Below, piece by piece: positions 1 through 64,000 of a stretch of DNA of 64,000 bases; positions within the stretch are counted from its first letter, which is position 1; each line of letters opens with the position of its first letter. This DNA comes from Brachyhypopomus gauderio (Eukaryota > Chordata > Actinopteri > Gymnotiformes > Hypopomidae). A model generated the notes under the pieces. It was not told the origin of the DNA and made no database searches. It saw only the letters and a program-made list of their open reading frames with translations. Both the position numbers and the translations under genes were made by a program. The stretch covers positions 62,001 through 126,000 of the forward strand of contig NW_027506913.1 of assembly GCF_052324685.1 (NCBI RefSeq), read 5' to 3'.

Positions 1-138
1 CAACTACAGACAAGGACTTCCAGCAACAAGATAATTAGTTGAGGTATTTGATTTGGTCAACTGAAAGACACTTTCTGTTTACAGTAGTCTTCAACAATGA
101 AAGCTGGTACAATCCCAGATAAAGAGCATGTAGCAGAA

Positions 139-210
139 AGGTTCCACCGAGAGTCGAACTCGGATTGCTGGATTCAGAGTCCAGAGTGCTAACCATTACA
201 CCATGGAACC
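139..210 (-). tRNA. tRNA-Gln (CUG), A-gene, type copy
   Basis: Inserts glutamine at CAG codons. Read on the minus strand: acceptor GGTTCCA pairs with TGGAACC and the discriminator is U73. The D-arm is GTGT/GCAC. The anticodon stem CTGGA/TCCAG closes the 7-base loop CTCTGAA, giving anticodon CUG. T-stem CCGAG/CTCGG encloses TTCGACT. A-box TGGTGTAATGG and B-box GTTCGACTC fit the internal RNA polymerase III promoter. There is no intron and, as expected for a eukaryote, no encoded CCA. The 3' flank reads CCTTTCTG, so there is no TTTT terminator. The anticodon is certain; that this copy is expressed is an inference from its intact cloverleaf. Confidence 0.95.
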
Positions 211-437
211 TACATGAGACACTTCTGAGTCTTGTTTTGCTGGGTTCACAGACCAAGTTAAGCTCAAAGTGACTTGTCATGGGAGAATGCATGTTGCAAC
301 AACTACAGACAAGGACTTCCAGCAACAAGATAATTAGTTGAGGTATTTGATTTGGTCAACTGAAAGACACTTTCTGTTTACACTAGTCTTCAACAACGAA
401 AGCTGGTACAACCCCAGATAAAGAGCATGTAGCAGAA

Positions 438-509
438 AGGTTCCACCGAGAGTCGAACTCGGATTGCTGGATTCAGAGTCCAGAGTGCTAACCATTACAC
501 CATGGAACC
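438..509 (-). tRNA. tRNA-Gln (CUG), A-gene
   Basis: Standard A-gene. The 5' flank has lost 2 bases (near 531) compared with other units, so the next gene lies 297 rather than 299 bases away. Confidence 0.95.
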
Positions 510-734
510 TACATTAGACATTTCTGAGTCGTTTTGCTGGGTTCACAGACCAAGTTAAGCTCAAAGTGACTTGTCATGGGAGAATGCAGGTTGCAACAAC
601 TACAGACAAGGACTTCCAGCAACAAGGTAATTAGTGGAGGTATTTGATTTGGTCAACTGAAAGACACTTTCTGTTTACAGTAGTCTTCAACAATGAAAGC
701 TGGTACAATCCCAGATAAAGAGCATGTAGCAGAA

Positions 735-806
735 AGGTTCCACCAAGAGTCGAACTCGGATCACTGGATTCAAAGTCCAGAGTGCTGACCATTACACCAT
801 GGAACC
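735..806 (-). tRNA. tRNA-Gln (UUG), U-gene, type copy
   Basis: Reads CAA codons, and CAG by wobble. Minus-strand reading: acceptor GGTTCCA/TGGAACC with U73, anticodon stem CTGGA/TCCAG, loop CTTTGAA with anticodon UUG, and A-box TGGTGTAATGG. B-box is GTTCGACTC. It differs from the A-gene in the anticodon, 20 (U->C, from GGTTAGC to GGTCAGC) and the base after the anticodon stem. This copy also has 63 C->U, making a G51-U63 wobble in the T-stem. As in all U-genes the 3' flank has only TTT. Confidence 0.93.
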
Positions 807-832
807 CACAGCAAAAGTTGTTTCTAGCAAAT

Positions 833-875
833 GAGTTGCTGGATTCAGAGTCCAGAATGCTAACACCATGGAACC
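833..875 (-). pseudogene. tRNA-Gln relic 1 (5' part), type copy of 54
   Basis: Reads GGTTCCATGGTGT, then TAGCATTCTGGACTCTGAA and TCCAGCAACTC on the minus strand. This is the 5' two-thirds of tRNA-Gln(CUG) with 6 bases of the D-loop lost and no T-arm or 3' acceptor. It has no B-box, so normal Pol III transcription is unlikely. The other copies start at 1899, 2964, 4390, 5456, 6222, 7648, 9013, 9779, 10845, 12509, 13275, 14341, 15706, 16772, 17538, 18903, 19969, 20735, 22100, 23166, 24531, 25597, 26663, 28028, 29393, 30459, 31525, 32591, 33657, 35022, 36387, 37453, 38519, 39884, 40950, 42315, 43381, 44447, 45812, 46878, 47944, 49907, 50973, 52039, 54002, 55068, 55835, 57200, 58266, 59332, 60697, 61763 and 63128, each 43 bases. 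Many begin GTTTCC instead of GGTTCC. Confidence 0.85.
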
Positions 876-883
876 AGCAAATA

Positions 884-946
884 GGTTTCCAACTTCTCTG
901 CCGTTGATTTCAGAGTCTGTTGTGCTTACTACTGCATCACGCAACC
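884..946 (-). pseudogene. tRNA-Gln relic 2 (ancient), type copy of 54
   Basis: Minus strand starts GGTTGCGTGATGCAGTAG and continues AAGCAC..GACTCTGAA. It aligns without gaps to the first 38 bases of tRNA-Gln with roughly two-thirds identity, including AGCAC and the complete anticodon loop with its flank. A B-box-like GTTGGAAAC follows. The anticodon stem is destroyed, so it is not functional. The 5' flank resembles that of the short unit, which supports common descent. A copy lies 51 bases to the right of the start of every relic 1. It could be chance similarity, but the matching flank argues against that. Confidence 0.65.
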
Positions 947-1201
947 AAAGAAATTAGCTTTTGTGAATACTGTTTTGCTGAACACATAGCAAAACATCCT
1001 GTCCTGAGACCCTAGCATATTTGGATTTAAATGACTTCACCAATTCTAGGATAATCAGAAAGCTGTTTGCCACAAGAACAAGCATGTAAAAATTCTGAAA
1101 ACAATTCATGAAATATGCTGGAATTATAAAGACCGCAAGCATGTGATAGAGCTTGCATGGAGAAAAGACCTGCAAGCTGGAATCAACACTAATGAATCAA
1201 A
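947..1201. other. L spacer, no gene
   Basis: This is the longest stretch without a tRNA sequence in a normal module. It holds the inverted repeat TTTTGCT/AGCAAAA (973-979/988-994), an A5 run (1088-1092, T5 on the transcribed strand) and the inverted repeat AGCTTGCA/TGCAAGCT (1150-1157/1171-1178). A reading frame of 73 codons spans it in most copies but has no recognisable domain. I see no promoter or protein gene. Confidence 0.7.
1150..1178 (-). other. Hairpin 3' of V-gene, type copy
   Basis: Perfect 8-base arms AGCTTGCA/TGCAAGCT flank 13 bases. On the transcribed strand two more G-C pairs can form beside a bulged A, leaving the loop TCTTTTCT. It lies 24 bases downstream of the V-gene 3' end and is present in every L module. 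It could fold in a read-through transcript, and its T4 run is a backup terminator candidate. Function is inferred. Confidence 0.5.
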
Positions 1202-1202
1202 A
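1199..1202 (-). terminator. Pol III terminator of V-genes, type copy
   Basis: The V-gene ends GGAACC followed by TTTT then GATTC, the first T being the discriminator base. Four T is the minimum usual Pol III stop. Every V-gene has it at the same place; A- and U-genes have only TTT here. Confidence 0.7.
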
Positions 1203-1273
1203 GGTTCCACTGAGAGTTGAACTCAGATTGCTGGATTCAGAGTCCAGAGTGCTAACCATTACACCATGGAACC
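1202..1273 (-). tRNA. tRNA-Gln (CUG), V-gene, type copy
   Basis: Same body as the A-gene, with anticodon loop CTCTGAA. The T-stem is CTGAG/CTCAG instead of CCGAG/CTCGG: the pair C50-G64 has become U50-A64, a compensatory double change that keeps the helix. The T-loop is TTCAACT (57 G->A) and the B-box GTTCAACTC still fits the consensus. The V-gene closes each L module. Its 3' end runs into TTTT, and its 5' flank usually reads CTTTTAGG, which places another T4 just upstream, where a transcript arriving from the gene to the right would stop. Confidence 0.95.
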
Positions 1274-1501
1274 TAAAAGATAAGTTCTGATTCTTCTGTT
1301 TTGCTGGGTTCACAGACCAAGTTAAGCTCAAAGTGACTTGTCTTGAGAGGATGCAAGTTGCAACAACTACAGACAAGGACTTCCAGCAACAAGATATTTA
1401 GTTGAGGTATTCGATTTGGTCAACTGAAAGACACTTTCTGTTTACAGTAGTCTTCAACAATGAAAGCTGGTACAATCCCAGATAAAGAGCATGTAGCAGA
1501 A

Positions 1502-1573
1502 AGGTTCCACCGAGAGTCGAACTCGGATTGCTGGATTCAGAGTCCAGAGTGCTAACCATTACACCATGGAACC
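1502..1573 (-). tRNA. tRNA-Gln (CUG), A-gene
   Basis: Standard A-gene, the only short unit between the L modules at 735 and 1801. Confidence 0.95.
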
Positions 1574-1800
1574 TACATTAGACACTTCTGAGTCTTGTTT
1601 TGCTCGGTTCACAGACCAAGTTAAGCTCAAAGTGACTTGTCATGGGAGAATGCAGGTTGCAACAACTACAGACAAGGACTTCCAGCAACAAGATAATTAG
1701 TTGAGGTATTTGATTTGGTCAACTGAAAGACACTTTCTGTTTACAGTAGTCTTCAACAATGAAAGCTGGTACAATCCCAGATAAAGAGTATGTAGTAGAA

Positions 1801-1872
1801 AGGTTCCACCGAGAGTCGAACTCGGATCACTGGATTCAAAGTCCAGAGTGCTGACCAATACACCATGGAACC
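1801..1872 (-). tRNA. tRNA-Gln (UUG), U-gene
   Basis: D-loop change 15 A->U (A-box TGGTGTATTGG), shared by seven U-genes of the first 12.5 kb. Acceptor, anticodon stem and T-arm are intact. Confidence 0.92.
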
Positions 1873-2267
1873 CACAGCAAAAGTTGTTTCTAGCAAATGA
1901 GTTGCTGGATTCAGAGTCCAGAATGCTAACACCATGGAAACAGCAAATAGGTTTCCAACTTCTCTGTCGTTGATTTCAGAGTCTGTTGTGCTTACTACTG
2001 CATCACGCAACCAAAGAAATTAGCTTTTGTGAATACTGTTTTGCTGAACACATAGCAAAACATCCTGTCCTGAGACCCTAGCATATTTGGATTTAAATGA
2101 CTTCACCAATTCTAGGATAATCAGAAAGCTGTTTGCCACAAGAACAAGCTTGTAAAAATTCTGAAAACAATTCATGAAATATGCTGGAATTATATAGACC
2201 GCAAGCATGTGATAGAGCTTGCATGGAGAAAAGACCTGCAAGCTGGAATCAACACTAATGAATCAAA

Positions 2268-2339
2268 AGGTTCCACTGAGAGTTGAACTCAGGTTGCTGG
2301 ATTCAGAGTCCAGAGTGCTAACCATTACACCATGGAACC
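2268..2339 (-). tRNA. tRNA-Gln (CUG), V-gene
   Basis: V-gene with 48 U->C in the variable loop. Its 5' flank is of the A-type (TAATGTAGG), without the usual TTTT. Confidence 0.94.
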
Positions 2340-2566
2340 TACATTAGACATTTCTGAGTCTTGTTTTGCTGGGTTCACAGACCAAGTTAAGCTCAAAGTG
2401 ACTTGTCTTGAGAGGATGCAAGTTGCAACAACTACAGACAAGGACTTCCAGCAACAAGATATTTAGTTGAGGTATTCGATTTGGTCAACTGAAAGACACT
2501 TTCTGTTTACAGTAGTCTTCAACAATGAAAGCTGGTACAATCCCAGATAAAGAGCATGTAGCAGAA

Positions 2567-2638
2567 AGGTTCCACCGAGAGTCGAACTCGGATTGCTGGA
2601 TTCAGAGTCCAGAGTGCTAACCATTACACCATGGAACC
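2567..2638 (-). tRNA. tRNA-Gln (CUG), A-gene
   Basis: Standard A-gene; the unit is nearly identical to that at 1502. Confidence 0.95.
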
Positions 2639-2865
2639 TACATTAGACACTTCTGAGTCTTGTTTTGCTCGGTTCACAGACCAAGTTAAGCTCAAAGTGA
2701 CTTGTCATGGGAGAATGCAGGTTGCAACAACTACAGACAAGGACTTCCAGCAACAAGATAATTAGTTGAGGTATTTGATTTGGTCAACTGAAAGACACTT
2801 TCTGTTTACAGTAGTCTTCAACAATGAAAGCTGGTACAATCCCAGATAAAGAGTATGTAGTAGAA

Positions 2866-2937
2866 AGGTTCCACCGAGAGTCGAACTCGGATCACTGGAT
2901 TCAAAGTCCAGAGTGCTGACCAATACACCATGGAACC
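2866..2937 (-). tRNA. tRNA-Gln (UUG), U-gene
   Basis: 15 A->U copy. Its 5' half and relic 1 form the direct arm of the inverted repeat with 3154-3273. Confidence 0.92.
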
Positions 2938-3176
2938 CACAGCAAAAGTTGTTTCTAGCAAATGAGTTGCTGGATTCAGAGTCCAGAATGCTAACACCAT
3001 GGAAACAGCAAATAGGTTTCCAACTTCTCTGTCGTTGATTTCAGAGTCTGTTGTGCTTACTACTGCATCACGCAACCAAAGAAATTAGCTTTTGTGAATA
3101 CTGTTTTGCTGAACACATAGCAAAACATCCTGTCCTGAGACCCTAGCATATTTGAGAAGTTGGAAACCTATTTGCT

Positions 3177-3219
3177 GGTTCCATGGTGTTAGCATTCTGA
3201 ACTCTGAATCCAGCAACTC
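3177..3219 (+). pseudogene. tRNA-Gln relic 1, inverted
   Basis: Relic 1 on the plus strand, reading CTGAACTCTGAATC where most copies have CTGGACTCTGAATC. It is one of four tRNA-like pieces on the plus strand in the window. Confidence 0.85.
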
Positions 3220-3245
3220 ATTTGCTAGAAACAACTTTTGCCGTG

Positions 3246-3273
3246 GGTTCCATGGTGTAATGGTCAGCACTCT
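3246..3273 (+). pseudogene. tRNA-Gln (UUG) 5' fragment, inverted
   Basis: First 28 bases of a U-gene (acceptor strand, D-arm, start of the anticodon stem), cut at CACTCT and joined to spacer. It contains an A-box but no B-box. Confidence 0.85.
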
Positions 3274-3393
3274 ATTCCAATATTTCATGAAAACAATTCA
3301 TGAAATATGCTGGAATTATAAAGACCGCAAGCATGTGATAGAGCTTGCATGGAGAAAAGACCTGCAAGCTGGAATCAACACTAATGAATCAAA

Positions 3394-3465
3394 AGGTTCC
3401 ACTGAGAGTTGAACTCAGATTGCTGGATTCAGAGTCCAGAGTGCTAACCATTACACCATGGAACC
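3394..3465 (-). tRNA. tRNA-Gln (CUG), V-gene
   Basis: Standard V-gene closing the L module that carries the inversion; the module is 61 bases longer than usual. Confidence 0.95.
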
Positions 3466-3693
3466 TAAAAGATAAGTTCTGATTCTTCTGTTTTGCTGGG
3501 TTCACAGACCAAGTTAAGCTCAAAGTGACTTGTCTTGAGAGGATGCAAGTTGCAACAACTACAGACAAGGACTTCCAGCAACAAGATATTTAGTTGAGGT
3601 ATTCGATTTGGTCAACTGAAAGACACTTTCTGTTTACAGTAGTCTTCAACAATGAAAGCTGGTACAATCCCAGATAAAGAGCATGTAGCAGAA

Positions 3694-3765
3694 AGGTTCC
3701 ACCGAGAGTCGAACTCGGATTGCTGGATTCAGAGTCCAGAGTGCTAACCATTACACCATGGAACC
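3694..3765 (-). tRNA. tRNA-Gln (CUG), A-gene
   Basis: Standard; first of a pair of short units. Same flanks as the copy at 139. Confidence 0.95.
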
Positions 3766-3992
3766 TACATGAGACACTTCTGAGTCTTGTTTTGCTGGGT
3801 TCACAGACCAAGTTAAGCTCAAAGTGACTTGTCATGGGAGAATGCATGTTGCAACAACTACAGACAAGGACTTCCAGCAACAAGATAATTAGTTGAGGTA
3901 TTTGATTTGGTCAACTGAAAGACACTTTCTGTTTACACTAGTCTTCAACAACGAAAGCTGGTACAACCCCAGATAAAGAGCATGTAGCAGAA

Positions 3993-4064
3993 AGGTTCCA
4001 CCGAGAGTCGAACTCGGATTGCTGGATTCAGAGTCCAGAGTGCTAACCATTACACCATGGAACC
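3993..4064 (-). tRNA. tRNA-Gln (CUG), A-gene
   Basis: Standard; second of the pair, with the CAACGAAAGC/ACCCC 3' flank variant. Confidence 0.95.
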
Positions 4065-4291
4065 TACATTAGACACTTCTGAGTCTTGTTTTGCTCGGTT
4101 CACAGACCAAGTTAAGCTCAAAGTGACTTGTCATGGGAGAATGCAGGTTGCAACAACTACAGACAAGGACTTCCAGCAACAAGATAATTAGTTGAGGTAT
4201 TTGATTTGGTCAACTGAAAGACACTTTCTGTTTACAGTAGTCTTCAACAATGAAAGCTGGTACAATCCCAGATAAAGAGTATGTAGTAGAA

Positions 4292-4363
4292 AGGTTCCAC
4301 CGAGAGTCGAACTCGGATCACTGGATTCAAAGTCCAGAGTGCTGACCAATACACCATGGAACC
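4292..4363 (-). tRNA. tRNA-Gln (UUG), U-gene
   Basis: 15 A->U copy. Confidence 0.92.
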
Positions 4364-4758
4364 CACAGCAAAAGTTGTTTCTAGCAAATGAGTTGCTGGA
4401 TTCAGAGTCCAGAATGCTAACACCATGGAACCAGCAAATAGGTTTCCAACTTCTCTGCCGTTGATTTCAGAGTCTGTTGTGCTTACTACTGCATCACGCA
4501 ACCAAAGAAATTAGCTTTTGTGAATACTGTTTTGCTGAACACATAGCAAAACATCCTGTCCTGAGACCCTAGCATATTTGGATTTAAATGACTTCACCAA
4601 TTCTAGGATAATCAGAAAGCTGTTTGCCACAAGAACAAGCATGTAAAAATTCTGAAAACAATTCATGAAATATGCTGGAATTATAAAGACCGCAAGCATG
4701 TGATAGAGCTTGCATGGAGAAAAGACCTGCAAGCTGGAATCAACACTAATGAATCAAA

Positions 4759-4830
4759 AGGTTCCACTGAGAGTTGAACTCAGATTGCTGGATTCAGAGT
4801 CCAGAGTGCTAACCATTACACCATGGAACC
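4759..4830 (-). tRNA. tRNA-Gln (CUG), V-gene
   Basis: Standard V-gene with TTTT on both sides. Confidence 0.95.
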
Positions 4831-5058
4831 TAAAAGATAAGTTCTGATTCTTCTGTTTTGCTGGGTTCACAGACCAAGTTAAGCTCAAAGTGACTTGTCT
4901 TGAGAGGATGCAAGTTGCAACAACTACAGACAAGGACTTCCAGCAACAAGATATTTAGTTGAGGTATTCGATTTGGTCAACTGAAAGACACTTTCTGTTT
5001 ACAGTAGTCTTCAACAATGAAAGCTGGTACAATCCCAGATAAAGAGCATGTAGCAGAA

Positions 5059-5130
5059 AGGTTCCACCGAGAGTCGAACTCGGATTGCTGGATTCAGAGT
5101 CCAGAGTGCTAACCATTACACCATGGAACC
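5059..5130 (-). tRNA. tRNA-Gln (CUG), A-gene
   Basis: Standard; single short unit. Confidence 0.95.
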
Positions 5131-5357
5131 TACATTAGACACTTCTGAGTCTTGTTTTGCTCGGTTCACAGACCAAGTTAAGCTCAAAGTGACTTGTCAT
5201 GGGAGAATGCAGGTTGCAACAACTACAGACAAGGACTTCCAGCAACAAGATAATTAGTTGAGGTATTTGATTTGGTCAACTGAAAGACACTTTCTGTTTA
5301 CAGTAGTCTTCAACAATGAAAGCTGGTACAATCCCAGATAAAGAGTATGTAGTAGAA

Positions 5358-5429
5358 AGGTTCCACCGAGAGTCGAACTCGGATCACTGGATTCAAAGTC
5401 CAGAGTGCTGACCAATACACCATGGAACC
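5358..5429 (-). tRNA. tRNA-Gln (UUG), U-gene
   Basis: 15 A->U copy. Confidence 0.92.
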
Positions 5430-5824
5430 CACAGCAAAAGTTGTTTCTAGCAAATGAGTTGCTGGATTCAGAGTCCAGAATGCTAACACCATGGAAACAG
5501 CAAATAGGTTTCCAACTTCTCTGTCGTTGATTTCAGAGTCTGTTGTGCTTACTACTGCATCACACAACCAAAGAAATTAGCTTTTGTGAATACTGTTTTG
5601 CTGAACACATAGCAAAACATCCTGTCCTGAGACCCTAGCATATTTGGATTTAAATGACTTCACCAATTCTAGGATAATCAGAAAGCTGTTTGCCACAAGA
5701 ACAAGCTTGTAAAAATTCTGAAAACAATTCATGAAATATGCTGGAATTATATAGACCGCAAGCATGTGATAGAGCTTGCATGGAGAAAAGACCTGCAAGC
5801 TGGAATCAACACTAATGAATCAAA

Positions 5825-5896
5825 AGGTTCCACTGAGAGTTGAACTCAGGTTGCTGGATTCAGAGTCCAGAGTGCTAACCATTACACCATGGAACC
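5825..5896 (-). tRNA. tRNA-Gln (CUG), V-gene
   Basis: 48 U->C and A-type 5' flank, as at 2268; joined directly to the next L with no short unit. Confidence 0.94.
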
Positions 5897-6123
5897 TACA
5901 TTAGACATTTCTGAGTCTTGTTTTGCTGGGTTCACAGACCAAGTTAAGCTCAAAGTGACTTGTCTTGAGAGGATGCAGGTTGCAACAACTACAGACAAGG
6001 ACTTCCAGCAACAAGATGTTTAGTTGAGGTATTTGATTTGGTCAACTGAAAGACACTTTCTGTTTACAGTAGTCTTCAACAATGAAAGCTGGTACAATCC
6101 CAGATAAAGAGCATGTAGCAGAA

Positions 6124-6195
6124 AGGTTCCACCGAGAGTCGAACTCGGATCACAGGATTCAAAGTCCAGAGTGCTGACCATTACACCATGGAACC
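6124..6195 (-). tRNA. tRNA-Gln (UUG), U-gene, U28-U42 form
   Basis: 42 A->U turns the second anticodon-stem pair into a U-U mismatch (CTGGA/TCCTG). Ten U-genes share this change. It is otherwise intact. Confidence 0.85.
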
Positions 6196-6434
6196 CACGG
6201 CAAAAGTTGTTTCTAGCAAATGAGTTGCTGGATTCAGAGTCCAGAATGCTAACACCATGGAACCAGCAAATAGGTTTCCAACTTCTCTGCCGTTGATTTC
6301 AGAGTCTGTTGTGCTTACTACTGCATCACGCAACCAAAGAAATTAGCTTTTGTGAATACTGTTTTGCTGAACACATAGCAAAACATCCTGTCCTGAGACC
6401 CTAGCATATTTGAGAAGTTGGAAACCTATTTGCT

Positions 6435-6477
6435 GGTTCCATGGTGTTAGCATTCTGAACTCTGAATCCAGCAACTC
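6435..6477 (+). pseudogene. tRNA-Gln relic 1, inverted
   Basis: Second inverted relic 1, identical to that at 3177. Confidence 0.85.
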
Positions 6478-6503
6478 ATTTGCTAGAAACAACTTTTGCC
6501 GTG

Positions 6504-6531
6504 GGTTCCATGGTGTAATGGTCAGCACTCT
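6504..6531 (+). pseudogene. tRNA-Gln (UUG) 5' fragment, inverted
   Basis: Second inverted 28-base U-gene start, identical to that at 3246. Confidence 0.85.
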
Positions 6532-6651
6532 ATTCCAATATTTCATGAAAACAATTCATGAAATATGCTGGAATTATAAAGACCGCAAGCATGTGATAGA
6601 GCTTGCATGGAGAAAAGACCTGCAAGCTGGAATCAACACTAATGAATCAAA

Positions 6652-6723
6652 AGGTTCCACTGAGAGTTGAACTCAGATTGCTGGATTCAGAGTCCAGAGT
6701 GCTAACCATTACACCATGGAACC
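6652..6723 (-). tRNA. tRNA-Gln (CUG), V-gene
   Basis: Standard V-gene of the second inversion-bearing module. Confidence 0.95.
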
Positions 6724-6951
6724 TAAAAGATAAGTTCTGATTCTTCTGTTTTGCTGGGTTCACAGACCAAGTTAAGCTCAAAGTGACTTGTCTTGAGAGG
6801 ATGCAAGTTGCAACAACTACAGACAAGGACTTCCAGCAACAAGATATTTAGTTGAGGTATTCGATTTGGTCAACTGAAAGACACTTTCTGTTTACAGTAG
6901 TCTTCAACAATGAAAGCTGGTACAATCCCAGATAAAGAGCATGTAGCAGAA

Positions 6952-7023
6952 AGGTTCCACCGAGAGTCGAACTCGGATTGCTGGATTCAGAGTCCAGAGT
7001 GCTAACCATTACACCATGGAACC
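6952..7023 (-). tRNA. tRNA-Gln (CUG), A-gene
   Basis: Standard; first of a pair that copies 3694/3993. Confidence 0.95.
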
Positions 7024-7250
7024 TACATGAGACACTTCTGAGTCTTGTTTTGCTGGGTTCACAGACCAAGTTAAGCTCAAAGTGACTTGTCATGGGAGAA
7101 TGCATGTTGCAACAACTACAGACAAGGACTTCCAGCAACAAGATAATTAGTTGAGGTATTTGATTTGGTCAACTGAAAGACACTTTCTGTTTACACTAGT
7201 CTTCAACAACGAAAGCTGGTACAACCCCAGATAAAGAGCATGTAGCAGAA

Positions 7251-7322
7251 AGGTTCCACCGAGAGTCGAACTCGGATTGCTGGATTCAGAGTCCAGAGTG
7301 CTAACCATTACACCATGGAACC
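7251..7322 (-). tRNA. tRNA-Gln (CUG), A-gene
   Basis: Standard; second of the pair. Confidence 0.95.
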
Positions 7323-7549
7323 TACATTAGACACTTCTGAGTCTTGTTTTGCTCGGTTCACAGACCAAGTTAAGCTCAAAGTGACTTGTCATGGGAGAAT
7401 GCAGGTTGCAACAACTACAGACAAGGACTTCCAGCAACAAGATAATTAGTTGAGGTATTTGATTTGGTCAACTGAAAGACACTTTCTGTTTACAGTAGTC
7501 TTCAACAATGAAAGCTGGTACAATCCCAGATAAAGAGTATGTAGTAGAA

Positions 7550-7621
7550 AGGTTCCACCGAGAGTCGAACTCGGATCACTGGATTCAAAGTCCAGAGTGC
7601 TGACCAATACACCATGGAACC
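7550..7621 (-). tRNA. tRNA-Gln (UUG), U-gene
   Basis: 15 A->U copy. Confidence 0.92.
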
Positions 7622-8016
7622 CACAGCAAAAGTTGTTTCTAGCAAATGAGTTGCTGGATTCAGAGTCCAGAATGCTAACACCATGGAAACAGCAAATAGG
7701 TTTCCAACTTCTCTGTCGTTGATTTCAGAGTCTGTTGTGCTTACTACTGCATCACGCAACCAAAGAAATTAGCTTTTGTGAATACTGTTTTGCTGAACAC
7801 ATAGCAAAACATCCTGTCCTGAGACCCTAGCATATTTGGATTTAAATGACTTCACCAATTCTAGGATAATCAGAAAGCTGTTTGCCACAAGAACAAGCTT
7901 GTAAAAATTCTGAAAACAATTCATGAAATATGCTGGAATTATATAGACCGCAAGCATGTGATAGAGCTTGCATGGAGAAAAGACCTGCAAGCTGGAATCA
8001 ACACTAATGAATCAAA

Positions 8017-8088
8017 AGGTTCCACTGAGAGTTGAACTCAGATTGCTGGATTCAGAGTCCAGAGTGCTAACCATTACACCATGGAACC
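8017..8088 (-). tRNA. tRNA-Gln (CUG), V-gene
   Basis: Standard V-gene. Confidence 0.95.
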
Positions 8089-8316
8089 TAAAAGATAAGT
8101 TCTGATTCTTCTGTTTTGCTGGGTTCACAGACCAAGTTAAGCTCAAAGTGACTTGTCTTGAGAGGATGCAAGTTGCAACAACTACAGACAAGGACTTCCA
8201 GCAACAAGATATTTAGTTGAGGTATTCGATTTGGTCAACTGAAAGACACTTTCTGTTTACAGTAGTCTTCAACAATGAAAGCTGGTACAATCCCAGATAA
8301 AGAGCATGTAGCAGAA

Positions 8317-8388
8317 AGGTTCCACCGAGAGTCGAACTCGGATTGCTGGATTCAGAGTCCAGAGTGCTAACCATTACACCATGGAACC
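8317..8388 (-). tRNA. tRNA-Gln (CUG), A-gene
   Basis: Standard; first of a pair. The 3,496-base higher-order repeat begins about here. Confidence 0.95.
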
Positions 8389-8687
8389 TACATGAGACAC
8401 TTCTGAGTCTTGTTTTGCTGGGTTCACAGACCAAGTTAAGCTCAAAGTGACTTGTCATGGGAGAATGCATGTTGCAACAACTACAGACAAGGACTTCCAG
8501 CAACAAGATAATTAGTTGAGGTATTTGATTTGGTCAACTGAAAGACACTTTCTGTTTACACTAGTCTTCAACAACGAAAGCTGGTACAACCCCAGATAAA
8601 GAGCATGTAGCAGAAAGGTTCCACCGAGAGTCGAACTCGGATTGCTGGATTCAGAGTCCAGAGTGCTAACCATTACACCATGGAACC
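8389..8687 (-). repeat. Short unit, type copy (299 bases)
   Basis: A 227-base spacer plus one A-gene (8616-8687). The spacer holds no AAAA on the plus strand, hence no TTTT for a transcript leaving the gene. Short units occur 75 times, 0-4 between L modules. I see no gene or known element in the spacer. Confidence 0.85.
8616..8687 (-). tRNA. tRNA-Gln (CUG), A-gene
   Basis: Standard; second of the pair. Confidence 0.95.
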
Positions 8688-8914
8688 TACATTAGACACT
8701 TCTGAGTCTTGTTTTGCTCGGTTCACAGACCAAGTTAAGCTCAAAGTGACTTGTCATGGGAGAATGCAGGTTGCAACAACTACAGACAAGGACTTCCAGC
8801 AACAAGATAATTAGTTGAGGTATTTGATTTGGTCAACTGAAAGACACTTTCTGTTTACAGTAGTCTTCAACAATGAAAGCTGGTACAATCCCAGATAAAG
8901 AGTATGTAGTAGAA

Positions 8915-8986
8915 AGGTTCCACCGAGAGTCGAACTCGGATCACTGGATTCAAAGTCCAGAGTGCTGACCAATACACCATGGAACC
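8915..8986 (-). tRNA. tRNA-Gln (UUG), U-gene
   Basis: 15 A->U copy. Confidence 0.92.
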
Positions 8987-9381
8987 CACAGCAAAAGTTG
9001 TTTCTAGCAAATGAGTTGCTGGATTCAGAGTCCAGAATGCTAACACCATGGAAACAGCAAATAGGTTTCCAACTTCTCTGTCGTTGATTTCAGAGTCTGT
9101 TGTGCTTACTACTGCATCACGCAACCAAAGAAATTAGCTTTTGTGAATACTGTTTTGCTGAACACATAGCAAAACATCCTGTCCTGAGACCCTAGCATAT
9201 TTGGATTTAAATGACTTCACCAATTCTAGGATAATCAGAAAGCTGTTTGCCACAAGAACAAGCATGTAAAAATTCTGAAAACAATTCATGAAATATGCTG
9301 GAATTATATAGACCGCAAGCATGTGATAGAGCTTGCATGGAGAAAAGACCTGCAAGCTGGAATCAACACTAATGAATCAAA

Positions 9382-9453
9382 AGGTTCCACTGAGAGTTGA
9401 ACTCAGATTGCTGGATTCAGAGTCCAGAGTGCTAACCATTACACCATGGAACC
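9382..9453 (-). tRNA. tRNA-Gln (CUG), V-gene
   Basis: V-gene with A-type 5' flank, joined directly to the next L. Confidence 0.95.
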
Positions 9454-9680
9454 TACATTAGACATTTCTGAGTCTTGTTTTGCTGGGTTCACAGACCAAG
9501 TTAAGCTCAAAGTGACTTGTCTTGAGAGGATGCAGGTTGCAACAACTACAGACAAGGACTTCCAGCAACAAGATAATTAGTTGAGGTATTTGATTTGGTC
9601 AACTGAAAGACACATTCTGTTTACAGTAGTCTTCAACAATGAAAGCTTGTACAATCCCAGATAAAGAGCATGTAGCAGAA

Positions 9681-9752
9681 AGGTTCCACCGAGAGTTGAA
9701 CTCGGATCACTGGATTCAAAGTCCAGAGTGCTGACCATTACACCATGGAACC
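9681..9752 (-). tRNA. tRNA-Gln (UUG), U-gene
   Basis: T-loop TTCAACT (57 G->A), as in V-genes but with the standard CCGAG T-stem; B-box still fits. Confidence 0.93.
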
Positions 9753-10147
9753 CACAGCAAAAGTTGTTTCTAGCAAATGAGTTGCTGGATTCAGAGTCCA
9801 GAATGCTAACACCATGGAACCAGCAAATAGGTTTCCAACTTCTCTGCCGTTGATTTCAGAGTCTGTTGTGCTTACTACTGCATCACGCAACCAAAGAAGT
9901 TAGCTTTTGTGAATACTGTTTTGCTGAACACATAGCAAAACATCCTGTCCTGAGACCCTAGCATATTTGGATTTAAATGACTTCACCAATTCTAGGATAA
10001 TCAGAAAGCTGTTTGCCACAAGAACAAGCATGTAAAAATTCTGAAAACAATTCATGAAATATGCTGGAATTATATAGACCGCAAGCATGTGATAGAGCTT
10101 GCATGGAGAAAAGACCTGCAAGCTGGAATCAACACTAATGAATCAAA

Positions 10148-10219
10148 AGGTTCCACTGAGAGTTGAACTCAGATTGCTGGATTCAGAGTACAGAGTGCTA
10201 ACCATTACACCATGGAACC
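10148..10219 (-). tRNA. tRNA-Gln (CUG), V-gene, 30 G->U
   Basis: The anticodon stem reads CTGTA/TCCAG, so one pair is lost (U30-C40). The mutation is shared by six V-genes between 10 and 21 kb. Confidence 0.85.
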
Positions 10220-10447
10220 TAAAAGATAAGTTCTGATTCTTCTGTTTTGCTGGGTTCACAGACCAAGTTAAGCTCAAAGTGACTTGTCTTGAGAGGATGC
10301 AAGTTGCAACAACTACAGACAAGGACTTCCAGCAACAAGATATTTAGTTGAGGTATTTGATTTGGTCAACTGAAAGACACTTTCTGTTTACAGTAGTCTT
10401 CAACAATGAAAGCTGGTACAATCCCAGATAAAGAGCATGTAGCAGAA

Positions 10448-10519
10448 AGGTTCCACCGAGAGTCGAACTCGGATTGCTGGATTCAGAGTCCAGAGTGCTA
10501 ACCATTACACCATGGAACC
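10448..10519 (-). tRNA. tRNA-Gln (CUG), A-gene
   Basis: Standard; single short unit. Confidence 0.95.
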
Positions 10520-10746
10520 TACATGAGACACTTCTGAGTCTTGTTTTGCTGGGTTCACAGACCAAGTTAAGCTCAAAGTGACTTGTCATGGGAGAATGCA
10601 TGTTGCAACAACTACAGACAAGGACTTCCAGCAACAAGATAATTAGTTGAGGTATTTGATTTGGTCAACTGAAAGACAAATTCTGTTTACAGTAGTCTTC
10701 AACAATGAAAGCTTGTACAATCCCAGATAAAGAGCATGTAGCAGAA

Positions 10747-10818
10747 AGGTTCCACCGAGAGTTGAACTCGGATCACTGGATTCAAAGTCCAGAGTGCTGA
10801 CCATTACACCATGGAACC
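10747..10818 (-). tRNA. tRNA-Gln (UUG), U-gene
   Basis: 57 G->A copy. Confidence 0.93.
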
Positions 10819-11213
10819 CACAGCAAAAGTTGTTTCTAGCAAATGAGTTGCTGGATTCAGAGTCCAGAATGCTAACACCATGGAACCAGCAAATAGGTTT
10901 CCAACTTCTCTGCCGTTGATTTCAGAGTCTGTTGTGCTTACTACTGCATCACGCAACCAAAGAAGTTAGCTTTTGTGAATACTGTTTTGCTGAACACATA
11001 GCAAAACATCCTGTCCTGAGACCCTAGCATATTTGGATTTAAATGACTTCACCAATTCTAGGATAATCAGAAAGCTGTTTGCCACAAGAACAAGCATGTA
11101 AAAATTCTGAAAACAATTCATGAAATATGCTGGAATTATATAGACCGCAAGCATGTGATAGAGCTTGCATGGAGAAAAGACCTGCAAGCTGGAATCAACA
11201 CTAATGAATCAAA

Positions 11214-11285
11214 AGGTTCCACTGAGAGTTGAACTCAGATTGCTGGATTCAGAGTACAGAGTGCTAACCATTACACCATGGAACC
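11214..11285 (-). tRNA. tRNA-Gln (CUG), V-gene, 30 G->U
   Basis: Mismatched U30-C40 in the anticodon stem. Confidence 0.85.
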
Positions 11286-11513
11286 TAAAAGATAAGTTCT
11301 GATTCTTCTGTTTTGCTGGGTTCACAGACCAAGTTAAGCTCAAAGTGACTTGTCTTGAGAGGATGCAAGTTGCAACAACTACAGACAAGGACTTCCAGCA
11401 ACAAGATATTTAGTTGAGGTATTCGATTTGGTCAACTGAAAGACACTTTCTGTTTACAGTAGTCTTCAACAATGAAAGCTGGTACAATCCCAGATAAAGA
11501 GCATGTAGCAGAA

Positions 11514-11585
11514 AGGTTCCACCGAGAGTCAAACTCGGATTGCTGGATTCAGAGTCCAGAGTGCTAACCATTACACCATGGAACC
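11514..11585 (-). tRNA. tRNA-Gln (CUG), A-gene, B-box change
   Basis: T-loop TTTGACT: 56 C->U. C56 is nearly invariant; it pairs with G19 in the tRNA fold and lies in the core of the B-box. Weak transcription or a beginning pseudogene is likely. Confidence 0.75.
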
Positions 11586-11812
11586 TACATGAGACACTTC
11601 TGAGTCTTGTTTTGCTGGGTTCACAGACCAAGTTAAGCTCAAAGTGACTTGTCATGGGAGAATGCATGTTGCAACAACTACAGACAAGGACTTCCAGCAA
11701 CAAGATAATTAGTTGAGGTATTTGATTTGGTCAACTGAAAGACACTTTCTGTTTACACTAGTCTTCAACAACGAAAGCTGGTACAACCCCAGATAAAGAG
11801 CATGTAGCAGAA

Positions 11813-11884
11813 AGGTTCCACCGAGAGTCGAACTCGGATTGCTGGATTCAGAGTCCAGAGTGCTAACCATTACACCATGGAACC
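11813..11884 (-). tRNA. tRNA-Gln (CUG), A-gene
   Basis: Standard; second of three short units, start of the second 3,496-base copy. Confidence 0.95.
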
Positions 11885-12111
11885 TACATGAGACACTTCT
11901 GAGTCTTGTTTTGCTGGGTTCACAGACCAAGTTAAGCTCAAAGTGACTTGTCATGGGAGAATGCATGTTGCAACAACTACAGACAAGGACTTCCAGCAAC
12001 AAGATAATTAGTTGAGGTATTTGATTTGGTCAACTGAAAGACACTTTCTGTTTACACTAGTCTTCAACAACGAAAGCTGGTACAACCCCAGATAAAGAGC
12101 ATGTAGCAGAA

Positions 12112-12183
12112 AGGTTCCACCGAGAGTCGAAATCGGATTGCTGGATTCAGAGTCCAGAGTGCTAACCATTACACCATGGAACC
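12112..12183 (-). tRNA. tRNA-Gln (CUG), A-gene, 53 G->U
   Basis: T-stem CCGAT/CTCGG: the pair closing the T-loop, G53-C61, is lost and the first base of the B-box is changed. Found only in this copy; probably impaired. Confidence 0.75.
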
Positions 12184-12410
12184 TACATTAGACACTTCTG
12201 AGTCTTGTTTTGCTCGGTTCACAGACCAAGTTAAGCTCAAAGTGACTTGTCATGGGAGAATGCAGGTTGCAACAACTACAGACAAGGACTTCCAGCAACA
12301 AGATAATTAGTTGAGGTATTTGATTTGGTCAACTGAAAGACACTTTCTGTTTACAGTAGTCTTCAACAATGAAAGCTGGTACAATCCCAGATAAAGAGTA
12401 TGTAGTAGAA

Positions 12411-12482
12411 AGGTTCCACCGAGAGTCGAACTCGGATCACTGGATTCAAAGTCCAGAGTGCTGACCAATACACCATGGAACC
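12411..12482 (-). tRNA. tRNA-Gln (UUG), U-gene
   Basis: Last of the seven copies with 15 A->U. Confidence 0.92.
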
Positions 12483-12877
12483 CACAGCAAAAGTTGTTTC
12501 TAGCAAATGAGTTGCTGGATTCAGAGTCCAGAATGCTAACACCATGGAAACAGCAAATAGGTTTCCAACTTCTCTGTCGTTGATTTCAGAGTCTGTTGTG
12601 CTTACTACTGCATCACGCAACCAAAGAAATTAGCTTTTGTGAATACTGTTTTGCTGAACACATAGCAAAACATCCTGTCCTGAGACCCTAGCATATTTGG
12701 ATTTAAATGACTTCACCAATTCTAGGATAATCAGAAAGCTGTTTGCCACAAGAACAAGCATGTAAAAATTCTGAAAACAATTCATGAAATATGCTGGAAT
12801 TATATAGACCGCAAGCATGTGATAGAGCTTGCATGGAGAAAAGACCTGCAAGCTGGAATCAACACTAATGAATCAAA

Positions 12878-12949
12878 AGGTTCCACTGAGAGTTGAACTC
12901 AGATTGCTGGATTCAGAGTCCAGAGTGCTAACCATTACACCATGGAACC
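12878..12949 (-). tRNA. tRNA-Gln (CUG), V-gene
   Basis: V-gene with A-type 5' flank, joined directly to the next L. Confidence 0.95.
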
Positions 12950-13176
12950 TACATTAGACATTTCTGAGTCTTGTTTTGCTGGGTTCACAGACCAAGTTAA
13001 GCTCAAAGTGACTTGTCTTGAGAGGATGCAGGTTGCAACAACTACAGACAAGGACTTCCAGCAACAAGATAATTAGTTGAGGTATTTGATTTGGTCAACT
13101 GAAAGACACATTCTGTTTACAGTAGTCTTCAACAATGAAAGCTTGTACAATCCCAGATAAAGAGCATGTAGCAGAA

Positions 13177-13248
13177 AGGTTCCACCGAGAGTTGAACTCG
13201 GATCACTGGATTCAAAGTCCAGAGTGCTGACCATTACACCATGGAACC
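13177..13248 (-). tRNA. tRNA-Gln (UUG), U-gene
   Basis: 57 G->A copy; partner of 9681. Confidence 0.93.
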
Positions 13249-13643
13249 CACAGCAAAAGTTGTTTCTAGCAAATGAGTTGCTGGATTCAGAGTCCAGAAT
13301 GCTAACACCATGGAACCAGCAAATAGGTTTCCAACTTCTCTGCCGTTGATTTCAGAGTCTGTTGTGCTTACTACTGCATCACGCAACCAAAGAAGTTAGC
13401 TTTTGTGAATACTGTTTTGCTGAACACATAGCAAAACATCCTGTCCTGAGACCCTAGCATATTTGGATTTAAATGACTTCACCAATTCTAGGATAATCAG
13501 AAAGCTGTTTGCCACAAGAACAAGCATGTAAAAATTCTGAAAACAATTCATGAAATATGCTGGAATTATATAGACCGCAAGCATGTGATAGAGCTTGCAT
13601 GGAGAAAAGACCTGCAAGCTGGAATCAACACTAATGAATCAAA

Positions 13644-13715
13644 AGGTTCCACTGAGAGTTGAACTCAGATTGCTGGATTCAGAGTACAGAGTGCTAACCA
13701 TTACACCATGGAACC
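13644..13715 (-). tRNA. tRNA-Gln (CUG), V-gene, 30 G->U
   Basis: Partner of 10148. Confidence 0.85.
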
Positions 13716-13943
13716 TAAAAGATAAGTTCTGATTCTTCTGTTTTGCTGGGTTCACAGACCAAGTTAAGCTCAAAGTGACTTGTCTTGAGAGGATGCAAGT
13801 TGCAACAACTACAGACAAGGACTTCCAGCAACAAGATATTTAGTTGAGGTATTTGATTTGGTCAACTGAAAGACACTTTCTGTTTACAGTAGTCTTCAAC
13901 AATGAAAGCTGGTACAATCCCAGATAAAGAGCATGTAGCAGAA

Positions 13944-14015
13944 AGGTTCCACCGAGAGTCGAACTCGGATTGCTGGATTCAGAGTCCAGAGTGCTAACCA
14001 TTACACCATGGAACC
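13944..14015 (-). tRNA. tRNA-Gln (CUG), A-gene
   Basis: Standard; partner of 10448. Confidence 0.95.
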
Positions 14016-14242
14016 TACATGAGACACTTCTGAGTCTTGTTTTGCTGGGTTCACAGACCAAGTTAAGCTCAAAGTGACTTGTCATGGGAGAATGCATGTT
14101 GCAACAACTACAGACAAGGACTTCCAGCAACAAGATAATTAGTTGAGGTATTTGATTTGGTCAACTGAAAGACACATTCTGTTTACAGTAGTCTTCAACA
14201 ATGAAAGCTTGTACAATCCCAGATAAAGAGCATGTAGCAGAA

Positions 14243-14314
14243 AGGTTCCACCGAGAGTTGAACTCGGATCACTGGATTCAAAGTCCAGAGTGCTGACCAT
14301 TACACCATGGAACC
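14243..14314 (-). tRNA. tRNA-Gln (UUG), U-gene
   Basis: 57 G->A copy; partner of 10747. Confidence 0.93.
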
Positions 14315-14709
14315 CACAGCAAAAGTTGTTTCTAGCAAATGAGTTGCTGGATTCAGAGTCCAGAATGCTAACACCATGGAACCAGCAAATAGGTTTCCAA
14401 CTTCTCTGCCGTTGATTTCAGAGTCTGTTGTGCTTACTACTGCATCACGCAACCAAAGAAGTTAGCTTTTGTGAATACTGTTTTGCTGAACACATAGCAA
14501 AACATCCTGTCCTGAGACCCTAGCATATTTGGATTTAAATGACTTCACCAATTCTAGGATAATCAGAAAGCTGTTTGCCACAAGAACAAGCATGTAAAAA
14601 TTCTGAAAACAATTCATGAAATATGCTGGAATTATATAGACCGCAAGCATGTGATAGAGCTTGCATGGAGAAAAGACCTGCAAGCTGGAATCAACACTAA
14701 TGAATCAAA

Positions 14710-14781
14710 AGGTTCCACTGAGAGTTGAACTCAGATTGCTGGATTCAGAGTACAGAGTGCTAACCATTACACCATGGAACC
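14710..14781 (-). tRNA. tRNA-Gln (CUG), V-gene, 30 G->U
   Basis: Partner of 11214. Confidence 0.85.
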
Positions 14782-15009
14782 TAAAAGATAAGTTCTGATT
14801 CTTCTGTTTTGCTGGGTTCACAGACCAAGTTAAGCTCAAAGTGACTTGTCTTGAGAGGATGCAAGTTGCAACAACTACAGACAAGGACTTCCAGCAACAA
14901 GATATTTAGTTGAGGTATTCGATTTGGTCAACTGAAAGACACTTTCTGTTTACAGTAGTCTTCAACAATGAAAGCTGGTACAATCCCAGATAAAGAGCAT
15001 GTAGCAGAA

Positions 15010-15081
15010 AGGTTCCACCGAGAGTCAAACTCGGATTGCTGGATTCAGAGTCCAGAGTGCTAACCATTACACCATGGAACC
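15010..15081 (-). tRNA. tRNA-Gln (CUG), A-gene, B-box change
   Basis: 56 C->U, as at 11514; the defect was carried along by the block duplication. Confidence 0.75.
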
Positions 15082-15308
15082 TACATGAGACACTTCTGAG
15101 TCTTGTTTTGCTGGGTTCACAGACCAAGTTAAGCTCAAAGTGACTTGTCATGGGAGAATGCATGTTGCAACAACTACAGACAAGGACTTCCAGCAACAAG
15201 ATAATTAGTTGAGGTATTTGATTTGGTCAACTGAAAGACACTTTCTGTTTACACTAGTCTTCAACAACGAAAGCTGGTACAACCCCAGATAAAGAGCATG
15301 TAGCAGAA

Positions 15309-15380
15309 AGGTTCCACCGAGAGTCGAACTCGGATTGCTGGATTCAGAGTCCAGAGTGCTAACCATTACACCATGGAACC
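15309..15380 (-). tRNA. tRNA-Gln (CUG), A-gene
   Basis: Standard; its right flank is of the ACATTAGACATTTC type. Confidence 0.95.
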
Positions 15381-15607
15381 TACATTAGACATTTCTGAGT
15401 CTTGTTTTGCTGGGTTCACAGACCAAGTTAAGCTCAAAGTGACTTGTCATGGGAGAATGCAGGTTGCAACAACTACAGACAAGGACTTCCAGCAACAAGA
15501 TAATTAGTTGAGGTATTTGATTTGGTCAACTGAAAGACACTTTCTGTTTACAGTAGTCTTCAACAATGAAAGCTGGTACAATCCCAGATAAAGAGTATGT
15601 AGTAGAA

Positions 15608-15679
15608 AGGTTCCACCGAGAGTCGAACTCGGATCACAGGATTCAAAGTCCAGAGTGCTGACCATTACACCATGGAACC
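15608..15679 (-). tRNA. tRNA-Gln (UUG), U-gene, U28-U42 form
   Basis: Anticodon-stem U-U mismatch. Confidence 0.85.
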
Positions 15680-16074
15680 CACGGCAAAAGTTGTTTCTAG
15701 CAAATTAGTTGCTGGATTCAGAGTCCAGAATGCTAACACCATGGAACCAGCAAATAGGTTTCCAACTTCTCTGCCGTTGATTTCAGAGTCTGTTGTGCTT
15801 ACTACTGCATCACGCAACCAAAGAAATTAGCTTTTGTGAATACTGTTTTGCTGAACACATAGCAAAACATCCTGTCCTGAGACCCTAGCATATTTGGATT
15901 TAAATGACTTCACCAATTCTAGGATAATCAGAAAGCTGTTTGCCACAAGAACAAGCATGTAAAAATTCTGAAAACAATTCATGAAATATGCTGGAATTAT
16001 AAAGACCGCAAGCATGTGATAGAGCTTGCATGGAGAAAAGACCTGCAAGCTGGAATCAACACTAATGAATCAAA

Positions 16075-16146
16075 AGGTTCCACTGAGAGTTGAACTCAGA
16101 TTGCTGGATTCAGAGTCCAGAGTGCTAACCATTACACCATGGAACC
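16075..16146 (-). tRNA. tRNA-Gln (CUG), V-gene
   Basis: Standard V-gene. Confidence 0.95.
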
Positions 16147-16374
16147 TAAAAGATAAGTTCTGATTCTTCTGTTTTGCTGGGTTCACAGACCAAGTTAAGC
16201 TCAAAGTGACTTGTCTTGAGAGGATGCAAGTTGCAACAACTACAGACAAGGACTTCCAGCAACAAGATGTTTAGTTGAGGTATTCGATTTGGTCAACTGA
16301 AAGACACTTTCTGTTTACACTAGTCTTCAACAACGAAAGCTGGTACAACCCCTGATAAAGAGCATGTAGCAGAA

Positions 16375-16446
16375 AGGTTCCACCGAGAGTCGAACTTGGA
16401 TTGCTGGATTCAGAGTCCAGCGTGCTAACCATTACACCATGGAACC
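16375..16446 (-). tRNA. tRNA-Gln (CUG), C-gene, type copy
   Basis: Like the A-gene but 26 U->G (CACGCTGGA) and 51 G->A, so the T-stem is CCAAG/CTCGG with an A51-C63 mismatch. The anticodon CUG, acceptor and B-box core GTTCGACTC are kept. The 3' flank carries the marker ACCCCTGATAAAG. Twenty sequences share these marks, so the form has been amplified in spite of the mismatch. It may be functional or a spreading weak allele; sequence alone cannot tell. Confidence 0.82.
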
Positions 16447-16673
16447 TACGTTAGACACTTCTGAGTCTTGTTTTGCTGGGTTCACAGACCAAGTTAAGCT
16501 CAAAGTGACTTGTCATGGGAGAATGCATGTTGCAACAACTACAGACAAGGACTTCCAGCAACAAGATAATTAGTTGAGGTATTTGATTTGGTCAACTGAA
16601 AGACACTTTCTGTTTACAGTAGTCTTCAACAATGAAAGCTGGTACAATCCCAGATAAAGAGTATGTAGTAGAA

Positions 16674-16745
16674 AGGTTCCACCGAGAGTCGAACTCGGAT
16701 CACTGGATTCAAAGTCCAGAGTGCTGACCATTACACCATGGAACC
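16674..16745 (-). tRNA. tRNA-Gln (UUG), U-gene
   Basis: Standard: all stems paired, A- and B-boxes intact. Confidence 0.95.
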
Positions 16746-17140
16746 CACAGCAAATGTTGTTTCTAGCAAATGAGTTGCTGGATTCAGAGTCCAGGATGCT
16801 AACACCATGGAAACAGCAAATAGGTTTCCAACTTCTCTGCCGTTGATTTCAGAGTCTGTTGTGCTTACTACTGCATCACGCAACCAAAGAAATTAGCTTT
16901 TGTGAATACTGTTTTGCTGAACACATAGCAAAACATCCTGTCCTGAGACCCTAGCGTATTTGGATTTAAATGACTTCACCAATTCTAGGATAATCAGAAA
17001 GCTGTTTGCCACAAGAACAAGCATGTAAAAATTCTGAAAACAATTCATGAAATATGCTGGAATTATAAAGACCGCAAGCATGTGATAGAGCTTGCATGGA
17101 GAAAAGACCTGCAAGCTGGAATCAACACTAATGAATCAAA

Positions 17141-17212
17141 AGGTTCCACTGAGAGTTGAACTCAGATTGCTGGATTCAGAGTCCAGAGTGCTAACCATTA
17201 CACCATGGAACC
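17141..17212 (-). tRNA. tRNA-Gln (CUG), V-gene
   Basis: V-gene with A-type 5' flank, joined directly to the next L. Confidence 0.95.
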
Positions 17213-17439
17213 TACATTAGACATTTCTGAGTCTTGTTTTGCTGGGTTCACAGACCAAGTTAAGCTCAAAGTGACTTGTCTTGAGAGGATGCAGGTTGCA
17301 ACAACTACAGACAAGGACTTCCAGCAACAAGATAATTAGTTGAGGTATTTGATTTGGTCAACTGAAAGACACATTCTGTTTACAGTAGTCTTCAACAATG
17401 AAAGCTTGTACAATCCCAGATAAAGAGCATGTAGCAGAA

Positions 17440-17511
17440 AGGTTCCACCGAGAGTTGAACTCGGATCACTGGATTCAAAGTCCAGAGTGCTGACCATTAC
17501 ACCATGGAACC
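17440..17511 (-). tRNA. tRNA-Gln (UUG), U-gene
   Basis: 57 G->A copy. Confidence 0.93.
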
Positions 17512-17906
17512 CACAGCAAAAGTTGTTTCTAACAAATGAGTTGCTGGATTCAGAGTCCAGAATGCTAACACCATGGAACCAGCAAATAGGTTTCCAACTT
17601 CTCTGCCGTTGATTTCAGAGTCTGTTGTGCTTACTACTGCATCACGCAACCAAAGAAGTTAGCTTTTGTGAATACTGTTTTGCTGAACACATAGCAAAAC
17701 ATCCTGTCCTGAGACCCTAGCATATTTGGATTTAAATGACTTCACCAATTCTAGGATAATCAGAAAGCTGTTTGCCACAAGAACAAGCATGTAAAAATTC
17801 TGAAAACAATTCATGAAATATGCTGGAATTATATAGACCGCAAGCATGTGATAGAGCTTGCATGGAGAAAAGACCTGCAAGCTGGAATCAACACTAATGA
17901 ATCAAA

Positions 17907-17978
17907 AGGTTCCACTGAGAGTTGAACTCAGATTGCTGGATTCAGAGTACAGAGTGCTAACCATTACACCATGGAACC
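17907..17978 (-). tRNA. tRNA-Gln (CUG), V-gene, 30 G->U
   Basis: Direct partner (3,197 bases away) of the anticodon-switched copy at 21104; this one keeps CUG. Confidence 0.85.
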
Positions 17979-18206
17979 TAAAAGATAAGTTCTGATTCTT
18001 CTGTTTTGCTGGGTTCACAGACCAAGTTAAGCTCAAAGTGACTTGTCTTGAGAGGATGCAAGTTGCAACAACTACAGACAAGGACTTCCAGCAACAAGAT
18101 ATTTAGTTGAGGTATTCGATTTGGTCAACTGAAAGACACTTTCTGTTTACAGTAGTCTTCAACAATGAAAGCTGGTACAATCCCAGATAAAGAGCATGTA
18201 GCAGAA

Positions 18207-18278
18207 AGGTTCCACCGAGAGTCGAACTCGGATTGCTGGATTCAGAGTCCAGAGTGCTAACCATTACACCATGGAACC
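18207..18278 (-). tRNA. tRNA-Gln (CUG), A-gene
   Basis: Standard; first of a pair. Confidence 0.95.
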
Positions 18279-18505
18279 TACATGAGACACTTCTGAGTCT
18301 TGTTTTGCTGGGTTCACAGACCAAGTTAAGCTCAAAGTGACTTGTCATGGGAGAATGCATGTTGCAACAACTACAGACAAGGACTTCCAGCAACAAGATA
18401 ATTAGTTGAGGTATTTGATTTGGTCAACTGAAAGACACTTTCTGTTTACACTAGTCTTCAACAACGAAAGCTGGTACAACCCCAGATAAAGAGCATGTAG
18501 CAGAA

Positions 18506-18577
18506 AGGTTCCACCGAGAGTCGAACTCGGATTGCTGGATTCAGAGTCCAGAGTGCTAACCATTACACCATGGAACC
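18506..18577 (-). tRNA. tRNA-Gln (CUG), A-gene
   Basis: Standard; opens the second 3,197-base copy. Confidence 0.95.
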
Positions 18578-18804
18578 TACATTAGACATTTCTGAGTCTT
18601 GTTTTGCTGGGTTCACAGACCAAGTTAAGCTCAAAGTGACTTGTCATGGGAGAATGCAGGTTGCAACAACTACAGACAAGGACTTCCAGCAACAAGATAA
18701 TTAGTTGAGGTATTTGATTTGGTCAACTGAAAGACACTTTCTGTTTACAGTAGTCTTCAACAATGAAAGCTGGTACAATCCCAGATAAAGAGTATGTAGT
18801 AGAA

Positions 18805-18876
18805 AGGTTCCACCGAGAGTCGAACTCGGATCACAGGATTCAAAGTCCAGAGTGCTGACCATTACACCATGGAACC
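18805..18876 (-). tRNA. tRNA-Gln (UUG), U-gene, U28-U42 form
   Basis: Partner of 15608. Confidence 0.85.
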
Positions 18877-19271
18877 CACGGCAAAAGTTGTTTCTAGCAA
18901 ATTAGTTGCTGGATTCAGAGTCCAGAATGCTAACACCATGGAACCAGCAAATAGGTTTCCAACTTCTCTGCCGTTGATTTCAGAGTCTGTTGTGCTTACT
19001 ACTGCATCACGCAACCAAAGAAATTAGCTTTTGTGAATACTGTTTTGCTGAACACATAGCAAAACATCCTGTCCTGAGACCCTAGCATATTTGGATTTAA
19101 ATGACTTCACCAATTCTAGGATAATCAGAAAGCTGTTTGCCACAAGAACAAGCATGTAAAAATTCTGAAAACAATTCATGAAATATGCTGGAATTATAAA
19201 GACCGCAAGCATGTGATAGAGCTTGCATGGAGAAAAGACCTGCAAGCTGGAATCAACACTAATGAATCAAA

Positions 19272-19343
19272 AGGTTCCACTGAGAGTTGAACTCAGATTG
19301 CTGGATTCAGAGTCCAGAGTGCTAACCATTACACCATGGAACC
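19272..19343 (-). tRNA. tRNA-Gln (CUG), V-gene
   Basis: Standard V-gene. Confidence 0.95.
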
Positions 19344-19571
19344 TAAAAGATAAGTTCTGATTCTTCTGTTTTGCTGGGTTCACAGACCAAGTTAAGCTCA
19401 AAGTGACTTGTCTTGAGAGGATGCAAGTTGCAACAACTACAGACAAGGACTTCCAGCAACAAGATGTTTAGTTGAGGTATTCGATTTGGTCAACTGAAAG
19501 ACACTTTCTGTTTACACTAGTCTTCAACAACGAAAGCTGGTACAACCCCTGATAAAGAGCATGTAGCAGAA

Positions 19572-19643
19572 AGGTTCCACCGAGAGTCGAACTTGGATTA
19601 CTGGATTCAGAGTCCAGCGTGCTAACCATTACACCATGGAACC
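19572..19643 (-). tRNA. tRNA-Gln (CUG), C-gene
   Basis: C-gene with an extra 44 C->U just after the anticodon stem. Confidence 0.8.
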
Positions 19644-19870
19644 TACGTTAGACACTTCTGAGTCTTGTTTTGCTGGGTTCACAGACCAAGTTAAGCTCAA
19701 AGTGACTTGTCATGGGAGAATGCATGTTGCAACAACTACAGACAAGGACTTCCAGCAACAAGATAATTAGTTGAGGTATTTGATTTGGTCAACTGAAAGA
19801 CACTTTCTGTTTACAGTAGTCTTCAACAATGAAAGCTGGTACAATCCCAGATAAAGAGTATGTAGTAGAA

Positions 19871-19942
19871 AGGTTCCACCGAGAGTCGAACTCGGATCAC
19901 TGGATTCAAAGTCCAGAGTGCTGACCATTACACCATGGAACC
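19871..19942 (-). tRNA. tRNA-Gln (UUG), U-gene
   Basis: Standard; partner of 16674. Confidence 0.95.
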
Positions 19943-20337
19943 CACAGCAAATGTTGTTTCTAGCAAATGAGTTGCTGGATTCAGAGTCCAGGATGCTAAC
20001 ACCATGGAAACAGCAAATAGGTTTCCAACTTCTCTGCCGTTGATTTCAGAGTCTGTTGTGCTTACTACTGCATCACGCAACCAAAGAAATTAGCTTTTGT
20101 GAATACTGTTTTGCTGAACACATAGCAAAACATCCTGTCCTGAGACCCTAGCGTATTTGGATTTAAATGACTTCACCAATTCTAGGATAATCAGAAAGCT
20201 GTTTGCCACAAGAACAAGCATGTAAAAATTCTGAAAACAATTCATGAAATATGCTGGAATTATAAAGACCGCAAGCATGTGATAGAGCTTGCATGGAGAA
20301 AAGACCTGCAAGCTGGAATCAACACTAATGAATCAAA

Positions 20338-20409
20338 AGGTTCCACTGAGAGTTGAACTCAGATTGCTGGATTCAGAGTCCAGAGTGCTAACCATTACAC
20401 CATGGAACC
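20338..20409 (-). tRNA. tRNA-Gln (CUG), V-gene
   Basis: V-gene with A-type 5' flank, joined directly to the next L. Confidence 0.95.
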
Positions 20410-20636
20410 TACATTAGACATTTCTGAGTCTTGTTTTGCTGGGTTCACAGACCAAGTTAAGCTCAAAGTGACTTGTCTTGAGAGGATGCAGGTTGCAACA
20501 ACTACAGACAAGGACTTCCAGCAACAAGATAATTAGTTGAGGTATTTGATTTGGTCAACTGAAAGACACATTCTGTTTACAGTAGTCTTCAACAATGAAA
20601 GCTTGTACAATCCCAGATAAAGAGCATGTAGCAGAA

Positions 20637-20708
20637 AGGTTCCACCGAGAGTTGAACTCGGATCACTGGATTCAAAGTCCAGAGTGCTGACCATTACACC
20701 ATGGAACC
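20637..20708 (-). tRNA. tRNA-Gln (UUG), U-gene
   Basis: 57 G->A copy. Confidence 0.93.
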
Positions 20709-21103
20709 CACAGCAAAAGTTGTTTCTAGCAAATGAGTTGCTGGATTCAGAGTCCAGAATGCTAACACCATGGAACCAGCAAATAGGTTTCCAACTTCTC
20801 TGCCGTTGATTTCAGAGTCTGTTGTGCTTACTACTGCATCACGCAACCAAAGAAGTTAGCTTTTGTGAATACTGTTTTGCTGAACACATAGCAAAACATC
20901 CTGTCCTGAGACCCTAGCATATTTGGATTTAAATGACTTCACCAATTCTAGGATAATCAGAAAGCTGTTTGCCACAAGAACAAGCATGTAAAAATTCTGA
21001 AAACAATTCATGAAATATGCTGGAATTATATAGACCGCAAGCATGTGATAGAGCTTGCATGGAGAAAAGACCTGCAAGCTGGAATCAACACTAATGAATC
21101 AAA

Positions 21104-21175
21104 AGGTTCCACTGAGAGTTGAACTCAGATTGCTGGATTCAAAGTACAGAGTGCTAACCATTACACCATGGAACC
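21104..21175 (-). tRNA. tRNA-Gln (UUG) by anticodon switch in a V-gene
   Basis: A V-gene by T-stem, flanks and 30 G->U, but the anticodon loop is CTTTGAA: position 34 has changed C->U, turning CUG into UUG. It is the only such case among 54 V-genes; its duplicate at 17907 keeps CUG. The amino acid is unchanged. The U30-C40 mismatch may weaken the tRNA. A gene-conversion patch from a U-gene is less likely, since neighbouring U-gene marks are absent. Confidence 0.85.
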
Positions 21176-21403
21176 TAAAAGATAAGTTCTGATTCTTCTG
21201 TTTTGCTGGGTTCACAGACCAAGTTAAGCTCAAAGTGACTTGTCTTGAGAGGATGCAAGTTGCAACAACTACAGACAAGGACTTCCAGCAACAAGATATT
21301 TAGTTGAGGTATTCGATTTGGTCAACTGAAAGACACTTTCTGTTTACAGTAGTCTTCAACAATGAAAGCTGGTACAATCCCAGATAAAGAGCATGTAGCA
21401 GAA

Positions 21404-21475
21404 AGGTTCCACCGAGAGTCGAACTCGGATTGCTGGATTCAGAGTGCAGAGTGCTAACCATTACACCATGGAACC
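21404..21475 (-). tRNA. tRNA-Gln (CUG), A-gene, 30 G->C
   Basis: Anticodon stem CTGCA/TCCAG with a C30-C40 mismatch; the first of five copies with this change. Confidence 0.83.
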
Positions 21476-21702
21476 TACATGAGACACTTCTGAGTCTTGT
21501 TTTGCTGGGTTCACAGACCAAGTTAAGCTCAAAGTGACTTGTCATGGGAGAATGCATGTTGCAACAACTACAGACAAGGACTTCCAGCAACAAGATAATT
21601 AGTTGAGGTATTTGATTTGGTCAACTGAAAGACACTTTCTGTTTACACTAGTCTTCAACAACGAAAGCTGGTACAACCCCAGATAAAGAGCATGTAGCAG
21701 AA

Positions 21703-21774
21703 AGGTTCCACCGAGAGTCGAACTCGGATTGCTAGATTCAGAGTCCAGAGTGCTAACCATTACACCATGGAACC
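21703..21774 (-). tRNA. tRNA-Gln (CUG), A-gene
   Basis: 41 C->U gives a G29-U41 wobble; otherwise standard. Confidence 0.92.
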
Positions 21775-22001
21775 TACATTAGACATTTCTGAGTCTTGTT
21801 TTGCTGGGTTCACAGACCAAGTTAAGCTCAAAGTGACTTGTCATGGGAGAATGCAGGTTGCAACAACTACAGACAAGGACTTCCAGCAACAAGGTAATTA
21901 GTGGAGGTATTTGATTTGGTCAACTGAAAGACACTTTCTGTTTACAGTAGTCTTCAACAATGAAAGCTGGTACAATCCCAGATAAAGAGCATGTAGCAGA
22001 A

Positions 22002-22073
22002 AGGTTCCACCGAGAGTCGAACTCAGATCACTGGATTCAAAGTCCAGAGTGCTGACCATTACACCATGGAACC
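22002..22073 (-). tRNA. tRNA-Gln (UUG), U-gene
   Basis: 50 C->U makes a U50-G64 wobble, half of the change that V-genes carry in full. Confidence 0.92.
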
Positions 22074-22468
22074 CACAGCAAAAGTTGTTTCTAGCAAATG
22101 AGTTGCTGGATTCAGAGTTCAGAATGCTAACACCATGGAACCAGCAAATAGGTTTCCAACTTCTCTGCCGTTGATTTCAGAGTCTGTTGTGCTTACTACT
22201 GCATCACGCAACCAAAGAAATTAGCTTTTGTGAATACTGTTTTGCTGAACACATAGCAAAACATCCTGTCCTGAGACCCTAGCATATTTGGATTTAAATG
22301 ACTTCACCAATTCTAGGATAATCAGAAAGCTGTTTGCCACAAGAACAAGCATGTAAAAATTCTGAAAACAATTCATGAAATATGCTGGAATTATAAAGAC
22401 CGCAAGCATGTGATAGAGCTTGCATGGAGAAAAGACCTGCAAGCTGGAATCAACACTAATGAATCAAA

Positions 22469-22540
22469 AGGTTCCACTGAGAGTTGAACTCAGATTGCTG
22501 GATTCAGAGTCCAGAGTGCTAACCATTACACCATGGAACC
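22469..22540 (-). tRNA. tRNA-Gln (CUG), V-gene
   Basis: Standard V-gene. Relic 1 of this module (22100) reads TCTGAACTC instead of TCTGGACTC. Confidence 0.95.
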
Positions 22541-22768
22541 TAAAAGATAAGTTCTGATTCTTCTGTTTTGCTGGGTTCACAGACCAAGTTAAGCTCAAAG
22601 TGACTTGTCTTGAGAGGATGCAAGTTGCAACAACTACAGACAAGGACTTCCAGCAACAAGATGTTTAGTTGAGGTATTCGATTTGGTCAACTGAAAGACA
22701 CTTTCTGTTTACACTAGTCTTCAACAACGAAAGCTGGTACAACCCCTGATAAAGAGCATGTAGCAGAA

Positions 22769-22840
22769 AGGTTCCACCGAGAGTCGAACTTGGATTGCTG
22801 GATTCAGAGTCCAGCGTGCTAACCATTACACCACGGAACC
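22769..22840 (-). tRNA. tRNA-Gln (CUG), C-gene
   Basis: C-gene with 7 A->G, a G-U wobble at the foot of the acceptor stem. Confidence 0.8.
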
Positions 22841-23067
22841 TACGTTAGACACTTCTGAGTCTTGTTTTGCTTGGTTCACAGACCAAGTTAAGCTCAAAGT
22901 GACTTGTCATGGGAGAATGCATGTTGCAACAACTACAGACAAGGACTTCCAGCAACAAGATAATTAGTTGAGGTATTTGATTTGGTCAACTGAAAGACAC
23001 TTTCTGTTTACAGTAGTCTTCAACAATGAAAGCTGGTACAATCCCAGATAAAGAGCATGTAGCAGAA

Positions 23068-23139
23068 AGGTTCCACCGAGAGTCGAACTCGGATCACAGG
23101 ATTCAAAGTCCAGAGTGCTGACCATTACACCATGGAACC
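23068..23139 (-). tRNA. tRNA-Gln (UUG), U-gene, U28-U42 form
   Basis: Anticodon-stem U-U mismatch. Confidence 0.85.
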
Positions 23140-23534
23140 CACGGCAAAAGTTGTTTCTAGCAAATGAGTTGCTGGATTCAGAGTCCAGAATGCTAACACC
23201 ATGGAACCAGCAAATAGGTTTCCAACTTCTCTGCCGTTGATTTCAGAGTCTGTTGTGCTTACTACTGCATCACGCAACCAAAGAAATTAGCTTTTGTGAA
23301 TACTGTTTTGCTGAACACATAGCAAAACATCCTGTCCTGAGACCCTAGCATATTTGGATTTAAATGACTTCACCAATTCTAGGATAATCAGAAAGCTGTT
23401 TGCCACAAGAACAAGCATGTAAAAATTCTGAAAACAATTCATGAAATATGCTGGAATTATAAAGACCGCAAGCATGTGATAGAGCTTGCATGGAGAAAAG
23501 ACCTGCAAGCTGGAATCAACACTAATGAATCAAA

Positions 23535-23606
23535 AGGTTCCACTGAGAGTTGAACTCAGATTGCTGGATTCAGAGTCCAGAGTGCTAACCATTACACCAT
23601 GGAACC
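23535..23606 (-). tRNA. tRNA-Gln (CUG), V-gene
   Basis: Standard V-gene. Confidence 0.95.
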
Positions 23607-23834
23607 TAAAAGATAAGTTCTGATTCTTCTGTTTTGCTGGGTTCACAGACCAAGTTAAGCTCAAAGTGACTTGTCTTGAGAGGATGCAAGTTGCAACAAC
23701 TACAGACAAGGACTTCCAGCAACAAGATATTTAGTTGAGGTATTCGATTTGGTCAACTGAAAGACACTTTCTGTTTACAGTAGTCTTCAACAATGAAAGC
23801 TGGTACAATCCCAGATAAAGAGCATGTAGCAGAA

Positions 23835-23906
23835 AGGTTCCACCGAGAGTCGAACTCGGATTGCTGGATTCAGAGTCCAGAGTGCTAACCATTACACCAT
23901 GGAACC
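23835..23906 (-). tRNA. tRNA-Gln (CUG), A-gene
   Basis: Standard; first of a pair. Confidence 0.95.
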
Positions 23907-24133
23907 TACATGAGACACTTCTGAGTCTTGTTTTGCTGGGTTCACAGACCAAGTTAAGCTCAAAGTGACTTGTCATGGGAGAATGCATGTTGCAACAACT
24001 ACAGACAAGGACTTCCAGCAACAAGATAATTAGTTGAGGTATTTGATTTGGTCAACTGAAAGACACTTTCTGTTTACACTAGTCTTCAACAACGAAAGCT
24101 GGTACAACCCCAGATAAAGAGCATGTAGCAGAA

Positions 24134-24205
24134 AGGTTCCACCGAGAGTCGAACTCGGATTGCTGGATTCAGAGTGCAGAGTGCTAACCATTACACCATG
24201 GAACC
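24134..24205 (-). tRNA. tRNA-Gln (CUG), A-gene, 30 G->C
   Basis: C30-C40 mismatch in the anticodon stem. Confidence 0.83.
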
Positions 24206-24432
24206 TACATTAGACATTTCTGAGTCTTGTTTTGCTGGGTTCACAGACCAAGTTAAGCTCAAAGTGACTTGTCATGGGAGAATGCAGGTTGCAACAACTA
24301 CAGACAAGGACTTCCAGCAACAAGGTAATTAGTGGAGGTATTTGATTTGGTCAACTGAAAGACACTTTCTGTTTACAGTAGTCTTCAACAATGAAAGCTG
24401 GTACAATCCCAGATAAAGAGCATGTAGCAGAA

Positions 24433-24504
24433 AGGTTCCACCGAGAGTCGAACTCGGATCACTGGATTCAAAGTCCAGAGTGCTGACCATTACACCATGG
24501 AACC
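24433..24504 (-). tRNA. tRNA-Gln (UUG), U-gene
   Basis: Standard. Confidence 0.95.
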
Positions 24505-24899
24505 CACAGCAAAAGTTGTTTCTAGCAAATGAGTTGCTGGATTCAGAGTTCAGAATGCTAACACCATGGAACCAGCAAATAGGTTTCCAACTTCTCTGCC
24601 GTTGATTTCAGAGTCTGTTGTGCTTACTACTGCATCACGCAACCAAAGAAATTAGCTTTTGTGAATACTGTTTTGCTGAACACATAGCAAAACATCCTGT
24701 CCTGAGACCCTAGCATATTTGGATTTAAATGACTTCACCAATTCTAGGATAATCAGAAAGCTGTTTGCCACAAGAACAAGCATGTAAAAATTCTGAAAAC
24801 AATTCATGAAATATGCTGGAATTATAAAGACCGCAAGCATGTGATAGAGCTTGCATGGAGAAAAGACCTGCAAGCTGGAATCAACACTAATGAATCAAA

Positions 24900-24971
24900 A
24901 GGTTCCACTGAGAGTTGAACTCAGATTGCTGGATTCAGAGTCCAGAGTGCTAACCATTACACCATGGAACC
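24900..24971 (-). tRNA. tRNA-Gln (CUG), V-gene
   Basis: Standard V-gene. Confidence 0.95.
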
Positions 24972-25199
24972 TAAAAGATAAGTTCTGATTCTTCTGTTTT
25001 GCTGGGTTCACAGACCAAGTTAAGCTCAAAGTGACTTGTCTTGAGAGGATGCAAGTTGCAACAACTACAGACAAGGACTTCCAGCAACAAGATGTTTAGT
25101 TGAGGTATTCGATTTGGTCAACTGAAAGACACTTTCTGTTTACACTAGTCTTCAACAACGAAAGCTGGTACAACCCCTGATAAAGAGCATGTAGCAGAA

Positions 25200-25271
25200 A
25201 AGTTCCACCGAGAGTCAAACTTGGATTGCTGGATTCAGAGTCCAGCGTGCTAACCATTACACCATGGAACG
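25200..25271 (-). pseudogene. tRNA-Gln (CUG), decayed C-gene
   Basis: Full length, but 1 G->C and 72 C->U break the end pair of the acceptor, 51 G->A breaks the T-stem and 56 C->U hits the B-box core. The anticodon CUG is intact. Probably dead, although it ends in TTTT. Confidence 0.7.
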
Positions 25272-25498
25272 TACGTTAGACACTTCTGAGTCTTGTTTTG
25301 CTTGGTTCACAGACCAAGTTAAGCTCAAAGTGACTTGTCATGGGAGAATGCATGTTGCAACAACTACAGACAAGGACTTCCAGCAACAAGATAATTAGTT
25401 GAGGTATTTGATTTGGTCAACTGAAAGACACTTTCTGTTTACAGTAGTCTTCAACAATGAAAGCTGGTACAATCCCAGATAAAGAGCATGTAGCAGAA

Positions 25499-25570
25499 AG
25501 GTTCCACCGAGAGTCGAACTCGGATCACAGGATTCAAAGTCCAGAGTGCTGACCATTACACCATGGAACC
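25499..25570 (-). tRNA. tRNA-Gln (UUG), U-gene, U28-U42 form
   Basis: Anticodon-stem U-U mismatch. Confidence 0.85.
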
Positions 25571-25965
25571 CACGGCAAAAGTTGTTTCTAGCAAATGAGT
25601 TGCTGGATTCAGAGTCCAGAATGCTAACACCATGGAACCAGCAAATAGGTTTCCAACTTCTCTGCCGTTGATTTCAGAGTCTGTTGTGCTTACTACTGCA
25701 TCACGCAACCAAAGAAATTAGCTTTTGTGAATACTGTTTTGCTGAACACATAGCAAAACATCCTGTCCTGAGACCCTAGCATATTTGGATTTAAATGACT
25801 TCACCAATTCTAGGATAATCAGAAAGCTGTTTGCCACAAGAACAAGCATGTAAAAATTCTGAAAACAATTCATGAAATATGCTGGAATTATAAAGACCGC
25901 AAGCATGTGATAGAGCTTGCATGGAGAAAAGACCTGCAAGCTGGAATCAACACTAATGAATCAAA

Positions 25966-26037
25966 AGGTTCCACTGAGAGTTGAACTCAGATTGCTGGAT
26001 TCAGAGTCCAGAGTGCTAACCATTACACCATGGAACC
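25966..26037 (-). tRNA. tRNA-Gln (CUG), V-gene
   Basis: Standard V-gene. Confidence 0.95.
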
Positions 26038-26265
26038 TAAAAGATAAGTTCTGATTCTTCTGTTTTGCTGGGTTCACAGACCAAGTTAAGCTCAAAGTGA
26101 CTTGTCTTGAGAGGATGCAAGTTGCAACAACTACAGACAAGGACTTCCAGCAACAAGATATTTAGTTGAGGTATTCGATTTGGTCAACTGAAAGACACTT
26201 TCTGTTTACAGTAGTCTTCAACAATGAAAGCTGGTACAATCCCAGATAAAGAGCATGTAGCAGAA

Positions 26266-26337
26266 AGGTTCCACCGAGAGTCGAACTCGGATTGCTGGAT
26301 TCAGAGTCCAGAGTGCTAACCATTACACCATGGAACC
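26266..26337 (-). tRNA. tRNA-Gln (CUG), A-gene
   Basis: Standard, with the TACTTTAGAC 5' flank variant. Confidence 0.95.
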
Positions 26338-26564
26338 TACTTTAGACACTTCTGAGTCTTGTTTTGCTCGGTTCACAGACCAAGTTAAGCTCAAAGTGAC
26401 TTGTCATGGGAGAATGCAGGTTGCAACAACTACAGACAAGGACTTCCAGCAACAAGATAATTAGTTGAGGTATTTGATTTGGTCAACTGAAAGACACTTT
26501 CTGTTTACAGTAGTCTTCAACAATGAAAGCTGGTACAATCCCAGATAAAGAGCATGTAGCAGAA

Positions 26565-26636
26565 AGGTTCCACCGAGAGTCGAACTCGGATCACTGGATT
26601 CAAAGTCCAGAGTGCTGACCATTACACCATGGAACC
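26565..26636 (-). tRNA. tRNA-Gln (UUG), U-gene
   Basis: Standard. Confidence 0.95.
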
Positions 26637-27031
26637 CACAGCAAAAGTTGTTTCTAGCAAATGAGTTGCTGGATTCAGAGTCCAGAATGCTAACACCATG
26701 GAAACAGCAAATAGGTTTCCAACTTCTCTGCCGTTGATTTCAGAGTCTGTTGTGCTTACTACTGCATCACGCAACCAAAGAAATTAGCTTTTGTGAATAC
26801 TGTTTTGCTGAACACATAGCAAAACATCCTGTCCTGAGACCCTAGCATATTTGGATTTAAATGACTTCACCAATTCTAGGATAATCAGAAAGCTGTTTGC
26901 CACAAGAACAAGCATGTAAAAATTCTGAAAACAATTCATGAAATATGCTGGAATTATAAAGACCGCAAGCATGTGATAGAGCTTGCATGGAGAAAAGACC
27001 TGCAAGCTGGAATCAACACTAATGAATCAAA

Positions 27032-27103
27032 AGGTTCCACTGAGAGTTGAACTCAGATTGCTGGATTCAGAGTCCAGAGTGCTAACCATTACACCATGGA
27101 ACC
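27032..27103 (-). tRNA. tRNA-Gln (CUG), V-gene
   Basis: Standard V-gene. Confidence 0.95.
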
Positions 27104-27331
27104 TAAAAGATAAGTTCTGATTCTTCTGTTTTGCTGGGTTCACAGACCAAGTTAAGCTCAAAGTGACTTGTCTTGAGAGGATGCAAGTTGCAACAACTAC
27201 AGACAAGGACTTCCAGCAACAAGATGTTTAGTTGAGGTATTCGATTTGGTCAACTGAAAGACACTTTCTGTTTACACTAGTCTTCAACAACGAAAGCTGG
27301 TACAACCCCTGATAAAGAGCATGTAGCAGAA

Positions 27332-27403
27332 AGGTTCCACCGAGAGTCGAACTTGGATTGCTGAATTCAGAGTCCAGCGTGCTAACCATTACACCATGGA
27401 ACC
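27332..27403 (-). tRNA. tRNA-Gln (CUG), C-gene, 40 C->U
   Basis: C-gene with G30-U40 wobble in the anticodon stem; first of eight such copies. Confidence 0.8.
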
Positions 27404-27630
27404 TACGTTAGACACTTCTGAGTCTTGTTTTGCTGGGTTCACAGACCAAGTTAAGCTCAAATTGACTTGTCTTGAGAGGATGCAGGTTGCAACAACTACA
27501 GACAAGGACTTCCAGCAACAAGATATTTAGTTGAGGTATTCGATTTGGTCAACTGAAAGACACTTTCTGTTTACAGTAGTCTTCAACAACGAAAGCTGGT
27601 ACAATCCCAGATAAAGAGCATGTAGCAGAA

Positions 27631-27702
27631 AGGTTCCACCGAGAGTCGAACTCGGATTGCTGGATTCAGAGTCCAGAGTGCTAACCATTACACCATGGAA
27701 CC
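27631..27702 (-). tRNA. tRNA-Gln (CUG), A-gene
   Basis: Standard; second of a pair. Confidence 0.95.
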
Positions 27703-27929
27703 TACTTTAGACACTTCTGAGTCTTGTTTTGCTCGGTTCACAGACCAAGTTAAGCTCAAAGTGACTTGTCATGGGAGAATGCAGGTTGCAACAACTACAG
27801 ACAAGGACTTCCAGCAACAAGATAATTAGTTGAGGTATTTGATTTGGTCAACTGAAAGACACTTTCTGTTTACAGTAGTCTTCAACAATGAAAGCTGGTA
27901 CAATCCCAGATAAAGAGCATGTAGCAGAA

Positions 27930-28001
27930 AGGTTCCACCGAGAGTCGAACTCGGATCACTGGATTCAAAGTCCAGAGTGCTGACCATTACACCATGGAAC
28001 C
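27930..28001 (-). tRNA. tRNA-Gln (UUG), U-gene
   Basis: Standard. Confidence 0.95.
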
Positions 28002-28396
28002 CACAGCAAAAGTTGTTTCTAGCAAATGAGTTGCTGGATTCAGAGTCCAGAATGCTAACACCATGGAAACAGCAAATAGGTTTCCAACTTCTCTGCCGTT
28101 GATTTCAGAGTCTGTTGTGCTTACTACTGCATCACGCAACCAAAGAAATTAGCTTTTGTGAATACTGTTTTGCTGAACACATAGCAAAACATCCTGTCCT
28201 GAGACCCTAGCATATTTGGATTTAAATGACTTCACCAATTCTAGGATAATCAGAAAGCTGTTTGCCACAAGAACAAGCATGTAAAAATTCTGAAAACAAT
28301 TCATGAAATATGCTGGAATTATAAAGACCGCAAGCATGTGATAGAGCTTGCATGGAGAAAAGACCTGCAAGCTGGAATCAACACTAATGAATCAAA

Positions 28397-28468
28397 AGGT
28401 TCCACTGAGAGTTGAACTCAGATTGCTGGATTCAGAGTCCAGAGTGCTAACCATTACACCATGGAACC
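28397..28468 (-). tRNA. tRNA-Gln (CUG), V-gene
   Basis: Standard V-gene. Confidence 0.95.
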
Positions 28469-28696
28469 TAAAAGATAAGTTCTGATTCTTCTGTTTTGCT
28501 GGGTTCACAGACCAAGTTAAGCTCAAAGTGACTTGTCTTGAGAGGATGCAAGTTGCAACAACTACAGACAAGGACTTCCAGCAACAAGATATTTAGTTGA
28601 GGTATTCGATTTGGTCAACTGAAAGACACTTTCTGTTTACAGTAGTCTTCAACAATGAAAGCTGGTACAATCCCAGATAAAGAGCATGTAGCAGAA

Positions 28697-28768
28697 AGGT
28701 TCCACCGAGAGTCGAACTCGGATTGCTGGATTCAGAGTCCAGAGTGCTAACCATTACACCATGGAACC
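28697..28768 (-). tRNA. tRNA-Gln (CUG), A-gene
   Basis: Standard; first of a pair. Confidence 0.95.
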
Positions 28769-28995
28769 TACATGAGACACTTCTGAGTCTTGTTTTGCTG
28801 GGTTCACAGACCAAGTTAAGCTCAAAGTGACTTGTCATGGGAGAATGCATGTTGCAACAACTACAGACAAGGACTTCCAGCAACAAGATAATTAGTTGAG
28901 GTATTTGATTTGGTCAACTGAAAGACACTTTCTGTTTACACTAGTCTTCAACAACGAAAGCTGGTACAACCCCAGATAAAGAGCATGTAGCAGAA

Positions 28996-29067
28996 AGGTT
29001 CCACCGAGAGTCGAACTCGGATTGCTGGATTCAGAGTGCAGAGTGCTAACCATTACACCATGGAACC
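28996..29067 (-). tRNA. tRNA-Gln (CUG), A-gene, 30 G->C
   Basis: C30-C40 mismatch. Confidence 0.83.
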
Positions 29068-29294
29068 TACATTAGACATTTCTGAGTCTTGTTTTGCTGG
29101 GTTCACAGACCAAGTTAAGCTCAAAGTGACTTGTCATGGGAGAATGCAGGTTGCAACAACTACAGACAAGGACTTCCAGCAACAAGGTAATTAGTGGAGG
29201 TATTTGATTTGGTCAACTGAAAGACACTTTCTGTTTACAGTAGTCTTCAACAATGAAAGCTGGTACAATCCCAGATAAAGAGCATGTAGCAGAA

Positions 29295-29366
29295 AGGTTC
29301 CACCGAGAGTCGAACTCGGATCACTGGATTCAAAGTCCAGAGTGCTGACCATTACACCATGGAACC
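29295..29366 (-). tRNA. tRNA-Gln (UUG), U-gene
   Basis: Standard. Confidence 0.95.
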
Positions 29367-29761
29367 CACAGCAAAAGTTGTTTCTAGCAAATGAGTTGCT
29401 GGATTCAGAGTTCAGAATGCTAACACCATGGAACCAGCAAATAGGTTTCCAACTTCTCTGCCGTTGATTTCAGAGTCTGTTGTGCTTACTACTGCATCAC
29501 GCAACCAAAGAAATTAGCTTTTGTGAATACTGTTTTGCTGAACACATAGCAAAACATCCTGTCCTGAGACCCTAGCATATTTGGATTTAAATGACTTCAC
29601 CAATTCTAGGATAATCAGAAAGCTGTTTGCCACAAGAACAAGCATGTAAAAATTCTGAAAACAATTCATGAAATATGCTGGAATTATAAAGACCGCAAGC
29701 ATGTGATAGAGCTTGCATGGAGAAAAGACCTGCAAGCTGGAATCAACACTAATGAATCAAA

Positions 29762-29833
29762 AGGTTCCACTGAGAGTTGAACTCAGATTGCTGGATTCAG
29801 AGTCCAGAGTGCTAACCATTACACCATGGAACC
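29762..29833 (-). tRNA. tRNA-Gln (CUG), V-gene
   Basis: Standard V-gene. Confidence 0.95.
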
Positions 29834-30061
29834 TAAAAGATAAGTTCTGATTCTTCTGTTTTGCTGGGTTCACAGACCAAGTTAAGCTCAAAGTGACTTG
29901 TCTTGAGAGGATGCAAGTTGCAACAACTACAGACAAGGACTTCCAGCAACAAGATGTTTAGTTGAGGTATTCGATTTGGTCAACTGAAAGACACTTTCTG
30001 TTTACACTAGTCTTCAACAACGAAAGCTGGTACAACCCCTGATAAAGAGCATGTAGCAGAA

Positions 30062-30133
30062 AAGTTCCACCGAGAGTCGAACTTGGATTGCTGGATTCAG
30101 AGTCCAGCGTGCTAACCATTACACCATGGAACC
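30062..30133 (-). tRNA. tRNA-Gln (CUG), C-gene, 72 C->U
   Basis: G1-U72 wobble at the acceptor end. The same change turns the 3' end into CTTTTC, creating a T4 stop that overlaps the last two bases of the tRNA. Confidence 0.77.
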
Positions 30134-30360
30134 TACGTTAGACACTTCTGAGTCTTGTTTTGCTTGGTTCACAGACCAAGTTAAGCTCAAAGTGACTTGT
30201 CATGGGAGAATGCATGTTGCAACAACTACAGACAAGGACTTCCAGCAACAAGATAATTAGTTGAGGTATTTGATTTGGTCAACTGAAAGACACTTTCTGT
30301 TTACAGTAGTCTTCAACAATGAAAGCTGGTACAATCCCAGATAAAGAGCATGTAGCAGAA

Positions 30361-30432
30361 AGGTTCCACCGAGAGTCGAACTCGGATCACAGGATTCAAA
30401 GTCCAGAGTGCTGACCATTACACCATGGAACC
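30361..30432 (-). tRNA. tRNA-Gln (UUG), U-gene, U28-U42 form
   Basis: Anticodon-stem U-U mismatch. Confidence 0.85.
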
Positions 30433-30827
30433 CACGGCAAAAGTTGTTTCTAGCAAATGAGTTGCTGGATTCAGAGTCCAGAATGCTAACACCATGGAAC
30501 CAGCAAATAGGTTTCCAACTTCTCTGCCGTTGATTTCAGAGTCTGTTGTGCTTACTACTGCATCACGCAACCAAAGAAATTAGCTTTTGTGAATACTGTT
30601 TTGCTGAACACATAGCAAAACATCCTGTCCTGAGACCCTAGCATATTTGGATTTAAATGACTTCACCAATTCTAGGATAATCAGAAAGCTGTTTGCCACA
30701 AGAACAAGCATGTAAAAATTCTGAAAACAATTCATGAAATATGCTGGAATTATAAAGACCGCAAGCATGTGATAGAGCTTGCATGGAGAAAAGACCTGCA
30801 AGCTGGAATCAACACTAATGAATCAAA

Positions 30828-30899
30828 AGGTTCCACTGAGAGTTGAACTCAGATTGCTGGATTCAGAGTCCAGAGTGCTAACCATTACACCATGGAACC
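30828..30899 (-). tRNA. tRNA-Gln (CUG), V-gene
   Basis: Standard V-gene. Confidence 0.95.
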
Positions 30900-31127
30900 T
30901 AAAAGATAAGTTCTGATTCTTCTGTTTTGCTGGGTTCACAGACCAAGTTAAGCTCAAAGTGACTTGTCTTGAGAGGATGCAAGTTGCAACAACTACAGAC
31001 AAGGACTTCCAGCAACAAGATATTTAGTTGAGGTATTCGATTTGGTCAACTGAAAGACACTTTCTGTTTACAGTAGTCTTCAACAATGAAAGCTGGTACA
31101 ATCCCAGATAAAGAGCATGTAGCAGAA

Positions 31128-31199
31128 AGGTTCCACCGAGAGTCGAACTCGGATTGCTGGATTCAGAGTCCAGAGTGCTAACCATTACACCATGGAACC
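31128..31199 (-). tRNA. tRNA-Gln (CUG), A-gene
   Basis: Standard; single short unit. Confidence 0.95.
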
Positions 31200-31426
31200 T
31201 ACTTTAGACACTTCTGAGTCTTGTTTTGCTCGGTTCACAGACCAAGTTAAGCTCAAAGTGACTTGTCATGGGAGAATGCAGGTTGCAACAACTACAGACA
31301 AGGACTTCCAGCAACAAGATAATTAGTTGAGGTATTTGATTTGGTCAACTGAAAGACACTTTCTGTTTACAGTAGTCTTCAACAATGAAAGCTGGTACAA
31401 TCCCAGATAAAGAGCATGTAGCAGAA

Positions 31427-31498
31427 AGGTTCCACCGAGAGTCGAACTCGGATCACTGGATTCAAAGTCCAGAGTGCTGACCATTACACCATGGAACC
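31427..31498 (-). tRNA. tRNA-Gln (UUG), U-gene
   Basis: Standard. Confidence 0.95.
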
Positions 31499-31893
31499 CA
31501 CAGCAAAAGTTGTTTCTAGCAAATGAGTTGCTGGATTCAGAGTCCAGAATGCTAACACCATGGAAACAGCAAATAGGTTTCCAACTTCTCTGCCGTTGAT
31601 TTCAGAGTCTGTTGTGCTTACTACTGCATCACGCAACCAAAGAAATTAGCTTTTGTGAATACTGTTTTGCTGAACACATAGCAAAACATCCTGTCCTGAG
31701 ACCCTAGCATATTTGGATTTAAATGACTTCACCAATTCTAGGATAATCAGAAAGCTGTTTGCCACAAGAACAAGCATGTAAAAATTCTGAAAACAATTCA
31801 TGAAATATGCTGGAATTATAAAGACCGCAAGCATGTGATAGAGCTTGCATGGAGAAAAGACCTGCAAGCTGGAATCAACACTAATGAATCAAA

Positions 31894-31965
31894 AGGTTCC
31901 ACTGAGAGTTGAACTCAGATTGCTGGATTCAGAGTCCAGAGTGCTAACCATTACACCATGGAACC
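31894..31965 (-). tRNA. tRNA-Gln (CUG), V-gene
   Basis: Standard V-gene. Confidence 0.95.
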
Positions 31966-32193
31966 TAAAAGATAAGTTCTGATTCTTCTGTTTTGCTGGG
32001 TTCACAGACCAAGTTAAGCTCAAAGTGACTTGTCTTGAGAGGATGCAAGTTGCAACAACTACAGACAAGGACTTCCAGCAACAAGATGTTTAGTTGAGGT
32101 ATTCGATTTGGTCAACTGAAAGACACTTTCTGTTTACACTAGTCTTCAACAACGAAAGCTGGTACAACCCCTGATAAAGAGCATGTAGCAGAA

Positions 32194-32265
32194 AAGTTCC
32201 ACCGAGAGTCAAACTTGGATTGCTGGATTCAGAGTCCAGCGTGCTAACCATTACACCATGGAACG
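32194..32265 (-). pseudogene. tRNA-Gln (CUG), decayed C-gene
   Basis: Carries the same set of changes as 25200, 6,994 bases away, so it decayed before the block was duplicated. Confidence 0.7.
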
Positions 32266-32492
32266 TACGTTAGACACTTCTGAGTCTTGTTTTGCTTGGT
32301 TCACAGACCAAGTTAAGCTCAAAGTGACTTGTCATGGGAGAATGCATGTTGCAACAACTACAGACAAGGACTTCCAGCAACAAGATAATTAGTTGAGGTA
32401 TTTGATTTGGTCAACTGAAAGACACTTTCTGTTTACAGTAGTCTTCAACAATGAAAGCTGGTACAATCCCAGATAAAGAGCATGTAGCAGAA

Positions 32493-32564
32493 AGGTTCCA
32501 CCGAGAGTCGAACTCGGATCACAGGATTCAAAGTCCAGAGTGCTGACCATTACACCATGGAACC
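32493..32564 (-). tRNA. tRNA-Gln (UUG), U-gene, U28-U42 form
   Basis: Partner of 25499. Confidence 0.85.
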
Positions 32565-32959
32565 CACGGCAAAAGTTGTTTCTAGCAAATGAGTTGCTGG
32601 ATTCAGAGTCCAGAATGCTAACACCATGGAACCAGCAAATAGGTTTCCAACTTCTCTGCCGTTGATTTCAGAGTCTGTTGTGCTTACTACTGCATCACGC
32701 AACCAAAGAAATTAGCTTTTGTGAATACTGTTTTGCTGAACACATAGCAAAACATCCTGTCCTGAGACCCTAGCATATTTGGATTTAAATGACTTCACCA
32801 ATTCTAGGATAATCAGAAAGCTGTTTGCCACAAGAACAAGCATGTAAAAATTCTGAAAACAATTCATGAAATATGCTGGAATTATAAAGACCGCAAGCAT
32901 GTGATAGAGCTTGCATGGAGAAAAGACCTGCAAGCTGGAATCAACACTAATGAATCAAA

Positions 32960-33031
32960 AGGTTCCACTGAGAGTTGAACTCAGATTGCTGGATTCAGAG
33001 TCCAGAGTGCTAACCATTACACCATGGAACC
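32960..33031 (-). tRNA. tRNA-Gln (CUG), V-gene
   Basis: Standard V-gene. Confidence 0.95.
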
Positions 33032-33259
33032 TAAAAGATAAGTTCTGATTCTTCTGTTTTGCTGGGTTCACAGACCAAGTTAAGCTCAAAGTGACTTGTC
33101 TTGAGAGGATGCAAGTTGCAACAACTACAGACAAGGACTTCCAGCAACAAGATATTTAGTTGAGGTATTCGATTTGGTCAACTGAAAGACACTTTCTGTT
33201 TACAGTAGTCTTCAACAATGAAAGCTGGTACAATCCCAGATAAAGAGCATGTAGCAGAA

Positions 33260-33331
33260 AGGTTCCACCGAGAGTCGAACTCGGATTGCTGGATTCAGAG
33301 TCCAGAGTGCTAACCATTACACCATGGAACC
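33260..33331 (-). tRNA. tRNA-Gln (CUG), A-gene
   Basis: Standard; partner of 26266. Confidence 0.95.
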
Positions 33332-33558
33332 TACTTTAGACACTTCTGAGTCTTGTTTTGCTCGGTTCACAGACCAAGTTAAGCTCAAAGTGACTTGTCA
33401 TGGGAGAATGCAGGTTGCAACAACTACAGACAAGGACTTCCAGCAACAAGATAATTAGTTGAGGTATTTGATTTGGTCAACTGAAAGACACTTTCTGTTT
33501 ACAGTAGTCTTCAACAATGAAAGCTGGTACAATCCCAGATAAAGAGCATGTAGCAGAA

Positions 33559-33630
33559 AGGTTCCACCGAGAGTCGAACTCGGATCACTGGATTCAAAGT
33601 CCAGAGTGCTGACCATTACACCATGGAACC
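33559..33630 (-). tRNA. tRNA-Gln (UUG), U-gene
   Basis: Standard. Confidence 0.95.
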
Positions 33631-34025
33631 CACAGCAAAAGTTGTTTCTAGCAAATGAGTTGCTGGATTCAGAGTCCAGAATGCTAACACCATGGAAACA
33701 GCAAATAGGTTTCCAACTTCTCTGCCGTTGATTTCAGAGTCTGTTGTGCTTACTACTGCATCACGCAACCAAAGAAATTAGCTTTTGTGAATACTGTTTT
33801 GCTGAACACATAGCAAAACATCCTGTCCTGAGACCCTAGCATATTTGGATTTAAATGACTTCACCAATTCTAGGATAATCAGAAAGCTGTTTGCCACAAG
33901 AACAAGCATGTAAAAATTCTGAAAACAATTCATGAAATATGCTGGAATTATAAAGACCGCAAGCATGTGATAGAGCTTGCATGGAGAAAAGACCTGCAAG
34001 CTGGAATCAACACTAATGAATCAAA

Positions 34026-34097
34026 AGGTTCCACTGAGAGTTGAACTCAGATTGCTGGATTCAGAGTCCAGAGTGCTAACCATTACACCATGGAACC
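34026..34097 (-). tRNA. tRNA-Gln (CUG), V-gene
   Basis: Standard V-gene. Confidence 0.95.
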
Positions 34098-34325
34098 TAA
34101 AAGATAAGTTCTGATTCTTCTGTTTTGCTGGGTTCACAGACCAAGTTAAGCTCAAAGTGACTTGTCTTGAGAGGATGCAAGTTGCAACAACTACAGACAA
34201 GGACTTCCAGCAACAAGATGTTTAGTTGAGGTATTCGATTTGGTCAACTGAAAGACACTTTCTGTTTACACTAGTCTTCAACAACGAAAGCTGGTACAAC
34301 CCCTGATAAAGAGCATGTAGCAGAA

Positions 34326-34397
34326 AGGTTCCACCGAGAGTCGAACTTGGATTGCTGAATTCAGAGTCCAGCGTGCTAACCATTACACCATGGAACC
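34326..34397 (-). tRNA. tRNA-Gln (CUG), C-gene, 40 C->U
   Basis: Partner of 27332. Confidence 0.8.
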
Positions 34398-34624
34398 TAC
34401 GTTAGACACTTCTGAGTCTTGTTTTGCTGGGTTCACAGACCAAGTTAAGCTCAAATTGACTTGTCTTGAGAGGATGCAGGTTGCAACAACTACAGACAAG
34501 GACTTCCAGCAACAAGATATTTAGTTGAGGTATTCGATTTGGTCAACTGAAAGACACTTTCTGTTTACAGTAGTCTTCAACAACGAAAGCTGGTACAATC
34601 CCAGATAAAGAGCATGTAGCAGAA

Positions 34625-34696
34625 AGGTTCCACCGAGAGTCGAACTCGGATTGCTGGATTCAGAGTCCAGAGTGCTAACCATTACACCATGGAACC
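34625..34696 (-). tRNA. tRNA-Gln (CUG), A-gene
   Basis: Standard; second of a pair. Confidence 0.95.
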
Positions 34697-34923
34697 TACT
34701 TTAGACACTTCTGAGTCTTGTTTTGCTCGGTTCACAGACCAAGTTAAGCTCAAAGTGACTTGTCATGGGAGAATGCAGGTTGCAACAACTACAGACAAGG
34801 ACTTCCAGCAACAAGATAATTAGTTGAGGTATTTGATTTGGTCAACTGAAAGACACTTTCTGTTTACAGTAGTCTTCAACAATGAAAGCTGGTACAATCC
34901 CAGATAAAGAGCATGTAGCAGAA

Positions 34924-34995
34924 AGGTTCCACCGAGAGTCGAACTCGGATCACTGGATTCAAAGTCCAGAGTGCTGACCATTACACCATGGAACC
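34924..34995 (-). tRNA. tRNA-Gln (UUG), U-gene
   Basis: Standard. Confidence 0.95.
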
Positions 34996-35390
34996 CACAG
35001 CAAAAGTTGTTTCTAGCAAATGAGTTGCTGGATTCAGAGTCCAGAATGCTAACACCATGGAAACAGCAAATAGGTTTCCAACTTCTCTGCCGTTGATTTC
35101 AGAGTCTGTTGTGCTTACTACTGCATCACGCAACCAAAGAAATTAGCTTTTGTGAATACTGTTTTGCTGAACACATAGCAAAACATCCTGTCCTGAGACC
35201 CTAGCATATTTGGATTTAAATGACTTCACCAATTCTAGGATAATCAGAAAGCTGTTTGCCACAAGAACAAGCATGTAAAAATTCTGAAAACAATTCATGA
35301 AATATGCTGGAATTATAAAGACCGCAAGCATGTGATAGAGCTTGCATGGAGAAAAGACCTGCAAGCTGGAATCAACACTAATGAATCAAA

Positions 35391-35462
35391 AGGTTCCACT
35401 GAGAGTTGAACTCAGATTGCTGGATTCAGAGTCCAGAGTGCTAACCATTACACCATGGAACC
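35391..35462 (-). tRNA. tRNA-Gln (CUG), V-gene
   Basis: Standard V-gene. Confidence 0.95.
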
Positions 35463-35690
35463 TAAAAGATAAGTTCTGATTCTTCTGTTTTGCTGGGTTC
35501 ACAGACCAAGTTAAGCTCAAAGTGACTTGTCTTGAGAGGATGCAAGTTGCAACAACTACAGACAAGGACTTCCAGCAACAAGATATTTAGTTGAGGTATT
35601 CGATTTGGTCAACTGAAAGACACTTTCTGTTTACAGTAGTCTTCAACAATGAAAGCTGGTACAATCCCAGATAAAGAGCATGTAGCAGAA

Positions 35691-35762
35691 AGGTTCCACC
35701 GAGAGTCGAACTCGGATTGCTGGATTCAGAGTCCAGAGTGCTAACCATTACACCATGGAACC
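35691..35762 (-). tRNA. tRNA-Gln (CUG), A-gene
   Basis: Standard; first of a pair. Confidence 0.95.
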
Positions 35763-35989
35763 TACATGAGACACTTCTGAGTCTTGTTTTGCTGGGTTCA
35801 CAGACCAAGTTAAGCTCAAAGTGACTTGTCATGGGAGAATGCATGTTGCAACAACTACAGACAAGGACTTCCAGCAACAAGATAATTAGTTGAGGTATTT
35901 GATTTGGTCAACTGAAAGACACTTTCTGTTTACACTAGTCTTCAACAACGAAAGCTGGTACAACCCCAGATAAAGAGCATGTAGCAGAA

Positions 35990-36061
35990 AGGTTCCACCG
36001 AGAGTCGAACTCGGATTGCTGGATTCAGAGTGCAGAGTGCTAACCATTACACCATGGAACC
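35990..36061 (-). tRNA. tRNA-Gln (CUG), A-gene, 30 G->C
   Basis: C30-C40 mismatch; partner of 28996 and 56803. Confidence 0.83.
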
Positions 36062-36288
36062 TACATTAGACATTTCTGAGTCTTGTTTTGCTGGGTTCAC
36101 AGACCAAGTTAAGCTCAAAGTGACTTGTCATGGGAGAATGCAGGTTGCAACAACTACAGACAAGGACTTCCAGCAACAAGGTAATTAGTGGAGGTATTTG
36201 ATTTGGTCAACTGAAAGACACTTTCTGTTTACAGTAGTCTTCAACAATGAAAGCTGGTACAATCCCAGATAAAGAGCATGTAGCAGAA

Positions 36289-36360
36289 AGGTTCCACCGA
36301 GAGTCGAACTCGGATCACTGGATTCAAAGTCCAGAGTGCTGACCATTACACCATGGAACC
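36289..36360 (-). tRNA. tRNA-Gln (UUG), U-gene
   Basis: Standard. Confidence 0.95.
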
Positions 36361-36755
36361 CACAGCAAAAGTTGTTTCTAGCAAATGAGTTGCTGGATTC
36401 AGAGTTCAGAATGCTAACACCATGGAACCAGCAAATAGGTTTCCAACTTCTCTGCCGTTGATTTCAGAGTCTGTTGTGCTTACTACTGCATCACGCAACC
36501 AAAGAAATTAGCTTTTGTGAATACTGTTTTGCTGAACACATAGCAAAACATCCTGTCCTGAGACCCTAGCATATTTGGATTTAAATGACTTCACCAATTC
36601 TAGGATAATCAGAAAGCTGTTTGCCACAAGAACAAGCATGTAAAAATTCTGAAAACAATTCATGAAATATGCTGGAATTATAAAGACCGCAAGCATGTGA
36701 TAGAGCTTGCATGGAGAAAAGACCTGCAAGCTGGAATCAACACTAATGAATCAAA

Positions 36756-36827
36756 AGGTTCCACTGAGAGTTGAACTCAGATTGCTGGATTCAGAGTCCA
36801 GAGTGCTAACCATTACACCATGGAACC
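36756..36827 (-). tRNA. tRNA-Gln (CUG), V-gene
   Basis: Standard V-gene. Confidence 0.95.
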
Positions 36828-37055
36828 TAAAAGATAAGTTCTGATTCTTCTGTTTTGCTGGGTTCACAGACCAAGTTAAGCTCAAAGTGACTTGTCTTGA
36901 GAGGATGCAAGTTGCAACAACTACAGACAAGGACTTCCAGCAACAAGATGTTTAGTTGAGGTATTCGATTTGGTCAACTGAAAGACACTTTCTGTTTACA
37001 CTAGTCTTCAACAACGAAAGCTGGTACAACCCCTGATAAAGAGCATGTAGCAGAA

Positions 37056-37127
37056 AAGTTCCACCGAGAGTCGAACTTGGATTGCTGGATTCAGAGTCCA
37101 GCGTGCTAACCATTACACCATGGAACC
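37056..37127 (-). tRNA. tRNA-Gln (CUG), C-gene, 72 C->U
   Basis: G1-U72 wobble with TTTT at the 3' end. Confidence 0.77.
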
Positions 37128-37354
37128 TACGTTAGACACTTCTGAGTCTTGTTTTGCTTGGTTCACAGACCAAGTTAAGCTCAAAGTGACTTGTCATGGG
37201 AGAATGCATGTTGCAACAACTACAGACAAGGACTTCCAGCAACAAGATAATTAGTTGAGGTATTTGATTTGGTCAACTGAAAGACACTTTCTGTTTACAG
37301 TAGTCTTCAACAATGAAAGCTGGTACAATCCCAGATAAAGAGCATGTAGCAGAA

Positions 37355-37426
37355 AGGTTCCACCGAGAGTCGAACTCGGATCACAGGATTCAAAGTCCAG
37401 AGTGCTGACCATTACACCATGGAACC
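37355..37426 (-). tRNA. tRNA-Gln (UUG), U-gene, U28-U42 form
   Basis: Anticodon-stem U-U mismatch. Confidence 0.85.
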
Positions 37427-37821
37427 CACGGCAAAAGTTGTTTCTAGCAAATGAGTTGCTGGATTCAGAGTCCAGAATGCTAACACCATGGAACCAGCAA
37501 ATAGGTTTCCAACTTCTCTGCCGTTGATTTCAGAGTCTGTTGTGCTTACTACTGCATCACGCAACCAAAGAAATTAGCTTTTGTGAATACTGTTTTGCTG
37601 AACACATAGCAAAACATCCTGTCCTGAGACCCTAGCATATTTGGATTTAAATGACTTCACCAATTCTAGGATAATCAGAAAGCTGTTTGCCACAAGAACA
37701 AGCATGTAAAAATTCTGAAAACAATTCATGAAATATGCTGGAATTATAAAGACCGCAAGCATGTGATAGAGCTTGCATGGAGAAAAGACCTGCAAGCTGG
37801 AATCAACACTAATGAATCAAA

Positions 37822-37893
37822 AGGTTCCACTGAGAGTTGAACTCAGATTGCTGGATTCAGAGTCCAGAGTGCTAACCATTACACCATGGAACC
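37822..37893 (-). tRNA. tRNA-Gln (CUG), V-gene
   Basis: Standard V-gene. Confidence 0.95.
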
Positions 37894-38121
37894 TAAAAGA
37901 TAAGTTCTGATTCTTCTGTTTTGCTGGGTTCACAGACCAAGTTAAGCTCAAAGTGACTTGTCTTGAGAGGATGCAAGTTGCAACAACTACAGACAAGGAC
38001 TTCCAGCAACAAGATATTTAGTTGAGGTATTCGATTTGGTCAACTGAAAGACACTTTCTGTTTACAGTAGTCTTCAACAATGAAAGTTGGTACAATCCCA
38101 GATAAAGAGCATGTAGCAGAA

Positions 38122-38193
38122 AGGTTCCACCGAGAGTCGAACTCGGATTGCTGGATTCAGAGTCCAGAGTGCTAACCATTACACCATGGAACC
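38122..38193 (-). tRNA. tRNA-Gln (CUG), A-gene
   Basis: Standard; the 3' flank has the private GAAAGTTGG change shared with 58935. Confidence 0.95.
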
Positions 38194-38420
38194 TACTTTA
38201 GACACTTCTGAGTCTTGTTTTGCTCGGTTCACAGACCAAGTTAAGCTCAAAGTGACTTGTCATGGGAGAATGCAGGTTGCAACAACTACAGACAAGGACT
38301 TCCAGCAACAAGATAATTAGTTGAGGTATTTGATTTGGTCAACTGAAAGACACTTTCTGTTTACAGTAGTCTTCAACAATGAAAGCTGGTACAATCCCAG
38401 ATAAAGAGCATGTAGCAGAA

Positions 38421-38492
38421 AGGTTCCACCGAGAGTCGAACTCGGATCACTGGATTCAAAGTCCAGAGTGCTGACCATTACACCATGGAACC
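38421..38492 (-). tRNA. tRNA-Gln (UUG), U-gene
   Basis: Standard. Confidence 0.95.
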
Positions 38493-38887
38493 CACAGCAA
38501 AAGTTGTTTCTAGCAAATGAGTTGCTGGATTCAGAGTCCAGAATGCTAACACCATGGAAACAGCAAATAGGTTTCCAACTTCTCTGCCGTTGATTTCAGA
38601 GTCTGTTGTGCTTACTACTGCATCACGCAACCAAAGAAATTAGCTTTTGTGAATACTGTTTTGCTGAACACATAGCAAAACATCCTGTCCTGAGACCCTA
38701 GCATATTTGGATTTAAATGACTTCACCAATTCTAGGATAATCAGAAAGCTGTTTGCCACAAGAACAAGCATGTAAAAATTCTGAAAACAATTCATGAAAT
38801 ATGCTGGAATTATAAAGACCGCAAGCATGTGATAGAGCTTGCATGGAGAAAAGACCTGCAAGCTGGAATCAACACTAATGAATCAAA

Positions 38888-38959
38888 AGGTTCCACTGAG
38901 AGTTGAACTCAGATTGCTGGATTCAGAGTCCAGAGTGCTAACCATTACACCATGGAACC
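38888..38959 (-). tRNA. tRNA-Gln (CUG), V-gene
   Basis: Standard V-gene. Confidence 0.95.
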
Positions 38960-39187
38960 TAAAAGATAAGTTCTGATTCTTCTGTTTTGCTGGGTTCACA
39001 GACCAAGTTAAGCTCAAAGTGACTTGTCTTGAGAGGATGCAAGTTGCAACAACTACAGACAAGGACTTCCAGCAACAAGATGTTTAGTTGAGGTATTCGA
39101 TTTGGTCAACTGAAAGACACTTTCTGTTTACACTAGTCTTCAACAACGAAAGCTGGTACAACCCCTGATAAAGAGCATGTAGCAGAA

Positions 39188-39259
39188 AGGTTCCACCGAG
39201 AGTCGAACTTGGATTGCTGAATTCAGAGTCCAGCGTGCTAACCATTACACCATGGAACC
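39188..39259 (-). tRNA. tRNA-Gln (CUG), C-gene, 40 C->U
   Basis: C-gene with G30-U40 wobble. Confidence 0.8.
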
Positions 39260-39486
39260 TACGTTAGACACTTCTGAGTCTTGTTTTGCTGGGTTCACAG
39301 ACCAAGTTAAGCTCAAATTGACTTGTCTTGAGAGGATGCAGGTTGCAACAACTACAGACAAGGACTTCCAGCAACAAGATATTTAGTTGAGGTATTCGAT
39401 TTGGTCAACTGAAAGACACTTTCTGTTTACAGTAGTCTTCAACAACGAAAGCTGGTACAATCCCAGATAAAGAGCATGTAGCAGAA

Positions 39487-39558
39487 AGGTTCCACCGAGA
39501 GTCGAACTCGGATTGCTGGATTCAGAGTCCAGAGTGCTAACCATTACACCATGGAACC
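39487..39558 (-). tRNA. tRNA-Gln (CUG), A-gene
   Basis: Standard; second of a pair. Confidence 0.95.
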
Positions 39559-39785
39559 TACTTTAGACACTTCTGAGTCTTGTTTTGCTCGGTTCACAGA
39601 CCAAGTTAAGCTCAAAGTGACTTGTCATGGGAGAATGCAGGTTGCAACAACTACAGACAAGGACTTCCAGCAACAAGATAATTAGTTGAGGTATTTGATT
39701 TGGTCAACTGAAAGACTCTTTCTGTTTACAGTAGTCTTCAACAATGAAAGCTGGTACAATCCCAGATAAAGAGCATGTAGCAGAA

Positions 39786-39857
39786 AGGTTCCACCGAGAG
39801 TCGAACTCGGATCACTGGATTCAAAGTCCAGAGTGCTGACCATTACACCATGGAACC
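39786..39857 (-). tRNA. tRNA-Gln (UUG), U-gene
   Basis: Standard; the 3' flank carries the GACTCTTTC change. Confidence 0.95.
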
Positions 39858-40252
39858 CACAGCAAAAGTTGTTTCTAGCAAATGAGTTGCTGGATTCAGA
39901 GTCCAGAATGCTAACACCATGGAAACAGCAAATAGGTTTCCAACTTCTCTGCCGTTGATTTCAGAGTCTGTTGTGCTTACTACTGCATCACGCAACCAAA
40001 GAAATTAGCTTTTGTGAATACTGTTTTGCTGAACACATAGCAAAACATCCTGTCCTGAGACCCTAGCATATTTGGATTTAAATGACTTCACCAATTCTAG
40101 GATAATCAGAAAGCTGTTTGCCACAAGAACAAGCATGTAAAAATTCTGAAAACAATTCATGAAATATGCTGGAATTATAAAGACCGCAAGCATGTGATAG
40201 AGCTTGCATGGAGAAAAGACCTGCAAGCTGGAATCAACACTAATGAATCAAA

Positions 40253-40324
40253 AGGTTCCACTGAGAGTTGAACTCAGATTGCTGGATTCAGAGTCCAGAG
40301 TGCTAACCATTACACCATGGAACC
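40253..40324 (-). tRNA. tRNA-Gln (CUG), V-gene
   Basis: Standard V-gene. Confidence 0.95.
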
Positions 40325-40552
40325 TAAAAGATAAGTTCTGATTCTTCTGTTTTGCTGGGTTCACAGACCAAGTTAAGCTCAAAGTGACTTGTCTTGAGAG
40401 GATGCAAGTTGCAACAACTACAGACAAGGACTTCCAGCAACAAGATGTTTAGTTGAGGTATTCGATTTGGTCAACTGAAAGACACTTTCTGTTTACACTA
40501 GTCTTCAACAACGAAAGCTGTAACAACCCCTGATAAAGAGCATGTAGCAGAA

Positions 40553-40624
40553 AGGTTCCACCGAGAGTCGAACTCGGATTGCTGGATTCAGAGTCCAGAG
40601 TGCTAACCATTACACCATGGAACC
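40553..40624 (-). tRNA. tRNA-Gln (CUG), A-gene in C-type flanks
   Basis: The gene body is standard A, but the 3' flank has the C-type mark ACCCCTGATAAAG plus CTGTAAC. This is best read as a C-unit whose gene was replaced by gene conversion or crossing-over. Six copies share it: 40553, 42984, 46481, 50576, 61366, 63797. Confidence 0.94.
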
Positions 40625-40851
40625 TACGTTAGACACTTCTGAGTCTTGTTTTGCTCGGTTCACAGACCAAGTTAAGCTCAAAGTGACTTGTCATGGGAGA
40701 ATGCAGGTTGCAACAACTACAGACAAGGACTTCCAGCAACAAGATAATTAGTTGAGGTATTTGATTTGGTCAACTGAAAGACACTTTCTGTTTACAGTAG
40801 TCTTCAACAATGAAAGCTGGTACAATCCCAGATAAAGAGCATGTAACAGAA

Positions 40852-40923
40852 AGGTTCCACCGAGAGTCGAACTCGGATCACTGGATTCAAAGTCCAGAGT
40901 GCTGACCATTACACCATGGAACC
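40852..40923 (-). tRNA. tRNA-Gln (UUG), U-gene
   Basis: Standard; the 3' flank has GTAACAG instead of GTAGCAG. Confidence 0.95.
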
Positions 40924-41318
40924 CACAGCAAAAGTTGTTTCTAGCAAATGAGTTGCTGGATTCAGAGTCCAGAATGCTAACACCATGGAAACAGCAAATA
41001 GGTTTCCAACTTCTCTGCCGTTGATTTCAGAGTCTGTTGTGCTTACTACTGCATCACGCAACCAAAGAAATTAGCTTTTGTGAATACTGTTTTGCTGAAC
41101 ACATAGCAAAACATCCTGTCCTGAGACCCTAGCATATTTGGATTTAAATGACTTCACCAATTCTAGGATAATCAGAAAGCTGTTTGCCACAAGAACAAGC
41201 ATGTAAAAATTCTGAAAACAATTCATGAAATATGCTGGAATTATAAAGACCGCAAGCATGTGATAGAGCTTGCATGGAGAAAAGACCTGCAAGCTGGAAT
41301 CAACACTAATGAATCAAA

Positions 41319-41390
41319 AGGTTCCACTGAGAGTTGAACTCAGATTGCTGGATTCAGAGTCCAGAGTGCTAACCATTACACCATGGAACC
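41319..41390 (-). tRNA. tRNA-Gln (CUG), V-gene
   Basis: Standard V-gene. Confidence 0.95.
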
Positions 41391-41618
41391 TAAAAGATAA
41401 GTTCTGATTCTTCTGTTTTGCTGGGTTCACAGACCAAGTTAAGCTCAAAGTGACTTGTCTTGAGAGGATGCAAGTTGCAACAACTACAGACAAGGACTTC
41501 CAGCAACAAGATGTTTAGTTGAGGTATTCGATTTGGTCAACTGAAAGACACTTTCTGTTTACACTAGTCTTCAACAACGAAAGCTGGTACAACCCCTGAT
41601 AAAGAGCATGTAGCAGAA

Positions 41619-41690
41619 AGGTTCCACCGAGAGTCGAACTTGGATTGCTGAATTCAGAGTCCAGCGTGCTAACCATTACACCATGGAACC
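41619..41690 (-). tRNA. tRNA-Gln (CUG), C-gene, 40 C->U
   Basis: C-gene with G30-U40 wobble. Confidence 0.8.
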
Positions 41691-41917
41691 TACGTTAGAC
41701 ACTTCTGAGTCTTGTTTTGCTGGGTTCACAGACCAAGTTAAGCTCAAATTGACTTGTCTTGAGAGGATGCAGGTTGCAACAACTACAGACAAGGACTTCC
41801 AGCAACAAGATATTTAGTTGAGGTATTCGATTTGGTCAACTGAAAGACACTTTCTGTTTACAGTAGTCTTCAACAACGAAAGCTGGTACAATCCCAGATA
41901 AAGAGCATGTAGCAGAA

Positions 41918-41989
41918 AGGTTCCACCGAGAGTCGAACTCGGATTGCTGGATTCAGAGTCCAGAGTGCTAACCATTACACCATGGAACC
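41918..41989 (-). tRNA. tRNA-Gln (CUG), A-gene
   Basis: Standard; second of a pair. Confidence 0.95.
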
Positions 41990-42216
41990 TACTTTAGACA
42001 CTTCTGAGTCTTGTTTTGCTCGGTTCACAGACCAAGTTAAGCTCAAAGTGACTTGTCATGGGAGAATGCAGGTTGCAACAACTACAGACAAGGACTTCCA
42101 GCAACAAGATAATTAGTTGAGGTATTTGATTTGGTCAACTGAAAGACACTTTCTGTTTACAGTAGTCTTCAACAATGAAAGCTGGTACAATCCCAGATAA
42201 AGAGCATGTAGCAGAA

Positions 42217-42288
42217 AGGTTCCACCGAGAGTCGAACTCGGATCACTGGATTCAAAGTCCAGAGTGCTGACCATTACACCATGGAACC
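42217..42288 (-). tRNA. tRNA-Gln (UUG), U-gene
   Basis: Standard. Confidence 0.95.
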
Positions 42289-42683
42289 CACAGCAAAAGT
42301 TGTTTCTAGCAAATGAGTTGCTGGATTCAGAGTCCAGAATGCTAACACCATGGAAACAGCAAATAGGTTTCCAACTTCTCTGCCGTTGATTTCAGAGTCT
42401 GTTGTGCTTACTACTGCATCACGCAACCAAAGAAATTAGCTTTTGTGAATACTGTTTTGCTGAACACATAGCAAAACATCCTGTCCTGAGACCCTAGCAT
42501 ATTTGGATTTAAATGACTTCACCAATTCTAGGATAATCAGAAAGCTGTTTGCCACAAGAACAAGCATGTAAAAATTCTGAAAACAATTCATGAAATATGC
42601 TGGAATTATAAAGACCGCAAGCATGTGATAGAGCTTGCATGGAGAAAAGACCTGCAAGCTGGAATCAACACTAATGAATCAAA

Positions 42684-42755
42684 AGGTTCCACTGAGAGTT
42701 GAACTCAGATTGCTGGATTCAGAGTCCAGAGTGCTAACCATTACACCATGGAACC
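42684..42755 (-). tRNA. tRNA-Gln (CUG), V-gene
   Basis: Standard V-gene. Confidence 0.95.
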
Positions 42756-42983
42756 TAAAAGATAAGTTCTGATTCTTCTGTTTTGCTGGGTTCACAGACC
42801 AAGTTAAGCTCAAAGTGACTTGTCTTGAGAGGATGCAAGTTGCAACAACTACAGACAAGGACTTCCAGCAACAAGATGTTTAGTTGAGGTATTCGATTTG
42901 GTCAACTGAAAGACACTTTCTGTTTACACTAGTCTTCAACAACGAAAGCTGTAACAACCCCTGATAAAGAGCATGTAGCAGAA

Positions 42984-43055
42984 AGGTTCCACCGAGAGTC
43001 GAACTCGGATTGCTGGATTCAGAGTCCAGAGTGCTAACCATTACACCATGGAACC
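42984..43055 (-). tRNA. tRNA-Gln (CUG), A-gene in C-type flanks
   Basis: Chimeric unit, as at 40553. Confidence 0.94.
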
Positions 43056-43282
43056 TACGTTAGACACTTCTGAGTCTTGTTTTGCTCGGTTCACAGACCA
43101 AGTTAAGCTCAAAGTGACTTGTCATGGGAGAATGCAGGTTGCAACAACTACAGACAAGGACTTCCAGCAACAAGATAATTAGTTGAGGTATTTGATTTGG
43201 TCAACTGAAAGACACTTTCTGTTTACAGTAGTCTTCAACAATGAAAGCTGGTACAATCCCAGATAAAGAGCATGTAACAGAA

Positions 43283-43354
43283 AGGTTCCACCGAGAGTCG
43301 AACTCGGATCACTGGATTCAAAGTCCAGAGTGCTGACCATTACACCATGGAACC
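43283..43354 (-). tRNA. tRNA-Gln (UUG), U-gene
   Basis: Standard; GTAACAG flank. Confidence 0.95.
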
Positions 43355-43749
43355 CACAGCAAAAGTTGTTTCTAGCAAATGAGTTGCTGGATTCAGAGTC
43401 CAGAATGCTAACACCATGGAAACAGCAAATAGGTTTCCAACTTCTCTGCCGTTGATTTCAGAGTCTGTTGTGCTTACTACTGCATCACGCAACCAAAGAA
43501 ATTAGCTTTTGTGAATACTGTTTTGCTGAACACATAGCAAAACATCCTGTCCTGAGACCCTAGCATATTTGGATTTAAATGACTTCACCAATTCTAGGAT
43601 AATCAGAAAGCTGTTTGCCACAAGAACAAGCATGTAAAAATTCTGAAAACAATTCATGAAATATGCTGGAATTATAAAGACCGCAAGCATGTGATAGAGC
43701 TTGCATGGAGAAAAGACCTGCAAGCTGGAATCAACACTAATGAATCAAA

Positions 43750-43821
43750 AGGTTCCACTGAGAGTTGAACTCAGATTGCTGGATTCAGAGTCCAGAGTGC
43801 TAACCATTACACCATGGAACC
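43750..43821 (-). tRNA. tRNA-Gln (CUG), V-gene
   Basis: Standard V-gene. Confidence 0.95.
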
Positions 43822-44049
43822 TAAAAGATAAGTTCTGATTCTTCTGTTTTGCTGGGTTCACAGACCAAGTTAAGCTCAAAGTGACTTGTCTTGAGAGGAT
43901 GCACGTTGCAACAACTACAGACAAGGACTTCCAGCAACAAGATGTTTAGTTGAGGTATTCGATTTGGTCAACTGAAAGACACTTTCTGTTTACACTAGTC
44001 TTCAACAACGAAAGCTGGTACAACCCCTGATAAAGAGCATGCAGCAGAA

Positions 44050-44121
44050 AGGTTCCACCGAGAGTCGAACTTGGATTGCTGGATTCAGAGTCCAGCGTGC
44101 TAACCATTACACCATGGAACC
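44050..44121 (-). tRNA. tRNA-Gln (CUG), C-gene
   Basis: C-gene; the flank has GCATGCAGC (near 44038), shared with 47547 and 51642. Confidence 0.82.
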
Positions 44122-44348
44122 TATGTTAGACACTTCTGAGTCTTGTTTTGCAGGGTTCACAGACCAAGTTAAGCTCAAAGTGACTTGTCTTGAGAGGATG
44201 CAGGTTGCAACAACTACAGACAAGGACTTCCAGCAACAAGATGTTTAGTTGAGGTATTTGATTTGGTCAACTGAAAGACACTTTCTGTTTACAGTAGTCT
44301 TCAACAATGAAAGCTGGTACAATCCCAGATAAAGAGTATGTAGTAGAA

Positions 44349-44420
44349 AGGTTCCACCGAGAGTCGAACTCGGATCACTGGATTCAAAGTCCAGAGTGCT
44401 GACCATTACACCATGGAACC
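44349..44420 (-). tRNA. tRNA-Gln (UUG), U-gene
   Basis: Standard, in a module whose relic 1 reads GAGTTTCTGG on the plus strand. Confidence 0.95.
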
Positions 44421-44815
44421 CACAGCAAAAGTTGTTTCTAGCAAATGAGTTTCTGGATTCAGAGTCCAGAATGCTAACACCATGGAAACAGCAAATAGGT
44501 TTCCAACTTCTCTGTCGTTGATTTCAGAGTCTGTTGTGCTTACTACTGCATCACGCAACCAAAGAAATTAGCTTTTGTGAATACTGTTTTGCTGAACACA
44601 TAGCAAAACATCCTGTCCTGAGACCCTAGCATATTTGGATTTAAATGACTTCACCAATTCTAGGATAATCAGAAAGCTGTTTGCCACAAGAACAAGCATG
44701 TAAAAATTCTGAAAACAATTCATGAAATATGCTGGAATTATATAGACCGCAAGCATGTGATAGAGCTTGCATGGAGAAAAGACCTGCAAGCTGGAATCAA
44801 CACTAATGAATCAAA

Positions 44816-44887
44816 AGGTTCCACTGAGAGTTGAACTCAGATTGCTGGATTCAGAGTCCAGAGTGCTAACCATTACACCATGGAACC
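44816..44887 (-). tRNA. tRNA-Gln (CUG), V-gene
   Basis: Standard V-gene. Confidence 0.95.
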
Positions 44888-45115
44888 TAAAAGATAAGTT
44901 CTGATTCTTCTGTTTTGCTGGGTTCACAGACCAAGTTAAGCTCAAAGTGACTTGTCTTGAGAGGATGCAAGTTGCAACAACTACAGACAAGGACTTCCAG
45001 CAACAAGATGTTTAGTTGAGGTATTCGATTTGGTCAACTGAAAGACACTTTCTGTTTACACTAGTCTTCAACAACGAAAGCTGGTACAACCCCTGATAAA
45101 GAGCATGTAGCAGAA

Positions 45116-45187
45116 AGGTTCCACCGAGAGTCGAACTTGGATTGCTGAATTCAGAGTCCAGCGTGCTAACCATTACACCATGGAACC
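45116..45187 (-). tRNA. tRNA-Gln (CUG), C-gene, 40 C->U
   Basis: C-gene with G30-U40 wobble. Confidence 0.8.
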
Positions 45188-45414
45188 TACGTTAGACACT
45201 TCTGAGTCTTGTTTTGCTGGGTTCACAGACCAAGTTAAGCTCAAATTGACTTGTCTTGAGAGGATGCAGGTTGCAACAACTACAGACAAGGACTTCCAGC
45301 AACAAGATATTTAGTTGAGGTATTCGATTTGGTCAACTGAAAGACACTTTCTGTTTACAGTAGTCTTCAACAACGAAAGCTGGTACAATCCCAGATAAAG
45401 AGCATGTAGCAGAA

Positions 45415-45486
45415 AGGTTCCACCGAGAGTCGAACTCGGATTGCTGGATTCAGAGTCCAGAGTGCTAACCATTACACCATGGAACC
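45415..45486 (-). tRNA. tRNA-Gln (CUG), A-gene
   Basis: Standard; second of a pair. Confidence 0.95.
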
Positions 45487-45713
45487 TACTTTAGACACTT
45501 CTGAGTCTTGTTTTGCTCGGTTCACAGACCAAGTTAAGCTCAAAGTGACTTGTCATGGGAGAATGCAGGTTGCAACAACTACAGACAAGGACTTCCAGCA
45601 ACAAGATAATTAGTTGAGGTATTTGATTTGGTCAACTGAAAGACACTTTCTGTTTACAGTAGTCTTCAACAATGAAAGCTGGTACAATCCCAGATAAAGA
45701 GCATGTAGCAGAA

Positions 45714-45785
45714 AGGTTCCACCGAGAGTCGAACTCGGATCACTGGATTCAAAGTCCAGAGTGCTGACCATTACACCATGGAACC
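45714..45785 (-). tRNA. tRNA-Gln (UUG), U-gene
   Basis: Standard. Confidence 0.95.
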
Positions 45786-46180
45786 CACAGCAAAAGTTGT
45801 TTCTAGCAAATGAGTTGCTGGATTCAGAGTCCAGAATGCTAACACCATGGAAACAGCAAATAGGTTTCCAACTTCTCTGCCGTTGATTTCAGAGTCTGTT
45901 GTGCTTACTACTGCATCACGCAACCAAAGAAATTAGCTTTTGTGAATACTGTTTTGCTGAACACATAGCAAAACATCCTGTCCTGAGACCCTAGCATATT
46001 TGGATTTAAATGACTTCACCAATTCTAGGATAATCAGAAAGCTGTTTGCCACAAGAACAAGCATGTAAAAATTCTGAAAACAATTCATGAAATATGCTGG
46101 AATTATAAAGACCGCAAGCATGTGATAGAGCTTGCATGGAGAAAAGACCTGCAAGCTGGAATCAACACTAATGAATCAAA

Positions 46181-46252
46181 AGGTTCCACTGAGAGTTGAA
46201 CTCAGATTGCTGGATTCAGAGTCCAGAGTGCTAACCATTACACCATGGAACC
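46181..46252 (-). tRNA. tRNA-Gln (CUG), V-gene
   Basis: Standard V-gene. Confidence 0.95.
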
Positions 46253-46480
46253 TAAAAGATAAGTTCTGATTCTTCTGTTTTGCTGGGTTCACAGACCAAG
46301 TTAAGCTCAAAGTGACTTGTCTTGAGAGGATGCAAGTTGCAACAACTACAGACAAGGACTTCCAGCAACAAGATGTTTAGTTGAGGTATTCGATTTGGTC
46401 AACTGAAAGACACTTTCTGTTTACACTAGTCTTCAACAACGAAAGCTGTAACAACCCCTGATAAAGAGCATGTAGCAGAA

Positions 46481-46552
46481 AGGTTCCACCGAGAGTCGAA
46501 CTCGGATTGCTGGATTCAGAGTCCAGAGTGCTAACCATTACACCATGGAACC
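46481..46552 (-). tRNA. tRNA-Gln (CUG), A-gene in C-type flanks
   Basis: Chimeric unit, as at 40553. Confidence 0.94.
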
Positions 46553-46779
46553 TACGTTAGACACTTCTGAGTCTTGTTTTGCTCGGTTCACAGACCAAGT
46601 TAAGCTCAAAGTGACTTGTCATGGGAGAATGCAGGTTGCAACAACTACAGACAAGGACTTCCAGCAACAAGATAATTAGTTGAGGTATTTGATTTGGTCA
46701 ACTGAAAGACACTTTCTGTTTACAGTAGTCTTCAACAATGAAAGCTGGTACAATCCCAGATAAAGAGCATGTAACAGAA

Positions 46780-46851
46780 AGGTTCCACCGAGAGTCGAAC
46801 TCGGATCACTGGATTCAAAGTCCAGAGTGCTGACCATTACACCATGGAACC
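46780..46851 (-). tRNA. tRNA-Gln (UUG), U-gene
   Basis: Standard; GTAACAG flank. Confidence 0.95.
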
Positions 46852-47246
46852 CACAGCAAAAGTTGTTTCTAGCAAATGAGTTGCTGGATTCAGAGTCCAG
46901 AATGCTAACACCATGGAAACAGCAAATAGGTTTCCAACTTCTCTGCCGTTGATTTCAGAGTCTGTTGTGCTTACTACTGCATCACGCAACCAAAGAAATT
47001 AGCTTTTGTGAATACTGTTTTGCTGAACACATAGCAAAACATCCTGTCCTGAGACCCTAGCATATTTGGATTTAAATGACTTCACCAATTCTAGGATAAT
47101 CAGAAAGCTGTTTGCCACAAGAACAAGCATGTAAAAATTCTGAAAACAATTCATGAAATATGCTGGAATTATAAAGACCGCAAGCATGTGATAGAGCTTG
47201 CATGGAGAAAAGACCTGCAAGCTGGAATCAACACTAATGAATCAAA

Positions 47247-47318
47247 AGGTTCCACTGAGAGTTGAACTCAGATTGCTGGATTCAGAGTCCAGAGTGCTAA
47301 CCATTACACCATGGAACC
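47247..47318 (-). tRNA. tRNA-Gln (CUG), V-gene
   Basis: Standard V-gene. Confidence 0.95.
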
Positions 47319-47546
47319 TAAAAGATAAGTTCTGATTCTTCTGTTTTGCTGGGTTCACAGACCAAGTTAAGCTCAAAGTGACTTGTCTTGAGAGGATGCA
47401 CGTTGCAACAACTACAGACAAGGACTTCCAGCAACAAGATGTTTAGTTGAGGTATTCGATTTGGTCAACTGAAAGACACTTTCTGTTTACACTAGTCTTC
47501 AACAACGAAAGCTGGTACAACCCCTGATAAAGAGCATGCAGCAGAA

Positions 47547-47618
47547 AGGTTCCACCGAGAGTCGAACTTGGATTGCTGGATTCAGAGTCCAGCGTGCTAA
47601 CCATTACACCATGGAACC
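47547..47618 (-). tRNA. tRNA-Gln (CUG), C-gene
   Basis: C-gene with the GCATGCAGC flank. Confidence 0.82.
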
Positions 47619-47845
47619 TATGTTAGACACTTCTGAGTCTTGTTTTGCTGGGTTCACAGACCAAGTTAAGCTCAAAGTGACTTGTCTTGAGAGGATGCAG
47701 GTTGCAACAACTACAGACAAGGACTTCCAGCAACAAGATGTTTAGTTGAGGTATTTGATTTGGTCAACTGAAAGACACTTTCTGTTTACAGTAGTCTTCA
47801 ACAATGAAAGCTGGTACAATCCCAGATAAAGAGTATGTAGTAGAA

Positions 47846-47917
47846 AGGTTCCACCGAGAGTCGAACTCGGATCACTGGATTCAAAGTCCAGAGTGCTGAC
47901 CATTACACCATGGAACC
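47846..47917 (-). tRNA. tRNA-Gln (UUG), U-gene
   Basis: Standard. Confidence 0.95.
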
Positions 47918-48312
47918 CACAGCAAAAGTTGTTTCTAGCAAATGAGTTTCTGGATTCAGAGTCCAGAATGCTAACACCATGGAAACAGCAAATAGGTTTC
48001 CAACTTCTCTGTCGTTGATTTCAGAGTCTGTTGTGCTTACTACTGCATCACGCAACCAAAGAAATTAGCTTTTGTGAATACTGTTTTGCTGAACACATAG
48101 CAAAACATCCTGTCCTGAGACCCTAGCATATTTGGATTTAAATGACTTCACCAATTCTAGGATAATCAGAAAGCTGTTTGCCACAAGAACAAGCATGTAA
48201 AAATTCTGAAAACAATTCATGAAATATGCTGGAATTATATAGACCGCAAGCATGTGATAGAGCTTGCATGGAGAAAAGACCTGCAAGCTGGAATCAACAC
48301 TAATGAATCAAA

Positions 48313-48384
48313 AGGTTCCACTGAGAGTTGAACTCAGATTGCTGGATTCAGAGTCCAGAGTGCTAACCATTACACCATGGAACC
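48313..48384 (-). tRNA. tRNA-Gln (CUG), V-gene
   Basis: Standard body; 5' flank variant ATAATTTCTG. Confidence 0.95.
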
Positions 48385-48612
48385 TAAAAGATAATTTCTG
48401 ATTCTTCTGTTTTGCTGGGTTCACAGACCAAGTTAAGCTCAAAGTGACTTGTCTTGAGAGGATGCAAGTTGCAACAACTACAGACAAGGACTTCCAGCAA
48501 CAAGATATTTAGTTGAGGTATTCGATTTGGTCAACTGAAAGACACTTTCTGTTTACAGTAGTCTTCAACAATGAAAGCTGGTACAATCCCAGATAAAGAG
48601 CATGTAGCAGAA

Positions 48613-48684
48613 AGGTTCCACCGAGAGTCGAACTCGGATTGCTGGATTCAGAGTCCAGAGTGCTAACCATTACACCATGGAACC
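48613..48684 (-). tRNA. tRNA-Gln (CUG), A-gene
   Basis: Standard; first of four short units in a row (two identical pairs of 598 bases). Confidence 0.95.
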
Positions 48685-48911
48685 TACATGAGACACTTCT
48701 GAGTCTTGTTTTGCTGGGTTCACAGACCAAGTTAAGCTCAAAGTGACTTGTCATGGGAGAATGCATGTTGCAACAACTACAGACAAGGACTTCCAGCAAC
48801 AAGATAATTAGTTGAGGTATTTGATTTGGTCAACTGAAAGACACTTTCTGTTTACACTAGTCTTCAACAACGAAAGCTGGTACAACCCCAGATAAAGAGC
48901 ATGTAGCAGAA

Positions 48912-48983
48912 AGGTTCCACCGAGAGTCGAACTCGGATTGCTGGATTCAGAGTCCAGAGTGCTAACCATTACACCATGGAACC
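48912..48983 (-). tRNA. tRNA-Gln (CUG), A-gene
   Basis: Standard; second of four. Confidence 0.95.
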
Positions 48984-49210
48984 TACATTAGACATTTCTG
49001 AGTCTTGTTTTGCTGGGTTCACAGACCAAGTTAAGCTCAAAGTGACTTGTCATGGGAGAATGCAGGTTGCAACAACTACAGACAAGGACTTCCAGCAACA
49101 AGATATTTAGTTGAGGTATTCGATTTGGTCAACTGAAAGACACTTTCTGTTTACAGTAGTCTTCAACAATGAAAGCTGGTACAATCCCAGATAAAGAGCA
49201 TGTAGCAGAA

Positions 49211-49282
49211 AGGTTCCACCGAGAGTCGAACTCGGATTGCTGGATTCAGAGTCCAGAGTGCTAACCATTACACCATGGAACC
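49211..49282 (-). tRNA. tRNA-Gln (CUG), A-gene
   Basis: Standard; third of four, a copy of 48613. Confidence 0.95.
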
Positions 49283-49509
49283 TACATGAGACACTTCTGA
49301 GTCTTGTTTTGCTGGGTTCACAGACCAAGTTAAGCTCAAAGTGACTTGTCATGGGAGAATGCATGTTGCAACAACTACAGACAAGGACTTCCAGCAACAA
49401 GATAATTAGTTGAGGTATTTGATTTGGTCAACTGAAAGACACTTTCTGTTTACACTAGTCTTCAACAACGAAAGCTGGTACAACCCCAGATAAAGAGCAT
49501 GTAGCAGAA

Positions 49510-49581
49510 AGGTTCCACCGAGAGTCGAACTCGGATTGCTGGATTCAGAGTCCAGAGTGCTAACCATTACACCATGGAACC
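49510..49581 (-). tRNA. tRNA-Gln (CUG), A-gene
   Basis: Standard; fourth of four, a copy of 48912. Confidence 0.95.
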
Positions 49582-49808
49582 TACATTAGACATTTCTGAG
49601 TCTTGTTTTGCTGGGTTCACAGACCAAGTTAAGCTCAAAGTGACTTGTCATGGGAGAATGCAGGTTGCAACAACTACAGACAAGGACTTCCAGCAACAAG
49701 ATAATTAGTTGAGGTATTTGATTTGGTCAACTGAAAGACACTTTCTGTTTACAGTAGTCTTCAACAATGAAAGCTGGTACAATCCCAGATAAAGAGCATG
49801 TAGCAGAA

Positions 49809-49880
49809 AGGTTCCACCGAGAGTCGAACTCGGATCACTGGATTCAAAGTCCAGAGTGCTGACCATTACACCATGGAACC
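49809..49880 (-). tRNA. tRNA-Gln (UUG), U-gene
   Basis: Standard. Confidence 0.95.
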
Positions 49881-50275
49881 CACAGCAAAAGTTGTTTCTA
49901 GCAAATGAGTTGCTGGATTCAGAGTTCAGAATGCTAACACCATGGAACCAGCAAATAGGTTTCCAACTTCTCTGCCGTTGATTTCAGAGTCTGTTGTGCT
50001 TACTACTGCATCACGCAACCAAAGAAATTAGCTTTTGTGAATACTGTTTTGCTGAACACATAGCAAAACATCCTGTCCTGAGACCCTAGCATATTTGGAT
50101 TTAAATGACTTCACCAATTCTAGGATAATCAGAAAGCTGTTTGCCACAAGAACAAGCATGTAAAAATTCTGAAAACAATTCATGAAATATGCTGGAATTA
50201 TAAAGACCGCAAGCATGTGATAGAGCTTGCATGGAGAAAAGACCTGCAAGCTGGAATCAACACTAATGAATCAAA

Positions 50276-50347
50276 AGGTTCCACTGAGAGTTGAACTCAG
50301 ATTGCTGGATTCAGAGTCCAGAGTGCTAACCATTACACCATGGAACC
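50276..50347 (-). tRNA. tRNA-Gln (CUG), V-gene
   Basis: Standard V-gene. Confidence 0.95.
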
Positions 50348-50575
50348 TAAAAGATAAGTTCTGATTCTTCTGTTTTGCTGGGTTCACAGACCAAGTTAAG
50401 CTCAAAGTGACTTGTCTTGAGAGGATGCAAGTTGCAACAACTACAGACAAGGACTTCCAGCAACAAGATGTTTAGTTGAGGTATTCGATTTGGTCAACTG
50501 AAAGACACTTTCTGTTTACACTAGTCTTCAACAACGAAAGCTGTAACAACCCCTGATAAAGAGCATGTAGCAGAA

Positions 50576-50647
50576 AGGTTCCACCGAGAGTCGAACTCGG
50601 ATTGCTGGATTCAGAGTCCAGAGTGCTAACCATTACACCATGGAACC
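50576..50647 (-). tRNA. tRNA-Gln (CUG), A-gene in C-type flanks
   Basis: Chimeric unit, as at 40553. Confidence 0.94.
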
Positions 50648-50874
50648 TACGTTAGACACTTCTGAGTCTTGTTTTGCTCGGTTCACAGACCAAGTTAAGC
50701 TCAAAGTGACTTGTCATGGGAGAATGCAGGTTGCAACAACTACAGACAAGGACTTCCAGCAACAAGATAATTAGTTGAGGTATTTGATTTGGTCAACTGA
50801 AAGACACTTTCTGTTTACAGTAGTCTTCAACAATGAAAGCTGGTACAATCCCAGATAAAGAGCATGTAGCAGAA

Positions 50875-50946
50875 AGGTTCCACCGAGAGTCGAACTCGGA
50901 TCACTGGATTCAAAGTCCAGAGTGCTGACCATTACACCATGGAACC
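50875..50946 (-). tRNA. tRNA-Gln (UUG), U-gene
   Basis: Standard. Confidence 0.95.
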
Positions 50947-51341
50947 CACAGCAAAAGTTGTTTCTAGCAAATGAGTTGCTGGATTCAGAGTCCAGAATGC
51001 TAACACCATGGAAACAGCAAATAGGTTTCCAACTTCTCTGCCGTTGATTTCAGAGTCTGTTGTGCTTACTACTGCATCACGCAACCAAAGAAATTAGCTT
51101 TTGTGAATACTGTTTTGCTGAACACATAGCAAAACATCCTGTCCTGAGACCCTAGCATATTTGGATTTAAATGACTTCACCAATTCTAGGATAATCAGAA
51201 AGCTGTTTGCCACAAGAACAAGCATGTAAAAATTCTGAAAACAATTCATGAAATATGCTGGAATTATAAAGACCGCAAGCATGTGATAGAGCTTGCATGG
51301 AGAAAAGACCTGCAAGCTGGAATCAACACTAATGAATCAAA

Positions 51342-51413
51342 AGGTTCCACTGAGAGTTGAACTCAGATTGCTGGATTCAGAGTCCAGAGTGCTAACCATT
51401 ACACCATGGAACC
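51342..51413 (-). tRNA. tRNA-Gln (CUG), V-gene
   Basis: Standard V-gene. Confidence 0.95.
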
Positions 51414-51641
51414 TAAAAGATAAGTTCTGATTCTTCTGTTTTGCTGGGTTCACAGACCAAGTTAAGCTCAAAGTGACTTGTCTTGAGAGGATGCACGTTG
51501 CAACAACTACAGACAAGGACTTCCAGCAACAAGATGTTTAGTTGAGGTATTCGATTTGGTCAACTGAAAGACACTTTCTGTTTACACTAGTCTTCAACAA
51601 CGAAAGCTGGTACAACCCCTGATAAAGAGCATGCAGCAGAA

Positions 51642-51713
51642 AGGTTCCACCGAGAGTCGAACTTGGATTGCTGGATTCAGAGTCCAGCGTGCTAACCATT
51701 ACACCATGGAACC
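51642..51713 (-). tRNA. tRNA-Gln (CUG), C-gene
   Basis: C-gene with the GCATGCAGC flank. Confidence 0.82.
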
Positions 51714-51940
51714 TATGTTAGACACTTCTGAGTCTTGTTTTGCTGGGTTCACAGACCAAGTTAAGCTCAAAGTGACTTGTCTTGAGAGGATGCAGGTTGC
51801 AACAACTACAGACAAGGACTTCCAGCAACAAGATGTTTAGTTGAGGTATTTGATTTGGTCAACTGAAAGACACTTTCTGTTTACAGTAGTCTTCAACAAT
51901 GAAAGCTGGTACAATCCCAGATAAAGAGTATGTAGTAGAA

Positions 51941-52012
51941 AGGTTCCACCGAGAGTCGAACTCGGATCACTGGATTCAAAGTCCAGAGTGCTGACCATTA
52001 CACCATGGAACC
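51941..52012 (-). tRNA. tRNA-Gln (UUG), U-gene
   Basis: Standard. Confidence 0.95.
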
Positions 52013-52407
52013 CACAGCAAAAGTTGTTTCTAGCAAATGAGTTTCTGGATTCAGAGTCCAGAATGCTAACACCATGGAAACAGCAAATAGGTTTCCAACT
52101 TCTCTGTCGTTGATTTCAGAGTCTGTTGTGCTTACTACTGCATCACGCAACCAAAGAAATTAGCTTTTGTGAATACTGTTTTGCTGAACACATAGCAAAA
52201 CATCCTGTCCTGAGACCCTAGCATATTTGGATTTAAATGACTTCACCAATTCTAGGATAATCAGAAAGCTGTTTGCCACAAGAACAAGCATGTAAAAATT
52301 CTGAAAACAATTCATGAAATATGCTGGAATTATATAGACCGCAAGCATGTGATAGAGCTTGCATGGAGAAAAGACCTGCAAGCTGGAATCAACACTAATG
52401 AATCAAA

Positions 52408-52479
52408 AGGTTCCACTGAGAGTTGAACTCAGATTGCTGGATTCAGAGTCCAGAGTGCTAACCATTACACCATGGAACC
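52408..52479 (-). tRNA. tRNA-Gln (CUG), V-gene
   Basis: Standard body; ATAATTTCTG 5' flank. Confidence 0.95.
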
Positions 52480-52707
52480 TAAAAGATAATTTCTGATTCT
52501 TCTGTTTTGCTGGGTTCACAGACCAAGTTAAGCTCAAAGTGACTTGTCTTGAGAGGATGCAAGTTGCAACAACTACAGACAAGGACTTCCAGCAACAAGA
52601 TATTTAGTTGAGGTATTCGATTTGGTCAACTGAAAGACACTTTCTGTTTACAGTAGTCTTCAACAATGAAAGCTGGTACAATCCCAGATAAAGAGCATGT
52701 AGCAGAA

Positions 52708-52779
52708 AGGTTCCACCGAGAGTCGAACTCGGATTGCTGGATTCAGAGTCCAGAGTGCTAACCATTACACCATGGAACC
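52708..52779 (-). tRNA. tRNA-Gln (CUG), A-gene
   Basis: Standard; first of four, partner of 48613. Confidence 0.95.
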
Positions 52780-53006
52780 TACATGAGACACTTCTGAGTC
52801 TTGTTTTGCTGGGTTCACAGACCAAGTTAAGCTCAAAGTGACTTGTCATGGGAGAATGCATGTTGCAACAACTACAGACAAGGACTTCCAGCAACAAGAT
52901 AATTAGTTGAGGTATTTGATTTGGTCAACTGAAAGACACTTTCTGTTTACACTAGTCTTCAACAACGAAAGCTGGTACAACCCCAGATAAAGAGCATGTA
53001 GCAGAA

Positions 53007-53078
53007 AGGTTCCACCGAGAGTCGAACTCGGATTGCTGGATTCAGAGTCCAGAGTGCTAACCATTACACCATGGAACC
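53007..53078 (-). tRNA. tRNA-Gln (CUG), A-gene
   Basis: Standard; second of four. Confidence 0.95.
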
Positions 53079-53305
53079 TACATTAGACATTTCTGAGTCT
53101 TGTTTTGCTGGGTTCACAGACCAAGTTAAGCTCAAAGTGACTTGTCATGGGAGAATGCAGGTTGCAACAACTACAGACAAGGACTTCCAGCAACAAGATA
53201 TTTAGTTGAGGTATTCGATTTGGTCAACTGAAAGACACTTTCTGTTTACAGTAGTCTTCAACAATGAAAGCTGGTACAATCCCAGATAAAGAGCATGTAG
53301 CAGAA

Positions 53306-53377
53306 AGGTTCCACCGAGAGTCGAACTCGGATTGCTGGATTCAGAGTCCAGAGTGCTAACCATTACACCATGGAACC
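53306..53377 (-). tRNA. tRNA-Gln (CUG), A-gene
   Basis: Standard; third of four. Confidence 0.95.
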
Positions 53378-53604
53378 TACATGAGACACTTCTGAGTCTT
53401 GTTTTGCTGGGTTCACAGACCAAGTTAAGCTCAAAGTGACTTGTCATGGGAGAATGCATGTTGCAACAACTACAGACAAGGACTTCCAGCAACAAGATAA
53501 TTAGTTGAGGTATTTGATTTGGTCAACTGAAAGACACTTTCTGTTTACACTAGTCTTCAACAACGAAAGCTGGTACAACCCCAGATAAAGAGCATGTAGC
53601 AGAA

Positions 53605-53676
53605 AGGTTCCACCGAGAGTCGAACTCGGATTGCTGGATTCAGAGTCCAGAGTGCTAACCATTACACCATGGAACC
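53605..53676 (-). tRNA. tRNA-Gln (CUG), A-gene
   Basis: Standard; fourth of four. Confidence 0.95.
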
Positions 53677-53903
53677 TACATTAGACATTTCTGAGTCTTG
53701 TTTTGCTGGGTTCACAGACCAAGTTAAGCTCAAAGTGACTTGTCATGGGAGAATGCAGGTTGCAACAACTACAGACAAGGACTTCCAGCAACAAGATAAT
53801 TAGTTGAGGTATTTGATTTGGTCAACTGAAAGACACTTTCTGTTTACAGTAGTCTTCAACAATGAAAGCTGGTACAATCCCAGATAAAGAGCATGTAGCA
53901 GAA

Positions 53904-53975
53904 AGGTTCCACCGAGAGTCGAACTCGGATCACTGGATTCAAAGTCCAGAGTGCTGACCATTACACCATGGAACC
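53904..53975 (-). tRNA. tRNA-Gln (UUG), U-gene
   Basis: Standard. Confidence 0.95.
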
Positions 53976-54370
53976 CACAGCAAAAGTTGTTTCTAGCAAA
54001 TGAGTTGCTGGATTCAGAGTTCAGAATGCTAACACCATGGAACCAGCAAATAGGTTTCCAACTTCTCTGCCGTTGATTTCAGAGTCTGTTGTGCTTACTA
54101 CTGCATCACGCAACCAAAGAAATTAGCTTTTGTGAATACTGTTTTGCTGAACACATAGCAAAACATCCTGTCCTGAGACCCTAGCATATTTGGATTTAAA
54201 TGACTTCACCAATTCTAGGATAATCAGAAAGCTGTTTGCCACAAGAACAAGCATGTAAAAATTCTGAAAACAATTCATGAAATATGCTGGAATTATAAAG
54301 ACCGCAAGCATGTGATAGAGCTTGCATGGAGAAAAGACCTGCAAGCTGGAATCAACACTAATGAATCAAA

Positions 54371-54442
54371 AGGTTCCACTGAGAGTTGAACTCAGATTGC
54401 TGGATTCAGAGTCCAGAGTGCTAACCATTACACCATGGAACC
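54371..54442 (-). tRNA. tRNA-Gln (CUG), V-gene
   Basis: Standard V-gene. Confidence 0.95.
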
Positions 54443-54670
54443 TAAAAGATAAGTTCTGATTCTTCTGTTTTGCTGGGTTCACAGACCAAGTTAAGCTCAA
54501 AGTGACTTGTCTTGAGAGGATGCAAGTTGCAACAACTACAGACAAGGACTTCCAGCAACAAGATGTTTAGTTGAGGTATTCGATTTGGTCAACTGAAAGA
54601 CACTTTCTGTTTACACTAGTCTTCAACAACGAAAGCTGGTACAACCCCTGATAAAGAGCATGTAGCAGAA

Positions 54671-54742
54671 AAGTTCCACCGAGAGTCGAACTTGGATTGC
54701 TGGATTCAGAGTCCAGCGTGCTAACCATTACACCATGGAACC
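54671..54742 (-). tRNA. tRNA-Gln (CUG), C-gene, 72 C->U
   Basis: G1-U72 wobble with TTTT at the 3' end. Confidence 0.77.
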
Positions 54743-54969
54743 TACGTTAGACACTTCTGAGTCTTGTTTTGCTTGGTTCACAGACCAAGTTAAGCTCAAA
54801 GTGACTTGTCATGGGAGAATGCATGTTGCAACAACTACAGACAAGGACTTCCAGCAACAAGATAATTAGTTGAGGTATTTGATTTGGTCAACTGAAAGAC
54901 ACTTTCTGTTTACAGTAGTCTTCAACAATGAAAGCTGGTACAATCCCAGATAAAGAGCATGTAGCAGAA

Positions 54970-55041
54970 AGGTTCCACCAAGAGTCGAACTCGGATCACA
55001 GGATTCAAAGTCCAGAGTGCTGACCATTACACCATGGAACC
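54970..55041 (-). tRNA. tRNA-Gln (UUG), U-gene, U28-U42 form
   Basis: U-U mismatch in the anticodon stem together with 63 C->U (G51-U63 wobble), otherwise seen only at 735. Confidence 0.83.
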
Positions 55042-55436
55042 CACGGCAAAAGTTGTTTCTAGCAAATGAGTTGCTGGATTCAGAGTCCAGAATGCTAACA
55101 CCATGGAACCAGCAAATAGGTTTCCAACTTCTCTGCCGTTGATTTCAGAGTCTGTTGTGCTTACTACTGCATCACGCAACCAAAGAAATTAGCTTTTGTG
55201 AATACTGTTTTGCTGAACACATAGCAAAACATCCTGTCCTGAGACCCTAGCATATTTGGATTTAAATGACTTCACCAATTCTAGGATAATCAGAAAGCTG
55301 TTTGCCACAAGAACAAGCATGTAAAAATTCTGAAAACAATTCATGAAATATGCTGGAATTATAAAGACCGCAAGCATGTGATAGAGCTTGCATGGAGAAA
55401 AGACCTGCAAGCTGGAATCAACACTAATGAATCAAA

Positions 55437-55508
55437 AGGTTCCACTGAGAGTTGAACTCAGATTGCTGGATTCAGAGTCCAGAGTGCTAACCATTACACC
55501 ATGGAACC
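55437..55508 (-). tRNA. tRNA-Gln (CUG), V-gene
   Basis: V-gene with the usual TTTT 5' flank yet joined directly to an L module, 300 bases from the next U-gene. This junction differs from the other zero-unit joins. Confidence 0.95.
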
Positions 55509-55736
55509 TAAAAGATAAGTTCTGATTCTTCTGTTTTGCTGGGTTCACAGACCAAGTTAAGCTCAAAGTGACTTGTCTTGAGAGGATGCAAGTTGCAACA
55601 ACTACAGACAAGGACTTCCAGCAACAAGATATTTAGTTGAGGTATTCGATTTGGTCAACTGAAAGACACTTTCTGTTTACAGTAGTCTTCAACAATGAAA
55701 GCTGGTACAATCCCAGATAAAGAGCATGTAGCAGAA

Positions 55737-55808
55737 AGGTTCCACCGAGAGTCGAACTCGGATCACTGGATTCAAAGTCCAGAGTGCTGACCATTACACC
55801 ATGGAACC
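55737..55808 (-). tRNA. tRNA-Gln (UUG), U-gene
   Basis: Standard; right side of the unusual zero-unit junction. Confidence 0.95.
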
Positions 55809-56203
55809 CACAGCAAAAGTTGTTTCTAGCAAATGAGTTGCTGGATTCAGAGTCCAGAATGCTAACACCATGGAAACAGCAAATAGGTTTCCAACTTCTC
55901 TGCCGTTGATTTCAGAGTCTGTTGTGCTTACTACTGCATCACGCAACCAAAGAAATTAGCTTTTGTGAATACTGTTTTGCTGAACACATAGCAAAACATC
56001 CTGTCCTGAGACCCTAGCATATTTGGATTTAAATGACTTCACCAATTCTAGGATAATCAGAAAGCTGTTTGCCACAAGAACAAGCATGTAAAAATTCTGA
56101 AAACAATTCATGAAATATGCTGGAATTATAAAGACCGCAAGCATGTGATAGAGCTTGCATGGAGAAAAGACCTGCAAGCTGGAATCAACACTAATGAATC
56201 AAA

Positions 56204-56275
56204 AGGTTCCACTGAGAGTTGAACTCAGATTGCTGGATTCAGAGTCCAGAGTGCTAACCATTACACCATGGAACC
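56204..56275 (-). tRNA. tRNA-Gln (CUG), V-gene
   Basis: Standard V-gene. Confidence 0.95.
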
Positions 56276-56503
56276 TAAAAGATAAGTTCTGATTCTTCTG
56301 TTTTGCTGGGTTCACAGACCAAGTTAAGCTCAAAGTGACTTGTCTTGAGAGGATGCAAGTTGCAACAACTACAGACAAGGACTTCCAGCAACAAGATGTT
56401 TAGTTTAGGTATTCGATTTGGTCAACTGAAAGACACTTTCTGTTTACACTAGTCTTCAACAACGAAAGCTGGTACAACCCCTGATAAAGAGCATGTAGCA
56501 GAA

Positions 56504-56575
56504 AGGTTCCACCGAGAGTCGAACTTGGATTGCTGAATTCAGAGTCCAGCGTGCTAACCATTACACCATGGAACC
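56504..56575 (-). tRNA. tRNA-Gln (CUG), C-gene, 40 C->U
   Basis: C-gene with G30-U40 wobble; flank variant TTTAGTTTAGG (near 56399). Confidence 0.8.
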
Positions 56576-56802
56576 TACGTTAGACACTTCTGAGTCTTGT
56601 TTTGCTGGGTTCACAGACCAAGTTAAGCTCAAATTGACTTGTCTTGAGAGGATGCAGGTTGCAACAACTACAGACAAGGACTTCCAGCAACAAGATATTT
56701 AGTTGAGGTATTCGATTTGGTCAACTGAAAGACACTTTCTGTTTACACTAGTCTTCAACAACGAAAGCTGGTACAACCCCAGATAAAGAGCATGTAGCAG
56801 AA

Positions 56803-56874
56803 AGGTTCCACCGAGAGTCGAACTCGGATTGCTGGATTCAGAGTGCAGAGTGCTAACCATTACACCATGGAACC
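56803..56874 (-). tRNA. tRNA-Gln (CUG), A-gene, 30 G->C
   Basis: C30-C40 mismatch; left end of the 20.8-kb-distant copy of 35990. Confidence 0.83.
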
Positions 56875-57101
56875 TACATTAGACATTTCTGAGTCTTGTT
56901 TTGCTGGGTTCACAGACCAAGTTAAGCTCAAAGTGACTTGTCATGGGAGAATGCAGGTTGCAACAACTACAGACAAGGACTTCCAGCAACAAGGTAATTA
57001 GTGGAGGTATTTGATTTGGTCAACTGAAAGACACTTTCTGTTTACAGTAGTCTTCAACAATGAAAGCTGGTACAATCCCAGATAAAGAGCATGTAGCAGA
57101 A

Positions 57102-57173
57102 AGGTTCCACCGAGAGTCGAACTCGGATCACTGGATTCAAAGTCCAGAGTGCTGACCATTACACCATGGAACC
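57102..57173 (-). tRNA. tRNA-Gln (UUG), U-gene
   Basis: Standard. Confidence 0.95.
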
Positions 57174-57568
57174 CACAGCAAAAGTTGTTTCTAGCAAATG
57201 AGTTGCTGGATTCAGAGTTCAGAATGCTAACACCATGGAACCAGCAAATAGGTTTCCAACTTCTCTGCCGTTGATTTCAGAGTCTGTTGTGCTTACTACT
57301 GCATCACGCAACCAAAGAAATTAGCTTTTGTGAATACTGTTTTGCTGAACACATAGCAAAACATCCTGTCCTGAGACCCTAGCATATTTGGATTTAAATG
57401 ACTTCACCAATTCTAGGATAATCAGAAAGCTGTTTGCCACAAGAACAAGCATGTAAAAATTCTGAAAACAATTCATGAAATATGCTGGAATTATAAAGAC
57501 CGCAAGCATGTGATAGAGCTTGCATGGAGAAAAGACCTGCAAGCTGGAATCAACACTAATGAATCAAA

Positions 57569-57640
57569 AGGTTCCACTGAGAGTTGAACTCAGATTGCTG
57601 GATTCAGAGTCCAGAGTGCTAACCATTACACCATGGAACC
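57569..57640 (-). tRNA. tRNA-Gln (CUG), V-gene
   Basis: Standard V-gene. Confidence 0.95.
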
Positions 57641-57868
57641 TAAAAGATAAGTTCTGATTCTTCTGTTTTGCTGGGTTCACAGACCAAGTTAAGCTCAAAG
57701 TGACTTGTCTTGAGAGGATGCAAGTTGCAACAACTACAGACAAGGACTTCCAGCAACAAGATGTTTAGTTGAGGTATTCGATTTGGTCAACTGAAAGACA
57801 CTTTCTGTTTACACTAGTCTTCAACAACGAAAGCTGGTACAACCCCTGATAAAGAGCATGTAGCAGAA

Positions 57869-57940
57869 AAGTTCCACCGAGAGTCGAACTTGGATTGCTG
57901 GATTCAGAGTCCAGCGTGCTAACCATTACACCATGGAACC
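57869..57940 (-). tRNA. tRNA-Gln (CUG), C-gene, 72 C->U
   Basis: G1-U72 wobble with TTTT; partner of 37056. Confidence 0.77.
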
Positions 57941-58167
57941 TACGTTAGACACTTCTGAGTCTTGTTTTGCTTGGTTCACAGACCAAGTTAAGCTCAAAGT
58001 GACTTGTCATGGGAGAATGCATGTTGCAACAACTACAGACAAGGACTTCCAGCAACAAGATAATTAGTTGAGGTATTTGATTTGGTCAACTGAAAGACAC
58101 TTTCTGTTTACAGTAGTCTTCAACAATGAAAGCTGGTACAATCCCAGATAAAGAGCATGTAGCAGAA

Positions 58168-58239
58168 AGGTTCCACCGAGAGTCGAACTCGGATCACAGG
58201 ATTCAAAGTCCAGAGTGCTGACCATTACACCATGGAACC
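58168..58239 (-). tRNA. tRNA-Gln (UUG), U-gene, U28-U42 form
   Basis: Partner of 37355. Confidence 0.85.
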
Positions 58240-58634
58240 CACGGCAAAAGTTGTTTCTAGCAAATGAGTTGCTGGATTCAGAGTCCAGAATGCTAACACC
58301 ATGGAACCAGCAAATAGGTTTCCAACTTCTCTGCCGTTGATTTCAGAGTCTGTTGTGCTTACTACTGCATCACGCAACCAAAGAAATTAGCTTTTGTGAA
58401 TACTGTTTTGCTGAACACATAGCAAAACATCCTGTCCTGAGACCCTAGCATATTTGGATTTAAATGACTTCACCAATTCTAGGATAATCAGAAAGCTGTT
58501 TGCCACAAGAACAAGCATGTAAAAATTCTGAAAACAATTCATGAAATATGCTGGAATTATAAAGACCGCAAGCATGTGATAGAGCTTGCATGGAGAAAAG
58601 ACCTGCAAGCTGGAATCAACACTAATGAATCAAA

Positions 58635-58706
58635 AGGTTCCACTGAGAGTTGAACTCAGATTGCTGGATTCAGAGTCCAGAGTGCTAACCATTACACCAT
58701 GGAACC
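58635..58706 (-). tRNA. tRNA-Gln (CUG), V-gene
   Basis: Standard V-gene. Confidence 0.95.
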
Positions 58707-58934
58707 TAAAAGATAAGTTCTGATTCTTCTGTTTTGCTGGGTTCACAGACCAAGTTAAGCTCAAAGTGACTTGTCTTGAGAGGATGCAAGTTGCAACAAC
58801 TACAGACAAGGACTTCCAGCAACAAGATATTTAGTTGAGGTATTCGATTTGGTCAACTGAAAGACACTTTCTGTTTACAGTAGTCTTCAACAATGAAAGT
58901 TGGTACAATCCCAGATAAAGAGCATGTAGCAGAA

Positions 58935-59006
58935 AGGTTCCACCGAGAGTCGAACTCGGATTGCTGGATTCAGAGTCCAGAGTGCTAACCATTACACCAT
59001 GGAACC
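58935..59006 (-). tRNA. tRNA-Gln (CUG), A-gene
   Basis: Standard; partner of 38122 with the same private flank change. Confidence 0.95.
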
Positions 59007-59233
59007 TACTTTAGACACTTCTGAGTCTTGTTTTGCTCGGTTCACAGACCAAGTTAAGCTCAAAGTGACTTGTCATGGGAGAATGCAGGTTGCAACAACT
59101 ACAGACAAGGACTTCCAGCAACAAGATAATTAGTTGAGGTATTTGATTTGGTCAACTGAAAGACACTTTCTGTTTACAGTAGTCTTCAACAATGAAAGCT
59201 GGTACAATCCCAGATAAAGAGCATGTAGCAGAA

Positions 59234-59305
59234 AGGTTCCACCGAGAGTCGAACTCGGATCACTGGATTCAAAGTCCAGAGTGCTGACCATTACACCATG
59301 GAACC
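59234..59305 (-). tRNA. tRNA-Gln (UUG), U-gene
   Basis: Standard. Confidence 0.95.
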
Positions 59306-59700
59306 CACAGCAAAAGTTGTTTCTAGCAAATGAGTTGCTGGATTCAGAGTCCAGAATGCTAACACCATGGAAACAGCAAATAGGTTTCCAACTTCTCTGC
59401 CGTTGATTTCAGAGTCTGTTGTGCTTACTACTGCATCACGCAACCAAAGAAATTAGCTTTTGTGAATACTGTTTTGCTGAACACATAGCAAAACATCCTG
59501 TCCTGAGACCCTAGCATATTTGGATTTAAATGACTTCACCAATTCTAGGATAATCAGAAAGCTGTTTGCCACAAGAACAAGCATGTAAAAATTCTGAAAA
59601 CAATTCATGAAATATGCTGGAATTATAAAGACCGCAAGCATGTGATAGAGCTTGCATGGAGAAAAGACCTGCAAGCTGGAATCAACACTAATGAATCAAA

Positions 59701-59772
59701 AGGTTCCACTGAGAGTTGAACTCAGATTGCTGGATTCAGAGTCCAGAGTGCTAACCATTACACCATGGAACC
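59701..59772 (-). tRNA. tRNA-Gln (CUG), V-gene
   Basis: Standard V-gene. Confidence 0.95.
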
Positions 59773-60000
59773 TAAAAGATAAGTTCTGATTCTTCTGTTT
59801 TGCTGGGTTCACAGACCAAGTTAAGCTCAAAGTGACTTGTCTTGAGAGGATGCAAGTTGCAACAACTACAGACAAGGACTTCCAGCAACAAGATGTTTAG
59901 TTGAGGTATTCGATTTGGTCAACTGAAAGACACTTTCTGTTTACACTAGTCTTCAACAACGAAAGCTGGTACAACCCCTGATAAAGAGCATGTAGCAGAA

Positions 60001-60072
60001 AGGTTCCACCGAGAGTCGAACTTGGATTGCTGAATTCAGAGTCCAGCGTGCTAACCATTACACCATGGAACC
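60001..60072 (-). tRNA. tRNA-Gln (CUG), C-gene, 40 C->U
   Basis: Partner of 39188. Confidence 0.8.
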
Positions 60073-60299
60073 TACGTTAGACACTTCTGAGTCTTGTTTT
60101 GCTGGGTTCACAGACCAAGTTAAGCTCAAATTGACTTGTCTTGAGAGGATGCAGGTTGCAACAACTACAGACAAGGACTTCCAGCAACAAGATATTTAGT
60201 TGAGGTATTCGATTTGGTCAACTGAAAGACACTTTCTGTTTACAGTAGTCTTCAACAACGAAAGCTGGTACAATCCCAGATAAAGAGCATGTAGCAGAA

Positions 60300-60371
60300 A
60301 GGTTCCACCGAGAGTCGAACTCGGATTGCTGGATTCAGAGTCCAGAGTGCTAACCATTACACCATGGAACC
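60300..60371 (-). tRNA. tRNA-Gln (CUG), A-gene
   Basis: Standard; partner of 39487. Confidence 0.95.
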
Positions 60372-60598
60372 TACTTTAGACACTTCTGAGTCTTGTTTTG
60401 CTCGGTTCACAGACCAAGTTAAGCTCAAAGTGACTTGTCATGGGAGAATGCAGGTTGCAACAACTACAGACAAGGACTTCCAGCAACAAGATAATTAGTT
60501 GAGGTATTTGATTTGGTCAACTGAAAGACTCTTTCTGTTTACAGTAGTCTTCAACAATGAAAGCTGGTACAATCCCAGATAAAGAGCATGTAGCAGAA

Positions 60599-60670
60599 AG
60601 GTTCCACCGAGAGTCGAACTCGGATCACTGGATTCAAAGTCCAGAGTGCTGACCATTACACCATGGAACC
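60599..60670 (-). tRNA. tRNA-Gln (UUG), U-gene
   Basis: Standard; partner of 39786 with the GACTCTTTC flank. Confidence 0.95.
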
Positions 60671-61065
60671 CACAGCAAAAGTTGTTTCTAGCAAATGAGT
60701 TGCTGGATTCAGAGTCCAGAATGCTAACACCATGGAAACAGCAAATAGGTTTCCAACTTCTCTGCCGTTGATTTCAGAGTCTGTTGTGCTTACTACTGCA
60801 TCACGCAACCAAAGAAATTAGCTTTTGTGAATACTGTTTTGCTGAACACATAGCAAAACATCCTGTCCTGAGACCCTAGCATATTTGGATTTAAATGACT
60901 TCACCAATTCTAGGATAATCAGAAAGCTGTTTGCCACAAGAACAAGCATGTAAAAATTCTGAAAACAATTCATGAAATATGCTGGAATTATAAAGACCGC
61001 AAGCATGTGATAGAGCTTGCATGGAGAAAAGACCTGCAAGCTGGAATCAACACTAATGAATCAAA

Positions 61066-61137
61066 AGGTTCCACTGAGAGTTGAACTCAGATTGCTGGAT
61101 TCAGAGTCCAGAGTGCTAACCATTACACCATGGAACC
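61066..61137 (-). tRNA. tRNA-Gln (CUG), V-gene
   Basis: Standard V-gene. Confidence 0.95.
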
Positions 61138-61365
61138 TAAAAGATAAGTTCTGATTCTTCTGTTTTGCTGGGTTCACAGACCAAGTTAAGCTCAAAGTGA
61201 CTTGTCTTGAGAGGATGCAAGTTGCAACAACTACAGACAAGGACTTCCAGCAACAAGATGTTTAGTTGAGGTATTCGATTTGGTCAACTGAAAGACACTT
61301 TCTGTTTACACTAGTCTTCAACAACGAAAGCTGTAACAACCCCTGATAAAGAGCATGTAGCAGAA

Positions 61366-61437
61366 AGGTTCCACCGAGAGTCGAACTCGGATTGCTGGAT
61401 TCAGAGTCCAGAGTGCTAACCATTACACCATGGAACC
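61366..61437 (-). tRNA. tRNA-Gln (CUG), A-gene in C-type flanks
   Basis: Partner of 40553. Confidence 0.94.
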
Positions 61438-61664
61438 TACGTTAGACACTTCTGAGTCTTGTTTTGCTCGGTTCACAGACCAAGTTAAGCTCAAAGTGAC
61501 TTGTCATGGGAGAATGCAGGTTGCAACAACTACAGACAAGGACTTCCAGCAACAAGATAATTAGTTGAGGTATTTGATTTGGTCAACTGAAAGACACTTT
61601 CTGTTTACAGTAGTCTTCAACAATGAAAGCTGGTACAATCCCAGATAAAGAGCATGTAACAGAA

Positions 61665-61736
61665 AGGTTCCACCGAGAGTCGAACTCGGATCACTGGATT
61701 CAAAGTCCAGAGTGCTGACCATTACACCATGGAACC
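61665..61736 (-). tRNA. tRNA-Gln (UUG), U-gene
   Basis: Standard; GTAACAG flank, partner of 40852. Confidence 0.95.
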
Positions 61737-62131
61737 CACAGCAAAAGTTGTTTCTAGCAAATGAGTTGCTGGATTCAGAGTCCAGAATGCTAACACCATG
61801 GAAACAGCAAATAGGTTTCCAACTTCTCTGCCGTTGATTTCAGAGTCTGTTGTGCTTACTACTGCATCACGCAACCAAAGAAATTAGCTTTTGTGAATAC
61901 TGTTTTGCTGAACACATAGCAAAACATCCTGTCCTGAGACCCTAGCATATTTGGATTTAAATGACTTCACCAATTCTAGGATAATCAGAAAGCTGTTTGC
62001 CACAAGAACAAGCATGTAAAAATTCTGAAAACAATTCATGAAATATGCTGGAATTATAAAGACCGCAAGCATGTGATAGAGCTTGCATGGAGAAAAGACC
62101 TGCAAGCTGGAATCAACACTAATGAATCAAA

Positions 62132-62203
62132 AGGTTCCACTGAGAGTTGAACTCAGATTGCTGGATTCAGAGTCCAGAGTGCTAACCATTACACCATGGA
62201 ACC
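62132..62203 (-). tRNA. tRNA-Gln (CUG), V-gene
   Basis: Standard V-gene. Confidence 0.95.
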
Positions 62204-62431
62204 TAAAAGATAAGTTCTGATTCTTCTGTTTTGCTGGGTTCACAGACCAAGTTAAGCTCAAAGTGACTTGTCTTGAGAGGATGCAAGTTGCAACAACTAC
62301 AGACAAGGACTTCCAGCAACAAGATGTTTAGTTGAGGTATTCGATTTGGTCAACTGAAAGACACTTTCTGTTTACACTAGTCTTCAACAACGAAAGCTGG
62401 TACAACCCCTGATAAAGAGCATGTAGCAGAA

Positions 62432-62503
62432 AGGTTCCACCGAGAGTCGAACTTGGATTGCTGAATTCAGAGTCCAGCGTGCTAACCATTACACCATGGA
62501 ACC
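62432..62503 (-). tRNA. tRNA-Gln (CUG), C-gene, 40 C->U
   Basis: Partner of 41619. Confidence 0.8.
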
Positions 62504-62730
62504 TACGTTAGACACTTCTGAGTCTTGTTTTGCTGGGTTCACAGACCAAGTTAAGCTCAAATTGACTTGTCTTGAGAGGATGCAGGTTGCAACAACTACA
62601 GACAAGGACTTCCAGCAACAAGATATTTAGTTGAGGTATTCGATTTGGTCAACTGAAAGACACTTTCTGTTTACAGTAGTCTTCAACAACGAAAGCTGGT
62701 ACAATCCCAGATAAAGAGCATGTAGCAGAA

Positions 62731-62802
62731 AGGTTCCACCGAGAGTCGAACTCGGATTGCTGGATTCAGAGTCCAGAGTGCTAACCATTACACCATGGAA
62801 CC
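62731..62802 (-). tRNA. tRNA-Gln (CUG), A-gene
   Basis: Standard; partner of 41918. Confidence 0.95.
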
Positions 62803-63029
62803 TACTTTAGACACTTCTGAGTCTTGTTTTGCTCGGTTCACAGACCAAGTTAAGCTCAAAGTGACTTGTCATGGGAGAATGCAGGTTGCAACAACTACAG
62901 ACAAGGACTTCCAGCAACAAGATAATTAGTTGAGGTATTTGATTTGGTCAACTGAAAGACACTTTCTGTTTACAGTAGTCTTCAACAATGAAAGCTGGTA
63001 CAATCCCAGATAAAGAGCATGTAGCAGAA

Positions 63030-63101
63030 AGGTTCCACCGAGAGTCGAACTCGGATCACTGGATTCAAAGTCCAGAGTGCTGACCATTACACCATGGAAC
63101 C
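63030..63101 (-). tRNA. tRNA-Gln (UUG), U-gene
   Basis: Standard; last U-gene in the window. Confidence 0.95.
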
Positions 63102-63496
63102 CACAGCAAAAGTTGTTTCTAGCAAATGAGTTGCTGGATTCAGAGTCCAGAATGCTAACACCATGGAAACAGCAAATAGGTTTCCAACTTCTCTGCCGTT
63201 GATTTCAGAGTCTGTTGTGCTTACTACTGCATCACGCAACCAAAGAAATTAGCTTTTGTGAATACTGTTTTGCTGAACACATAGCAAAACATCCTGTCCT
63301 GAGACCCTAGCATATTTGGATTTAAATGACTTCACCAATTCTAGGATAATCAGAAAGCTGTTTGCCACAAGAACAAGCATGTAAAAATTCTGAAAACAAT
63401 TCATGAAATATGCTGGAATTATAAAGACCGCAAGCATGTGATAGAGCTTGCATGGAGAAAAGACCTGCAAGCTGGAATCAACACTAATGAATCAAA

Positions 63497-63568
63497 AGGT
63501 TCCACTGAGAGTTGAACTCAGATTGCTGGATTCAGAGTCCAGAGTGCTAACCATTACACCATGGAACC
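63497..63568 (-). tRNA. tRNA-Gln (CUG), V-gene
   Basis: Standard; last V-gene in the window. Confidence 0.95.
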
Positions 63569-63796
63569 TAAAAGATAAGTTCTGATTCTTCTGTTTTGCT
63601 GGGTTCACAGACCAAGTTAAGCTCAAAGTGACTTGTCTTGAGAGGATGCAAGTTGCAACAACTACAGACAAGGACTTCCAGCAACAAGATGTTTAGTTGA
63701 GGTATTCGATTTGGTCAACTGAAAGACACTTTCTGTTTACACTAGTCTTCAACAACGAAAGCTGTAACAACCCCTGATAAAGAGCATGTAGCAGAA

Positions 63797-63868
63797 AGGT
63801 TCCACCGAGAGTCGAACTCGGATTGCTGGATTCAGAGTCCAGAGTGCTAACCATTACACCATGGAACC
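63797..63868 (-). tRNA. tRNA-Gln (CUG), A-gene in C-type flanks
   Basis: Chimeric unit, partner of 42984. The array continues beyond the right end of the window. Confidence 0.94.
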
Positions 63869-64000
63869 TACGTTAGACACTTCTGAGTCTTGTTTTGCTC
63901 GGTTCACAGACCAAGTTAAGCTCAAAGTGACTTGTCATGGGAGAATGCAGGTTGCAACAACTACAGACAAGGACTTCCAGCAACAAGATAATTAGTTGAG

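What the first reader, a model, noticed from the sequence alone, without database searches (positions are those of the whole stretch)
1..64000. 183 tRNA-Gln sequences of one isotype in a single-strand array
Every tRNA in 64 kb is glutamine, all on the minus strand, with neither array end in the window. This far exceeds what translation of CAA/CAG should need. Either the array is a selfish or structural satellite built from tRNA genes, or it serves some demand such as burst expression in eggs, tRNA fragments, or TFIIIC-bound chromatin. Mixed-isotype tRNA arrays are known in fish and amphibians; a pure Gln array with this grammar is not one I know.
Basis: partly seen in the sequence, partly recalled or inferred. 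Interest (0 to 1): 0.85.

Follow-up and report, generated by a model that had tools for sequence, protein, structure and literature searches.

The report
Giant glutamine tRNA gene tandem array
A 64,000-base stretch is one long run of 183 near-identical glutamine tRNA genes that duplicates itself like a satellite repeat and carries mutation scars of the kind DNA methylation leaves; very large tandem tRNA arrays are already known, so the kind is not new, though this pure two-anticodon version is striking.

Summary
ARAGORN finds 183 tRNA-Gln genes (128 CTG, 55 TTG), all on the minus strand, against 0 in 20 shuffles; Rfam also gives 183 matches. The array runs past both window edges. It is a higher-order repeat: in transcription order a cycle is one TTG gene, 0-4 CTG genes, one distinctive CTG gene, then a long spacer. 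Exact copies of up to 7,287 bp show recent block duplication. Gene bodies vary as often as flanks (19/216 vs 65/850 sites, P=0.57), 51 of 183 genes have a promoter-box or stem defect, CpG is depleted (o/e 0.26) and CpG-type body mutations are in excess (5 seen, 0.82 expected, P=0.0012). Best reading: real, mostly Pol III-competent tRNA genes that expanded by unequal exchange as a macrosatellite and were methylated in the germ line; copy number reflects recombination more than codon demand. Oocyte or early-embryo expression, as in amphibian tandem tRNA arrays, is plausible but untested. Host unknown: the own-genome search did not complete (eight tries). The kind is known.

The parts
1..64000 (-). 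Tandem array of 183 tRNA-Gln genes; both ends outside the window
807..1873 (-). Example cycle (1,066 bp, the commonest length, 26 of 54): First TTG 1800-1873, Mid CTG 1501-1574, Last CTG 1201-1274, then the 395-nt long spacer 807-1201
734..807 (-). First-class gene (TTG); 54 of 54 First genes are TTG; run of 3 T at the 3' end, counting the discriminator base
1501..1574 (-). Mid-class gene (CTG); 73 of 73 Mid genes are CTG; 0-4 per cycle
1201..1274 (-). Last-class gene (CTG in 53 of 54); T stem CTGAG/CTCAG instead of CCGAG/CTCGG; run of 4 T at the 3' end, counting the discriminator base, in 54 of 54
827..875 (-). Decayed tRNA-Gln 5' half in the long spacer, beginning 61 nt (by the pattern used) before each First gene; 54 minus-strand copies
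2938..3465 (.). 528-bp spacing variant with an inverted insertion; plus-strand arm 3154-3273 is a 97-98% inverted copy of First 5' flank and body start
6196..6723 (.). Second 528-bp spacing variant, with a plus-strand tRNA-Gln 5'-half relic at 6443
21103..21176 (-). Last-class gene with anticodon TTG instead of CTG
56714..64000 (-). 7,287-bp block repeated exactly at a distance of 20,813 bp; runs to the window edge
31567..38086 (-). 6,520-bp block repeated exactly at a distance of 6,994 bp

Best explanation
This is part of a long tandem tRNA-Gln gene family that behaves as a macrosatellite. Step 1 (inferred): an ancestral tRNA-Gln gene plus about 230 nt of flank duplicated and diverged into First (TTG), Mid (CTG) and Last (CTG) classes. 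Step 2 (shown by anatomy): these form a 766-1,963-bp higher-order unit with one long spacer. Step 3 (exact repeats shown, mechanism inferred): unequal exchange at two scales, adding or removing single 299-bp Mid units and duplicating blocks of several kb, expands and homogenises the array. Step 4 (inferred from CpG decay): the array has been CpG-methylated in the germ line, so most copies are probably silent most of the time. Step 5 (inferred, untested): most genes can still be transcribed by Pol III if opened, for example in oocytes or at zygotic genome activation; copy number is set mainly by recombination, not by codon demand.
For: Higher-order structure: 54 cycles holding 180 of 182 units, 26 of type T299-C300-C467 and 14 with one extra Mid. 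Anticodon fixed by position: First TTG 54/54, Mid CTG 73/73, Last CTG 53/54. Exact repeats of 7,287, 6,520 and 3,769 bp. Nearer cycles tend to be more alike (1,365-bp cycles: rho -0.40, 2 of 999 permutations as low; 1,066-bp cycles: rho -0.14, 48 of 999, and not monotonic). Six Last genes carry a Mid-type 5' flank, a recombination mosaic. Body segregating sites 19/216 vs flanks 65/850, P=0.57. Six of 19 body mutations break a stem pair, 7.2 expected. CpG o/e 0.26 while GpC is 0.94 and TpG and CpA are 1.4; CpG transitions 5 of 19 body mutations, 0.82 expected, P=0.0012; 5/12 CpG sites hit vs 14/204 others, P=0.0016. The Last consensus has none of the 3 T-arm CpGs that First and Mid have. 132 of 183 genes keep A box, B-box core and all 20 checked pairs.
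Against: All 183 genes still read Gln, and the seven First/Mid/Last class differences all keep 20 of 20 pairs, including a C-G to T-A double change, which hints at older selection (P 0.085-0.15 in simulation, not significant). Bodies keep more CpG (o/e 0.46) than spacers (0.12-0.22). Gene conversion rather than unequal crossover could also homogenise. CpG depletion may simply be the host's genome-wide level. Methylation need not mean silence: the methylated Arabidopsis SYY cluster is expressed in root cap despite high methylation, and its authors doubt that methylation is what silences it (PMC12308677 passages). No expression, methylation or host data; mutations are few and copies are not independent.
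Confidence: 0.6

Rival explanations
1. Oocyte/early-embryo tRNA bank: the array is selected to give a burst of tRNA-Gln in oocytes or at zygotic genome activation and is methylated and silent elsewhere.
For: Xenopus oocyte-specific tandem tRNA arrays are enriched in 5fC and activated by Pol III at genome activation (PMC11500080, a commentary, part 1 of 2 read); Xenopus has oocyte and somatic tRNA genes, the newt Pleurodeles about 150,000 tRNA genes, and many axolotl 5hmC foci coincide with Pol III sites (PMC3565088 passages). The CpG decay fits a methylated array, and 132/183 genes look competent.
Against: No host identity or expression; bodies not more conserved than flanks; an egg needs all isotypes, and only Gln is in the window.
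Confidence: 0.25
2. Selfish or structural satellite: the copies matter as DNA (TFIIIC-bound chromatin, boundary, centromere or heterochromatin), not as tRNA.
For: Satellite-like evolution and higher-order repeats; A box in 176/183 and B-box core in 178/183; the human 1q23.3 tRNA tandem repeat binds CTCF and is a proposed boundary (PMC4041453 passages).
Against: Nothing in the window shows a chromatin role; most copies keep full tRNA structure, more than TFIIIC binding alone needs; the human case is GC-rich and CTCF-bound, whereas this array is CpG-poor and was not scanned for CTCF sites.
Confidence: 0.12
3. A tRNA-derived SINE family that became tandem.
For: Schistosoma mansoni's apparent excess of tRNA-Gln-TTG proved to be SINE-like (PMC2770079 passages); a paper listing reports tandem repeats derived from SINEs in scaled reptiles (PMC10702118, listing and start of abstract only).
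Against: All 183 are complete tRNAs with regular head-to-tail spacing of 297-528 bp. I made no dedicated search for tails or target-site duplications.
Confidence: 0.05
4. Assembly artefact: a real but shorter array inflated by false duplication.
For: Exact 7.3-kb and 6.5-kb repeats; identical cycles (36 distinct of 54).
Against: More than half of the cycles differ, and mosaic and inverted variants occur in the left third, outside the largest exact repeats.
Confidence: 0.06

Closest known systems
Homogeneous tDNA clusters of eukaryotes (survey PMC2888827, passages)
   Same: Adjacent tDNAs under 1,000 nt apart, one isoacceptor family, parallel orientation; clusters of 50 or more in Nematostella and teleosts
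   Different: This one has at least 183 Gln genes, a two-anticodon higher-order unit and no end in the window; the passages seen do not say whether the largest clusters are of one isotype
Amphibian tandem oocyte-type Pol III gene arrays (PMC3565088 passages; PMC11500080, part 1 of 2; the original Parasyraki 2024 paper not held)
   Same: High-copy tandem Pol III genes linked to modified cytosine
   Different: Expression, measured methylation and host are unknown here; that the Xenopus tRNA unit carries mixed isotypes is recalled
Arabidopsis SYY tRNA cluster (PMC12308677, abstract and passages)
   Same: Compound tandem unit with position-biased gene variants; mix of intact and defective copies; methylated there, methylation inferred here
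   Different: Ser/Tyr in a plant; tissue-specific expression is shown there and not here
Entamoeba tRNA arrays (PMC2652664, abstract and passages)
   Same: Tandem units, some with a single gene such as His-GTG and Gly-GCC; concerted evolution proposed
   Different: Protist; in the table rows seen, Gln genes share units with other isotypes
Human 1q23.3 tRNA VNTR (PMC4041453 passages)
   Same: Tandem, copy-number variable, 98% identical units
   Different: 7.3-kb GC-rich CpG-island unit with several tRNA genes, binding CTCF
Zebrafish Chr4R tRNA concentration (PMC11075544 passages)
   Same: Massive tRNA gene expansion in a heterochromatic region, with proposed maternal use

Membership tests
Homogeneous tDNA cluster | Neighbouring tDNAs within 1,000 nt | tested here: met
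   All 182 spacings are 297-528 bp
Homogeneous tDNA cluster | One amino acid family | tested here: met
   183 of 183 Gln
Higher-order satellite (macrosatellite) | Head-to-tail units in a repeated multi-unit order, homogenised | tested here: met
Higher-order satellite (macrosatellite) | No conserved coding or RNA gene function | tested here: inconclusive
   132/183 genes structurally intact by simple rules; no excess conservation of the body
Oocyte-type tandem tRNA array | Modified or methylated CpG | tested here: inconclusive
   CpG o/e 0.26 and CpG-type mutation excess are indirect; host background unknown
Oocyte-type tandem tRNA array | Expressed in oocyte or at genome activation | not testable with these tools
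   No expression data or host identity
tRNA-derived SINE | Dispersed copies with target-site duplications and a non-tRNA tail | tested here: inconclusive
   Within the window the copies are tandem complete tRNAs; no dedicated search for duplications or tails; genome-wide dispersal unchecked (own-genome search unanswered)
Functional eukaryotic tRNA gene set | Internal A and B boxes, cloverleaf, no encoded CCA | tested here: met
   A box 176/183, B-box core 178/183, both boxes and no broken pair 132/183; no CCA after the discriminator in 183/183. 51 of 183 fail at least one rule
Functional eukaryotic tRNA gene set | Run of at least 4 T at the gene end (canonical Pol III terminator) | tested here: not met
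   Met by the Last class only, 54/54; First 0/54 and Mid 0/73 have TTTCT. A review says only 50-60% of human tRNA genes have a T-stretch within 15 bp (PMC11346459 passage), so this does not disqualify them

The most novel reading that the evidence does not exclude
Each cycle may be one regulated Pol III unit: weakly terminated First and Mid genes followed by one strongly terminated Last gene, in a methylated array switched on in the germ line or early embryo to flood the cell with one isoacceptor family (or its fragments), with the TTG:CTG ratio hard-wired by the cycle.
Probability: 0.07. Interest if true: 0.8.

Novelty: new member of a known kind. Interest (0 to 1): 0.42.

Why it matters
Why some animals carry thousands of tandem tRNA genes is an open question. 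Here the array is a clean natural experiment: one isotype, three position-fixed classes with distinguishing body variants, and mutation evidence that bears on methylation. Class-specific variants (for example the T stem CTGAG/CTCAG of Last) would let tRNA sequencing say directly whether such arrays are expressed, when, and from which copies.

Tried and rejected
Host identification failed: the own-genome search did not complete in eight tries; a spacer 25-mer and a eukaryotic tRNA-Gln pattern gave 0 matches in viral contigs and a tRNA-Gln pattern 0 in prokaryote genome contigs, as expected for a eukaryotic sequence. Phage, plasmid, E. coli and metagenome collections were not searched. The Schistosoma tRNA-Gln lead was set aside because that excess is SINE-like and nearly all TTG. 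The firefly lead was a mitochondrial tRNA-Gln mention; the sedge/rush paper showed ordinary tRNA numbers in the passages seen.

Depletion of TTTT from the short spacers as a sign of selected read-through: 80 of 128 lack it and the other 48 have it just before Last, but 8-19% of shuffles lack it too, so not significant. Class differences all keeping pairs: P 0.085-0.15, not significant. Rfam Plastid-ycf2 matches on the plus strand (bases 1-8000 only) are below the gathering score and antisense to the tRNAs. ORFs of 70 aa or more number 79, 73-97 aa, all listed with TTG starts and recurring with the repeat; not pursued.

Rows dropped before a count: in the body-versus-flank test I left out the Last-class segment 172-221 (24 of 50 segregating, probably owed to the two inverted variants); with it flanks are 89/900 and P=0.70. 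The 150-nt flanks on the two sides overlap inside 227-nt spacers, so some flank positions count twice. The two edge genes were not classed (181 of 183 classed).
Full report
OBSERVATION. ARAGORN finds 183 tRNA genes in the 64,000-base window, all tRNA-Gln and all on the minus strand, 128 with anticodon CTG and 55 with TTG. Rfam at gathering threshold gives 183 matches; the 150 displayed are all minus-strand tRNA. Twenty dinucleotide shuffles of the window give none. The 182 spacings are 299 (79), 467 (52), 300 (48), 528 (2) and 297 (1) bp. The first 137 bases match the spacer of the next unit at 134 of 137 positions and an exact repeat runs to the last base, so the array continues on both sides.

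ANATOMY. Read on the transcribed strand, the array is a higher-order repeat. Cutting after each long spacing gives 54 cycles that hold 180 of the 182 units: 26 are T299-C300-C467 (1,066 bp), 14 have one more Mid gene (1,365 bp), 5 have none (766 bp), and 9 are variants, one of them cut by the window edge; cycles hold 0-4 Mid genes. Position fixes the anticodon: genes after the long spacer (First) are TTG in 54 of 54, middle genes (Mid) CTG in 73 of 73, genes before the long spacer (Last) CTG in 53 of 54; two edge genes were not classed. The exception, at 21103-21176, is a single C34T change. The commonest long spacer (395 nt) has no good alignment to the short one and holds a decayed 5' half of a tRNA-Gln beginning 61 nt before First (54 minus copies at up to 4 mismatches, plus 2 on the plus strand). 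Two cycles carry a small inverted insertion.

ARE THEY GENES? No CCA is encoded (183 of 183), an A box is present in 176, a B-box core in 178, and 132 of 183 have both boxes and no broken pair among 20 checked pairs. So 51 have at least one lesion by these simple rules, which are mine and not a trained score. Only Last genes have a run of four T at the 3' end, counting the discriminator base (54 of 54); First and Mid have three T followed by C. A review states that only 50-60% of human tRNA genes have a T-stretch within 15 bp (PMC11346459, passage), so weak terminators are not disqualifying.

HOW IT EVOLVES. Exact repeats of 7,287 bp (lag 20,813), 6,520 bp (lag 6,994) and 3,769 bp (lag 4,095) show recent block duplication; 36 of 54 cycles are distinct. 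Cycles of equal length are on average 98.8% (26 of 1,066 bp) and 98.7% (15 of 1,365 bp) alike. Similarity falls with distance, clearly for the 1,365-bp cycles (2 of 999 permutations) and marginally for the 1,066-bp ones (48 of 999), where the nearest bin is not the most alike. Six Last genes have a Mid-type 5' flank, so breakpoints fall inside units. Within classes, body positions vary as often as flanks (19/216 vs 65/850, P=0.57; with the one flank segment I had left out, 89/900, P=0.70). Of 19 body mutations 6 break a stem pair against 7.2 expected. Thus no purifying selection on single copies is detectable. That is expected both for a neutral satellite and for a redundant gene family, so it does not decide between them.

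CpG DECAY. CpG observed/expected is 0.26 for the window, 0.12-0.22 for spacers and 0.46 for gene bodies, while GpC is 0.94 and TpG and CpA are 1.4. Of 19 body mutations 5 are CpG transitions, 0.82 expected (P=0.0012); 5 of 12 CpG positions are hit against 14 of 204 others (P=0.0016). The Last consensus lacks all three T-arm CpGs that First and Mid have; two of these changes fall on the two sides of one pair, turning C49-G63 into T49-A63, so the pair is kept. At positions 44-45 First has TG and Mid and Last have CA, the two decay products of one CpG; that the ancestor had CG there rests on recall of vertebrate tRNA-Gln. The simplest reading is long-term germ-line CpG methylation in a host with vertebrate-like methylation. 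The host's own CpG level is unknown, so the array may be no more methylated than its surroundings.

EXPLANATION. The most likely story is an ordinary tRNA-Gln gene that entered a tandem array, diverged into three classes and is expanded and homogenised by unequal exchange, with copy number governed by recombination. Methylation probably keeps most copies silent most of the time: a review collects evidence that methylation lowers tRNA gene transcription (PMC11346459, passages). Against this, the methylated Arabidopsis SYY tRNA cluster, silent in most tissues, is active in root cap despite high methylation, and its authors doubt that methylation is what silences it (PMC12308677, abstract and passages). 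Whether this array is ever used, for example in oocytes, cannot be read from the sequence. The case for an oocyte bank comes from other organisms: oocyte-specific tandem tRNA arrays in Xenopus are enriched in 5fC and activated by Pol III at genome activation (PMC11500080, a commentary, part 1 of 2 read; the original paper is not held); the newt Pleurodeles has about 150,000 tRNA genes and many axolotl 5hmC foci coincide with Pol III sites (PMC3565088, passages).

COMPARISON AND NOVELTY. By the criteria of the eukaryotic tDNA survey (neighbours within 1,000 nt, one amino acid) this is a homogeneous tDNA cluster; clusters of 50 or more are reported there for Nematostella and teleosts (PMC2888827, passages). 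Single-gene tRNA arrays exist in Entamoeba (PMC2652664, passages). A human tRNA tandem repeat is GC-rich, a CpG island and CTCF-bound (PMC4041453, passages), unlike this one. Zebrafish Chr4R concentrates tRNA genes in heterochromatin, with maternal use proposed (PMC11075544, passages). Zebrafish and Xenopus tropicalis counts (10,471 and 3,457 loci) are in PMC9858662 (passages). In the rows listed by ten full-text searches I saw no pure Gln higher-order array; lists 17, 28, 35, 43 and 44 were capped and most subscription papers are not in that library. I therefore call it a new member of a known kind.

LIMITS. The host is unknown because the own-genome search did not complete, and the collections I did scan hold viral and prokaryote sequence. 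There are no expression or methylation data. Mutation counts are small and copies are related by descent, so the P values are guides.

Noticed in passing
3154-3273 and around 6443 (plus strand): Small inverted insertions in the two 528-bp spacings place the start of a tRNA-Gln gene and a 5'-half relic on the plus strand.
   Followed up: partly
827-875 and the matching place in the other long spacers: A decayed tRNA-Gln 5' half sits at a constant 61 nt before each First gene, 54 minus-strand copies, perhaps a lost fourth gene of the ancestral unit.
   Followed up: partly
Last genes starting at 2268, 5825, 9382, 12878, 17141, 20338: Six Last genes have a Mid-type 5' flank and a 299-bp spacing; all lie in the left third of the window, at intervals of about 3.2-4.3 kb.
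   Followed up: partly
Last genes, for example 1201-1274: Only Last genes end in a run of four T; a TTTT also lies just upstream of 48 of the 54 Last genes.
   Followed up: partly
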